Part shown: positions 1 through 43,792 of the stretch, piece after piece
Layout of the letters: each line of letters starts with the position of its first letter
Position numbering within the stretch: position 1 is the stretch's first letter
Made by a program: the position numbers and the translations under genes
Notes under the pieces: generated by a model
Databases searched by the model: none
Seen by the model: only the letters and a program-made list of their open reading frames with translations
What the model was told of the DNA's origin: nothing
Source of the DNA: Flavobacteriaceae bacterium
Lineage (GTDB): Bacteria; Bacteroidota; Bacteroidia; Flavobacteriales; Flavobacteriaceae
Assembly (NCBI GenBank): GCA_016649715.1
Contig: JAENXC010000023.1
Location: 1-43,792, forward strand
Direction: 5' to 3'
Length of the DNA stretch: 43,792 nt

Positions 1-297
1 GCTGTTACATTAGATGGCAATAGTATTAAACTTGGAATCAATGAAACTTCATTGGATAACGGATTGGCGTTATACCCTAACCCAGCAAGCAATTCGGTAA
101 ACCTTGTGAACAAGTCCAACATTTCCCTTGAAAAAATGATGATCTACAACATTATTGGAAAACTTGTGAACCAAGTTGACCTGCGCACTATGCAAGGTGA
201 AAAAGCAATAGATGTTTCATACCTTACCTCCGGTGTTTATGTGGTTCAGATTATTGGTGAAAACGCAAGCATTGTGAAGCGCTTAATTAAAGAGTAG
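1..297 (+). CDS. C-terminal end of a T9SS-secreted protein (type A sorting domain), 5' partial
   Basis: The reading frame is open from base 1, so the gene begins outside the window and only about 98 residues are visible. The tail has the layout of the type A sorting domain of the type IX secretion system: LYPNPASNSVNL, then an IYNIIGKLV strand, then LTSGVYVVQI and a basic end KRLIKE. In Bacteroidota this domain sends cargo through the Por secretion system, after which it is removed at the cell surface. What the missing N-terminal part does (enzyme, adhesin) cannot be told. A hairpin terminator follows the stop codon, so the gene ends its transcription unit. Confidence 0.9.
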   Translation, partial: AVTLDGNSIKLGINETSLDNGLALYPNPASNSVNLVNKSNISLEKMMIYNIIGKLVNQVDLRTMQGEKAIDVSYLTSGVYVVQIIGENASIVKRLIKE

Positions 298-328
298 TTT
301 TTTATTAATAGTTGATTGACAAAGAAAG

Positions 329-360
329 CCTTCCTATAAAGAATAGGGAGGTTTTCACTT
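329..360 (+). terminator. Rho-independent terminator after the T9SS cargo gene
   Basis: CCTTCCTAT (329-337) and ATAGGGAGG (343-351) pair over 9 bp with one G-U position and a 5-base loop. A T-rich run follows. It lies 32 bases after the stop at 297. Confidence 0.6.
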
Positions 361-424
361 TTTAATAGATTGAAGTTTTACGAACCTTTCAAAAAGATTA
401 CTTTTAAAAACTAAATATAAATCT

Positions 425-775
425 ATGTTACCTTGGCATCAATACTTAATGGGAGTACTAATAGTACTTGCCGGAATGAACCATTTTAGAAAACCAAAAC
501 TGTACGAGAGCATTATCCCCCCATATATACCTGCGCACAGCACAATGGTTATGGTAAGCGGAATTGTGGAAATGGCTTTAGGGTTTATGCTAATGAATAA
601 AAACAGCCAAGAAGTTGCCGCTTGGGGGATTATTGCTATGCTAATAATTTTTATCCCCGTTCACATTTATATGCTTCAGGATGAAAAGGCAGCGATGAAA
701 ATGCCGAAGTGGGTGCTAATTCTAAGGCTGCCGTTGCAGTTTGGGCTGATGTATTGGGCTTATCTATATACTTAA
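425..775 (+). CDS. DoxX-like small membrane protein
   Basis: A 116-residue protein with about four hydrophobic segments (near residues 6-18, 38-56, 65-83 and 95-113). The early GMNHFRKPKLYESIIPPYIP segment and the SGIVEMALG helix match the general pattern of DoxX family membrane proteins (G..HF..P....i.P...P....v..SG..E...G). Members are quinone-linked or of unknown redox function; a precise role cannot be given. The gene stands alone between a terminator and a convergent nuclease gene. The ATG at 425 gives a normal family length. Confidence 0.7.
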   Translation: MLPWHQYLMGVLIVLAGMNHFRKPKLYESIIPPYIPAHSTMVMVSGIVEMALGFMLMNKNSQEVAAWGIIAMLIIFIPVHIYMLQDEKAAMKMPKWVLILRLPLQFGLMYWAYLYT

Positions 776-781
776 AAGGAC

Positions 782-818
782 ATAGGACTTAGGACCGCTT
801 CGCTATAGGACTTAGGAC
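782..818. repeat. 14-bp direct repeat between convergent genes
   Basis: The sequence ATAGGACTTAGGAC occurs at 782-795 and again at 805-818, inside the 46-base gap between the DoxX-like and nuclease genes. Its function is unknown. Confidence 0.6.
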
Positions 819-821
819 TAG

Positions 822-1601
822 TTAACTAAATATCCCATTTAATATTTTCGCCAAGCGGATGCCCCCTTTTTGAAGTTGGGAGCGCAGGGGGTTTATGTAT
901 TCATACATATAGTTGTAGCCTAACTTTTCGCCAATTTCTGTGTGTTTGTATATATCTTCGCAGAGGGCGCGGCTCTCGTACATCCAATCTATAACAGTTC
1001 CCTTTTTTATGGCTTCCACTTGTTCTTTTGAAAGTACATCGGTATTTGTGGCAATTTCGGTATAGGACATTTCGTATGAATCGAGCATTTTGGAATCCCA
1101 AACGGAATGTAGGTTTGTGCCATCGCTGAACCATCGTACCTGAAAGTCGTTGCCGCCTTTATCATCCGCCAAACCGATGTGCAACGGCTGGTGCAGATCG
1201 CCCATAAAATGGACCAGCATTTTTAGATAGAAAACCTTGTCTTCGCGTGTACTGTTGGCGTTCTTCAAGACAGCAATACACTTTTCTATTCCCTGGATTA
1301 TATCGCCTTTTTCACTTTTGGGGTAGGTTTCATATTTTTCACCGAAAGGGAAATTTACATAATGCCACGGCTTGAAAGAATCATATTGATGGTCGCTTTT
1401 AATATCATCGCCAAAGTTCGCTACATAAGCAAGGGAATGGCCGTTGAGCAATTTTGAGATTTGCTTTTCCGCTTTTTTGTTCAAATAGGAATCGGCAATC
1501 TCCCCCACTGCCCTGTGGCCCGTCTTGCCCCAGTCCTCTGCGGCCGTAAGGTTTGCAATGGCAACTATAATTGTGATTATAAAAAGGGCTGTCTTTTTCA
1601 T
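822..1601 (-). CDS. S1/P1 family nuclease, secreted
   Basis: A 259-residue zinc nuclease of the S1/P1 (phospholipase C/P1 nuclease) superfamily, which cuts single-stranded nucleic acids and removes 3' phosphates. A signal peptide covers about residues 1-21. The tri-zinc ligands can be followed: W24 and H29 (DWGKTGHRAVGEIA), D65 and H80, H131, D135 and H141 (HFMGDLHQPLHIG), and H165 with D169 (NLHSVWDSK). The spacings agree with P1 nuclease, so the enzyme should be active. It probably acts in the periplasm or outside the cell in nucleotide or phosphate scavenging. It is a single gene, convergent with the DoxX-like gene. Confidence 0.92.
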   Translation of the reverse strand: MKKTALFIITIIVAIANLTAAEDWGKTGHRAVGEIADSYLNKKAEKQISKLLNGHSLAYVANFGDDIKSDHQYDSFKPWHYVNFPFGEKYETYPKSEKGDIIQGIEKCIAVLKNANSTREDKVFYLKMLVHFMGDLHQPLHIGLADDKGGNDFQVRWFSDGTNLHSVWDSKMLDSYEMSYTEIATNTDVLSKEQVEAIKKGTVIDWMYESRALCEDIYKHTEIGEKLGYNYMYEYINPLRSQLQKGGIRLAKILNGIFS

Positions 1602-1673
1602 GGCATTTCAAAATGTTGAAGGTAAAGATAGCACCTTAAACACATTCTAATTGTTTTATAAAAAGTAGTTTGG

Positions 1674-2045
1674 AAGGGGTTCGACTTTAGTTTATCCTGA
1701 GCCCAGCCGAAGGGCTTTGTATGCCGGATCAAGCTTCCTCCTCCCAAAGGGGTTCGACTGCGCTCACCCTGACATTCTGCTGTCACACTGAGCGCAGTCG
1801 AAGTGCTTTGTATGCCGGATCAAGTTTCCTCCTCCCAAAGGGGTTCGACTGCGCTCACCCTGACATTCTGCTGTCACACTGAGCGCAGTCGAAGTGCTTT
1901 GTATGCCGGATCAAGCTTCCTCCTCCCAAAGGGGTTCGACTTTAGCCTGTCCTGAGTATTTCGGCTTCGCTCAATATAAACTTCGCCGAAGGGCTCACCC
2001 TGACATTCTGGGCTCACCCTGACATTCTGGGCTCACCCTGACATT
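1674..2045. repeat. Hairpin-forming intergenic repeat array 1
   Basis: Three to four copies of a unit of about 88 bp. Each full unit holds TTCGACTGCGCTCA and its exact complement TGAGCGCAGTCGAA about 22 bases later (for example 1753-1766 with 1789-1802), followed by a linker with CTTTGTATGCCGGATC and CTTCCTCCTCCCAAAGG. The right end has a 19-bp tandem repeat (GGCTCACCCTGACATTCTG) nearly three times from 1992 to 2045. Arrays at 9.2 and 10.0 kb are the same family. The short frames inside are repeat-derived and not genes. Confidence 0.9.
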
Positions 2046-2073
2046 TATATTCCAATGCACCCCAATATTTCCT

Positions 2074-2391
2074 TCACTCCACTATCTCCGAGGGACTATA
2101 TTTTTCAATCCTTTCCTTCCCCGCTTCCAATTCACTGCAATTGGGGCATACGTGAACAACGCCATCCTTAATTTGATACCCATCCACATGTTCCTTTACG
2201 AAACCTTGAATAAGCATATACGAATCTTTGTGGTTGTTTACGTCCACCTGTTTATCCTTGTACAGCTCCCTTATTTTACCGTCGTATTCCTGAAAACCCC
2301 AGCACAGGGAACAAACTCCTTCGGGGGTTTTATTGGCGGTTTCTGCTTCGGGTTTCTTAAAAAACTCGACAATTGTTTTTACTATATCCAT
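2074..2391 (-). CDS. Small zinc-ribbon-like hypothetical protein
   Basis: A 105-residue protein, not assigned to a named family. It begins with an amphipathic MDIVKTIVEFFKKPE helix and has two CxxC knuckles: CSLC near residue 27 and CPNC near residue 82. This suggests one structural zinc site closing a small fold with a central helix. There is no signal peptide or membrane segment, so it is probably cytoplasmic. It stands alone just to the right of repeat array 1. A perfect 12-bp palindrome (AGAGTTAACTCT, 2457-2468) lies about 65 bases upstream of the start and could be an operator. Coding status is likely because of the regular cysteine pattern and composition. Confidence 0.7.
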   Translation of the reverse strand: MDIVKTIVEFFKKPEAETANKTPEGVCSLCWGFQEYDGKIRELYKDKQVDVNNHKDSYMLIQGFVKEHVDGYQIKDGVVHVCPNCSELEAGKERIEKYSPSEIVE

Positions 2392-2742
2392 ACTGTTTTA
2401 TATTTTTTCTTCCTTTTGTAATTTAAGGATTTAACAGGAAAAACACAAGAGAAACAAGAGTTAACTCTCTTTTTCAAAATTTAAAAAAAACTACTATAGC
2501 CTTGTGAATTAATACCCACTTTTGATGTGCTTTTAAAGCATTTCAAAAATAACTACGGCAGGCCTCAGCTCCAAAAACCGTTTCATTATTTAATGCTATC
2601 ACGGCTGGAGTGATAAAAGGAAAAAGAAGCTAGGGAAAGAACTGAGTTATTCGGATAAATTAATATAGTTTTGAATAAAATGATTCGTGTTTTCCAAGAG
2701 ATAGAGAATTCCACAAAAACACAGTATAGCAACGATAGTACG
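2392..2742. other. Intergenic region, no gene seen
   Basis: AT-rich divergent spacer between the zinc-ribbon gene and the AraC-type regulator. The only structure noticed is the palindrome AGAGTTAACTCT at 2457-2468. No clear TTG-N19-TAnnTTTG promoter was found. Confidence 0.5.
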
Positions 2743-3876
2743 ATGACATATCTATTTTTCATAGCTTCTTTCAACGCATTCTTCTTTCTTGCACTGCTTC
2801 TTCAAAAGAGAGCAAAACTGCTTCATGATCGCATCCTGATTTTTTGGCTCCTGTATCTGGGGCTTGCTACCGCTACCTATGCTTTAAGTATAGATTTTTT
2901 TCCCCATTCCCCTTTAGTATCCAGTGGAATTATCGCTTTGTTCTTATTGCACGGACCTTTTTTATATCTCTATGTCTCCGCCCTTACCGCAAACAAAAAA
3001 TATTTTAAGGCTAAAAACTTATGGCATTTTGCGCCTTTTGTGGCCTTTATTCTTTACTTGTTTATCGCCTCCGGTTTTCCAGCCTATTCAGAGGGAATTA
3101 GAGTAGATCATATAGCTGAGGGAGCAGCCGAACCCCCTTTCCTCTTTATCTTCTTCCTCATTATAACCGCAATCTCCGGACCTGTCTATTTTTTCTTGGC
3201 CTATAAAAAATTTCAACAAAGCAGGAAATCTTCCTTTGATTTTTCTTCCAAGGAAATAAACTTGGACTGGCTGGGGAAACTGATCCCTATTTTTGGTGTT
3301 GTATGGACAGTGCTGATTATTATAGCCGTAATCCATCATATTTTCCAGCTGTTTTCCATGGCTTTTTGTACCAATGGACTCTTCCTATCCCTTTCGGCCT
3401 TTATTATAGCAATCGGGTATTTCGGATTTAAACAAAAAGAAGTTTTTATAAATCATAGCATTGATAGCGGGAAAGAGGTTGCTAGTGGACCCGAAATTAA
3501 ATATGCTGCCTCAAAAATGGAAGATGCAGAATTGCAAAAATACTGCGATAAAGTTGGACGCTATATGAAAACTGAAAGGCCGTATTTAGATTCCGATTTA
3601 ACTTTACCTAAGTTGGCTGAAGATTTAGAAGTGTCCACCCACCATCTTTCGCAGATCATCAATGAAGTACACGGAAAAAATTTCTTCAATTTTATCAATG
3701 AGTACCGGGTTGAGGAAGTGAAAAGAAAAATTCAAGATCCAACTTTTGACAATTACTCCTTACTGGGAATCGCGTTTGAAAGCGGTTTCAATTCCAAATC
3801 TGCTTTTAATAGGGTGTTCAAGAATATTACAGGAATTACTCCCAGTCAATTTCGGGACTCCCTTCCCCCCTCCTAA
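2743..3876 (+). CDS. AraC-family regulator with N-terminal membrane domain
   Basis: A 377-residue protein counted from the ATG at 2743. Earlier in-frame starts exist (ATG 2680, TTG 2671), but 2743 places the first hydrophobic helix at the N-terminus as is usual for this group. Six to seven membrane helices fill the first 230 residues. A linker follows, then an AraC-type HTH domain in the last 100 residues: a LTLPKLAEDLEVSTHHLSQI helix-turn-helix and the family signature YSLLGIAFESGFNSKSAFNRVFKNITGITPSQFR. In Bacteroidota such proteins are membrane-bound one-component regulators. It lies directly upstream of the metal efflux operon and may control it; this is inferred only from position. Confidence 0.88.
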   Translation: MTYLFFIASFNAFFFLALLLQKRAKLLHDRILIFWLLYLGLATATYALSIDFFPHSPLVSSGIIALFLLHGPFLYLYVSALTANKKYFKAKNLWHFAPFVAFILYLFIASGFPAYSEGIRVDHIAEGAAEPPFLFIFFLIITAISGPVYFFLAYKKFQQSRKSSFDFSSKEINLDWLGKLIPIFGVVWTVLIIIAVIHHIFQLFSMAFCTNGLFLSLSAFIIAIGYFGFKQKEVFINHSIDSGKEVASGPEIKYAASKMEDAELQKYCDKVGRYMKTERPYLDSDLTLPKLAEDLEVSTHHLSQIINEVHGKNFFNFINEYRVEEVKRKIQDPTFDNYSLLGIAFESGFNSKSAFNRVFKNITGITPSQFRDSLPPS

Positions 3877-4034
3877 ACTGCACTTTTCCTCCTCCCAAGT
3901 CTTGTTTTATAAAGTGGGACTTGTCTTTCTATCCAAATAGGTGCCACCTTACAAGCGAGGTCGCACAGCCCTAAGTTCATTCATACATTTGTTTACAGAA
4001 AATTAAAACAGATTATTATTTAAAAACAAATGTT

Positions 4035-4688
4035 ATGAAAACACAAGTAAAACAAACAACTGTAACAAATCCTTTAAAAGTAGAAAGGTTTTTTAAATTC
4101 AATACGCGTTCCCTTCTTTTGGGCTTCGCCTTTATGTTGGCCAGTATTTCTGGATTTGCGCATTGCGATTCCTATGACGGCCCCGTTATTAAGGATGCCC
4201 TAAAAGCATTGGACCAAAACAATGTGCAACTGGTTTTAAAGTGGATTGAACCACAACAGGAAAAGGAAATCATTTCCTTGTTCGATAAGACCTACAGTTT
4301 AAAAAATAGTGACAAACAAGTGTATTCCATTGTTGAAAAACATTTCTTGGAAACCTTGGTACGCTTGCACCGGGAGACCGAAGGCGCACCTTATACTGGC
4401 CTAAAACCAGCAGGATCAATGACCCCTTTGATTGCAATGGCAGATAATTCGATAGCAAAAAATAGCGTAGAAGAGGTAGTTTCAACCGTTACCAATCATT
4501 TGGAGCAAGTATTAAGAGAGCGATATGCCAAGGTTGCAGAACTCAGCAAAACAAAGGACAAATCCGTAGAACAAGGAAGGGCCTATGTAGAAGCCTATGT
4601 TCAATACACCCATACACTTGAGGCATTGGAGCAACTATTACGCGCCCCTGTCTCCCATTCTGGAGGAGAAAGTCACGCAGGACATTAG
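4035..4688 (+). CDS. DUF6448 family protein, exported
   Basis: A 217-residue protein. After a basic N-terminus a hydrophobic segment (SLLLGFAFMLASISGFA) acts as signal peptide or anchor, followed at once by HCDSYDGPV, the hallmark start of DUF6448. The rest is predicted helical, and the C-terminus is His-rich (SHSGGESHAGH). The family has no established biochemical role. The His/Cys start, the His tail and the two following genes (HMA protein, metal ATPase) suggest a periplasmic metal-binding job. It is the first gene of a three-gene operon; the gaps to the next genes are 50 and 14 bases. Confidence 0.82.
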   Translation: MKTQVKQTTVTNPLKVERFFKFNTRSLLLGFAFMLASISGFAHCDSYDGPVIKDALKALDQNNVQLVLKWIEPQQEKEIISLFDKTYSLKNSDKQVYSIVEKHFLETLVRLHRETEGAPYTGLKPAGSMTPLIAMADNSIAKNSVEEVVSTVTNHLEQVLRERYAKVAELSKTKDKSVEQGRAYVEAYVQYTHTLEALEQLLRAPVSHSGGESHAGH

Positions 4689-4738
4689 CCTGTCCTTTTT
4701 CCAAAGAGAAAAAAATAATAACCTATAAAACAAAAAAT

Positions 4739-4969
4739 ATGGAAACTATAAAAGATTTAAAAAACGCAAAATTTCAATTGGAAACCCTTACCTGTCCAAG
4801 TTGCATTACGAAGATAGAAGGTGTTTTAAATAAAGAACCGGGCGTGGAAAATGCAAGAGTGCTTTTTAACTCAAGCAAGGTAAAAGTACAATATGACGAA
4901 GAAAAAGTGTCTTCTGCTCGATTGGCCGAATTGATAGAAAAAGTAGGCTACCCAATTTTATCGTCCTAA
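4739..4969 (+). CDS. Heavy-metal-associated (HMA) domain metallochaperone
   Basis: A 76-residue single HMA domain of the CopZ/Atx1 fold. It has TCPSC near residue 18 as the metal-binding CxxC, the usual KIEGVL helix start, a GVENARVLFNSSKVKVQYD strand pair and a C-terminal EKVGYPI end. It would hand a soft metal ion (Cu+, Zn2+ or similar) to the ATPase encoded 14 bases downstream, which lacks its own N-terminal HMA domain. The separate chaperone may replace that missing domain. Confidence 0.88.
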   Translation: METIKDLKNAKFQLETLTCPSCITKIEGVLNKEPGVENARVLFNSSKVKVQYDEEKVSSARLAELIEKVGYPILSS

Positions 4970-4983
4970 TTTTAAAAATAAAA

Positions 4984-6909
4984 ATGATTATGAAAGCTAA
5001 ACAAATAAACCGAATTATGTATGCGTCAGCTATCTTACTGCTAGCTGCCGTAGTGATCTATTTGATTAGCGGGAGCGGTTGGTTGTTGAATACATTTTTA
5101 ATCTCAGCATCCTTGTTGGCAGGATACCCCACCTTCCTAAAAGCGTGGAAAGCAGCCCAGCTAAAAATGTTCAGCATTGAACTTTTAGTGACCATAGCCG
5201 TTATTGGGGCCCTGATCATTGGGGAATACATGGAATCTGCAGCAGTAACCTTCTTGTTCCTCTTTGGGGCATATTTGGAGGGACGGTCTTTAGAAAAAGC
5301 CCGTGCCTCCATCAAAGCCCTAATGGACATGGCGCCGCTTGAAGCCACTGTATTGCGCAATGGCATACGCTCGGTAATTATGGCGGAGGAGGTTGTTGAA
5401 AATGATTTGGTGATTATTCAAACGGGAGAAAAAATACCCATTGATGGTCGGGTTATCTCAGGAAAAGCCTCTGTGGATGAAGCGGCGATTACCGGCGAAT
5501 CCATTCCCGCAAGCAAAGCGAAAGACGATCAGGTATTCAGCGGGAGCATTTTGGACAGCGGATATCTGGAGGTAGTTGCAGAGAAAGTTGGGGAAGACAC
5601 CACCTTCTCAAAAATTATTGAATTAGTGGAAGAAGCCCAAGAAGGAAAAGCAAAGACCCAACGGTTTTTAGAGAAGTTTGCGGCTATTTATACGCCTGGA
5701 ATTATGGTGCTTTCCTTACTCGTCTGGGTGTTTACCAGGGATGTCCATTTGTCGCTTACCTTTTTGGTGATCGCCTGTCCAGGGGCATTGGTTATTTCGG
5801 CTCCAGTCTCAATTGTTGCCGGAATCGGAAATGGTGCCCGTAACGGAATTTTGATCAAAGGGGGAGAGGTGATGGAAAACCTAGCGAAAATTAACGCCCT
5901 GGTATTTGACAAAACAGGAACACTAACAAAAGGGAAGCCCGAAGTTACAGCCATTAAAGGCTTTGGTATAAGCGAAAAAGAATTGCTGCTAATGGCTGCC
6001 GAAGCAGAAGTGATCTCCGAACATCATTTAGGGAGAGCCATTGTGAAAGAAGCAGAAAGAACAGGATTAAAACTGCTGAACAAACCTACGGAAATAAGCG
6101 TTCTTAAAGGTCGCGGAATTGAAGTAAGCCTTGGTGGAAAACAACTCTATATCGGCAATCGAAAAGGGCTTTTTCAGAATGAAATACCCATAGCGGCTGA
6201 AGTAGAATTTTATGCCACGGAACAGGAAAAAGCGGGGAATACCGCCGTCTTTATTGCCGATGACAAAAAAGTCCTGGGGATTATCTCTATCGCTGATACC
6301 ATAAGGGACACTGCCAAAGAGACAATGCAGCAACTTAAATCAGAAGGTATTAAGCATTTGGTGATGCTTACCGGCGACAATAAACACACTGCCAATATAG
6401 TTGGGGAACAATTGGGGATGGATCGTATTTATGCGGAACTGCTTCCCGAGGACAAGGCGCAGAAGGTTAAGGAATGTATGGGGAAAGGCATAAAGCTCGC
6501 AATGGTTGGGGATGGCGTAAATGATGCCCCCGCAATCGCTTCAGCAGATGTGGGCATTGCAATGGGTGTTGCAGGCACCGATATTGCGATGGAAACAGCA
6601 GACGTGGTTCTGATGGCCGACAATCTCGATAAATTGATCCACGCTTTAAGGCTTTCCAAAGCTACGGTTCGCAATATGAAACAAAACATGTTTTTCGCAG
6701 TTGGAACGGTTGCCATATTATTGGCAGGTGTGCTGACCAAAAACGTGAACTTGGCCTCTGGAATGTTGATACACGAATTGAGTGTGCTCTTGGTAATTCT
6801 AAATGCAATCCGTTTAGTTCGTTTCAGACCAAGCCCAAAATTTAAGCGCTTTACCAAGCGAAAGGATGAAACTGCTTTTTCAAGAGGTAAAGTTTGTCTT
6901 GAATGTTAG
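4984..6909 (+). CDS. P1B-type heavy-metal ATPase with a CPG metal motif
   Basis: A 641-residue metal-transporting P-type ATPase. Landmarks are TGES at 170-173 (actuator domain), CPG at 265-267 in the metal-binding helix, the phosphorylation site DKTGT beginning at D309, and GDGVNDAP at 509-516. It ends with two helices containing HELSVLLVILNAIRL. There is no N-terminal HMA domain. Two points are unusual: the transmembrane motif is CPG rather than CPC/CPH/SPC, and the nucleotide-binding SEHP reads SEHH (H347-H348). Metal specificity is therefore uncertain; Zn/Cd/Co-like export is plausible. Starts at 4984 and 4990 are both possible. Last gene of the DUF6448-HMA-ATPase operon. Confidence 0.93.
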   Translation: MIMKAKQINRIMYASAILLLAAVVIYLISGSGWLLNTFLISASLLAGYPTFLKAWKAAQLKMFSIELLVTIAVIGALIIGEYMESAAVTFLFLFGAYLEGRSLEKARASIKALMDMAPLEATVLRNGIRSVIMAEEVVENDLVIIQTGEKIPIDGRVISGKASVDEAAITGESIPASKAKDDQVFSGSILDSGYLEVVAEKVGEDTTFSKIIELVEEAQEGKAKTQRFLEKFAAIYTPGIMVLSLLVWVFTRDVHLSLTFLVIACPGALVISAPVSIVAGIGNGARNGILIKGGEVMENLAKINALVFDKTGTLTKGKPEVTAIKGFGISEKELLLMAAEAEVISEHHLGRAIVKEAERTGLKLLNKPTEISVLKGRGIEVSLGGKQLYIGNRKGLFQNEIPIAAEVEFYATEQEKAGNTAVFIADDKKVLGIISIADTIRDTAKETMQQLKSEGIKHLVMLTGDNKHTANIVGEQLGMDRIYAELLPEDKAQKVKECMGKGIKLAMVGDGVNDAPAIASADVGIAMGVAGTDIAMETADVVLMADNLDKLIHALRLSKATVRNMKQNMFFAVGTVAILLAGVLTKNVNLASGMLIHELSVLLVILNAIRLVRFRPSPKFKRFTKRKDETAFSRGKVCLEC

Positions 6910-7187
6910 GTGAGGGTGAGACGGGAGATGGGAGATGGGAGAATGGTGAGCTTCCCTGATTAGTGTTGACCGGTTTATAATTAATTCCCATCGTCAAAAC
7001 ATTCGTGTATTGGTAGTCACCCCCCCGAATCAACGAATTGACAACCCTGCCTGCTGAAGGCACGATCCCAAAAATTATTCGTGTATTCGTGGTCAACCTA
7101 TATCAGGGACGTACACCCTCAATGAAATTGAAACTAGATTAAAAAGGCTTTAAAATTCTGTTTAATACCCGATTTACAGAATTTCAC
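6910..7187. other. Intergenic region with degenerate short repeats, no gene
   Basis: It contains a purine-rich run of GGGAGATGGGAGATGG type near 6920-6945 and two imperfect copies of ATTCGTGTATT...GGTCA near 7001-7020 and 7078-7097. No coding region or promoter was recognised. Confidence 0.45.
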
Positions 7188-7218
7188 AAAAGATAAATCT
7201 ATCTTTTAAGTATCTTTG
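7188..7218 (+). promoter_or_regulatory. Dyad operator and -7 box upstream of the Rrf2 gene
   Basis: AAAAGATA (7188-7195) and TATCTTTT (7200-7207) form a perfect 8-4-8 inverted repeat. Directly after it TATCTTTG (7211-7218) fits the flavobacterial -7 box TAnnTTTG. The dyad covers the position where -33 contacts are expected, so binding there could repress. An Rrf2 protein acting on its own promoter is a common arrangement; autoregulation is inferred. Confidence 0.5.
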
Positions 7219-7266
7219 TAAGGTCGGGAGTCTTATTTACTTCTATCGAACTCTATACTTAATTAT

Positions 7267-7704
7267 ATGGTATCCAAATCCTGCAAATACGCCATTCGCG
7301 CCACTGTTTTTATCGCTTCCAAAGCCAAGGAAAACATCAAGGTGGGGGTTAAGGAAATAGCTGAGGAGATTGAGGCGCCAGAGGCCTTTACCGGAAAGAT
7401 TCTTCAGACTTTAAACAAGAATAAAATCGTCACTTCCCTTAAAGGCCCCTATGGCGGGTTTTATTCTGATGAAGCCCAACTGGATTTACCGATTCTCGAA
7501 GTGGTCAATGCCATTGACGGACTGGGCGTGTTTACCGACTGTGTCTTCGGTCTCCACCAATGTTCCGATGACCACCCCTGCCCTATGCACTTCGAATATG
7601 TAAAAACCCGCAGCCAGATGTACACTTCCTTTAAAAACACCACCATCCGAAGCTTAGCTGAAAACCTGAATACGGGCTTGGCTTTTCTTAAGAATCCCGA
7701 ATAA
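7267..7704 (+). CDS. Rrf2-family transcriptional regulator with three-cysteine cluster site
   Basis: A 145-residue winged-helix regulator of the Rrf2 family (IscR, NsrR, RirA). The N-terminus SKSCKYAIRATVFIA, the recognition helix region and the GPYGGFYSDE wing are typical. The region CVFGLHQCSDDHPC gives three cysteines spaced C-x6-C-x5-C, the place where IscR and NsrR bind a [2Fe-2S] or [4Fe-4S] cluster, so sensing of NO, oxygen or iron-sulfur status is likely. The divergence from canonical spacing prevents naming it IscR or NsrR. The next gene on the same strand encodes NDH-2, and both upstream regions carry AAGATA/TATCTT-like dyads. Confidence 0.88.
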   Translation: MVSKSCKYAIRATVFIASKAKENIKVGVKEIAEEIEAPEAFTGKILQTLNKNKIVTSLKGPYGGFYSDEAQLDLPILEVVNAIDGLGVFTDCVFGLHQCSDDHPCPMHFEYVKTRSQMYTSFKNTTIRSLAENLNTGLAFLKNPE

Positions 7705-7755
7705 CAAAGCAACCGCATATTTCTCCATAAAACTTTGTATTTTCATAGCGGATAT

Positions 7756-7787
7756 TCTTATCTTCTATAAGATTAGTTGTATCTTTG
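7756..7787 (+). promoter_or_regulatory. Candidate promoter and dyad upstream of the NDH-2 gene
   Basis: TCTTAT (7756-7761) and ATAAGA (7767-7772) form a 6-5-6 inverted repeat. TATCTTTG (7780-7787) fits the -7 box. Nineteen bases upstream of it lies TTA (7758-7760), one base from the -33 TTG. The dyad overlaps the -33 position. Confidence 0.45.
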
Positions 7788-7843
7788 TACCGTAGAATTT
7801 TACTGGGAACAACAGTTTAAAAGAACAAGATAAAATCGTTCAA

Positions 7844-9178
7844 ATGAAAAAAGAAAAAATAGAATCCGAGCGCAGGCATATTGTAATAATCGGTGGTGGT
7901 TTTGGGGGGATAGCCACGGCTAAGGCCCTAAAACACACCGATGCAGATGTTACAATAATTGACAGACTGAACCATCATTTGTTTCAGCCCCTGCTGTACC
8001 AAGTGGCCACGGCCGAATTGTCTCCTGGGGATATTTCGGCGCCCATTCGTGCTATCATAAGTAAAAACCCCAGAATAAAGGTGATTTTGGGGGAAGTAGC
8101 GGAAATAAGTCCCGAAATGAAATCCTTGCGAATGAGAAATGGCCAATCCATTTCCTTTGACCAATTGGTAATGGCCACTGGGGCACAATACAATTATTTC
8201 GGACACGGGGAATGGGCAGAATTCGCCCCCGGAATGAAGTCGATCAGCGACGCCTTGAAAGTTCGGGAAAAACTTCTTATGTCCATGGAAGAAGCCGAAC
8301 AACTTCATGATTCCAGCAAAAGAAAGTCGCTTCTCACCTATGTTATCATAGGCGGAGGCCCTACTGGAGTTGAAATGGCCGGTGCCATAGCAGAAATAGC
8401 TGGCAATGGCGCAAAACACGGATACCATTCCATTAAACCGGAGGATGCCCGTATTTATCTGATTGAGGCAGGTCCACGAATCTTAAATGCCTTTCCCGAA
8501 TCCTTGGCCGCAAAGGCTAAAAAGATGTTGGAGAAAATGGGGGTTAGGGTATTGTTGAATACCCCTGTAACCAATATTGAAAAAAACAAGGTTCACCTTA
8601 AAGTGGGCTCTATAGAAACCCCCAATATTATCTGGGCCGCAGGTATCAAGGCTTCCTCCCTATTGGATTCCTTGAAAGTAGCACAAGACAGATCCGGCCG
8701 CGTACTTGTGGAAGCCGATTTAAGTATTCCCCAATATCCCGATATTTTTATTATAGGCGACTCGGCCCATAGGGAAGACAAAAATGGAATGCCTTTGCCC
8801 GCCTTGGCACCCGTTGCTACCCAACAGGGAAAATTTGTTGGAAAACTCCTCGCCAAGGACGGAAAAAGAAGTAGCGGTTCCAAGTTTAAATACACCGATA
8901 AGGGAACAATGGCAACGATTGGGCGGGCAAAAGCCGTAGCCGATATCAAGGGATTAAAATTCAGTGGCTTTTTTGCCTGGTTCCTATGGTCGTTCATCCA
9001 CGTTCTTGGCTTGATTGGGTTTAGAAACAGGACCCGCGTATTTGTGGAATGGATCTGGAATTACTTCACCTTTAAAAGGGGAGTAAGGCTCATTACCGAC
9101 CGTTCCGGATGTGTGTATTGCACCACATATGAAATAAACCATAAGGAACTCAAAGAGCTTCAGGAAATGCCCGTTTAA
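7844..9178 (+). CDS. ndh: Type II NADH dehydrogenase (NDH-2), FAD-dependent
   Basis: A 444-residue membrane-peripheral flavoenzyme that passes electrons from NADH to quinone without pumping protons. The FAD-binding Rossmann motif GGGFGG is at 17-22, followed by NHHLFQPLLYQVATAELSPG, a strong NDH-2 signature. The NADH-binding motif IIGGGPTGVEMAG is near 168-180 and the second FAD motif (IFIIGDSAH) is near residue 305. The C-terminus has an aromatic amphipathic region (GFFAWFLWSFIHVLGLIGF) of the kind that holds NDH-2 to the inner membrane. The upstream Rrf2 gene and its similar dyad suggest redox or NO control. The product is far surer than the choice of substrate quinone (probably menaquinone). 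Confidence 0.9.
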   Translation: MKKEKIESERRHIVIIGGGFGGIATAKALKHTDADVTIIDRLNHHLFQPLLYQVATAELSPGDISAPIRAIISKNPRIKVILGEVAEISPEMKSLRMRNGQSISFDQLVMATGAQYNYFGHGEWAEFAPGMKSISDALKVREKLLMSMEEAEQLHDSSKRKSLLTYVIIGGGPTGVEMAGAIAEIAGNGAKHGYHSIKPEDARIYLIEAGPRILNAFPESLAAKAKKMLEKMGVRVLLNTPVTNIEKNKVHLKVGSIETPNIIWAAGIKASSLLDSLKVAQDRSGRVLVEADLSIPQYPDIFIIGDSAHREDKNGMPLPALAPVATQQGKFVGKLLAKDGKRSSGSKFKYTDKGTMATIGRAKAVADIKGLKFSGFFAWFLWSFIHVLGLIGFRNRTRVFVEWIWNYFTFKRGVRLITDRSGCVYCTTYEINHKELKELQEMPV

Positions 9179-9194
9179 CAATTGGTTTTATTCA

Positions 9195-9632
9195 AATAGC
9201 TATGACTGCGCTCACCCTGGCATCCCATTGTCACACTGAGTAGCCTGTCCTGAGCGCAGCCGAAGGGCAGTCGAAGTGCTTTGTATGCCGGATCAAGCTT
9301 CCTCCTCCCAAAGGGGTTCGACTTTAGCCTGTCCTGAGCGCAGCCGAAGGGCTCACCCTGACATTCTGCTGTCACACTGAGCGCAGTCGAAGTGCTTTGT
9401 ATGCCGGATCAAGCTTCCTCCTCCCAAAGGGGGTTCGACTGCGCTCACCCTGACATTTGGCTGTCACACTAAGTAGCCTGTCCTGAGTATTTCGACTGCG
9501 CTCAATATGAACTTCGCTGAAGGGCAGTCGAAGTGCTTTGTATGCCGTCAAGCTTCCTCCTCCTAAGGGGGTTCGACTGCGCTCACCCTGACATTTGGCT
9601 GTTACTCTTAGGGCAGTCGAAGTGCTTTGTAG

Positions 9633-9635
<3 letters not shown>
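9195..9635. repeat. Hairpin-forming intergenic repeat array 2
   Basis: About five degenerate copies of the TTCGACTGCGCTCA...TGAGCGCAGTCGAA unit. Some arms are replaced by GTCCTGAGCGCAGCCGAAGGG variants, and the linker CTTTGTATGCCG...CTTCCTCCTCC recurs. It ends inside the last codons of the GIY-YIG gene. Frames within the array are repeat-derived. Confidence 0.88.
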
Positions 9636-10002
<367 letters not shown>

Positions 10003-10016
10003 AAAAGGGGGGGGGT

Positions 10017-10600
10017 CGCCGTAGCAAGCTTCCTCCTCCCAAAGGGGTTCGACTGCGCTCACCCTGACATTCCAATGTCACACTGAGCGCAGTCGAAGTG
10101 CTCGCCCTGATATTCTGCTTTAAATTAACATTCTTCTCTCACGCTGGATAGCCTGTCCTGAGTATTTCGGCCTCGGTTTATCCTGAGCGCAGCCGAAGGG
10201 CTCACCCTGACATTTGGCTGTCACACTGAGTAGCCTGTCCTGAGCGCAGCCGAAGGGCAGTCGAAGGGCAGTCGAAGTGCTTTGTATGCCGTATCAAGCT
10301 TCCTCCTCCTAAAGGGGTTCGACTTTAGCCTGTCCTGAGTATTTCGACTTCGCTCAATATAAACTTCGCCGAAGGGCTCACCCTGGCATTCGGCTGTCAC
10401 ACTGAGTAGCCTGTCCTGAGCGCAGCCGAAGGGCAGTCGAAGTGCTCGGTAGTAAACAACAAACTTCTTGCTAACCAAAGGGGTTCGACTGCGCTCACCC
10501 TGACATCTTGCTCTTACACTAAGTAGTCTGTCCTGAGCCCAGCCGAAGGGCTCACCCTGACATTTGGGTTTTCTTCTGCGCTCACCTTGGCATTTGGGTC
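10017..10600. repeat. Hairpin-forming intergenic repeat array 3
   Basis: Six or more degenerate copies of the same repeat family as at 1.7 and 9.2 kb, with GGTTCGACTGCGCTCACCCT arms, TAGCCTGTCCTGAGCGCAGC variants and the CTTCCTCC linker. The copies decay towards 10600 (CTCACCTTGGCATTTGGG). Confidence 0.88.
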
Positions 10601-10661
10601 AATTTTTTATTTTATTTATTTATAGAATTTCTTTTAAAAAAACACCTCCTAGTCGGGCTAT

Positions 10662-10693
10662 ACCTTAAGGAGACCTTAAGAGCCATTAAGGAG
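10662..10693. repeat. Short tandem repeat (CCTTAAGGAG-like)
   Basis: Three adjacent 10-11-base units: ACCTTAAGGAG, ACCTTAAGAG and CCATTAAGGAG. Function unknown. Confidence 0.5.
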
Positions 10694-10821
10694 CACATTG
10701 AAACACAGGAATAAATTTACTGAAGCTGGGTGGAATTTATTGAAACATCTTTCTTAAAATGTTATTCTTTTGATGAAGAAATGGTATTTTCAATATTATA
10801 ATTTTCTTTAACTTTATAGGT

Positions 10822-11115
10822 ATGAAACGGGTTATAGAATTTTACGGGAATGTTTTTATTTTGGATGCTATTATGGCTATTACGCAGGGTTCGCTGGCAA
10901 AGAAGAGTGCTAAGGCGCGATTTGTGACCCTTACTTTGCGGCCGCAACCGGAGTTTGTTTACAATCCTGAGGCGGAGCGGTGGGAGCTTATATGGACCGG
11001 CACCCAACGGTATGATATTCACTTTGGCAGTGCAAAGGAAGCGGCGGAGGGGCTGTTGGAAATGAAACGGGCTTGGGAGGAGGCTATTAATGTGGTTGAT
11101 GGGGAGTGGGTTTGA
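10822..11115 (+). CDS. Small hypothetical protein
   Basis: A 97-residue protein that I do not recognise. It has no signal peptide or clear motif. The middle (ARFVTLTLRPQPEFVYNPEA, then WELIWTGTQRYDIHFGS) looks like a small beta-sheet and the C-terminus (AKEAAEGLLEMKRAWEEAI) is a helix. The body is richer in G+C than the flanking DNA, which supports coding. It stands alone between repeat array 3 and the convergent end of the restriction operon. An in-frame ATG a few codons inside gives a slightly shorter alternative. Confidence 0.5.
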   Translation: MKRVIEFYGNVFILDAIMAITQGSLAKKSAKARFVTLTLRPQPEFVYNPEAERWELIWTGTQRYDIHFGSAKEAAEGLLEMKRAWEEAINVVDGEWV

Positions 11116-11297
11116 TTTGTAAGGTTAGTTAATAGTAGAGAGACTCGTGTGGGGGATACGCGTTGTTAACGGCACCTGCCAGGGTGCATTATTAAAATTA
11201 TGACATATAAACTTATTTCATTTCAAAATTCTATGAGTTTGTACTGTCATTACTTTCTTTCTACAAGTTCTCGATAAGTCATATGCTAGTTCTTTTG

Positions 11298-12038
11298 CTA
11301 ATTATTATTTCTTAATAAATGCTTCACAACAGACAAGTCGCTTTCAAAATTCCTAATTATACTTTTCCGTGAGTCGTAATTAAAATCGGAAAAGTCAATT
11401 TCTATAAGTTGGATTCCATACTCAGGTAAAACCTCTCTTCTTCTCTGATCATAAATTTTGCGCTGTTCCCCTCGATGAACACCACTTACTGTCATTATAT
11501 GTGGTTTATCAAAATGGTTTACACCCTCCAAATGCTGCCTCTCTCTATATTCCACTGCAATTTTCAACTTTCCATAAAAGGCATCAACTGGCAACCTACG
11601 ACCAGAGTCGCCAACCAGAAAATCAAATTTATGCTGGCGTGACGCTTTCTGGTCCAACACTTTATCACAAAGATCAATTACATAACTCTCATCACTTTCC
11701 TTCCTAACAGATGTTTCTACACTTTCATTTTTAACGACAGGTGGTTTTGAGATTTGATTATTTACAAATGATTTTGAAGAACGAACAAAAAACCAATTCG
11801 TATTTACATTACCTCTTTCGGCAAGAACAAATGGTATTGCTTTTAGTTGATTAAGTTTATCTAGATCTCTCAATAAATTACGGATAGGCAAACCATTTTT
11901 ATGATCTTTGCTAAATATTCTGTTTTGCACAAAATATAGCATCATATCCTTCGCAGGAATTTTTGATTCCCCTGGATGCTTTATAAAGTAATTCTGCACT
12001 ACTAAATTAACCGCTAAGATTTTTTGGTTCATATCCAT
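11298..12038 (-). CDS. PD-(D/E)xK nuclease-like protein, last gene of the defence operon
   Basis: A 246-residue protein. Residues 1-85 are helical, possibly winged-helix. Residues 125-235 resemble the Vsr/DUF559 type of endonuclease fold: QHKFDFLVG, then RLPVD152AFYGKLKIAVE163YR165ERQH, and a C-terminal RRREVLPEYGIQLIEIDFSDF. This gives D152-x10-E163-x-R165, where R stands in for the usual Lys; activity is therefore uncertain. It follows the DUF6642 gene after 41 bases and closes the nine-gene minus-strand operon beginning at hsdM. A role as extra nuclease or DNA-binding partner in defence is an inference. No close named family was recognised. Confidence 0.6.
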   Translation of the reverse strand: MDMNQKILAVNLVVQNYFIKHPGESKIPAKDMMLYFVQNRIFSKDHKNGLPIRNLLRDLDKLNQLKAIPFVLAERGNVNTNWFFVRSSKSFVNNQISKPPVVKNESVETSVRKESDESYVIDLCDKVLDQKASRQHKFDFLVGDSGRRLPVDAFYGKLKIAVEYRERQHLEGVNHFDKPHIMTVSGVHRGEQRKIYDQRRREVLPEYGIQLIEIDFSDFNYDSRKSIIRNFESDLSVVKHLLRNNN

Positions 12039-12079
12039 TGTTCAACCATTTAGAATTTTCATTTCTTATGATTTTTTTA

Positions 12080-12628
12080 TTAAACCATTTTAAAACCTAA
12101 CCTATCGTATAAAGCAGGATAATTGATTTGTAAATTTTTATCAACTCTTTTGGGATGTGAAAAAGCATTAAGTTTTTGCAATAATGCAATATCAAATAAA
12201 GTGCTTTCTAGAAAATCAACATTCTCTGAATATCCCATCACTTTTTTTGCGCCAGTTATTTTTTTAAAAAATTTTATATCTTCAATATCTTTAAAAATTG
12301 CGCAAGAGCTAAAATGAACCAGCTTATCTTCTAAAATACCATCACACTCCATTGCCAAGTTCTCTAAACTAATATCCTTTCCTTCTAATCTAATCCCTTC
12401 ATTTGAACCGTGGAAAGCCAGTACAATAATGCCGTAATTTTTATAACTCGCTTTAGTGCCTTGATCTAAATAATCTACTAGTGAATTGAAGGTATTAACT
12501 TTTCTGAAAATGTATTGAATTCCATATATTTCTTCTAAAAAGGTAAGAGAAGACTTAATAGTTTCTTTATCAGTTAATCTATTTGTCCACTCTCCTTCAA
12601 TTGCTAATATATTTTTTGCAGGATTCAT
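12080..12628 (-). CDS. DUF6642 protein, caspase/CHAT-like peptidase fold
   Basis: A 182-residue protein with the pattern I know from DUF6642: an ILAIEGEW start, a GIQYIFRKVNT strand, IIVLAFHGSNEGIRL, then KLVHFSSCAIF and TGAKKVMGYSENVDFLES. H73 (FHGS) and C109 (FSSC) end successive core strands as in the His-Cys dyad of caspase-like and CHAT peptidases, so proteolysis is plausible but not shown. It is separated by 12 bases from the lipoprotein gene before it and lies in the type I restriction operon. Caspase-like proteases in such places often act as abortive-infection effectors; that role is inferred. Confidence 0.78.
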   Translation of the reverse strand: MNPAKNILAIEGEWTNRLTDKETIKSSLTFLEEIYGIQYIFRKVNTFNSLVDYLDQGTKASYKNYGIIVLAFHGSNEGIRLEGKDISLENLAMECDGILEDKLVHFSSCAIFKDIEDIKFFKKITGAKKVMGYSENVDFLESTLFDIALLQKLNAFSHPKRVDKNLQINYPALYDRLGFKMV

Positions 12629-12640
12629 ATATAATATTAA

Positions 12641-13216
12641 TTAAAAATCATCTTCTGAATTCTGCTCTTCTTGGCAGTTATCACACAGTCCTCCATATAC
12701 ATAATATTGAAAGGCACCACAACGAGAGCAGGTATTCTCTATTTCATCAGTACAATCCTCACAATACTTATCAGAAATAGATTTTTGACCACCACATTGA
12801 GGACAAATTTTATCATTCTCTTCATCTATAAAGTCATCCTCGCTCTGAGCAGAGCCATCATAGTAACAATCATCTCCATCACCAATTATATCAATGGTAT
12901 ACTCAATACCTTCGTAACTCTCAAAACTTGCATAGCCATCACTTATATCTGGCGGATTATAATGTGAACTATCCAACCATCCCCCATTGGGCCAATATAT
13001 TTTAACCAATTCATTATCTTCAATTTCAACTTTTAGGGTATAGGTAGATTGTGTACCCGTTTTATCATAGTAGTAATCTATCTCGGCGCAATAGGTACCA
13101 TCACAATACCCGTCGCAGGCAATTTCTTCCACCCAATTGCTATTGTCATAAGAAGAGTTGTTTTTGCAGGAAATGGCAATCATCGTGAATAGAACAAAGA
13201 GTGCTATTTTTTTCAT
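12641..13216 (-). CDS. Lipoprotein with C-terminal zinc ribbons
   Basis: A 191-residue protein. Residues 1-17 form a lipoprotein signal peptide (MKKIALFVLFTMIAISC, with Cys17 as the lipidation site). The middle contains several CDGYCDGTYC-type cysteines and a beta-rich part. The last 60 residues hold two zinc-ribbon-like units, CPQCG...YCEDC and CSRCG...LCDNC. Zinc ribbons are usual in the cytoplasm, so their presence in an exported lipoprotein is odd. It lies 24 bases after hsdR and 12 before the DUF6642 gene. Function unknown. Confidence 0.7.
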   Translation of the reverse strand: MKKIALFVLFTMIAISCKNNSSYDNSNWVEEIACDGYCDGTYCAEIDYYYDKTGTQSTYTLKVEIEDNELVKIYWPNGGWLDSSHYNPPDISDGYASFESYEGIEYTIDIIGDGDDCYYDGSAQSEDDFIDEENDKICPQCGGQKSISDKYCEDCTDEIENTCSRCGAFQYYVYGGLCDNCQEEQNSEDDF

Positions 13217-13240
13217 AAATCTTCTTTAAATTTTTATTAA

Positions 13241-16200
13241 TTACATCATTCTATTCTTCTTATAATTCTCAGCCTGCTCAAAAATATCCTGATAAACCTC
13301 ATCACGCTCCACAGGTGGGTAGCCGTGTTCATCGAGCAATAAGATTAATCCCACTTTTAGGGCGGCCTTAATATCATCCCGTTTGTTCCAATCTGGGTAT
13401 CGGGCTTTTTCATCAACTAAATCCTTAACTGCCTTTGCCAAATCAATCAATTTGTCCTCGGGATAACTGAAATCATACTTTATGCAAAGCTCTTTCAATA
13501 TGTCATAAAAAGCTTTTTCTTCAAAATCGATTCCCAATTCGTCTCCGGCTGAGAATTCTTTGTGTACCTCCCAAATCAAATTGGTGAGCTGATCTGCCAT
13601 CTCTTCATAAACCTCACTTCGCAATACATCTTCTTTCCGCTCATTGTATTTTTGCACCAATGATTCCATTTTCTTTGTGAAATCAACCCCTTTTGTTTTA
13701 TTGACCTTTCTCATTTCGCCAATAACCTTGGCGAGTAGCTGTTGCAATAATTTGATCTTTGTATTGGGGAGTTTTATCTTATCTATCTTAGCCAAATAGT
13801 CCTCATCAAAAATATCCTGCTCCTTCTGGTTTTCATCTCCCATTTTAAAGATTTCCTCAACCCCATCGCTTTCAAGAGCATCTTTTATCATTTCCCGAAC
13901 CTTCGCATTCATTTGGGCTGTGTCGGGTGCGTTTCCTCGCGTTAGCTTAAACACAATCGATCGTATGGCTAGGTAGAAATGTGTATAGTCTCTTTCTTTT
14001 TGTGTGAGTTCTTCACTGCCCACGCAAATATCATAAGCGGCTTTTAAACGCTTTACAATATCCATAAACCGTGTCTCCTGCTCCTTGGTAGCCTGTACAA
14101 ATTCAGCTCCAGTATTTAAGGTACTAAGTTGTTGCAAAGCTGTCCCTCCAAAATATCTCGAACTGTCAAACTTGTGGAACATTCGCGCCAACAAGTCCAG
14201 GTGATTTCTAACTACAATAAGTGATTCGGCTATGTCCTCAAAATTCTCCCGTTCTCCATCATTGTAATGGGCCAATGCAAGGTTCATTTGTTTTTTGATA
14301 CCGATATAATCAACTACAAGCCCTTTGTTCTTTCCAGCAAACCTTCGGTTTACTCTAGATATTGTTTGTATTAAATTGTGTTGTCTGATAGGTTTATCAA
14401 TATAAATGGAATCCAAAAAGGGAACATCAAAACCTGTAAGCCACATATCGACCACTATGGCAATCTTAAAGTTGGACTTTTCATTTTTAAACTGCCTGTC
14501 CAATTCCTTTCGGTAATCTTTTGTACCTAATAAGTCATACATCTTTTTAGGGTCATCTTTCCCGCGAGTCATTATCATTTTTATGCGCTCCATCGGCATA
14601 ATCTCCTTCCGCTCTTTCTCAGTGAGATCTACCCCTTCTGCCGCAACCTTTACCTCAGCCCATTCGGGGCGTAATGCAATTACATTTTTATAAAACTCAT
14701 AAGCTATTTCTCGACTGCTGCTCACAAACATAGCCTTGCCTTTAACCGTAGCACCTTCTTCTACCCGCTTTTCATAATGCTTCACAAAGTCCTTCGCTAT
14801 GGCCTCAAGTCGGTCAGGGTCGCCTAAAATGGCATTCATACTGGCAGATTGTTTCTTGCTTTCTTCTATTTGGTATTCGTTAGTTCCAGCCTCTGCCGCT
14901 TCTTCGTAATACTGTTCTATTTTTTCAAGTTCCTGATTGTGCAAGGCCACTTTTGCAGCCCTTCCTTCATAAACAATCCGAACTGTAATTTCATCTCTTA
15001 CAGATTCGGTCATAGTATAGGCGTCTACCACCTTTCCAAATACATCTAAAGTTGCATCAATAGGTGTTCCTGTAAAGCCAACATAAGTAGCATTGGGCAA
15101 AGAATCGTGAAGATATTTAGCAAACCCAAAGGTTTTTTGTACTCCACTCTCTGTTATCCGTAATTTTTGGTCCAAATTGGTTTGGCTCCTATGGGCTTCG
15201 TCAGAAATACAGACTACATTATTTCGTTCCGTTAGCAACTCGGTGTCTTCGGTGAATTTATGAATTGTAGTCAAAAATACGCCTCCGCTCTGTCTGCCCT
15301 GCAGTAGCTCTCTCAGCTCTGCACGACTTTCCACACTAATAATCGTGTTATCGCCTATAAAGGTTTTGGCATTGGTAAACTGCCCTGACAATTGATCATC
15401 TAAATCTGTCCTGTCTGTAATCAAGACTATGGTGGGACTTTCAAAATAAAGGCTCTTCATCAATAACCTCGTTAAATAGAGCATGGTATAACTTTTTCCA
15501 GACCCTGTGGCTCCAAAATAAGTACCACCCTTACCGTCACCATCAGGTTTTTGGGCTATTTTTATGTTGTCATATAATGCACGCGCCGCATAATATTGAG
15601 GATATCGGCACACTATTTTGTCATCTTTTTTGGAACTGTCTGGTATAAAAATAAAATTCCGAATAATATCACGTACTCGGGTGGGGTGAAGCATTCCCTG
15701 TATCATCGTAAACATACTGTCTATCCCGTCCACTTCTTTGGCAAGACCCGCAATCCTACGCCATGCATAGTAAAACTCATAAGGCGCAAAAAATGATCCC
15801 GCTTTGGTGTTTACCCCATCGCTGATAACACAAAACGCATTGTACTTAAACAGTTCGGGAATATCCCGTCTGTAACGGGTGGTCAACTGCACATAAGCGT
15901 CGTGAATAGTGCAGTTTTCTTTAATAGCAGTTTTAAACTCAAACACCACAACAGGCAATCCATTTATAAAAAGTATGCCATCGGGAATTCGCTTTTCTGT
16001 GCCTGTGATTTCAAGTTGGTTGACAAAGCGATATATGTTGTGGGTTCCTGTATATTCTTCAACTTTTGGTTCGGCAGCAATCACATCCAGATCGGCTGCT
16101 ATTTTATGGGCTGTGAGACCGCTATAATCGATAAGTTCGATATGAATATCCTTTTGGTTTCTGTCCTCCCGCTTCAAAATAAACCCATCAGCCAACCAAC

Positions 16201-16450
16201 GCATAATGGTTTTATTGGTTTCGTATAGATCCGAAGCAGGTAGGGTTTTTAACTGTAAGAGTATTGTTTTGATTTCAGCATCTGTAATTCCCTCCGCACT
16301 ATAACGCTCCTTTAAATAGGTATATAAGTCTGCCTCAATGAGTACCTCATCCACCGTTCTTTGAATGGTATTGCCCGAAGTATGGGGATAGCCCTCTATA
16401 CCTAGCAATTCAATAAACGTTTCCTCTAATTTGGCTTCGGTGAATTTCAT
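13241..16450 (-). CDS. hsdR: Type I restriction enzyme, endonuclease/translocase subunit HsdR
   Basis: A 1069-residue HsdR, the motor and nuclease of a type I restriction-modification enzyme, which translocates DNA and cuts unmodified DNA far from the recognition site. The N-terminal nuclease motif is D157 (KRIPDGILF) with E171-x-K173 (VVVFEFK). The SF2 helicase motifs follow: Walker A GATGSGKS at 313-320, DEAH at 417-420, GFTGTPID, and a motif VI QTISRVNRRF. All key residues are present. The C-terminus is helical and probably binds HsdM. Its partners hsdM and hsdS lie 5-7 kb upstream in the same operon, separated by KAP, a hypothetical gene and a RAYT transposase. This spread order is unusual. 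Confidence 0.97.
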   Translation of the reverse strand: MKFTEAKLEETFIELLGIEGYPHTSGNTIQRTVDEVLIEADLYTYLKERYSAEGITDAEIKTILLQLKTLPASDLYETNKTIMRWLADGFILKREDRNQKDIHIELIDYSGLTAHKIAADLDVIAAEPKVEEYTGTHNIYRFVNQLEITGTEKRIPDGILFINGLPVVVFEFKTAIKENCTIHDAYVQLTTRYRRDIPELFKYNAFCVISDGVNTKAGSFFAPYEFYYAWRRIAGLAKEVDGIDSMFTMIQGMLHPTRVRDIIRNFIFIPDSSKKDDKIVCRYPQYYAARALYDNIKIAQKPDGDGKGGTYFGATGSGKSYTMLYLTRLLMKSLYFESPTIVLITDRTDLDDQLSGQFTNAKTFIGDNTIISVESRAELRELLQGRQSGGVFLTTIHKFTEDTELLTERNNVVCISDEAHRSQTNLDQKLRITESGVQKTFGFAKYLHDSLPNATYVGFTGTPIDATLDVFGKVVDAYTMTESVRDEITVRIVYEGRAAKVALHNQELEKIEQYYEEAAEAGTNEYQIEESKKQSASMNAILGDPDRLEAIAKDFVKHYEKRVEEGATVKGKAMFVSSSREIAYEFYKNVIALRPEWAEVKVAAEGVDLTEKERKEIMPMERIKMIMTRGKDDPKKMYDLLGTKDYRKELDRQFKNEKSNFKIAIVVDMWLTGFDVPFLDSIYIDKPIRQHNLIQTISRVNRRFAGKNKGLVVDYIGIKKQMNLALAHYNDGERENFEDIAESLIVVRNHLDLLARMFHKFDSSRYFGGTALQQLSTLNTGAEFVQATKEQETRFMDIVKRLKAAYDICVGSEELTQKERDYTHFYLAIRSIVFKLTRGNAPDTAQMNAKVREMIKDALESDGVEEIFKMGDENQKEQDIFDEDYLAKIDKIKLPNTKIKLLQQLLAKVIGEMRKVNKTKGVDFTKKMESLVQKYNERKEDVLRSEVYEEMADQLTNLIWEVHKEFSAGDELGIDFEEKAFYDILKELCIKYDFSYPEDKLIDLAKAVKDLVDEKARYPDWNKRDDIKAALKVGLILLLDEHGYPPVERDEVYQDIFEQAENYKKNRMM

Positions 16451-16515
16451 TATTTACTTTTATTTTAATCTAATACTTGCTCTCTCCAACACTCTTTTGC
16501 TTTCTTCTATTATTT

Positions 16516-17367
16516 TTATTTATAAATATAGAATTTATCGGAATCCCATTTCGCTGGATTGTTGATTATATATTCTGAAATACGCGAATACGATTGCTGA
16601 TTTCGAATGATAATTTCATAATAATTGCGCTGCCATAATTTTCCCATTATTTGATTATTTAATTTATAAATTCTCAAACACTCATTTGCCACAATGGATT
16701 TATATGCCCCCACAATATCCCCCAAATAGGCCGCATTTGCGCCCGTACGGGCAGGGCTCGCCCCTGCCCCTTTTATTGAATCCGCCCCTGCCCCTTTTAT
16801 TGAATCCGCCCCTGCCCCATTTTTATAATCCGCCCCTGCCCCATTTTCATAATCCGCCCCTGCATCATCATCAATAAGGGCACCCGCGAGGGGTGCCCCT
16901 GCGGCGGTATTTTCAATATCATTATGGGCATCCGCAACGGGTGCCCCTGCGGCGGTATTTTCAATATCATTATGGGCATCCGCAATGGGCGCCCCTGCTG
17001 CGGCGATATTTTCAATATCATTTTTGCCATTCGCAATGGGTGCCCCTGCCATATTTTTTTCGACGTTTTTTGAAACCGCACGGTTTGCCGGGGCGGGATT
17101 ATTCAACACAATAATTCCGTGCATATGGTTTGGCATTATCTGGAACACATCCAATTCACAATTGGTAAAACGTCCGGCTAATTTTAGCCATTGTGAATAT
17201 GCTATTTCACCATATTCGTTCAAACACATTTCGCCATCTTTTATATCACCAAATCGGCATACTTTATTTTCACAACAAATGGTCACGAAATATAACCCGT
17301 CTTGTGAATAATCGTACCCTTTTAATCTGATGGATTTACGATGGTGTATTTTCGGATCGTATGGCAT
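16516..17367 (-). CDS. REP-associated tyrosine transposase (RAYT)-like protein
   Basis: A 283-residue protein of the Y1/HuH transposase group (TnpA_REP type). The N-terminus RRKSIRLKGYDYS and LYFVTICCENK are typical. The metal-binding HuH motif is PNHMHGI (H81, H83), and the C-terminal YYEIIIRNQQSYSRISEYII region carries the candidate catalytic tyrosine and ends in NNPAKW. Residues about 105-207 are a low-complexity insert made of repeats (GAPIADAHNDIENTAA about four times, then 8-residue GAGADSIK units). It sits in the same direction between the 179-residue gene and hsdR with about 64-base gaps. It could be a passenger; no terminal repeats of its own were found. Confidence 0.85.
   Translation of the reverse strand: MPYDPKIHHRKSIRLKGYDYSQDGLYFVTICCENKVCRFGDIKDGEMCLNEYGEIAYSQWLKLAGRFTNCELDVFQIMPNHMHGIIVLNNPAPANRAVSKNVEKNMAGAPIANGKNDIENIAAAGAPIADAHNDIENTAAGAPVADAHNDIENTAAGAPLAGALIDDDAGADYENGAGADYKNGAGADSIKGAGADSIKGAGASPARTGANAAYLGDIVGAYKSIVANECLRIYKLNNQIMGKLWQRNYYEIIIRNQQSYSRISEYIINNPAKWDSDKFYIYK
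16742..17045. repeat. Coding minisatellite inside the RAYT gene
   Basis: Two in-frame tandem repeats. Units of 24 bases (TCCGCCCCTGCCCCTTTTAT type) run from about 16750 to 16865. Units of about 48 bases containing GGTGCCCCTGCGGCGGTATT run from about 16890 to 17045. Unit lengths are multiples of three, so copy number can change without frameshift. Confidence 0.85.
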
Positions 17368-17431
17368 CCATTGCTGTTTTTAATTGATTACAGTTCCTGA
17401 ATATCTTTTTCAATCATCTTAAATTCTTCTA

Positions 17432-17971
17432 TTAACCCCTCTTAAAATTTTGCAACTCCCAACGCGCCAATGTCTCTCCTTCCTTTAATTTCCCCCTAGC
17501 ACAATCAATTATTCCCTGATATTCCCCCATACTTGTAATCTTAGTCCAGCTCATTCTGCCCTTTGCAGGAAGACAAGTCTGGATGCGGCTATCTATTGGA
17601 AAATGTGGTGGTTCAGGTAGCCAACCCAGACACCAGTAATATTTTAATACTAGATTTAATAACTTCTGTGCTGTACCCACACTCAACCTTTCTTTGCTTA
17701 AAATAGATTTATGCTTTGACGAGTCATTAGCGATTTTTTCTATCATCGCACAATGCTCATCATGCTCCACGCTTTTATCATAAGCAGGAAGTATTTCTTT
17801 CTCGAAATAACCTCGTAATTCTTTTCTGTATAATTCCCTTTGCTTTTCACTTACACCCTCTTTATAAACTTTATTACGCTGGAAGGCACCTCCAAAAGTC
17901 AAAAGCCATATTTCATCTTTTAAAAAATCTTGTTGTGGTTGGGTCATAATATTGGAGTTTGTTATATCCAT
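17432..17971 (-). CDS. Hypothetical protein in the restriction/KAP operon
   Basis: A 179-residue protein, not recognised as a named family. It is predicted mainly helical and soluble. Noticeable parts are an early WLLTFGGAFQRNKVY, a helical middle (LLNLVLKYYWCLGWLPEPPHFPIDSRIQ) and a tail ending RWELQNFKRG. A second start at Met9 (MTQPQQDF) is possible. It lies 60 bases after the KAP NTPase gene and 64 before the RAYT. Its constant neighbours suggest a partner of the KAP NTPase or the restriction enzyme, an inference from position only. Confidence 0.6.
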   Translation of the reverse strand: MDITNSNIMTQPQQDFLKDEIWLLTFGGAFQRNKVYKEGVSEKQRELYRKELRGYFEKEILPAYDKSVEHDEHCAMIEKIANDSSKHKSILSKERLSVGTAQKLLNLVLKYYWCLGWLPEPPHFPIDSRIQTCLPAKGRMSWTKITSMGEYQGIIDCARGKLKEGETLARWELQNFKRG

Positions 17972-18031
17972 TGTTTAACGACTATGCAATAGTAGCTGGA
18001 ACAAGGTTTGGATCTTTATTGATAGAATCTT

Positions 18032-21000
18032 CTATTCTTCCTTTTTATCTTCTTTACTTTTTTTAATATCTAAAAGCCTAGCTATTTTATCATATTCATT
18101 TCCTACTTCTCTACGTTCATTTACTGTATTTCTGAAATCGCTTTTATCATCTGTGTTTGCAGATTTATATAATTGTTTTATTTGAACTGAATTTTCTAAA
18201 ATCAAGCTTAAATATTCATTATCTGAAAAGAAATCGACTTTGAAAATCTTTCTAAATATATCTTTACATCCCTCAAAAAGATTATATTTTATAAAAAATG
18301 GAATAAGAAATAATGCTTTTTCAACATTAAAATCTAAACCAGAATTCAAAACTTCATCACGTAAATCCTTGAGTAGGTTTTGGACGGATAAATTAGTATT
18401 ATTTTTCTCATATTTATCAAAAGCTTTTTTCCATAAGTGGCTTATGGTGGTATTTTCTTTTAAATGATTAATGAAACTAGTTTTAAAAACATTTAATGAT
18501 GTCTGATTTAGTGAAATATCTTCTAATTTATCAAAGTGTCTGAAATAAAAATCAGATTCATTTCCAAAAACCTCCTGATAGGATTCTTCATCAAATTCAT
18601 TAAACTTATTAAATTCCTTTATAAATACTTTAGATATATCCAAATCCCTATTATCAAAACAATCAGACACAAATTCATCTTCTAAAGTTTCTATTTTTAT
18701 TGCCTCAAAGTCCACCTCCCAGTTATCCAGTTCAACTAACAACATATTATTCTCAATATTCAAAGAATTTTTAATCATTTTATATTTATTAAATAATTTA
18801 CTATTATCTGAATCTTTAGTTATCTCGTTATCCTTCATTAAAAACTTAACAACGTTTCTATACAAAACTGAATCTTTAAAATCATCAGCTAACAATAATA
18901 AATCAACATAACGAATATAATTAAGTATAGTTTTCGATATTACCTCAGCCAATTCTTCACTATCTGATTTCAAAATTGCATCAAATTGACTTATATAAGA
19001 ACGATTAAAGCTATTGCCCTTAGCAATTCTCATCGCAATTAATTCATTTATTGCTAATGGCTGGGGCTTTTGCTGATAATAAGTTGCATATAATTCATGT
19101 ATTTTATCATCTGTAATACAATCCTTTAAGTCTTCATTTTGATTTACTGTTTCTTTAATCTTGGTAATTACTTTATCAAAATTTTCAATATTATTTTGGC
19201 TAGCAAATTCCTTTAGCTTTGTTAATAGTAGTTTCTTATACTTTGGAAGCTCAAAACTTGACGCTAATATCGATGTATGTTTTATGTTAAGTATATTCTC
19301 AATTGTTAATTTAGCCAAATATTCATCCAGCTCTTCAGCTTTACAATCGCATTTATAATCAGAGAATTCCTGTCCTTTTAATTCAATAATCTTCAATAAT
19401 TTTTCTGGTGAAATCATTACTATATTTAAATTATTAAGAACATCTTCTTTTCCGAGATTCTCGAACAAAACATCTAATACATTTAAGTATTCATCAATTT
19501 CAAAATTTGGCACCATTGAACTATATCTATTCAATAAATTATTTAAAAAACGGCTGTCTGTTGAATTTTTCAGAAGAACTAGTTGCCATTCTTCGACTTT
19601 TAAATCAGCAATTTTAATCTCTTTCGATAGCGTTTTTGAATAAAAAGTATTCCAAGCTTCTTCTAAATTATGTTCTGAAAGTTCTGAATCTTGGGCGATT
19701 TCGGAAAGCGTAAGAATAGGATTAGATAACTCCTCTAAACCATTTATTGCCCCAAAAAATATATCATTAATAAAAGCGGTTTTACAGATATTATTAAATT
19801 GTTTAATGTCCTTTTTATTCAGAGACTGTTTTAGTTGTTCTGTATAAATCAATTCTGTGGCTTCCTCAACAGGAATATGGAATACAATAGACGTTATTTG
19901 TTTTGCATATTCCTCATCATTAGAATACAAAGTTTCTAATCCATTCAGATAATTTAACTCTATTATAGCTTTTAAAGAATCGGAAAGAATATGATCTTTG
20001 CATAAAATAAAAATAGATATATACCTTTCCTTTAAATCATCATCAAGATGTTTTATTGTCAAAATTTCATTAATGAAAACAATTATTTCCCTTGGAGTAA
20101 TTCTTCTGTTTAAAAATTCATAAACCTGAATAACTTTTTCTAATTCAATCTCATCAATTTGATTAAATGCTTTTCCCCATTGCTCTCTAAAGAATTGTTT
20201 CCAATCTGACATTATGGGCAGTGAAATCCTGAAAACAATATCAAAAGTTTTGTTTACATAATCATCCGCAAACGTGTTATCTCCTGTATTACTGTTCAAT
20301 TCCTTAAAAGCATTCTGGACATGGTCCCTATCGAATGGTAAAATAACTTTAATGTTTTTATACTCTTTCTCGGCAAAGAAAATATGTATTGATGACCAAA
20401 TGTTAAGAATATGTTTTTTTGGCAGGCGGTCAAAATTGTCAAATACTATAATGACTTTTCGAGTTAAATCATCATCTATCTCTTTCATCCAGTTTTGGAA
20501 ATCTCTTACCGTTGGTTGATTTTCTGAAATTGTTTCAACCTTACTTTCTATTTTTTGTTTATTGGTATAAACTTGAAAGGTTTCTTCAGCAGATAGTTTA
20601 AAGCTCTTCCAAAATCCATTTTTTCTTATCCATTTCTCAATCAAATTATAAATAAAAATCAGCAAAACAATAAATAATGGAAATGCAACAAGAACTAATT
20701 TCCAAAACCAAGATTCAATTTTAAAAAAGTCTGTCATGCTATCCTTAAATACATTAACGGTAGGTATGTAAACTATCGATAGTATAGAAAATATGAATCC
20801 AACACTTAAGTAAGGTAAATTTGTTGTTTTAGTTGTTTTTGAATTAGATAAAAGCTTTTCGAGTTTTTGGTCCCAATTATTCTTATTTGATACGAGATTG
20901 TTTTCATTTGATTTTATGAACTCGGTAAATTCAACTAATATAGCTCTACGCTGTTCGTCTTCTTGATGTCCCCAAACATCATAAATAAAAAACTTATGTG

Positions 21001-21229
21001 TTTTATCTAGTTTTTTTTCGATTAAATGGACTAAGTTGCTTTTTCCAGAGCCCCAAGTACCATCAATCCCTATTACTTTAAAAGCCGCTTCGTTTATAAT
21101 TTTCTCACTTATTACTGTTGCGATTTTATCTTGAGATTTATTTTTAAATAAATCTTCTCCAATAGCCTTATTAGATAAAAAATTAAATGTATTGAGGTTT
21201 ACTTTATCAGATGTAGGGTTTGTTTTCAT
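18032..21229 (-). CDS. KAP family P-loop NTPase with two membrane helices
   Basis: A 1065-residue KAP (Kidins220/ARMS-PifA) NTPase. Walker A is GTWGSGKS at 57-64 and Walker B is KVIIVFDNFDRLP at 258-270 (D264). Two membrane helices (about 140-160 and 176-197) are inserted between them, the defining layout of the family. The large C-terminal part (300-1065) is helical, very AT-rich in DNA, and has no recognised domain; it may be the sensor. Bacterial KAP proteins include phage-exclusion protein PifA. It starts 6 bases after hsdS, so it is probably translated together with the methylase. A membrane-bound anti-phage ATPase is likely. Confidence 0.9.
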   Translation of the reverse strand: MKTNPTSDKVNLNTFNFLSNKAIGEDLFKNKSQDKIATVISEKIINEAAFKVIGIDGTWGSGKSNLVHLIEKKLDKTHKFFIYDVWGHQEDEQRRAILVEFTEFIKSNENNLVSNKNNWDQKLEKLLSNSKTTKTTNLPYLSVGFIFSILSIVYIPTVNVFKDSMTDFFKIESWFWKLVLVAFPLFIVLLIFIYNLIEKWIRKNGFWKSFKLSAEETFQVYTNKQKIESKVETISENQPTVRDFQNWMKEIDDDLTRKVIIVFDNFDRLPKKHILNIWSSIHIFFAEKEYKNIKVILPFDRDHVQNAFKELNSNTGDNTFADDYVNKTFDIVFRISLPIMSDWKQFFREQWGKAFNQIDEIELEKVIQVYEFLNRRITPREIIVFINEILTIKHLDDDLKERYISIFILCKDHILSDSLKAIIELNYLNGLETLYSNDEEYAKQITSIVFHIPVEEATELIYTEQLKQSLNKKDIKQFNNICKTAFINDIFFGAINGLEELSNPILTLSEIAQDSELSEHNLEEAWNTFYSKTLSKEIKIADLKVEEWQLVLLKNSTDSRFLNNLLNRYSSMVPNFEIDEYLNVLDVLFENLGKEDVLNNLNIVMISPEKLLKIIELKGQEFSDYKCDCKAEELDEYLAKLTIENILNIKHTSILASSFELPKYKKLLLTKLKEFASQNNIENFDKVITKIKETVNQNEDLKDCITDDKIHELYATYYQQKPQPLAINELIAMRIAKGNSFNRSYISQFDAILKSDSEELAEVISKTILNYIRYVDLLLLADDFKDSVLYRNVVKFLMKDNEITKDSDNSKLFNKYKMIKNSLNIENNMLLVELDNWEVDFEAIKIETLEDEFVSDCFDNRDLDISKVFIKEFNKFNEFDEESYQEVFGNESDFYFRHFDKLEDISLNQTSLNVFKTSFINHLKENTTISHLWKKAFDKYEKNNTNLSVQNLLKDLRDEVLNSGLDFNVEKALFLIPFFIKYNLFEGCKDIFRKIFKVDFFSDNEYLSLILENSVQIKQLYKSANTDDKSDFRNTVNERREVGNEYDKIARLLDIKKSKEDKKEE

Positions 21230-21235
21230 GATATT

Positions 21236-22369
21236 TTAATTTTCAGCAGTCGTCATTTTTGAGAGTAGCGAGTCTTTGAGTTCAGATAATTTCTGATTTT
21301 CCAAGGATCTTAATCTCACAGTTTCAAAAATTGGTTTTGCTATTGTATGAAACTTTTTCATTTGTTCAGAATTAAACATTGGTAATTGAAATTCGCCAAG
21401 ATATTTTTCGTGAACTCTCTGTCTACCTGATGACCCAATCATACTACTTATAGCATATGCTCTAAATTCATCATCTTTAGCTAAGTTATAAACCCAATAC
21501 GGACTCACTTTTCTCTTTGCTCTCATTACAATAAACTCAGTTGACCCTCCCGCTATTTCATCTTCATCAAGAACGTTAATAAATGCAGTTTTTCCATTTT
21601 CCAAACAAGGAGTTATCCGAGCAAGTAGGGTGTCATTATTTTGAAACCTTGCGCCTCCTTTATATTTTCTTTTTATTTTACTATTGATACTCATAGAGGT
21701 TTCTGATAAATTCGCCATTTCTATATAAGTCGAAACAACACCCTTTTTTAAATCTAGTTTTGGATTAGTTTCGATATATTCTTTAAGAAATACTATTTCA
21801 TCACTTTTCGAATCCACAAACCAATGCTTATAAAGTGCCTGTGCCGATTCTTCCAACTTTTGGTTGAGCTGTTCGTTTAATTGAATACGTTTGGTAATGG
21901 TGTGGTATTCATTTACGATTTCCTGTTGGGTTTCTATGGAAGGTATTGGCAATTCAAAATCCATAAAATCCTCCCATTCCAAACTTCCCCGAACGCCACC
22001 AACCGCGTGAAAGGTTGCTTGTCTGTCAAATTCACTACGCGTAAACCACATCATCAAATATTCAGGCAAAAGCATTGAAGTTTCACATACTTCAAATACA
22101 GGGTAAGCTTGTGAGATTATTGCCTCTTCAAAATCTCTTAATAATGCTACTGGCATTTTTCCATCTCGGCGCACCTGCATTACACTGCAAGCAAACTGGT
22201 TTTTACGGATGATTTTATAATTCTTCATATCTGTACCAATTATATTGGCGACAGAAGGAATAAATTGTTTTGAAATACTCAACCCCAAGAGGTTTGTAAC
22301 TTCCAAATCAACGTTCCGTTCATCTACAAGTGCTATATAATCTCCAATCCGCTTATAATTCGATCGCAT
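21236..22369 (-). CDS. hsdS: Type I restriction enzyme specificity subunit HsdS
   Basis: A 377-residue HsdS, which sets the bipartite recognition site. It has two target-recognition halves, each followed by a helical spacer: the first ends with SIETQQEIVNEYHTITKRIQ and the second with MFNSEQMKKFHTIAKPIFE and a final ENQKLSELKDSLLSKM helix. The length is normal and there is no frameshift. The ATG overlaps the end of hsdM by 17 bases, so the two are translationally coupled. The target sequence cannot be deduced from the protein. Confidence 0.93.
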   Translation of the reverse strand: MRSNYKRIGDYIALVDERNVDLEVTNLLGLSISKQFIPSVANIIGTDMKNYKIIRKNQFACSVMQVRRDGKMPVALLRDFEEAIISQAYPVFEVCETSMLLPEYLMMWFTRSEFDRQATFHAVGGVRGSLEWEDFMDFELPIPSIETQQEIVNEYHTITKRIQLNEQLNQKLEESAQALYKHWFVDSKSDEIVFLKEYIETNPKLDLKKGVVSTYIEMANLSETSMSINSKIKRKYKGGARFQNNDTLLARITPCLENGKTAFINVLDEDEIAGGSTEFIVMRAKRKVSPYWVYNLAKDDEFRAYAISSMIGSSGRQRVHEKYLGEFQLPMFNSEQMKKFHTIAKPIFETVRLRSLENQKLSELKDSLLSKMTTAEN

Positions 22370-23921
22370 AGCCCAACTCTTTAAAAACTTTTAATAAATC
22401 TGCTTTGCTTTCTTCTTCTTGTCGTAACAAATCGCTTAATTCACTTTGCAAACTTTGCATCTTGGTATCAAAATCAATATTCTCATCTCGGTTTATAAAC
22501 TCAATATACTTGCTGGGTACTAAAGAAAAATCCTTTTTCGCTACTTCTTCTCTGTTAGCGCTATAACAATATTCAGGTACATCTTTATAACCAGATTCGC
22601 TCTGTTGCCAACTATGGTAAGTTTGTGCTATTTCCTTTATATGCTGTTCGCTAAATTGGATAAATTTTTTCTCAAAGGGTTCTCCTATTTGCCGTAAATC
22701 CATAAAGAGGATTTCTTCGTTTCTTTCCCGATATTCTCGTATTTCATCACCCATACTTTTTGTATGTGCCTTCTTATTCTTGTTCAAGACCCAAAGTGTC
22801 ACGCTGATATTGGTGGTATAAAACATATTCTGTGGCAAAATAACAATCGCCTCCACCAAATTATTTTCAATCAACTTCCGTCGTATTTTATATTCCTCGC
22901 CTCCACCGCTCAAAGCACCGTTTGCCAAGATAAATCCCGCTACCCCATTATCGGATAGCTTGCTTACCATATTCAATATCCAACCGTAATTGGCATTGCT
23001 CTTTGGGGGTACTTCATAGCCCATCCATCGTGGGTCGTCCACCAATTCCGTTTCCGCCCTCCAGTCCTTTTGGTTAAAGGGTGGGTTTGCCATAATATAA
23101 TCTGCTTTTAAATCTGGGTGTTGGTCTTGCCCAAAAGTATCTGCGGCTTTTTCTCCAAGATTTGCGGCTATCCCACGAATGGCAAGATTCATTTTTGCCA
23201 GTTTATACGTAGTGTTGGTATATTCCTGTCCATAAATACTCACCTCCTGTTTGTTCCCGTGGTGGCTCTCTATAAATTTTATGGACTGTACAAACATACC
23301 TCCAGAACCACAGGCGGGGTCATAGATAATCCCTTTGTAGGGTTCTATCATTGTTGCAATAAGGTTTACAATGCTTTTGGGGGTATAGAACTCTCCTTTC
23401 CCCTTTCCTTCCGCCAGTGCAAACTTGGAGAGAAAGTATTCGTAAACACGACCTACTATATCCTGTGCCTTATCGGCTTGGGTATCTATCTTGTTAATAG
23501 TGTCTAGTAAAGAGGCAAGTTTGCTTTTATCTAATTGCAAACGGCTAAAATAATTATCAGGCAAAGCGCCCTTAAGGCTTGGGTTGTTTTTCTCAATTTG
23601 GTGTAGTGCGGTATCTATTTTTAGGGCAATATCATCCTGCTTTGCGTTTTTTATAATGTAGTTCCAACGAGAAGTCTCTGCAAGATAAAACACATTGCTT
23701 TGGTTGTAGAATTCTTTCATCTCTACATACTTTTCCTTACCATCTGCAATAAGTGCCGCGCGTCGTGCTTCAAACTTATCACTGGCAAACTTTAGGAAAA
23801 TAAGCCCAAGCACCACGTGCTTATACTCAGCAGATTCTACCGAGCCTCTTAGTTTATTTGCAGATTCCCAAAGGGTTTCTTCTATTGATTTTTGTTTTTT
23901 TGGGGTGGGGTTTTTGGCCAT
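22353..23921 (-). CDS. hsdM: Type I restriction enzyme DNA methyltransferase HsdM
   Basis: A 522-residue N6-adenine methyltransferase. The N-terminal HsdM helical domain (ETLWESANKLRGSVESAEYK) comes first, GEFYTPKSIV leads into the catalytic domain, the AdoMet motif DPACGSGGMF is at 201-210, and the catalytic NPPF is at 279-282. The C-terminus is helical and includes ISVTLWVLNKNK. It is complete and should be active. It is the first gene of the nine-gene operon running down to 11298. The conserved promoter with -7 box at 23950-23957 lies about 30 bases upstream of the ATG. Confidence 0.97.
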   Translation of the reverse strand: MAKNPTPKKQKSIEETLWESANKLRGSVESAEYKHVVLGLIFLKFASDKFEARRAALIADGKEKYVEMKEFYNQSNVFYLAETSRWNYIIKNAKQDDIALKIDTALHQIEKNNPSLKGALPDNYFSRLQLDKSKLASLLDTINKIDTQADKAQDIVGRVYEYFLSKFALAEGKGKGEFYTPKSIVNLIATMIEPYKGIIYDPACGSGGMFVQSIKFIESHHGNKQEVSIYGQEYTNTTYKLAKMNLAIRGIAANLGEKAADTFGQDQHPDLKADYIMANPPFNQKDWRAETELVDDPRWMGYEVPPKSNANYGWILNMVSKLSDNGVAGFILANGALSGGGEEYKIRRKLIENNLVEAIVILPQNMFYTTNISVTLWVLNKNKKAHTKSMGDEIREYRERNEEILFMDLRQIGEPFEKKFIQFSEQHIKEIAQTYHSWQQSESGYKDVPEYCYSANREEVAKKDFSLVPSKYIEFINRDENIDFDTKMQSLQSELSDLLRQEEESKADLLKVFKELGYAIEL

Positions 23922-23949
23922 TTAAGTTTTTGTTGGATAATTATTTCTT

Positions 23950-23996
23950 CAAATATAAAACAATACAATCGCATCTCTTTACGGGATTCCGCATTT
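23950..23996 (-). promoter_or_regulatory. Shared promoter motif, copy A (hsdM operon)
   Basis: Read on the minus strand: AAATGCGGAATCCCGTAAAG, 19 bases, then TATATTTG. On the plus strand the -7 box is 23950-23957 and CCGTAAAG is 23977-23984. The dyad CGG-N4-CCG sits just upstream of where the -33 box is expected. The leader to the hsdM ATG would be about 20-25 bases. Confidence 0.75.
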
Positions 23997-24258
23997 GGAA
24001 CATATAAAAATTCCAATTCCAAATATACCATTTATCTTAAGAGCATTTTAACATATAACACCCATTTTACCGTATAATCATTTGAATTATAATAAGCGAT
24101 TTATCATTAAAACGGCGCAAGATTAAATGTTCAAAAGGCAACCAACAAACAACAAATAATTACGAACCAGTAATTTACAAGTACTTTTCTCTTTTTTAAT
24201 TGGAGAAAATGTTTTATTTTAGTAATAAATCTCCCCGCTAACTTTAAATATTTTTGAT

Positions 24259-24486
24259 ATGGATTCAAAAAGGAAAAAATTTAGAGATGATTGGATGATG
24301 AAGATCGCTCTAAGGGAAGAGGAAGTTATGGACCTGCTCGGGTTTAGTAAATCTACTATGGGCAGGTTACGCAGAAGTGGGGAGATACCGCATTCAAAAG
24401 TGGGAGGTTCCTATTTTTATTTGCCAAAAGCACTAAAAAAGATGCTCAAAGAAAAAATGGTAAAGCCCACGCGGGATGATTCATAA
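24259..24486 (+). CDS. Small excisionase/BldC-like helix-turn-helix protein
   Basis: A 75-residue DNA-binding protein with a MerR-like (HTH_17, excisionase) domain: a basic N-terminus, REEEVMDLLGFSKSTMGRLR as helix-turn-helix, then a GEIPHSKVGGSYFYLPKALK wing, and a basic end. Such short proteins act as recombination directionality factors or, like BldC, as transcription regulators. No integrase gene is nearby in the window. It is divergent from hsdM, with promoter copy A in between, so it is a candidate regulator of that operon; this is an inference. A strong terminator follows. Confidence 0.8.
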   Translation: MDSKRKKFRDDWMMKIALREEEVMDLLGFSKSTMGRLRRSGEIPHSKVGGSYFYLPKALKKMLKEKMVKPTRDDS

Positions 24487-24509
24487 ATTCCGTAACTGTA
24501 TTCAAAAAA

Positions 24510-24539
24510 AAAATGGCGAGGAATAGTCCTCGCCATTTT
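24510..24539. terminator. Bidirectional terminator between convergent genes
   Basis: AAAATGGCGAGGA (24510-24522) and TCCTCGCCATTTT (24527-24539) pair perfectly over 13 bp with loop ATAG. A tracts and T tracts on both sides serve both the HTH gene and the DUF6266 gene. Confidence 0.92.
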
Positions 24540-24559
24540 CATTAAACCACTTAGCAACA

Positions 24560-25207
24560 TTAGGTAACAATAGCCGTCCCAATATAGGAACTAATAGCAG
24601 CTACTTTTCTATCTGCACTAACCATGGTTCCCCATACCTGCACCTCATCGCCACTAAAATACGTAGGCATACTAAGCTGTATGGTCGCTTCACCGCGTAG
24701 CGCCGCAGGATCAAAAATTTGAAACAATTCCTGGGTAGCAGAATACACCACTGCCAACACCAAATCGTCGGCTGCTGCGGAGCCTTGCCCGCTGTTGTCT
24801 GTCCAGTTTAGTTCCAAAATTCTTCCCGGCTGTGCCACCACTGTGCCGCTTTCCATTCCTCTTAGCCCTCCTTTGCTAAGGAGCACCTTGGAATAATCTA
24901 ACGCAAAGCCACCACCCACCAAGTCAATAATGGCGTAGGAAAGGTTGTAGCCTACTGCTAAGTTAAAGCGCGATTTAGATCTGTATTTGTTACCAAAATA
25001 CACACCCACCACATCTTGGATGGGAGTTAAGAACTTCATAACCAATGCAAACTTTTCACGCTGTTCAAGTTGCTTTTCGGTCCCTGAGTCCTTAGGTCGT
25101 TTTCTAGGAGCTTTGCGCAACAAGTCCTCGCCACGCCAGTTGTACCCCACTACTCTGCCTACTCTTCCGGAGAAACCTCCGAAAATTCCATCTGGTATTT
25201 TTCCCAT
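24560..25207 (-). CDS. DUF6266 family protein
   Basis: A 215-residue protein of DUF6266, a family common in Bacteroidota. The N-terminus MGKIPDGIFGGFSGRVGRVV followed by YNWRGEDLLRKAPRKR is the family signature. A helix with QLEQREKFALVMKFLTPIQ and a beta-rich C-terminus with TWGTMVSADR-like strands follow. There is no signal peptide. The function is unknown; members often occur in many copies and in mobile or surface-related contexts. It is a single gene convergent with the HTH gene. Confidence 0.88.
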   Translation of the reverse strand: MGKIPDGIFGGFSGRVGRVVGYNWRGEDLLRKAPRKRPKDSGTEKQLEQREKFALVMKFLTPIQDVVGVYFGNKYRSKSRFNLAVGYNLSYAIIDLVGGGFALDYSKVLLSKGGLRGMESGTVVAQPGRILELNWTDNSGQGSAAADDLVLAVVYSATQELFQIFDPAALRGEATIQLSMPTYFSGDEVQVWGTMVSADRKVAAISSYIGTAIVT

Positions 25208-25791
25208 GATGTTAAAATTTAAATTAATAAATCAGTTAAAATTTCAGAGCTAAAATAGAACGCAATTTCCTGACAAACAAACGCTTGAAGAAATTGACCG
25301 CATTTGAAAAGTATTGATTGCTTTAGGTAACTTTTGCAACATATTTTACAACTTATGAAAGTTTTAGATCCAGTTTTAACCCCTAAAAAATCCAAGTGAA
25401 AACTCATAGTTTGTTTAGGCAACTTTTATCAAACTTTAGAAACCTATTAAAAGTTTTTGGCGGTTTATATATACTATTAAAACACTTATAGCAACTATGG
25501 GGCAACTTTAGTAGTTGTTAGTGCACTATGCTTCTCTAAAACAAAATTTGCCCACATTTGACCGCTTTTGATAAAAATTCATAGCCTCACTATTCCAATT
25601 ATGTACGCTCTTTGTTCGAGTCTTGTTCGAGACTCATTCATATATCCTTCGGATAAGAGCCCTTTATTCGAACAAGGTTCGAACAACGACCAAACAAGGA
25701 ACGAATAAAGCCATATCCAAAATTGAGGCTTTTCGTGGTAAAGGGAGGGAGAAACGGGTAAGGCATATGGAATATTAAATATTTAATAACA
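25208..25791. other. AT-rich non-coding region with short iterons and hairpins
   Basis: No gene was found. The part 25325-25520 repeats GGCAACTTT/AGGTAACTTTTG words, and TTGACCGC(A/T)TTTGA appears twice (near 25290 and 25560). From 25605 to 25710 there are several inverted repeats: GAGTC...GACTC, TATCC-TTC-GGATA and CTTTATTCG (25662-25670) with CGAATAAAG (25702-25710), with GTTCGA words in between. It could be a regulatory region or an old recombination site. Confidence 0.45.
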
Positions 25792-25949
25792 CTAAAAAAT
25801 ATATTTTTACTGAGGGAAAGGAGCGTTTAACAGTCCTAATTTGCACAAGAATGTGTGTTCCCCGCCCTGAAAGGGAGGGGTGGCAACTTTAGTTGACGGG
25901 GTGGGTATACTTTTTAAAACTAAAAGATAAATACCCCTTCCGGCCGCCG
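25792..25949 (+). repeat. Dispersed repeat of about 140-160 bp, copy 1
   Basis: Nearly identical to 40953-41093. The shared core includes TTGCACAAGAATGTGTGTTC, CCGCCCTGAAAGGGAGGGG, GGCAACTTTAGTTGACGGGG and ATACCCCTTCCGGCCGCCG. The left end also matches 41161-41197. Both long copies have the same orientation and bracket the 29-40 kb cluster. Confidence 0.9.
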
Positions 25950-26032
25950 AAGAGGTATATTAATAATAAATGTAAATTATCCTTAAAGATCGATCTTGGC
26001 TGTAAAGTTTTGAATAAAAAAGACCCTTTACC

Positions 26033-26395
26033 TTAATTACAATCACACTTATAATCAAAAATATACTTGTGGAACCTTTCCCCATAAGAGTCCGTATCGC
26101 CATAACCACCTGAGTAAAATCTTAGCCAGTTGCTATAAGGAATACCACAAAAAATATAGGGTTTGGAGGTATAGCTATATTCATTAGCTTTAATATTGGC
26201 TACCACAAAATAATTCATGTCATAACTGTATAAAGTTACCTTTGTAAGCCAACTGGAGTCCAAGGTATAACTGCTCACACTGCTATTGTACATTCCTTTT
26301 GTTTCTATATAGTTCAACAGTTCCTCGCAAGACACTGATTGGGCGGTAAGGTTTAAGGAAAAGACAAAAAGGGATATCGTGAAGAAATGTTTCAT
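26033..26395 (-). CDS. Small exported hypothetical protein
   Basis: A 120-residue protein with a signal peptide (MKHFFTISLFVFSLNLTAQS). The mature part has five cysteines in all, ending CDCN, and is rich in Tyr and Ser (about 90 residues). It was not recognised. It lies 21 bases after the lipoprotein gene 26417-27220, so both are probably one operon driven by promoter copy B. A periplasmic or cell-surface location is likely. Confidence 0.65.
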   Translation of the reverse strand: MKHFFTISLFVFSLNLTAQSVSCEELLNYIETKGMYNSSVSSYTLDSSWLTKVTLYSYDMNYFVVANIKANEYSYTSKPYIFCGIPYSNWLRFYSGGYGDTDSYGERFHKYIFDYKCDCN

Positions 26396-26416
26396 ATTTC
26401 TGGAGTGTTTAGTTCA

Positions 26417-27220
26417 TTAATCTCTCTTGTTTACTTTTCGAACCTTATTCGGGTCATTTCCTTCTCCAATATTTATAAAGAAATATCGGTTGTCCTTATA
26501 AGGAAGTATTTCTTTTCCGTATTCTGGCCTTCTAAACCGTTCTGCATTTCTGTAAAATTGTGCTTGGTCCATTTCTAAAATCTTGCTGATATAAAATTCA
26601 TTATCAACATAAAATTCCTCTGTAAAGTTTTCGGTCAGTGAAAAAGTTAGAAAATTTCTAAAAACTCGGGGAGTAGTATTTTTGTTGTATTCCTTATAAA
26701 AAACTTTTGTTGTTTTCTTTGAACCTTCTCTTAAAGCAACTTCTGTATAGGGTCCATTCTTGTCCAAAACAACGAAACTCCAAGGAATAATATAGAATTG
26801 ACCGCGTGTATATTTGGATTTTGGGGGAATGAATGTAATTCTTTCCTCTTTAACCGTGGCAGAAGTTGATACCCCTGCGGAAGATCTAGTTCGTAAAAGG
26901 GAGTTATCAAAATAATAGCTCGCATAAAGTGAATTTGTTCGCTCCACATCTTCCCAATAATTTAGCTTAACATCATTAGCTATATAGGATGATTTTCGCC
27001 AATCTATATATAAAGACACATTGAGTTTATTGTAGATTTCAAATTTCATCAATCCTTTTTTCCCCCAGAGATTGTAAATTATTTTTAAGGAATCATTTTC
27101 AAAAACGTAGGTTTGGTCAACAGTTTTTACGTTGTCCGCTTTGGTTTCGAAAACCTGTACGTAAGTTTTGCATCCTACTATGGAGAGTCCGAGAAATAAG
27201 AGAAGTAGTTTTTTTGCCAT
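26417..27220 (-). CDS. Lipoprotein, hypothetical
   Basis: A 267-residue lipoprotein. The signal MAKKLLLLFLGLSIVGC gives a lipobox SIVGC with Cys17. The mature part is beta-rich (VDQTYVFENDSLKIIYNLWG, KFEIYNKLNVSLYIDWRKSS) with a helical end holding DQAQFYRNAERFRRPEYG. It has no named family that I recognise; the early strands resemble small Ig-like lipoproteins of Bacteroidota that react to loss of partner proteins. It is the first gene of a two-gene operon. A decayed paralogue of its first 60 codons, with the same promoter, lies at 38562-38775, so the gene has been duplicated. Confidence 0.7.
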   Translation of the reverse strand: MAKKLLLLFLGLSIVGCKTYVQVFETKADNVKTVDQTYVFENDSLKIIYNLWGKKGLMKFEIYNKLNVSLYIDWRKSSYIANDVKLNYWEDVERTNSLYASYYFDNSLLRTRSSAGVSTSATVKEERITFIPPKSKYTRGQFYIIPWSFVVLDKNGPYTEVALREGSKKTTKVFYKEYNKNTTPRVFRNFLTFSLTENFTEEFYVDNEFYISKILEMDQAQFYRNAERFRRPEYGKEILPYKDNRYFFINIGEGNDPNKVRKVNKRD

Positions 27221-27251
27221 TGGGTGATGGTTTTATCGAGGTATCTTTTTT

Positions 27252-27298
27252 CAAATATAAAACAATGCAAATCCATCTCTTTACGGGAATCCGCATTT
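27252..27298 (-). promoter_or_regulatory. Shared promoter motif, copy B (lipoprotein operon)
   Basis: On the minus strand: AAATGCGGATTCCCGTAAAG, 19 bases, TATATTTG. On the plus strand the -7 box is 27252-27259 and CCGTAAAG is 27279-27286. The ATG of the lipoprotein is about 32 bases downstream. Confidence 0.75.
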
Positions 27299-27405
27299 GG
27301 AACAAATTTTTTTACGGGGAGAAACGTAAATATATCAATTCCCGAAAGTACTTCCTCAATAAAAATAATAATCTCGTTAAAGAGTAAATCTATAAAAATA
27401 AATAA

Positions 27406-27446
27406 AATTGAAAAACCCACCAACAAGTATTTGGTGTTGGTGGGTT
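27406..27446 (-). terminator. Terminator after the outer-membrane barrel gene
   Basis: AACCCACCAACA (27414-27425) and TGTTGGTGGGTT (27435-27446) form a perfect 12-bp stem with a 9-base loop. In the minus direction a T tract follows. It ends just inside the region left of the stop of 27454-28191. Confidence 0.88.
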
Positions 27447-27453
27447 CTTTTAC

Positions 27454-28191
27454 TTAGAAGGAGAGGCCAAAATCAATACTTAAGGCTCCTGAGTTTTTTC
27501 TATAAATACCACTTTGATATCCATAATAGTAATCGTAATCATAAAATTCCATGCTCTGCATTTCATAACTCAAACCTACGTTCAAAGCCACTCTTTCAGA
27601 AACATTGAAGGTTACCCCTGAGGATGGACTCACCAACAACCCCACCGCTTCAAAGTCATTGGAAGCATTAAAAGTATAACCAATAGACAAAGCGAAATAG
27701 GGAGATACTTTTTTATCCAAGACATTTGCTCTTGCATGCACAAAAACCGGGATGAGCGCAGCATCGTCATCAATGTAGTAGCGTAAGCCAGTTCCTCCAC
27801 CTATGAAAAAGAAGGGGCTGATCTGTCCGCCATTGATAATATTGATTTTTAAACGATCCATTCCGTAATCGCCGAGGCCAAATTGGTAACCAAATTCTGC
27901 GATTCCCCTGTAGCCACTTTTCAGGCCCGAGCCTTCACTGGGTGGAGTTGGATTATCTATTTTAGCTACGGTTTTTTCTTCTTTGGTGAGTTTTTTAATC
28001 TCATCCATTTGATATACAAATATACTCCTGTCCGCAGTTTCAATCTTAATGGACTCGTTTGGCACTTGTTCAATTATTACTCCGCGAATGACGCTTCCAT
28101 TTTTTAAATAAACAACATCTTGATAGTTGTTTTGAGCTAGCACAAAGGTGCTGATTAAGGTAAATAAAATAAGTGTAAAGATTTTTTTCAT
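27454..28191 (-). CDS. Outer-membrane beta-barrel protein with N-terminal SH3-like segment
   Basis: A 245-residue exported protein. The signal peptide is MKKIFTLILFTLISTFVLAQ. Residues 24-70 (VVYLKNGSVIRGVIIEQVPN, IKIETADRSIFVYQMDEIKK) form a small beta domain frequent at the start of Bacteroidota membrane proteins. Residues 95-245 show alternating barrel strands rich in Tyr and Gly and end in SIDFGLSF with the final Phe typical of outer-membrane barrels. The substrate or function is unknown. A strong terminator follows. The closest upstream promoter seen is copy C, about 215 bases away, so a long leader or another unseen promoter is possible. Confidence 0.82.
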   Translation of the reverse strand: MKKIFTLILFTLISTFVLAQNNYQDVVYLKNGSVIRGVIIEQVPNESIKIETADRSIFVYQMDEIKKLTKEEKTVAKIDNPTPPSEGSGLKSGYRGIAEFGYQFGLGDYGMDRLKINIINGGQISPFFFIGGGTGLRYYIDDDAALIPVFVHARANVLDKKVSPYFALSIGYTFNASNDFEAVGLLVSPSSGVTFNVSERVALNVGLSYEMQSMEFYDYDYYYGYQSGIYRKNSGALSIDFGLSF

Positions 28192-28270
28192 GTGTTCTAT
28201 GTTTTTGGGTTATTAAAGTTTATTACTTTGAAAACAGAATTCCCAAAGTTTAAAAGGTGAAAAGGATGTA

Positions 28271-28300
28271 TCAGGGTGAATCAGGGTGAATCAGGATGAA
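28271..28300. repeat. 10-bp tandem repeat
   Basis: TCAGGGTGAA occurs twice and TCAGGATGAA once, in the leader region between promoter copy C and the barrel gene. Confidence 0.85.
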
Positions 28301-28374
28301 TCCAAATTTAATTTATCGTTTTTAAAATGTAATTGTAAATAGGGAAGAAGAAAAAAATGTAATTTTTTTATCAT
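28293..28374 (-). pseudogene. Vestigial lipoprotein start after promoter copy C
   Basis: Downstream of promoter C the sequence follows the leader of the lipoprotein gene at 27220 (AAAAAGATAC...GATAAAA) and its start (ATG, then an AAAAAAA tract and a TTACATTT run resembling the CTACTTCT of the paralogue). The open frame ends after 27 codons. I read it as a remnant of a third copy of the lipoprotein 5' end; the alternative is a short leader peptide. Confidence 0.4.
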
Positions 28375-28406
28375 TTATTGATGGTTTTTATCGGAGTATC
28401 TTTTTT

Positions 28407-28453
28407 CAAATATAAAACAATGCAAATGCATCCCTTTACGGGATTCCGCATTT
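28407..28453 (-). promoter_or_regulatory. Shared promoter motif, copy C
   Basis: On the minus strand: AAATGCGGAATCCCGTAAAG, 19 bases, TATATTTG. On the plus strand the -7 box is 28407-28414 and CCGTAAAG is 28434-28441. It reads towards the outer-membrane barrel gene. Confidence 0.7.
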
Positions 28454-29069
28454 GGGACAAATTTTTCTGGTTTTCCTTAGCTCTACTCCTACGTAGAAGC
28501 TTCGGTGCACTAAAAGCTACGGAGATCATAGGGAGAATACCAAAGGTATCGAATCCCCAAAACACTGCATTACTAAAAATGGTTTTCTCGATAAAGTGAA
28601 GGAAGATAAACTTCTCTGATAAATGTAGTAAAACGTCAATTAAAAGCAAAAGTCAAGGGAAAATAAAAGATTTTTTGAGAATATCAATGTATTGTTCAAT
28701 TGCATTTATGTAGGTTCCCAAACTATATATACATAGTTCAGCCTGTATTTATGTACTCTTCGTGACGGATAAATGCATAGTCCCCCTACCCCTCATGCTA
28801 CTCGAGTGCTACGTTTATGCTAGTGTTTCCCTACTAAACCCCTATTGTAATGCTAGTATCATAAAATGCGAGCTTTTTAAAAATTCAAGCGAATGCTAAA
28901 ATATTCTCTGGTTTTAATTTTTAATGATCAACGTTAAGATCGGTTATAAACACTATGGACATCCTCTTAAATCATTGATAGGCTTTAAGTCAAGCGCTCC
29001 CTGTTTGTCAAGATTAAAGAAATTCATTTGCGAATTTTTTATAGCTTTGTCAAGGTTTGCTAAATCCTA
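28454..29069. other. Intergenic region, no gene seen
   Basis: The part near 28540-28610 matches the DNA upstream of copy D (AATCCCCAAAACACTG at both), so the duplication reaches beyond the promoter. From 28650 to 29069 nothing was recognised; it holds the downstream side of the FHA gene. Confidence 0.45.
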
Positions 29070-30887
29070 TTAGATATTTAAAATGAAGGTAAAACTGCAT
29101 TTTATAATCACAAGCTCGTCCTTATCATAGCCAGGTTTCATCCTGGGCAAAGAGGCTATCACTTTTTCAACTTCCATCTTTACTACTTCCATGGGTGTAC
29201 GTACACGAATATTGCTAATGCTTCCATCTCTTTCAATATTGAAATTTACCACAATCCTTTGTTGCCCCATTTTGGTATTGGACCTTTCAATGGCATTGTA
29301 CTTGCTTCTATCGTTTATGAAATCATATATTTTATCTCGAGTACAAATCAACAATGGTACGTTGCCCTTTCCTTCACAGCCCGGATAGATGGGTGCTTGG
29401 TCTGCACTTTCCAAAGAAACAATTTTTCGTACTTGAAAACTTGGTGTGTCAGGTTCCTCCTCTACAATATTTTTCTCCTCCTCCGTAATATCTTCGCTTT
29501 TCCGCCCTTCAAAAGCAATGTAGCCATTATAGACAACCTCTACAGGAATGTACTTTTGAAAACCTGGCTTTATACCTTTCAATTGCATTAGGGCCAAGCG
29601 TATTTCATTTTCTATTTTCTCATGCGGTGCTGATACCTGTACACTTTTCACAGAGCCATCTTTTCCCACAACAAATGAATAATTACATTGCTGAATACCA
29701 GACTTTAAAGCTATATACCTATAATTCTTGACTTGAATACGTTTCTTTAAATAATCGGTAATTTTATTTTCAAAACATCGTTTTTGAGAGGACGCTTCTG
29801 CGGGAGGACAGCCTGGGAAAATGGGTGGGGTCTCAATAATGCTAAAGGAAACGGCGTCAGATTGTCCATTGCCTAGTGCATCCCTTCCCACAGCCAATCT
29901 TGTTTGATTATTAGGATTTGAAGCTTCTTGAAAATAACAGTTTGCCTTATCAAGATCATTTTTCACTTTGTCTAAAATAGTTGCATCGCCCACAACTTTC
30001 GGCTTGATTCGCAAATTTTCCAATTCATTGTAAATATGTGTAAAACCATTCACTAGTTTATAACCCAAAATGGAATCATTAGGGTTAAAATTTTCGAGCG
30101 AAGTGATTTGAAGATATAATTGCATCACACTATCTACACTTCTTTTTTGAAAAGAATTGCTTTGTGCCACTAGCTCTTCCACACGTTTTTTAGCTATATT
30201 ATTTTCGGGGTATTGCAAAAGAACACTATTGTATGCTCCATAGGCTCCTCTAAAATCTCCTAGGTTGAAATAGTTTTCGGCACTCTGCAATAAAATGGTA
30301 GGCTCAGATTCTGAATCAGTGCTATTTTTATTCGCAAAATAATAGCCCCCTCCGCCCAATGTTGCAATCACTAACAAGATGACAACCATTATGACAGGAT
30401 TAAGGCTTTTCTTTGATTTTTTATAGGACGGAGGAGATTCCGAAACAACAAGCTTAGAGCCTATAGGAATAGATACAGGTATGATGTTGGGAGGAGTATT
30501 TTCCTCTTCAATAGGCAAACTGTCCTCAAACGCTCCAGGACTGTTTGCATCCCCATTATAATCTTTTTGAAAATCCGCTTCCTCGTTTAGATTTGAAGCG
30601 GATAATTCTTCGGGATCCGGAATATTTAGAGAATTTAAACTAAATGAAAAATTTTTCCCCAAGCTCAAAGAGCTATCATAATCTATGCTGATTATGTCTG
30701 TTATTTTACTGCCATTAACATAGGTGCCATTTGTAGAGTTTAAGTCTTCAATAGAAAAATGTTGCCCTTCAAATGAAATTCTACAATGGGTTTTACTGAC
30801 TCGCTTGGAAGGATCGTTTATAGCGATAGCTATCTCCCCCTCTGAAATTTTCGGGTCACGCCCCACAATATAGGTTGCTATCGCCAT
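29070..30887 (-). CDS. FHA-TM-TPR protein with two C-terminal TonB-like domains
   Basis: A 605-residue protein with a rare domain order. Residues 1-90 form an FHA domain that binds phosphothreonine (GR 9-10, SKTH 31-34, STNGTYVNG 51-59). Residues 90-160 are an acidic linker. A membrane helix follows at about 165-185 (NPVIMVVILLVIATLGGGGYY). Then come a TPR-like pair (AENYFNLGDFRGAYGAY) and two TonB C-terminal-type domains, each started by IFPGC/IYPGC (about 350-470 and 485-605). The FHA would be cytoplasmic and the TonB_C part periplasmic, suggesting transmission of a cytoplasmic phosphorylation signal across the inner membrane. It is divergent from the SPFH operon. No kinase gene is in the window. 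Confidence 0.88.
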   Translation of the reverse strand: MAIATYIVGRDPKISEGEIAIAINDPSKRVSKTHCRISFEGQHFSIEDLNSTNGTYVNGSKITDIISIDYDSSLSLGKNFSFSLNSLNIPDPEELSASNLNEEADFQKDYNGDANSPGAFEDSLPIEEENTPPNIIPVSIPIGSKLVVSESPPSYKKSKKSLNPVIMVVILLVIATLGGGGYYFANKNSTDSESEPTILLQSAENYFNLGDFRGAYGAYNSVLLQYPENNIAKKRVEELVAQSNSFQKRSVDSVMQLYLQITSLENFNPNDSILGYKLVNGFTHIYNELENLRIKPKVVGDATILDKVKNDLDKANCYFQEASNPNNQTRLAVGRDALGNGQSDAVSFSIIETPPIFPGCPPAEASSQKRCFENKITDYLKKRIQVKNYRYIALKSGIQQCNYSFVVGKDGSVKSVQVSAPHEKIENEIRLALMQLKGIKPGFQKYIPVEVVYNGYIAFEGRKSEDITEEEKNIVEEEPDTPSFQVRKIVSLESADQAPIYPGCEGKGNVPLLICTRDKIYDFINDRSKYNAIERSNTKMGQQRIVVNFNIERDGSISNIRVRTPMEVVKMEVEKVIASLPRMKPGYDKDELVIIKCSFTFILNI

Positions 30888-31174
30888 AAAGTCAGATTCT
30901 TATTAAAATTAAAACAAAATATTCCATTTCAGAAATTAAATAATTTTCACCCATCCTTGATAAGTTACCCAATGTTGGAAATAAAAGCGCCAAACAATGC
31001 GGGTATTCCTTTTGATAAATATTCTTTTAGAGGAATAAAACACTTTTAGCTCGGATATAAATCTATATAAATTTTTGTTAAAAAATTGAATCTTCACAAA
31101 TAATTTATCCGTAGGTTTGAAAAATACACAATTGAAATAGGGATATTTTAAAAGGAATCGGAGAATTTTATCCA
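30888..31174. other. Divergent spacer left of promoter copy E
   Basis: About 290 AT-rich bases between the FHA gene start and promoter E. No coding region was recognised. No copy of the shared motif points towards the FHA gene; a degenerate TATTTTG box 50 bases upstream of its ATG is the only candidate. Confidence 0.4.
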
Positions 31175-31221
31175 AAATGAGGGATTCCGTAAAGTTTGGC
31201 TAAATTAATTCTATATATTTG
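31175..31221 (+). promoter_or_regulatory. Shared promoter motif, copy E (SPFH operon)
   Basis: AAATGAGGGATTCCGTAAAG (31175-31194), 19 bases, TATATTTG (31214-31221). It is not part of a longer duplication with the other copies, so the match of both boxes and the spacing is independent support. The leader to the ATG at 31295 is about 70 bases. Confidence 0.75.
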
Positions 31222-31294
31222 AGAAGAATTGAAAAGTAAACAGCAAAGCATCAGCAAAATAAATCCAATAATATAAACTTTAATTATAACAATT

Positions 31295-32545
31295 ATGAAA
31301 ATAATTGATCTCGTAAGCTGGGCTCCTCAAGGAAATTACAATATTTATGCCTATAGGTTTCCCCATACAAATCTCAGCACATTTACACAACTTCTTGTAT
31401 CGGAATCACAAGAGGCTATTTTATTTTCAAAAGGACAGATAGTAGGAAAGTTCGGGCCTGGAAAGCATACGCTAAACACCGAGAATTTACCCAAACTTAG
31501 GATTCTTTACGGCTTGCCTTTTGGTGGTAAAAACCCATTTACGGCAGAAGTTTGGTTTGTGAACAAGCTTCAACCCTACAATATTGATTGGGCTATTGAC
31601 AGAATGGATATTCACGATTCCGACTACAACACGGGCATCCCTTTGGTCGCCAATGGCAGATATGGTTTAAAAATTAAAGATGCTGAACGGTTTCTCATTA
31701 AAATTGTGGGGACAAAAAACTCTTTTGACCAAAGCGATTTAACCGATCAGTTTTTTGGGGAGTTTTCAACGAAAACAAAATCTTCGGTTTTGCAGTTCAT
31801 GATTAAAAATAGAATTGGTTTAAAACAAATTTCAGCCCATTTAGATGATATCTCCGAACATTTAAAAACAATAATGCTTCCATTTTGGGAAAATCTGGGA
31901 TTGGAACTTACAAAATTTTATGTTACCAGCATCGAAGTCGATAATTCTACCGAAGAAGGCAGAAGGGTTTTAGAGGCAATTTCAAGACAAAGTGCACAAT
32001 CTATTGGTGGATATACTTGGCAACAAGAAAAAGCATTTGATGTAGCAAAAGACGCTATTGAAGGATTTTCCAATGGTAATTCTGATATTATAGGTGCTAT
32101 ACTTGCTACTGGCATGATGGGCGGTTTAGGTGGTGCGGGGGGGGTTATTCACCCACAATACAATCAGCCGTCTTTTGAAGGCACTAATCAAGAACAGCAA
32201 AACGGAGCTGCTCAGCCTGCCAATCCAACAAAGCAGGTTTATTGCTCAAATTGTTCGAAGAAATTTCCAAATTCACATCGCTTTTGTCCTCACTGTGGTG
32301 ATCCTTATGATGCTTGCCCCAAATGTGGTACCGACAATGACAAAAATGCAAAACGATGTGTGAGTTGTGGCACCCATTTCCAAAGTGAAATGATCTTGTG
32401 CTCCAATTGCAATACCGCTCTACCGCCAGGAAGCCCCTTTTGTGGGAGTTGCGGAAAACAACATGCAGATGATAAATGCAGCAGATGTGCAAATCCCTTG
32501 GCACCTTCTATAAAATTCTGTCCAAAATGCGGGCAAAAGCGATAA
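31295..32545 (+). CDS. SPFH-domain protein (YdjI-like) with four zinc ribbons
   Basis: A 416-residue protein. Residues 1-250 match the SPFH/Band-7 form of YdjI ('virion core protein' in databases): an N-terminal segment with QEAILFSKGQIVGKFGPGKH, VWFVNKLQPYNIDW, and a long helix EEGRRVLEAISRQSAQSIGG. A Gly-rich linker (about 265-285) follows, then four zinc-ribbon units (CSNC/CPHCG, CPKCG/CVSCG, CSNC/CGSCG, CSRC/CPKCG). In Bacillus subtilis YdjI brings PspA to the membrane under envelope stress, so a membrane-platform role is likely. It is the first gene of a six-gene operon with gaps of 4-24 bases. The zinc ribbons may bind partners. Confidence 0.88.
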   Translation: MKIIDLVSWAPQGNYNIYAYRFPHTNLSTFTQLLVSESQEAILFSKGQIVGKFGPGKHTLNTENLPKLRILYGLPFGGKNPFTAEVWFVNKLQPYNIDWAIDRMDIHDSDYNTGIPLVANGRYGLKIKDAERFLIKIVGTKNSFDQSDLTDQFFGEFSTKTKSSVLQFMIKNRIGLKQISAHLDDISEHLKTIMLPFWENLGLELTKFYVTSIEVDNSTEEGRRVLEAISRQSAQSIGGYTWQQEKAFDVAKDAIEGFSNGNSDIIGAILATGMMGGLGGAGGVIHPQYNQPSFEGTNQEQQNGAAQPANPTKQVYCSNCSKKFPNSHRFCPHCGDPYDACPKCGTDNDKNAKRCVSCGTHFQSEMILCSNCNTALPPGSPFCGSCGKQHADDKCSRCANPLAPSIKFCPKCGQKR

Positions 32546-32561
32546 TTTAAATTAAATAAAT

Positions 32562-33272
32562 ATGGAGTTAAAAAAAATATTTTGGCTATTGCTCCTCCTA
32601 ATTGGGGAATTATTAATAATTATCAGCTTTCTATATTTCGGAAAAAATGTGGAAAGTGAAATACTTACGTTGAATATTGTAGTATCCTCAGTAATCTATG
32701 GTCTTTTCTTTATCGATATTCTTATTCCTTGGGTTGACTTTAATGACAAATCACAAAAAACAATTGGCGCCCTTGGGGTACGATGGTTTTTTACTTTACT
32801 ATATGTAATTCTTGCAATTGGTGTTATGGCGGCATTTAACGATGCCCAACCCATGGCCTTTAACACTCAGTTACTTATTCATAGCATCCTTTTCTTCGTC
32901 CTAATCCTAGGTTTTTACTTGTCTTTTATTGCTGCTGAAAAAGTGAAACAAGTATATGTGGAAGAAACGCAACTCCGCAACCAAATTGACGGCATGAAAA
33001 AAGTCACGAAAGAATTACAGCTAAAGTTAGACACGATGCAGGATATTCCCTCAGAAATCATTTCCCGTATTGACGAACTTCAAGAAAATCTCAGGTTTCT
33101 TTCGCCCTGCAACAATAGTTCGGCGGTTGAATTGGAAAAACAATTTATCGATGAGATGAGAGTATTGGACCTTAGTTTTTCTGAAACACCACTAAATCCT
33201 GAAAATTCCATAAGCCATATTAAAAATTGCGAGAGAACTTATAACGAGCGGAAACAAGTTTTCTCAAATTAA
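32562..33272 (+). CDS. Four-TM membrane protein with C-terminal coiled coil
   Basis: A 236-residue protein, not in a family that I recognise. Four membrane helices fall at about residues 6-27, 33-55, 70-92 and 103-125. A cytoplasmic helix (YVEETQLRNQIDGMKKVTKE) predicts a coiled coil, and the C-terminus is soluble. It starts 16 bases after the SPFH gene. It probably anchors the coiled-coil and SPFH proteins of the operon in the inner membrane; this is an inference from order and topology. Confidence 0.7.
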   Translation: MELKKIFWLLLLLIGELLIIISFLYFGKNVESEILTLNIVVSSVIYGLFFIDILIPWVDFNDKSQKTIGALGVRWFFTLLYVILAIGVMAAFNDAQPMAFNTQLLIHSILFFVLILGFYLSFIAAEKVKQVYVEETQLRNQIDGMKKVTKELQLKLDTMQDIPSEIISRIDELQENLRFLSPCNNSSAVELEKQFIDEMRVLDLSFSETPLNPENSISHIKNCERTYNERKQVFSN

Positions 33273-33296
33273 AATAAACCTAAAATTTCAAACAGT

Positions 33297-35486
<2,190 letters not shown>

Positions 35487-35506
35487 CGCATTTAATCCTT
35501 AGAATC

Positions 35507-36433
35507 ATGGCAACATTCAATTACACAGTAGATACAAAGCCAATGGCCCAGGAAATGAGTAGTGTTTCACGTCACGTGAATGCAACTACTGGCGCCGTTG
35601 TAGCGATGCAAGCTGCCGTTATTCTCGCGGAAGAAAGGGCGGCAGACCATGTTTGCAACAACGTGAATAAAGGTTTTTATTCCTTGATACGGTCTCAGAT
35701 CTCGCAGAAAATGGCAAAACTTCAAAGCGAGGTGGACTCTCATCTTATGCAATTGGTGCAGCAAAAAAATGCTTTAACAGGCATTAAAAAGCGAATGGAG
35801 AAAGATTATAACATGATTGCGGGTAGATATCTCAAGTTATTTAATGGCCTAAATGTAAATCTAAAACAACGTGTTTTTGAACTGGACAAACCTACGATTG
35901 ACTTTGCCGTAAAAGAGGTTGATAAAGTTTCTAATAGAGCAAAATACCTAACGGCCACAATCCCAATCACACAATTAGAATCCTTATCGGAAAGTCAGAA
36001 GATTGTTGCTTCCAATATAAAACACAGAGGTTTAAATGTAATTAAATCCATGAGAACCTTCTTATTTGAGATGAATACTCAAAAAAAACTTACTGACCAA
36101 ATCTTGATAAATGACGGTAGATATACTAAAACAGCTGCTGTATATATCCCAATTTTGATATGTGAATGCAATAGGGATAAAACGGATAGCAGTATTGAAA
36201 TCACAATTTCTAATGTGGAATTGGACAATTTATCAAAATCAACAATAAAGAACACCGCTTTTGCCGTATTACAAAAAATTCAATGGAAACAGCAAACTAC
36301 ACCTAATACGGAAGTTAAAAGTGAATTCAGTAAACTCGTCTTATCCTCTTCAAAATCACAAAGAGTTAAAGATTTAGCCTTACAATTGTTTCATTCTGCA
36401 AATTACCAAACCATCCAAACAACAAAACTATGA
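35507..36433 (+). CDS. Helical scaffold-like protein, paralogue 1
   Basis: A 308-residue protein, unknown but clearly paralogous to the next gene product. They share VNATTGAVVAMQAAVILAEE / MNVNLLTGAVVATEAAQL, then FYSLIRSQISQKMAKLQSEV / FGYIRSEISQQVAELSVNID, a K(R/Q)ME.D....I.G.Y.K.F..LN helix, and VFELDKP. The build is a long helical hairpin, comparable in shape to PspA-like or coat-forming proteins, but no sequence link to PspA can be claimed. It lies 20 bases after the coiled-coil gene and overlaps the next gene by 4 bases (ATGA), so the two are translated together. Confidence 0.75.
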   Translation: MATFNYTVDTKPMAQEMSSVSRHVNATTGAVVAMQAAVILAEERAADHVCNNVNKGFYSLIRSQISQKMAKLQSEVDSHLMQLVQQKNALTGIKKRMEKDYNMIAGRYLKLFNGLNVNLKQRVFELDKPTIDFAVKEVDKVSNRAKYLTATIPITQLESLSESQKIVASNIKHRGLNVIKSMRTFLFEMNTQKKLTDQILINDGRYTKTAAVYIPILICECNRDKTDSSIEITISNVELDNLSKSTIKNTAFAVLQKIQWKQQTTPNTEVKSEFSKLVLSSSKSQRVKDLALQLFHSANYQTIQTTKL

Positions 36434-37488
36434 GTTATGATAGAAGCTATAGTGAGATAATAACGGTAAGAGGTTCCAAAACTATTTCTGTTTCCTATCC
36501 CGCATCAGAAAGAGGTGGTACTACATCTGCTACTGTTCATTATACTGAAGAGGTGCCGGTAAATGTAAATATCAATGTGGACACTGATCCATTTGATTAT
36601 AGTGTGGAAGACTGTAATATGAATGTCAATTTATTAACAGGTGCAGTGGTAGCTACAGAGGCGGCACAATTGGTGTCTATTAATAACAATTCCAAAAAAG
36701 TTGCAAAAACCATTGTTTCAGGCTTCTTTGGTTATATCCGTTCTGAGATAAGCCAACAAGTTGCGGAACTTTCGGTAAACATAGATGCGCAGCTAATGCA
36801 CTTAAAAGAATTATCACAATCCTGTCTCGCTAAGAAGAAGCAAATGGAAGGGGATTTCTTGAGAATTTCAGGCCATTATGTTAAGATTTTTGAAGATCTA
36901 AATTCTGAACTTTCCAATAGAATATTTGAACTGGATAAACCTGCTTTTGTATTTAAGAAAGAGCTGGACAACCAAAAGATAAGATCATCAAATAATGATT
37001 TGGTGAATACGGTTGCTATTTTTGGCAAGGAAAGCGGAGAACTGCAATCAAAAGTTAGTGCTTCAATTGCTAAAAAAAGAGCATTGGATACCTTAACCCA
37101 AGCGAAAATATTTCTTTGGCAACAGAAAAAATTAAACTGTACCGTTCAAAAAAGTATGATAAACGAGAGTATTGCAACTTCTCAATTTTCTCCAGTTTGT
37201 TTTATTGAAACAAAGGCAGATAAAAACCAAATCGATAAAAGTTTATTCGCACCCAATTTTATAACTGCTTTTCAGAACACTTCAAAAAGGAATGAACTCC
37301 TAGAGCAATTTTCTGAACCCTCTAAATCCTGGCGTATTATGTCAACGACCTATAATGATAATTTGAAAATATATTTTAATGCCGAAGTAAACAAAACATA
37401 TTCAACGGCGGAACCACATTCGGTTAGAGTAAAAGAGATGATTCAAAAAATCTCCAACCTTGGGTCAATAAACGTACTTAGTTATTAA
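36430..37488 (+). CDS. Helical scaffold-like protein, paralogue 2
   Basis: A 352-residue paralogue of the preceding product. An added N-terminus of about 55 residues (Thr/Ser- and Val-rich, probably beta or disordered) precedes the shared helical core: LLTGAVVATEAAQLV, FFGYIRSEISQQVAELSVNI, IFELDKPAFVF. The C-terminal half is less alike. The pair suggests a hetero-oligomer. Cytoplasmic, with no signal peptide. It ends 20 bases before the bactofilin-like gene. Confidence 0.75.
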   Translation: MSYDRSYSEIITVRGSKTISVSYPASERGGTTSATVHYTEEVPVNVNINVDTDPFDYSVEDCNMNVNLLTGAVVATEAAQLVSINNNSKKVAKTIVSGFFGYIRSEISQQVAELSVNIDAQLMHLKELSQSCLAKKKQMEGDFLRISGHYVKIFEDLNSELSNRIFELDKPAFVFKKELDNQKIRSSNNDLVNTVAIFGKESGELQSKVSASIAKKRALDTLTQAKIFLWQQKKLNCTVQKSMINESIATSQFSPVCFIETKADKNQIDKSLFAPNFITAFQNTSKRNELLEQFSEPSKSWRIMSTTYNDNLKIYFNAEVNKTYSTAEPHSVRVKEMIQKISNLGSINVLSY

Positions 37489-37508
37489 AATATTTAAAAA
37501 ACACCAAA

Positions 37509-38483
37509 ATGAAAGAATTAAAAGAACTTCGATTTAATGAAACCAATATTCAGCTGAAGGATAATTTGGTGAAAGGCTCTATACTTCCTGAAAAAATTGC
37601 TGAATTAAACAGAACCATAACTATTCAAGGTGGAACTTTAATAGAAGGCCCGGTTTATGCCCATAAACTTGAAATACAACAAGGGGATTCAGAAATACAA
37701 GGTGCGGTATTCACCCAACTCGAATTATATATAAACAGTGAAGCCAAGGGAAATATTTCTTTCAAAAAGAGTGTTGGCTCCGCAAATTCAATAGTTTCCA
37801 GAGCGCAAGATTGCAATATTATCTTTCATTCAGATATAAATGCAAAAAGCGTAACCCTTTATAATGCATTTGTGGCGGGAAGTATTTATGCCGATGAGGT
37901 TATTCTTGAAAACTGCGTAGTGATTGGAGGTGTATTTGCAACTCAAACTATCGATTTAACAAATTCAATTGTCGGTACTTTTAACACTCCTTCCATAAAG
38001 GCAGCCCAAATGGTAAGCTTTCTTTTACCTAGTGCTTTTTCAATAGAAAAAATTATTGTTATTCCGGGCACCAAGTTTTACAATTTAAGTCTCGCGGATT
38101 TAGGTTCTCTTTACAAAGGATTAGAACAAGCCACAAATTCAGGGAAGATTGAAATGAATATCGATACCGATGAGGTAAAGACGACTTTAACAAATGACGA
38201 AACTCAAAAAACACTTCGCAGCTATACGGTGGTAGGAAAAGTACTGGCAGCAGATCTGTTAGATATGGATAAATTTCAAAATCACTTCCTTCTTACTGCA
38301 GCAAGTTTAGGTTCACAACTTCTAAAAAACTATGACTTGGGACTAGATTCAAATGGAGAGCAAGCCACATTGAGCATGGAAAAAATAAAAGAATTCTTTT
38401 TTGCCATTTTACACGGAAAAATTGAAATTCAGAATATAGACGGAAGCTTCAATATTTCAGAGATAACTGGAAAACTAAATTAG
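37509..38483 (+). CDS. Bactofilin-like polymer-forming protein
   Basis: A 324-residue protein. Residues 30-190 have the short repeated strands and turns of a right-handed beta-solenoid as in bactofilins (polymer-forming cytoskeletal proteins): TLIEGPVYAHKLEIQQGDSE, FTQLELYINSEAKGNISF, DINAKSVTLYNAFVAGSIYA, then VILENCVVIGGVFATQTIDL. The C-terminus (about 200-324) is helical and not part of known bactofilins. Bactofilins form stable filaments at membranes that hold other proteins in place. It is last in the SPFH operon, so the operon seems to make a membrane-associated polymer with scaffold partners. The family link is a fold-level call. Confidence 0.7.
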   Translation: MKELKELRFNETNIQLKDNLVKGSILPEKIAELNRTITIQGGTLIEGPVYAHKLEIQQGDSEIQGAVFTQLELYINSEAKGNISFKKSVGSANSIVSRAQDCNIIFHSDINAKSVTLYNAFVAGSIYADEVILENCVVIGGVFATQTIDLTNSIVGTFNTPSIKAAQMVSFLLPSAFSIEKIIVIPGTKFYNLSLADLGSLYKGLEQATNSGKIEMNIDTDEVKTTLTNDETQKTLRSYTVVGKVLAADLLDMDKFQNHFLLTAASLGSQLLKNYDLGLDSNGEQATLSMEKIKEFFFAILHGKIEIQNIDGSFNISEITGKLN

Positions 38484-38561
38484 TGGATCTCATATCTAAA
38501 GCAAACATTTTTATGACGCTATCCCAATAAGTGTCACTTCAAAATATAATAGGTTTCATGC

Positions 38562-38775
38562 TATAAAGGCACATTTAGTTTATTATAGATATCAAATTTC
38601 ATCAATCCCTTTTTTTCCTCCAAAGATTATAGGTTATTCTTAAAGAGACATTCTCATAAACATAAGTGTCATCAACAGTTTTTACGTTATCCGCTCTAGT
38701 TTCAATAACCTGTACATAACTTTTGCATCCAACCATGGAGAGTCCGAGAAATAAGAGAAGTAGTTTTTTTGTCAT
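38562..38775 (-). pseudogene. Truncated, frameshifted copy of the lipoprotein gene at 26417-27220
   Basis: The reverse strand starts ATG at 38775 and reads MTKKLLLLFLGLSMVGCKSY, nearly the same as the intact lipoprotein. After about 52 codons a homopolymer holds seven T on the plus strand instead of six in the intact gene, shifting the frame to a stop after 57 codons. Homology continues without frame to about 38562 and then ends. The promoter (copy D) is intact. Confidence 0.88.
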
Positions 38776-38800
38776 TGGTATGAGGCTTTACTTTTTTTTT

Positions 38801-38847
38801 CAAATATAAAACAATGCATATCCATCTCTTTACGGGATTCCGCATTT
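38801..38847 (-). promoter_or_regulatory. Shared promoter motif, copy D (lipoprotein pseudogene)
   Basis: On the minus strand: CGGAATCCCGTAAAG, 19 bases, TATATTTG. On the plus strand the -7 box is 38801-38808 and CCGTAAAG is 38828-38835. It now drives only the pseudogene. Confidence 0.7.
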
Positions 38848-39149
38848 AGGACAAATTTTCTGACGAGAGTATCAAATATATCAAATCCCCAAAACACTGT
38901 ATACTTAAATGCGGTATTTTCGATGAACAGTTGCGAACTTTATTGGGCTTTCTGTTCTTAAAAGAGAATAAGAATTACATTTGCTTCCATTTGATACTGT
39001 TCCCTAATTAACGAAAGACCCACCCTGTTAAAACTATAATGTTGCTTTATCTTCCTTTTTTTGAAGGTTTATAGTATTTTTATAGGCTCCCTACTTTAAA
39101 ATCTATTGTTGGGGTAATATTCTATACTAATTTATTAAAATATATACTC

Positions 39150-39278
39150 ATGGAAAATTATAAAGATTCCCATCGCCCAAAACAAAGCCCTGTTGATCCG
39201 GAGAAGAACAATGCCAGTCAGGAAAAGGAATATAGAAAAGATAAAAGGGATGGGAAAATAGATGATTCTGAGGAATGA
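39150..39278 (+). CDS. Very small hydrophilic protein
   Basis: A 42-codon frame starting MENYKDSHRPKQSPVDPEKN and ending KRDGKIDDSEE. It is strongly charged and likely disordered, with no cysteine or membrane segment. Such short charged proteins are often annotated in flavobacteria, but I cannot assign a family. It begins in an A+T-rich leader and is followed by the GGGATTA repeats. Coding status is uncertain. Confidence 0.45.
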   Translation: MENYKDSHRPKQSPVDPEKNNASQEKEYRKDKRDGKIDDSEE

Positions 39279-39282
39279 AAAA

Positions 39283-39370
39283 GGGGGATTAGGGATTAGG
39301 GATTAGGGATGAGGGAATTAGGAATTAGGGATGAGGGATTTGGGATGAGGGATTAGGGATTAGGGATTTG
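39283..39370. repeat. Degenerate heptamer tandem repeat (GGGATTA)
   Basis: About a dozen GGGATTA / GGGATGA / GGGATTT / GGAATTA units directly after the small protein gene. Bacteroidota chromosomes often hold such 7-mer tracts between genes. Confidence 0.85.
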
Positions 39371-39450
39371 AAAAACGATTCAATATTCAATATTCAATTT
39401 TCAATTTTCAACTATCAACCCCATCATCGTTCAAATTATTTATTGATTGT

Positions 39451-40167
39451 ATGCTTATTGCTCCTATGAAAGATTTATCCCTTACCGTGAATCAAATTCA
39501 AGAGGTCACGAGTTTTCAAGACTTAGTTGATACGCCTTTTCGAGGTGAAATTAATGCGCTGTGCTGGAACCGCACCTTGAGAGGTGATTTTTCTGAGATC
39601 GCTAAAAAGGCAGTCTGCAAAGGAAATATGGCGACCATTAGCCCGGAGGAACTGCTCGAACTTAAGCTGAGTGAACAAGGAAAGCTTGCTCGTGAGGTAC
39701 TTTTAAACGACTTGAAACTATTGGAAGGCTATGGCGCAGCTCCCATTCTAAATGTAATTGAGAATTATGAGCGGGATGAGGACTTTCCGTTGTTGCCAAC
39801 CGATGTTTATTCGTTTCATGTAGATCGTTCTCCTGTACCGACCGATACATTTTTATGCACCTATTACGGTGCGTCAAGTGACATACTACCAAATGCAGAA
39901 GCCATTCAAAAAGTACTTGTTCCGGAAATACGAGTTGAACTCAAAAAACTTTATCAAGGGGAAGGAGACGCCGGTTTTGAAGCCTTTTTAAGGGAATACT
40001 TCTTTGATCTACACTATGAAATTAAGCCAAATGCACGTCCCATCAGTTTAGGGATTGGCAACTTATGGAAGTTGGCGGTTGATTATCCCGAAAGCAACGT
40101 ACTCCCCTGTGTGCACCGCGCTCCGAAGGAAAATGATGGAGAGAGGCGTTTGTTGCTGATTTGTTGA
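39451..40167 (+). CDS. DUF1826-like protein (possible cupin or dioxygenase fold)
   Basis: A 238-residue protein. The core has a FHVDRSPVPTDTFLCTYYG segment (HxD), a further GIGNLWKLAVDYPE strand, and a VLPCVHRAPKENDGERRLLL end. This pattern of HxD, then a late HR(A/S)P before RLLL resembles DUF1826, a family whose His/Asp placement recalls the metal site of cupin-like dioxygenases. The match is from memory and the N-terminal 80 residues are less typical. Alternative start at Met6. It stands alone between the GGGATTA tract and the zinc-ribbon gene. Cytoplasmic. Confidence 0.5.
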   Translation: MLIAPMKDLSLTVNQIQEVTSFQDLVDTPFRGEINALCWNRTLRGDFSEIAKKAVCKGNMATISPEELLELKLSEQGKLAREVLLNDLKLLEGYGAAPILNVIENYERDEDFPLLPTDVYSFHVDRSPVPTDTFLCTYYGASSDILPNAEAIQKVLVPEIRVELKKLYQGEGDAGFEAFLREYFFDLHYEIKPNARPISLGIGNLWKLAVDYPESNVLPCVHRAPKENDGERRLLLIC

Positions 40168-40349
40168 TTTATATTAGTTGCTATGATTAAGAGGCTGGAA
40201 GTTGGAGGCTAGAGGCTGGAGACAGGAGACAGAAATTTTGAACTTTGAACTTTGAATTTTGAACCTGAAACTTAATTAATAAAAATCCAACTTCCATTTG
40301 GAGTATTCAACTTCATTATTATATATAGCAAAACGTGATTTCCTATAGC

Positions 40350-40580
40350 TTATAGCTTACTCCAAGAATGGGAGCTAGCCTTAGGGCATCCCAATGATGA
40401 TGGAGTTGAATTCATCTGAACTACAGTTCCACATTTTTTACAGCTATAATTGGTATCTCCCACTTCGCCCAATTTAGACCAACTGTGAATTGATTTAACC
40501 GAACATCCTAAACTACTCGGAGTTGGGCCTTTTTTAATTGCGATTCCACAATTTTCGCATTGAAACCATTTAAGTGACAT
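40350..40580 (-). CDS. Small two-unit zinc-ribbon protein
   Basis: A 76-residue protein counted from the ATG at 40580 (a TTG start at 40631 would add 17 basic residues). It has two tandem copies of the same unit: FQCENCG...GPTPSSLGC...HSWSKLG and YSCKKCG...NSTPSSLGC...SSHSWSKL. Each unit offers CxxC plus a later Cys and His for one zinc ion. It was not recognised as a named family. Promoter copy G lies upstream; from that TSS (about 40631) the ATG at 40580 leaves a leader of about 50 bases, which supports this start. Confidence 0.65.
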   Translation of the reverse strand: MSLKWFQCENCGIAIKKGPTPSSLGCSVKSIHSWSKLGEVGDTNYSCKKCGTVVQMNSTPSSLGCPKASSHSWSKL

Positions 40581-40636
40581 AAAGAAAATATTTTTAGAAT
40601 TGCCTACTCTTTTGGTTTTCGGCCTCCCCAATGAAA

Positions 40637-40671
40637 CAAAGCTAAAACTTCGTTTTTAATATATTTTACGG
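40637..40671 (-). promoter_or_regulatory. Shared promoter motif, divergent copy G (zinc-ribbon gene)
   Basis: On the minus strand: TTACGGTTTTCCGTAAAA, 19 bases, TAGCTTTG. On the plus strand the -7 box is 40637-40644 and CCGTAAAA is 40664-40671. The dyad CGG-N4-CCG is extended here to TTACGG-TTTT-CCGTAA. It is less similar to the others, but the spacing is identical. Confidence 0.5.
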
Positions 40672-40898
40672 AAAACCGTAATCGGCTTGCTTTTTTATAA
40701 AATTTTTAAACGGCATCACCCACTCCAAGCAATCAGATTGTTCGGAGCATCTAAAAATATCGGCAATCACATATCCTGTAAACTCAAAATAGAGCCCGTG
40801 CTTAAATCCAGAATGGTTAGCTGTAAGCACAAAGACGGGCGGCCACTTCTACGCTGAAAAGCTTGTGCCTCCGCTAAAGCTTCAGCGACACGCGGACG

Positions 40899-40920
40899 AA
40901 GGGGAAGGCACCTTCCCCTT
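40899..40920. repeat. Perfect 10-2-10 inverted repeat
   Basis: AAGGGGAAGG (40899-40908), CA, CCTTCCCCTT (40911-40920). It lies at the left side of dispersed repeat copy 2 and may be a terminator or part of the repeat family. Confidence 0.7.
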
Positions 40921-40952
40921 TATTGCCTGTTTTGCTTTTAATTGAAGTTTCT

Positions 40953-41093
40953 TGAAAGGGGAAGGAGCGGTTAACAATCCAAATTTGCACAAGAATGTGT
41001 GTTCCCCGCCCTGAAAGGGAGGGGTGGCAACTTTAGTTGACGGGGTGGGTATACCTATTAAAACTAAAAGATAAATACCCCTTCCGGCCGCCG
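40953..41093 (+). repeat. Dispersed repeat of about 140 bp, copy 2
   Basis: Nearly identical to 25813-25949 and in the same orientation. The TTGCACAAGAATGTGTGTTC, GGCAACTTTAGTTGACGGGG and CCCTTCCGGCCGCCG blocks are shared. An antisense frame through this repeat is not a gene. Confidence 0.9.
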
Positions 41094-41160
41094 GAAAAGA
41101 TTTATAACAATAAAGAAAATACGTAGCGGCGGCCACCTTCCTCTTTATCAGCATTAGGCT

Positions 41161-41197
41161 CTAAAAAATATTTTCGCTGAGGGGAAGGAGCTTTTAT
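41161..41197 (+). repeat. Partial third copy of the dispersed repeat
   Basis: CTAAAAAATATTTTCGCTGA then GGGGAAGGAGCTTTTA matches the left end of copy 1 at 25792-25830. The rest of the repeat is missing. Confidence 0.7.
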
Positions 41198-41426
41198 TTC
41201 AGAAGAAAACTGCTAACAAACCATCTCAATAACACTCTTTCTGCTATGCAGAAATCCGAACCAATTTAGGAGTGCTCCTTCCCTTTTGCAAAACCATCAC
41301 TAAAAATCCAAATCCCAAAAAAGATAAGGTTCAAAGAATGGAAGGGGGTTAACAAAGAGGGGTTGTGATGAAGCCTTTTTAGGACAAATTGGATAGGGAT
41401 ATTAAGTATTCTGAATTTTTTTTACG
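41198..41426. other. Intergenic region, nothing recognised
   Basis: About 230 bases between the partial repeat and promoter F, without a gene or clear structure. Confidence 0.4.
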
Positions 41427-41474
41427 TAAATGAGGAATCCCGTAAAATAGATCGGATTTGGTTTTTTATATTTG
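41427..41474 (+). promoter_or_regulatory. Shared promoter motif, copy F (DUF4407 operon)
   Basis: AAATGAGGAATCCCGTAAAA ending at 41447, 19 bases, TATATTTG (41467-41474). Like copy E its flanks differ from copies A-D, so similarity is limited to the functional boxes. The leader to the ATG at 41573 is about 90 bases. Confidence 0.75.
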
Positions 41475-41572
41475 GGATTGGCTAAAATAATGAAGTCGCA
41501 AAATAATGGCGAAAATGGCACATTTAAATAGATTTCAATACGAACTAAATAAGTTGAAAAGGATAGAAGATT

Positions 41573-42118
41573 ATGAAGAATATCTTTCTTTTTTCTGACT
41601 CTCTTAGACAGTTTGGTAAATACCTAAAATTTCAATCCTTAAAATTCAGGAAATGGATATTTATTCTGTTTAAAAGAAATAGAAAATTACATAAAATCTC
41701 ATTTGACTATTATAAAAACTGGCAGTTTGAACATGGTTTATTGGTTATTAATTTCCAGTTTAAAAATGCCATTTGGTATAAAATAGGAGATTATAAAAGT
41801 TTGGATTTCATAAAGCCAATTTTCTTGAATCTACAAAATACAAAATCAGACCTTGTTGTATTTGAGGTTTATGGATTTTTCCAAAAACAAGTTTATTACA
41901 TTAAGCTAAACAAAGCAACAAAGATTGATAACCAACCTTTCAATACTAAAATTTTTAATATTTCTGAATTGACAATTATGCCTAATCAGATATTTCCCCA
42001 AATGACAAAACCGATAATCAAAGTGGATAAACCAAAAGTAAAAATCAGTGGGTTATCAGTTGAAAGTATTAGTATAGAAATTATTCCAAGTAAATTTAAA
42101 ACCCAAGACTATATATGA
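41573..42118 (+). CDS. Hypothetical protein, partner of DUF4407
   Basis: A 181-residue protein that I do not recognise. The N-terminus is basic and aromatic (FGKYLKFQSLKFRKWIFILF), perhaps a membrane-touching helix. Residues 45-120 form a beta-rich domain, and the C-terminal 50 residues look like an extended strand and linker region (IIKVDKPKVKISGLSVESIS). The stop overlaps the ATG of the DUF4407 gene by 4 bases (ATGA), so the two are translated together. It is the first gene behind promoter F. Confidence 0.65.
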   Translation: MKNIFLFSDSLRQFGKYLKFQSLKFRKWIFILFKRNRKLHKISFDYYKNWQFEHGLLVINFQFKNAIWYKIGDYKSLDFIKPIFLNLQNTKSDLVVFEVYGFFQKQVYYIKLNKATKIDNQPFNTKIFNISELTIMPNQIFPQMTKPIIKVDKPKVKISGLSVESISIEIIPSKFKTQDYI

Positions 42119-43362
42119 AAACAAGAGACTACTACATAACACCAAAAGCGGGCAGAATAATGCATGCCCTGTGGAAAGCTGCTGGAGGAGATAAGTACAT
42201 TTTGGAAAGAGCTACCTATAGCGACCAAGTAAAGTATATGTGCTTAGGTGGAATTGTTTTTGCCACTGGGGCCATGGCTGGGCTCGCAGGAGGTTATGCC
42301 TTTTATACTATTTTCTCTCCTAAAGGCTCCGCTTTAATTGACGATATACATGGACCCACAGCTGCACTTTCCATTATTTTCGGAATTATCTGGGGGTTGA
42401 TGATTTTTAATATTGATCGTTTCATTGTAACAAGCACAGGTAAAGGAGATGGGACTGAGAAAATTACTTGGGATGAATTCAAAAGTGCTATTCCCCGTAT
42501 CATAATGGGAACAATAATAGCACTCACGATTTCCAAACCGATTGAGATAAGGATGTTCCAAACGGAAATTAATAATAAGCTTTACGAAAAACAGTTAGAG
42601 CTCCAAAAAGAATTCGAAAAAAGGACTACAGCTAATTTTGAAGAGCGTTTGAAAGTTGTAGAAGAGGATCTAGGCGAAGTAGGTAGACAGAGACAAGATT
42701 ATATTGAGCGGATAAAAAAAGCTGAACAAGCCTATACAGACAATCTTATGGGGAAGGCAGGCGGAATTGCTGCTGGAAATGGCCCCCTATCAAAAGCCTT
42801 AAATCAGCAAATAACCACTCTAAAATCCGAACTAGACAGGTTTGATCAAATCAATGAAGACAAAATTACCCAAGCAGACAAAAAGAGAAAAGAATTACTG
42901 GCGGAAAAGGACAAGGTTTTAGAAACCAATGTTCAAGTAGCTCAAGGTTTAGATGGACTATTAGAAAGATTAAAACTTGCTCATGAAGTTGCAGGATTTT
43001 GGATTTCACTCTTCATTACACTATTATTTTTGAGTATAGAACTAACCCCAATTTTCTTCAAATTAATGTTAACCAAAACCCCCTATGATTATCTCAGTGA
43101 AAATCGTGATGATTTAATTCGAGCAGAAAATGGAATTGAGGTACGTTATGATCATTACAAAGATAAAGAAGGGGTTGAAAGACATTTAATCATCAATCAC
43201 GAAGCCGAAAAAATGATTTTTGAAAAAATTAAAGTTACTGAAATTCAAAAAGAGCTCACAGAATACGCTATTGCCAAGTACAAAGAAAGAGAGAAAGAAA
43301 AAATTGACAGCAACTTGGATGATTATATTAAAAAAATTGATCCTGATGAATTCGATTCCTAA
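42115..43362 (+). CDS. DUF4407 membrane protein
   Basis: A 415-residue protein of DUF4407. The N-terminus has MHALWKAAGGDKYILERATY, membrane helices at 41-66 and 82-100, the hallmark NIDRFIV (100-106), a third helix at 127-142 (PRIIMGTIIALTIS) and the KPIEIRMFQTEI turn. A coiled coil follows (about 150-290), then a last helix VAGFWISLFITLLFLSIELT and a charged cytoplasmic tail. The function of DUF4407 is not established. Promoter F ties it to the SPFH and restriction operons. It overlaps the next gene by 17 bases. Confidence 0.9.
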   Translation: MKTRDYYITPKAGRIMHALWKAAGGDKYILERATYSDQVKYMCLGGIVFATGAMAGLAGGYAFYTIFSPKGSALIDDIHGPTAALSIIFGIIWGLMIFNIDRFIVTSTGKGDGTEKITWDEFKSAIPRIIMGTIIALTISKPIEIRMFQTEINNKLYEKQLELQKEFEKRTTANFEERLKVVEEDLGEVGRQRQDYIERIKKAEQAYTDNLMGKAGGIAAGNGPLSKALNQQITTLKSELDRFDQINEDKITQADKKRKELLAEKDKVLETNVQVAQGLDGLLERLKLAHEVAGFWISLFITLLFLSIELTPIFFKLMLTKTPYDYLSENRDDLIRAENGIEVRYDHYKDKEGVERHLIINHEAEKMIFEKIKVTEIQKELTEYAIAKYKEREKEKIDSNLDDYIKKIDPDEFDS

Positions 43363-43696
43363 AAGTTTAAGGGTCCACTTCTGGAAACTCTCTGGTGAGG
43401 ACTTTACAATTATAAAAAATTGTGGTGCGAAAATCCAGTTTTATTTTTCAACTATTGGGGCATTCGTGCTTACAATTCTTATTTGTTGTTTTCTGAGCGC
43501 AGTGTATTTCACAGAACATCTATTCCACAATAAGTTTTTGGATATTGGTGTAGGTCTTGTGTGGGGCTATATAGTAACCAACATGTATGTACTGCTTTTA
43601 TACACTATTACACCCTCTCTTTTACCTGTTAAAAACAAGAAAAAGAAAAATGTGGATAACTCGGATCAAATGGTGCCAGTGATTTCGGTCGGTTAG
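43346..43696 (+). pseudogene. Second DUF4407-like protein, probably truncated by an insertion
   Basis: Counted from the ATG at 43346 the frame has 116 residues. SLRVHFWKLSGEDFTIIKN followed by two membrane helices (FYFSTIGAFVLTILICCFLS and DIGVGLVWGYIVTNMYVLLL) follows the N-terminal pattern of the DUF4407 protein before it (HALWKAAGGDKYILERA, TM, TM). The rest of such a protein is missing: the frame ends QMVPVISVG, where the DNA already belongs to the GTGCCA repeats of a likely insertion sequence. I read it as a broken second DUF4407-like gene; a naturally short two-TM protein is the alternative. Confidence 0.6.
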
Positions 43697-43792
43697 TGCC
43701 AGGCATTTCGGTTCAATTTGTGCCACTTTCAGCTGTTTAGCCGGACCTATAACGGTTCGTTTTGTGCCAGTTGTCTCGGTTCGTTTTGTGCC
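43666..43792. mobile_element. Likely end of an IS21-type insertion sequence
   Basis: GTGCCA occurs at 43673, 43696, 43720 and 43764, with a fifth GTGCC at 43788 cut by the window end. The spacing is 22-24 bases (44 once), mostly with TTTCGGT/CTCGGTTC between. Multiple repeats near the ends are characteristic of IS21-family elements. The transposase genes would lie beyond the window. The exact terminal base cannot be fixed. Confidence 0.55.

Follow-up and report, generated by a model that had tools for sequence, protein, structure and literature searches.

Predicted promoter sites of the window and the genes behind them

The window, a stretch of 43,792 nucleotides from a Flavobacteriaceae bacterium (contig JAENXC010000023.1), contains seven sites, A to G, at the places given in the initial annotation. 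A to F are exact and G has two mismatches (TAGCTTTG). The sites and the genes behind them are as follows.

13241..23921, minus strand: type I restriction-modification (RM) operon behind site A (Pfam, PADLOC; operon from the order of open reading frames)
13241-16450, minus strand: hsdR, type I RM operon
16516-17367, minus strand: Y1_Tnp-type transposase, type I RM operon
17432-17971, minus strand: unnamed open reading frame (ORF) of the type I RM operon
18032-21229, minus strand: KAP NTPase, type I RM operon
21236-22369, minus strand: hsdS, type I RM operon
22353-23921, minus strand: hsdM, type I RM operon
23950..23990, minus strand: site A; dyad GGAATCCCGTAA, 21 nt, TATATTTG; hsdM ATG 28 nt downstream
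27252..27292, minus strand: site B; 31 nt before a lipoprotein gene (26417-27220), then 26033-26395
28407..28447, minus strand: site C; precedes a gene of 245 aa (27454-28191)
31181..31221, plus strand: site E (pattern of the initial annotation from 31187); SPFH/zinc-ribbon gene 73 nt downstream
31295..38483, plus strand: SPFH operon; Band_7_1 gene with zinc ribbons (31295-32545) and five further genes without a Pfam match
38801..38841, minus strand: site D; lipoprotein remnant
40350-40580, minus strand: site G gene; ORF of 76 aa from ATG
40637..40677, minus strand: site G; perfect palindrome TTACGGTTTTCCGTAA, 21 nt, TAGCTTTG
41434..41474, plus strand: site F (pattern of the initial annotation from 41440); 98 nt before 41573-42118
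41573..43362, plus strand: DUF4407 operon; 41573-42118, then the DUF4407 gene (42115-43362; Pfam)

The operon behind site A encodes a complete type I restriction-modification set (HsdM, HsdS and HsdR by Pfam). Relatives of the site B lipoprotein (68-73% identical) have an open frame behind the site at two loci (L293, L294) and a broken one at a third (L281). Site C had been described as preceding a leader remnant; however, the gene downstream is intact, and its 83% identical relative in another species likewise lies behind a site (L308). Site D does precede a lipoprotein pseudogene, with no ORF of at least 60 aa beginning within 450 nt. The gene assigned to site G was corrected to the 76-aa ORF; in two species (L267, L299) its intact relatives, 75-76% identical, also follow this site.

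Sequence and position of the putative operator

The sites have in common the palindrome TTACGGN4CCGTAA, which lies exactly 21 nt 5' of the sigma-A -7 box TANNTTTG, equivalent to the spacing of exactly 19 after CCGTAAAR first described. The pattern GGN4CCGTAA-N21-TANNTTTG, of which the -7 box is itself a part, had 18 exact matches in the 3.4-Mb genome, seven of them inside the window, versus none for the reversed pattern. When up to three mismatches were allowed, the window gave nine matches compared to a shuffle mean of 1.8, and none of 100 shuffles reached nine. The dyad alone, with up to two mismatches, was not enriched (111 versus 204 reversed). Sites A to G are real and part of a larger set, probably being seven of about two dozen operators in the genome.

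Conservation had been considered to be confined to the boxes. Instead, the boxes are part of the palindrome, and left-arm and dyad positions outside the search pattern were also kept in 116 site sequences (T-48, 98%; C-46, 73%; T-41, 97%). The gap was 21 in 72 of 112 sites. The flavobacterial sigma-A -7 box consensus lies at -12..-5 (PMC9723704), and the dyad is therefore centred at -41.5 rather than near -43; the start site is expected about 5 nt after TANNTTTG rather than 6-8 bases after it. The -33 TTG is indeed rare (13 of the 116 sequences within -37..-29). The predicted centre is the position of a class II activator, with its fixed spacing, and the sequence evidence supports the class II activator initially proposed. 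A fixed gap of 21 could also reflect an alternative-sigma promoter, with CCGTAA as a -35-like box and TATATTTG as the -7 box. This is highly improbable, because the -7 box is a normal sigma-A box by the consensus given in PMC9723704; furthermore, the sequence upstream of it is palindromic, its left arm being conserved to -48, unlike a sigma box.

Across 28 genomes of the genus there were 133 sites, 79 of them within 20 kb of another; this comparison and that with N6_Mtase genes used all 133 sites, and the expected number was calculated for sites spread evenly over 90 Mb. Many sites are preceded, at a distance of about 22 nt, by a second element, in some cases with a hairpin insert. Such clustering, the second element and the longer flanks that A to D have in common, as first noted, might indicate a spreading repeat or promoters recombining in defence islands without common regulation. 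That explanation is very unlikely: sites E, F and G, as well as sites adjacent to response regulator (RR) genes of other genera, have little in common apart from boxes and spacing, and site-gene pairs B, C, F and G were found again in other species.

Defence and membrane genes downstream

In the genome, exact sites stand before the type I RM operon, genes for a type II restriction enzyme and an AlbA_2 protein, and genes without known function; those in front of a second type I RM operon, of cas9/tracrRNA and of cas1-cas2-array are near-exact. The cas9 and cas1 genes of the putative type II CRISPR-Cas locus are on two separate contigs (C46 and C63); Cas9 and Cas1 were identified by Pfam/PADLOC, and Cas2, the array and tracrRNA by eye. 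No perfect dyad was found at four cas1 loci away from RR genes (L318-L321, 3.7-3.9 kb each). The genome-wide scan did not place sites at a background rate before housekeeping genes: the sites are concentrated in front of RM, CRISPR and other defence genes and of genes without known function, and no recognisable housekeeping gene was found behind them.

The survey of downstream genes covered 117 sites, 18 from the genome itself and 99 of the 115 in relatives. Many lead to genes without an assigned function, and the automated ORF search was empty for 12 of the 117, at least two of which do have an ORF. Among the top 25 Pfam/PADLOC families, to which the results for sets A4 and A5 refer, genus proteins behind sites were rich in RM, GmrSD and Shedu. 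Set A4, from relatives only and with near-duplicates removed, took from each operon the first protein and at most three of those after it, each of at least 100 aa; the control ORFs came from the same loci, upstream of the kinase, rather than from random genome positions, and include some Cas and RM proteins. Most RM genes of the genus have no site, as is the case within 3 kb for 39 of the 50 N6_Mtase genes with E up to 5e-26, weaker matches having been dropped.

The proposal that one regulon joins defence and membrane genes is supported by sequence, to a different extent for the two membrane modules. In the 28 genomes, the DUF4407 subfamily to which the window gene belongs has four members (E 1e-60 to 1e-70), and each is preceded on its own strand by a site no more than 1.5 kb away, compared to none of 21 genes of the main subfamily, as judged by eye from gene and site positions; a further DUF4407 gene of the same genome (C5, E 1.6e-25) was without a site. 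Relatives of the site F DUF4407 protein (53-54% identical) adjoin an RR gene in three genomes (G001, G005, G022). The subfamily comparison argues for DUF4407 as a membrane arm of the regulon. Among SPFH genes over E 1e-30, the window gene alone had a site (none of 11 others), and no orthologous pair for site E was found in relatives, so that SPFH membership is weakly indicated.

Candidate regulator and the predicted immune regulon

A histidine kinase (HK) and RcsB-like RR gene pair adjoins cas1, outside the window, and is the best candidate for the regulator of the dyad. The kinase has an N-terminal TPR part, an ATPase domain, an HDEVAN box and, by eye, one transmembrane segment; Pfam gave no further relay domain. 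In the RR receiver D12, D61, S96 and K119 are invariant in 26 sequences. The RR matched the RcsB profile (E 8.5e-12), and RcsB was its best full-length PDB match; the Pfam Response_reg match (E 1e-4) was under the Pfam cut-off, and Pfam LuxR HTH gave no match at the C terminus.

Among 80 RR loci of named Flavobacteriaceae, not all independent since many are from Maribacter and Aequorivita, the palindrome occurred within 500 bp downstream in 49, with about 2 expected from an 'elsewhere' rate that includes dyads inside the HK gene. A full site was within 1.5 kb in 48 of the 80, and 31 had no perfect dyad within 500 bp. None of 38 distant RR paralogs had a site nearby. This comparison used 35 sites chosen by hand from contigs with RR hits, kept 38 weak RR matches and dropped weaker ones; sites of G051 and G075 were not included, so that its 18 of 40 is a minimum. 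The dyads within the HK gene, some 750 nt upstream of the RR stop, were rejected as operators because they encode a conserved N-A-E-N-R-I, and coding constraint is the simple reason for them.

It is possible that some other regulator binds the dyad and that the RR locus is merely one target, as adjoining a target is no proof of binding. RR-motif co-occurrence in the genus was not significant (p 0.29; 19 genomes have both, 4 the motif alone, 3 the RR alone and 2 neither of them), and the motif occurred without a close RR in G003 and G007 (both incomplete), G037 (with RR fragments), G071, and G023 and G024 (99% complete, with 4 and 3 sites). However, the site recurs just 3' of the RR gene across many genera (the 49 of 80 loci) while the genes after it differ, and the distant paralogs lack it; another regulator is thus unlikely. 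With operators, spacing, conservation, place beside the RR gene and kinds of downstream genes observed as described, we put at roughly three in four the probability that A to G are operators of one genome-wide immune regulon run by the HK/RR pair with the dyad at -41.5.

The membrane histidine kinase would phosphorylate the RcsB/NarL-type RR, a dimer of which would bind TTACGGN4CCGTAA centred at -41.5 and, where the promoter lacks a -33 element, activate the sigma-A polymerase. Predicted targets comprise the CRISPR-Cas9 genes (cas9, tracrRNA and cas1-cas2), operons for restriction-modification and other kinds of defence, lipoprotein genes, the SPFH, TerB-like and DUF4407 modules, and a conserved RNA, about 85 nt long, whose gene directly follows that of the RR. 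We infer that the signal would be envelope damage or attack.

This RNA follows the first palindrome directly 3' of the RR gene. It had no Rfam match at gathering score (9 sources), and an RNAalifold covariation term of +0.17 gave no net support. The RNA model matched strongly in 18 genomes; since 14 of these supplied training sequences, just G004, G016, G020 and G022 are new, and three of the four matches are beside an RR hit. Weak matches (E 1e-6 to 1e-3) were left uncounted; those at G017:C4, G025:C6 and G027:C13 adjoin RR genes. A two-layer immune alarm in Flavobacteriaceae can be imagined, in which the RR turns on defence operons plus the small RNA of its own locus, and the RNA loop (UUCU-GGGG-AGAA) invades an UAUUCUCCCC element (also given as UUCUCCCC) in the 5' leader of transcripts from a second promoter, located some 22 nt upstream of many operators, thereby co-tuning both modes of transcription, constitutive and induced, of the same immune genes. 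This is doubtful: the pairing stays a suggestion, because no covariation between RNA and presumed target was seen and the two are mismatched in G001.

The whole may be read as an immune regulon of Bacteroidota under a two-component system, analogous in function to Gac/Rsm of Pseudomonas, in which, according to PMC11888443, a kinase, an RR and small RNAs place a variable suite of factors, against phages and for other defence, under one pathway. Gac/Rsm control is post-transcriptional, via RsmA, whereas here an operator precedes each defence operon and control should therefore be direct; the phylum also differs, and the flavobacterial RR is nearest RcsB among PDB sequences. RcsB, a NarL-type RR, belongs to the Rcs phosphorelay, which reacts to envelope stress; the flavobacterial kinase differs in being a TPR protein with an ATPase domain and, by Pfam, no further relay domain. 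Host regulators also control CRISPR-Cas in Serratia, where Rsm/Csr and PigU have been studied and Rsm controls several CRISPR systems together, but these regulators are different, and the openings of the abstracts mention no common CRISPR/RM operator (PMC8450108, PMC10810281). WYL-domain transcription factors are likewise tied to defence genes; those described in PMC11888443 are repressors of single systems (PMC10693628 names a WYL activator), whereas here one presumed activator would serve unlinked systems. No paper on the motif, RNA or regulon was found in the literature searched, which covered few subscription papers or preprints, so that one may exist elsewhere.

Bacterial defence systems have mostly been studied singly, and co-regulation of unlinked defence pathways is little known, Gac/Rsm being the worked case in PMC11888443, whose authors speculate that comparable pathways might yet be discovered in other phyla. 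If the regulon is real, a direct operator for CRISPR-Cas9, restriction and membrane modules in another phylum would mean that coordinated immunity arose more than once. The dyad would be a sequence tag for unknown defence genes, such as the SPFH operon, and a single RR or HK mutant would test what the cell treats as danger. Because the switch adjoins one sensor-regulator pair in many related species, its distribution suggests that much of the immune system of these bacteria may be run as one coordinated response.

Sequence and geometry of the site element

The initial annotation had described seven copies of one promoter motif in the window (sites A to G), and a search of the window recovered all seven as described. 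When the whole genome assembly (3.4 Mb, 71 contigs, 99.9% complete) was searched, the element proved wider and more regular, consisting of GGN4CCGTAA, 21 nt and the -7 box TANNTTTG. This exact pattern occurred at 18 places, 7 of them inside the window, and its reversed form at none. The perfect palindrome TTACGGN4CCGTAA (here, the dyad) was present 11 times in the genome, site G included. Only exact or near-exact sites are considered meaningful, because the dyad alone with up to two mismatches was not enriched in the genome (111 matches versus 204 for the reversed control).

Across the genus (28 genomes), CCGTAA with a downstream TATATTTG at a gap of 14 to 28 nt gave 112 matches, of which 72 had a gap of 21 nt and no more than 10 had any other single gap, compared to a total of 39 matches for the reversed control. 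The left arm was conserved in 116 site sequences even though it lies outside the search pattern (T-48, 98%; C-46, 73%; T-41, 97%), and TTG near -33 was found in 13 of them. The dyad is centered at -41.5, which we take to be a class II position. That center follows from the flavobacterial sigma-A box, which is placed at -12 to -5 in the available portion of its description (PMC9723704).

Genes behind the sites

Sites in the window and elsewhere in the genome (contig:position), with the genes behind them
Site A, window: type I restriction-modification (RM) operon with a KAP NTPase
Site B, window: lipoprotein gene
Site C, window: gene for a 245-aa product
Site D, window: no ORF found behind the site
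Site E, window: SPFH gene
Site F, window: DUF4407 gene
Site G, window: small zinc-ribbon gene
C46:6543 (one mismatch): second type I RM operon
C46:5759: lipoprotein gene ahead of the second type I RM operon
C61:109040: BanI/DpnII-like restriction gene adjoining a 5mC methylase
C38:6162 and C38:7316: AlbA_2/KTSC protein; farther along, PDC-S06 AAA protein; HNH-like protein (below cut-off)
C46:4544 (one mismatch): cas9; this dyad also faces the tracrRNA, gap 22 (by eye)
C63:26144 and C63:26694: perfect dyads, the latter ahead of cas1-cas2 and the array (cas2 and array by eye)
C23, C61:2708, C46:5555 and C46:19758: mostly unknown genes
C4:96466 and C46:5122: no ORF found behind the site

The window also contains a Y1_Tnp-type transposase gene within the type I RM operon, beside the KAP NTPase (16516-17367); short GGGATTAGGGATTAG-type repeats between site D and the DUF1826 gene (39290-39375); and a 75-aa HTH-like ORF diverging from site A (24259-24486), judged by translation alone.

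Sites were present in 35 of 79 genomes, this one counted, and in 23 of the 28 genomes of the genus (133 sites altogether). The 117 sites that were read comprised the 18 own sites and 99 of 115 in other genomes. Automated ORF calling identified a reading frame of 60 aa or longer within 450 nt for 105 of the 117; of the remaining 12, at least 2 (loci L293 and L294) have one as well. Pfam domains in 123 downstream proteins from relatives included N6_Mtase (7), ResIII (7), HsdM_N (5), HSDR_N (4), GmrSD_N (3), Shedu (2) and KAP (2), and in a control set of 123 ORFs lying upstream of the kinase described below in named loci, the top domains were epimerases, MFS and LacI-type. PADLOC families matched numbered 612 for site-downstream proteins versus 112 for controls, which included some Cas and RM proteins. 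Single scans of downstream proteins yielded, among others, a TIR-TPR protein, an AAA_15 ATPase and Shedu. A same-strand site lay within 3 kb upstream of 11 of 50 N6_Mtase genes (0.11 expected) and downstream of none; on this count, the regulon would take in some RM systems but leave out the majority. At the level of sequence, the family of sites and its tie to defense genes are firm.

The site-gene pairs B, C, F and G were found again in other species, and no recurrence of pair E was found there. All 4 members of the window's DUF4407 subfamily in the 28 genomes had a site within 1.5 kb upstream, and 3 were within 5 kb of the response regulator gene considered below. The main DUF4407 subfamily in these genomes had a site in 0 of 21 cases, and a further DUF4407 gene of this genome (contig C5) had none. 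An operon encoding a TerB-like 130-aa protein, a 420-aa protein and a protein of ca. 305 aa recurs behind the dyad, both at L267, L271 and L299 and in other genera. L271 also carries a fragment (13816-14179) of a relative of the window SPFH gene (76 to 80% identical); the dyad site nearest to it is on the other strand.

A response regulator as candidate activator

Two perfect dyads separate a response regulator gene (C63:25406-26077) from cas1 (C63:26766-27650). A full-length model of the regulator was RcsB-like, and residues D12, D61, S96 and K119 were invariant. The best 80 of at least 561 relatives were kept, all from Flavobacteriales and non-independent. Among these best 80 loci, a kinase match was found at 80, with the best match immediately upstream of the regulator at 78; a perfect dyad lay within 500 bp downstream of the regulator at 49 (elsewhere, 0.029 per 500 bp) and a control dyad at 0; and a full site lay within 1.5 kb at 48 (reversed pattern, 0). 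The genes following the regulator were variable, with matches in the fetched flanks of the same best 80, some of them upstream, to hsdM (7/80), hsdR (5/80), cas1 (4/80), cas9 (4/80) and DUF4407 (2/80); lipoproteins and the TerB-like operon were also recurrent nearby. The kinase contains TPRs, an ATPase domain and an HDEVAN box, and a signal sequence and single transmembrane segment were read by eye.

In the genome set, a site was located within 1.5 kb of at least 18 of 40 strong regulator matches and of 0 of 38 weak paralogs among the matches listed. Over 79 genomes, 29 had both regulator and motif, 6 the motif only, 6 the regulator only and 38 neither (P = 5e-10, uncorrected for kinship). The association was not significant within the genus (19, 4, 3 and 2, respectively; P = 0.29). 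The best reading, to which we assign a probability of roughly three in four, is that this regulator activates the sites.

A structured RNA and a second conserved element

L085:11190-11273 (C63:26189-26272) and relatives' regulator loci: structured RNA of ca. 85 nt, directly after the regulator gene, behind a dyad promoter

This RNA, which had no match in Rfam at gathering score in sequences from 9 sources, appears to be undescribed. It starts past the first dyad downstream of the regulator and carries a UUCU-GGGG-AGAA hairpin and a terminator, the stem of which is itself a dyad in several species. Of the 17 pairs predicted by RNAalifold, 8 showed one or more double changes, but the covariation term of +0.17 gave no net support. 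Of the 28 genus genomes, 18 had a single strong copy by a covariance model; 14 of these 18 had supplied the model, and 17 of the 18 copies were within 0.8 kb of a regulator match. One strong copy (G020:C27:309041) has no adjoining regulator match.

A second conserved element, TATATTTGGTATTCTCCCC, lies ca. 22 nt before the dyad (for example, at L076, L077 and L303), or often ca. 54 nt, with a hairpin insert of ca. 32 nt. Of 117 sites, 41 had TTCTCCC in the 130 nt upstream, 7 had it upstream on the reverse strand and none had it downstream. TATATTTGGTATTCTCCCC is complementary to the RNA, with a duplex energy of -26.2 kcal/mol; 300 shuffled targets gave -15.2 (SD, 3.1), and none of them was as low. 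Covariation gave no support for this pairing.

The TPR sensor, together with the membrane modules, suggests that the signal may be envelope damage. The nearest known system to the candidate regulon is Gac/Rsm of Pseudomonas, as presented in the available part of its description (PMC11888443), in which the authors speculate that pathways of this kind may exist in other phyla.
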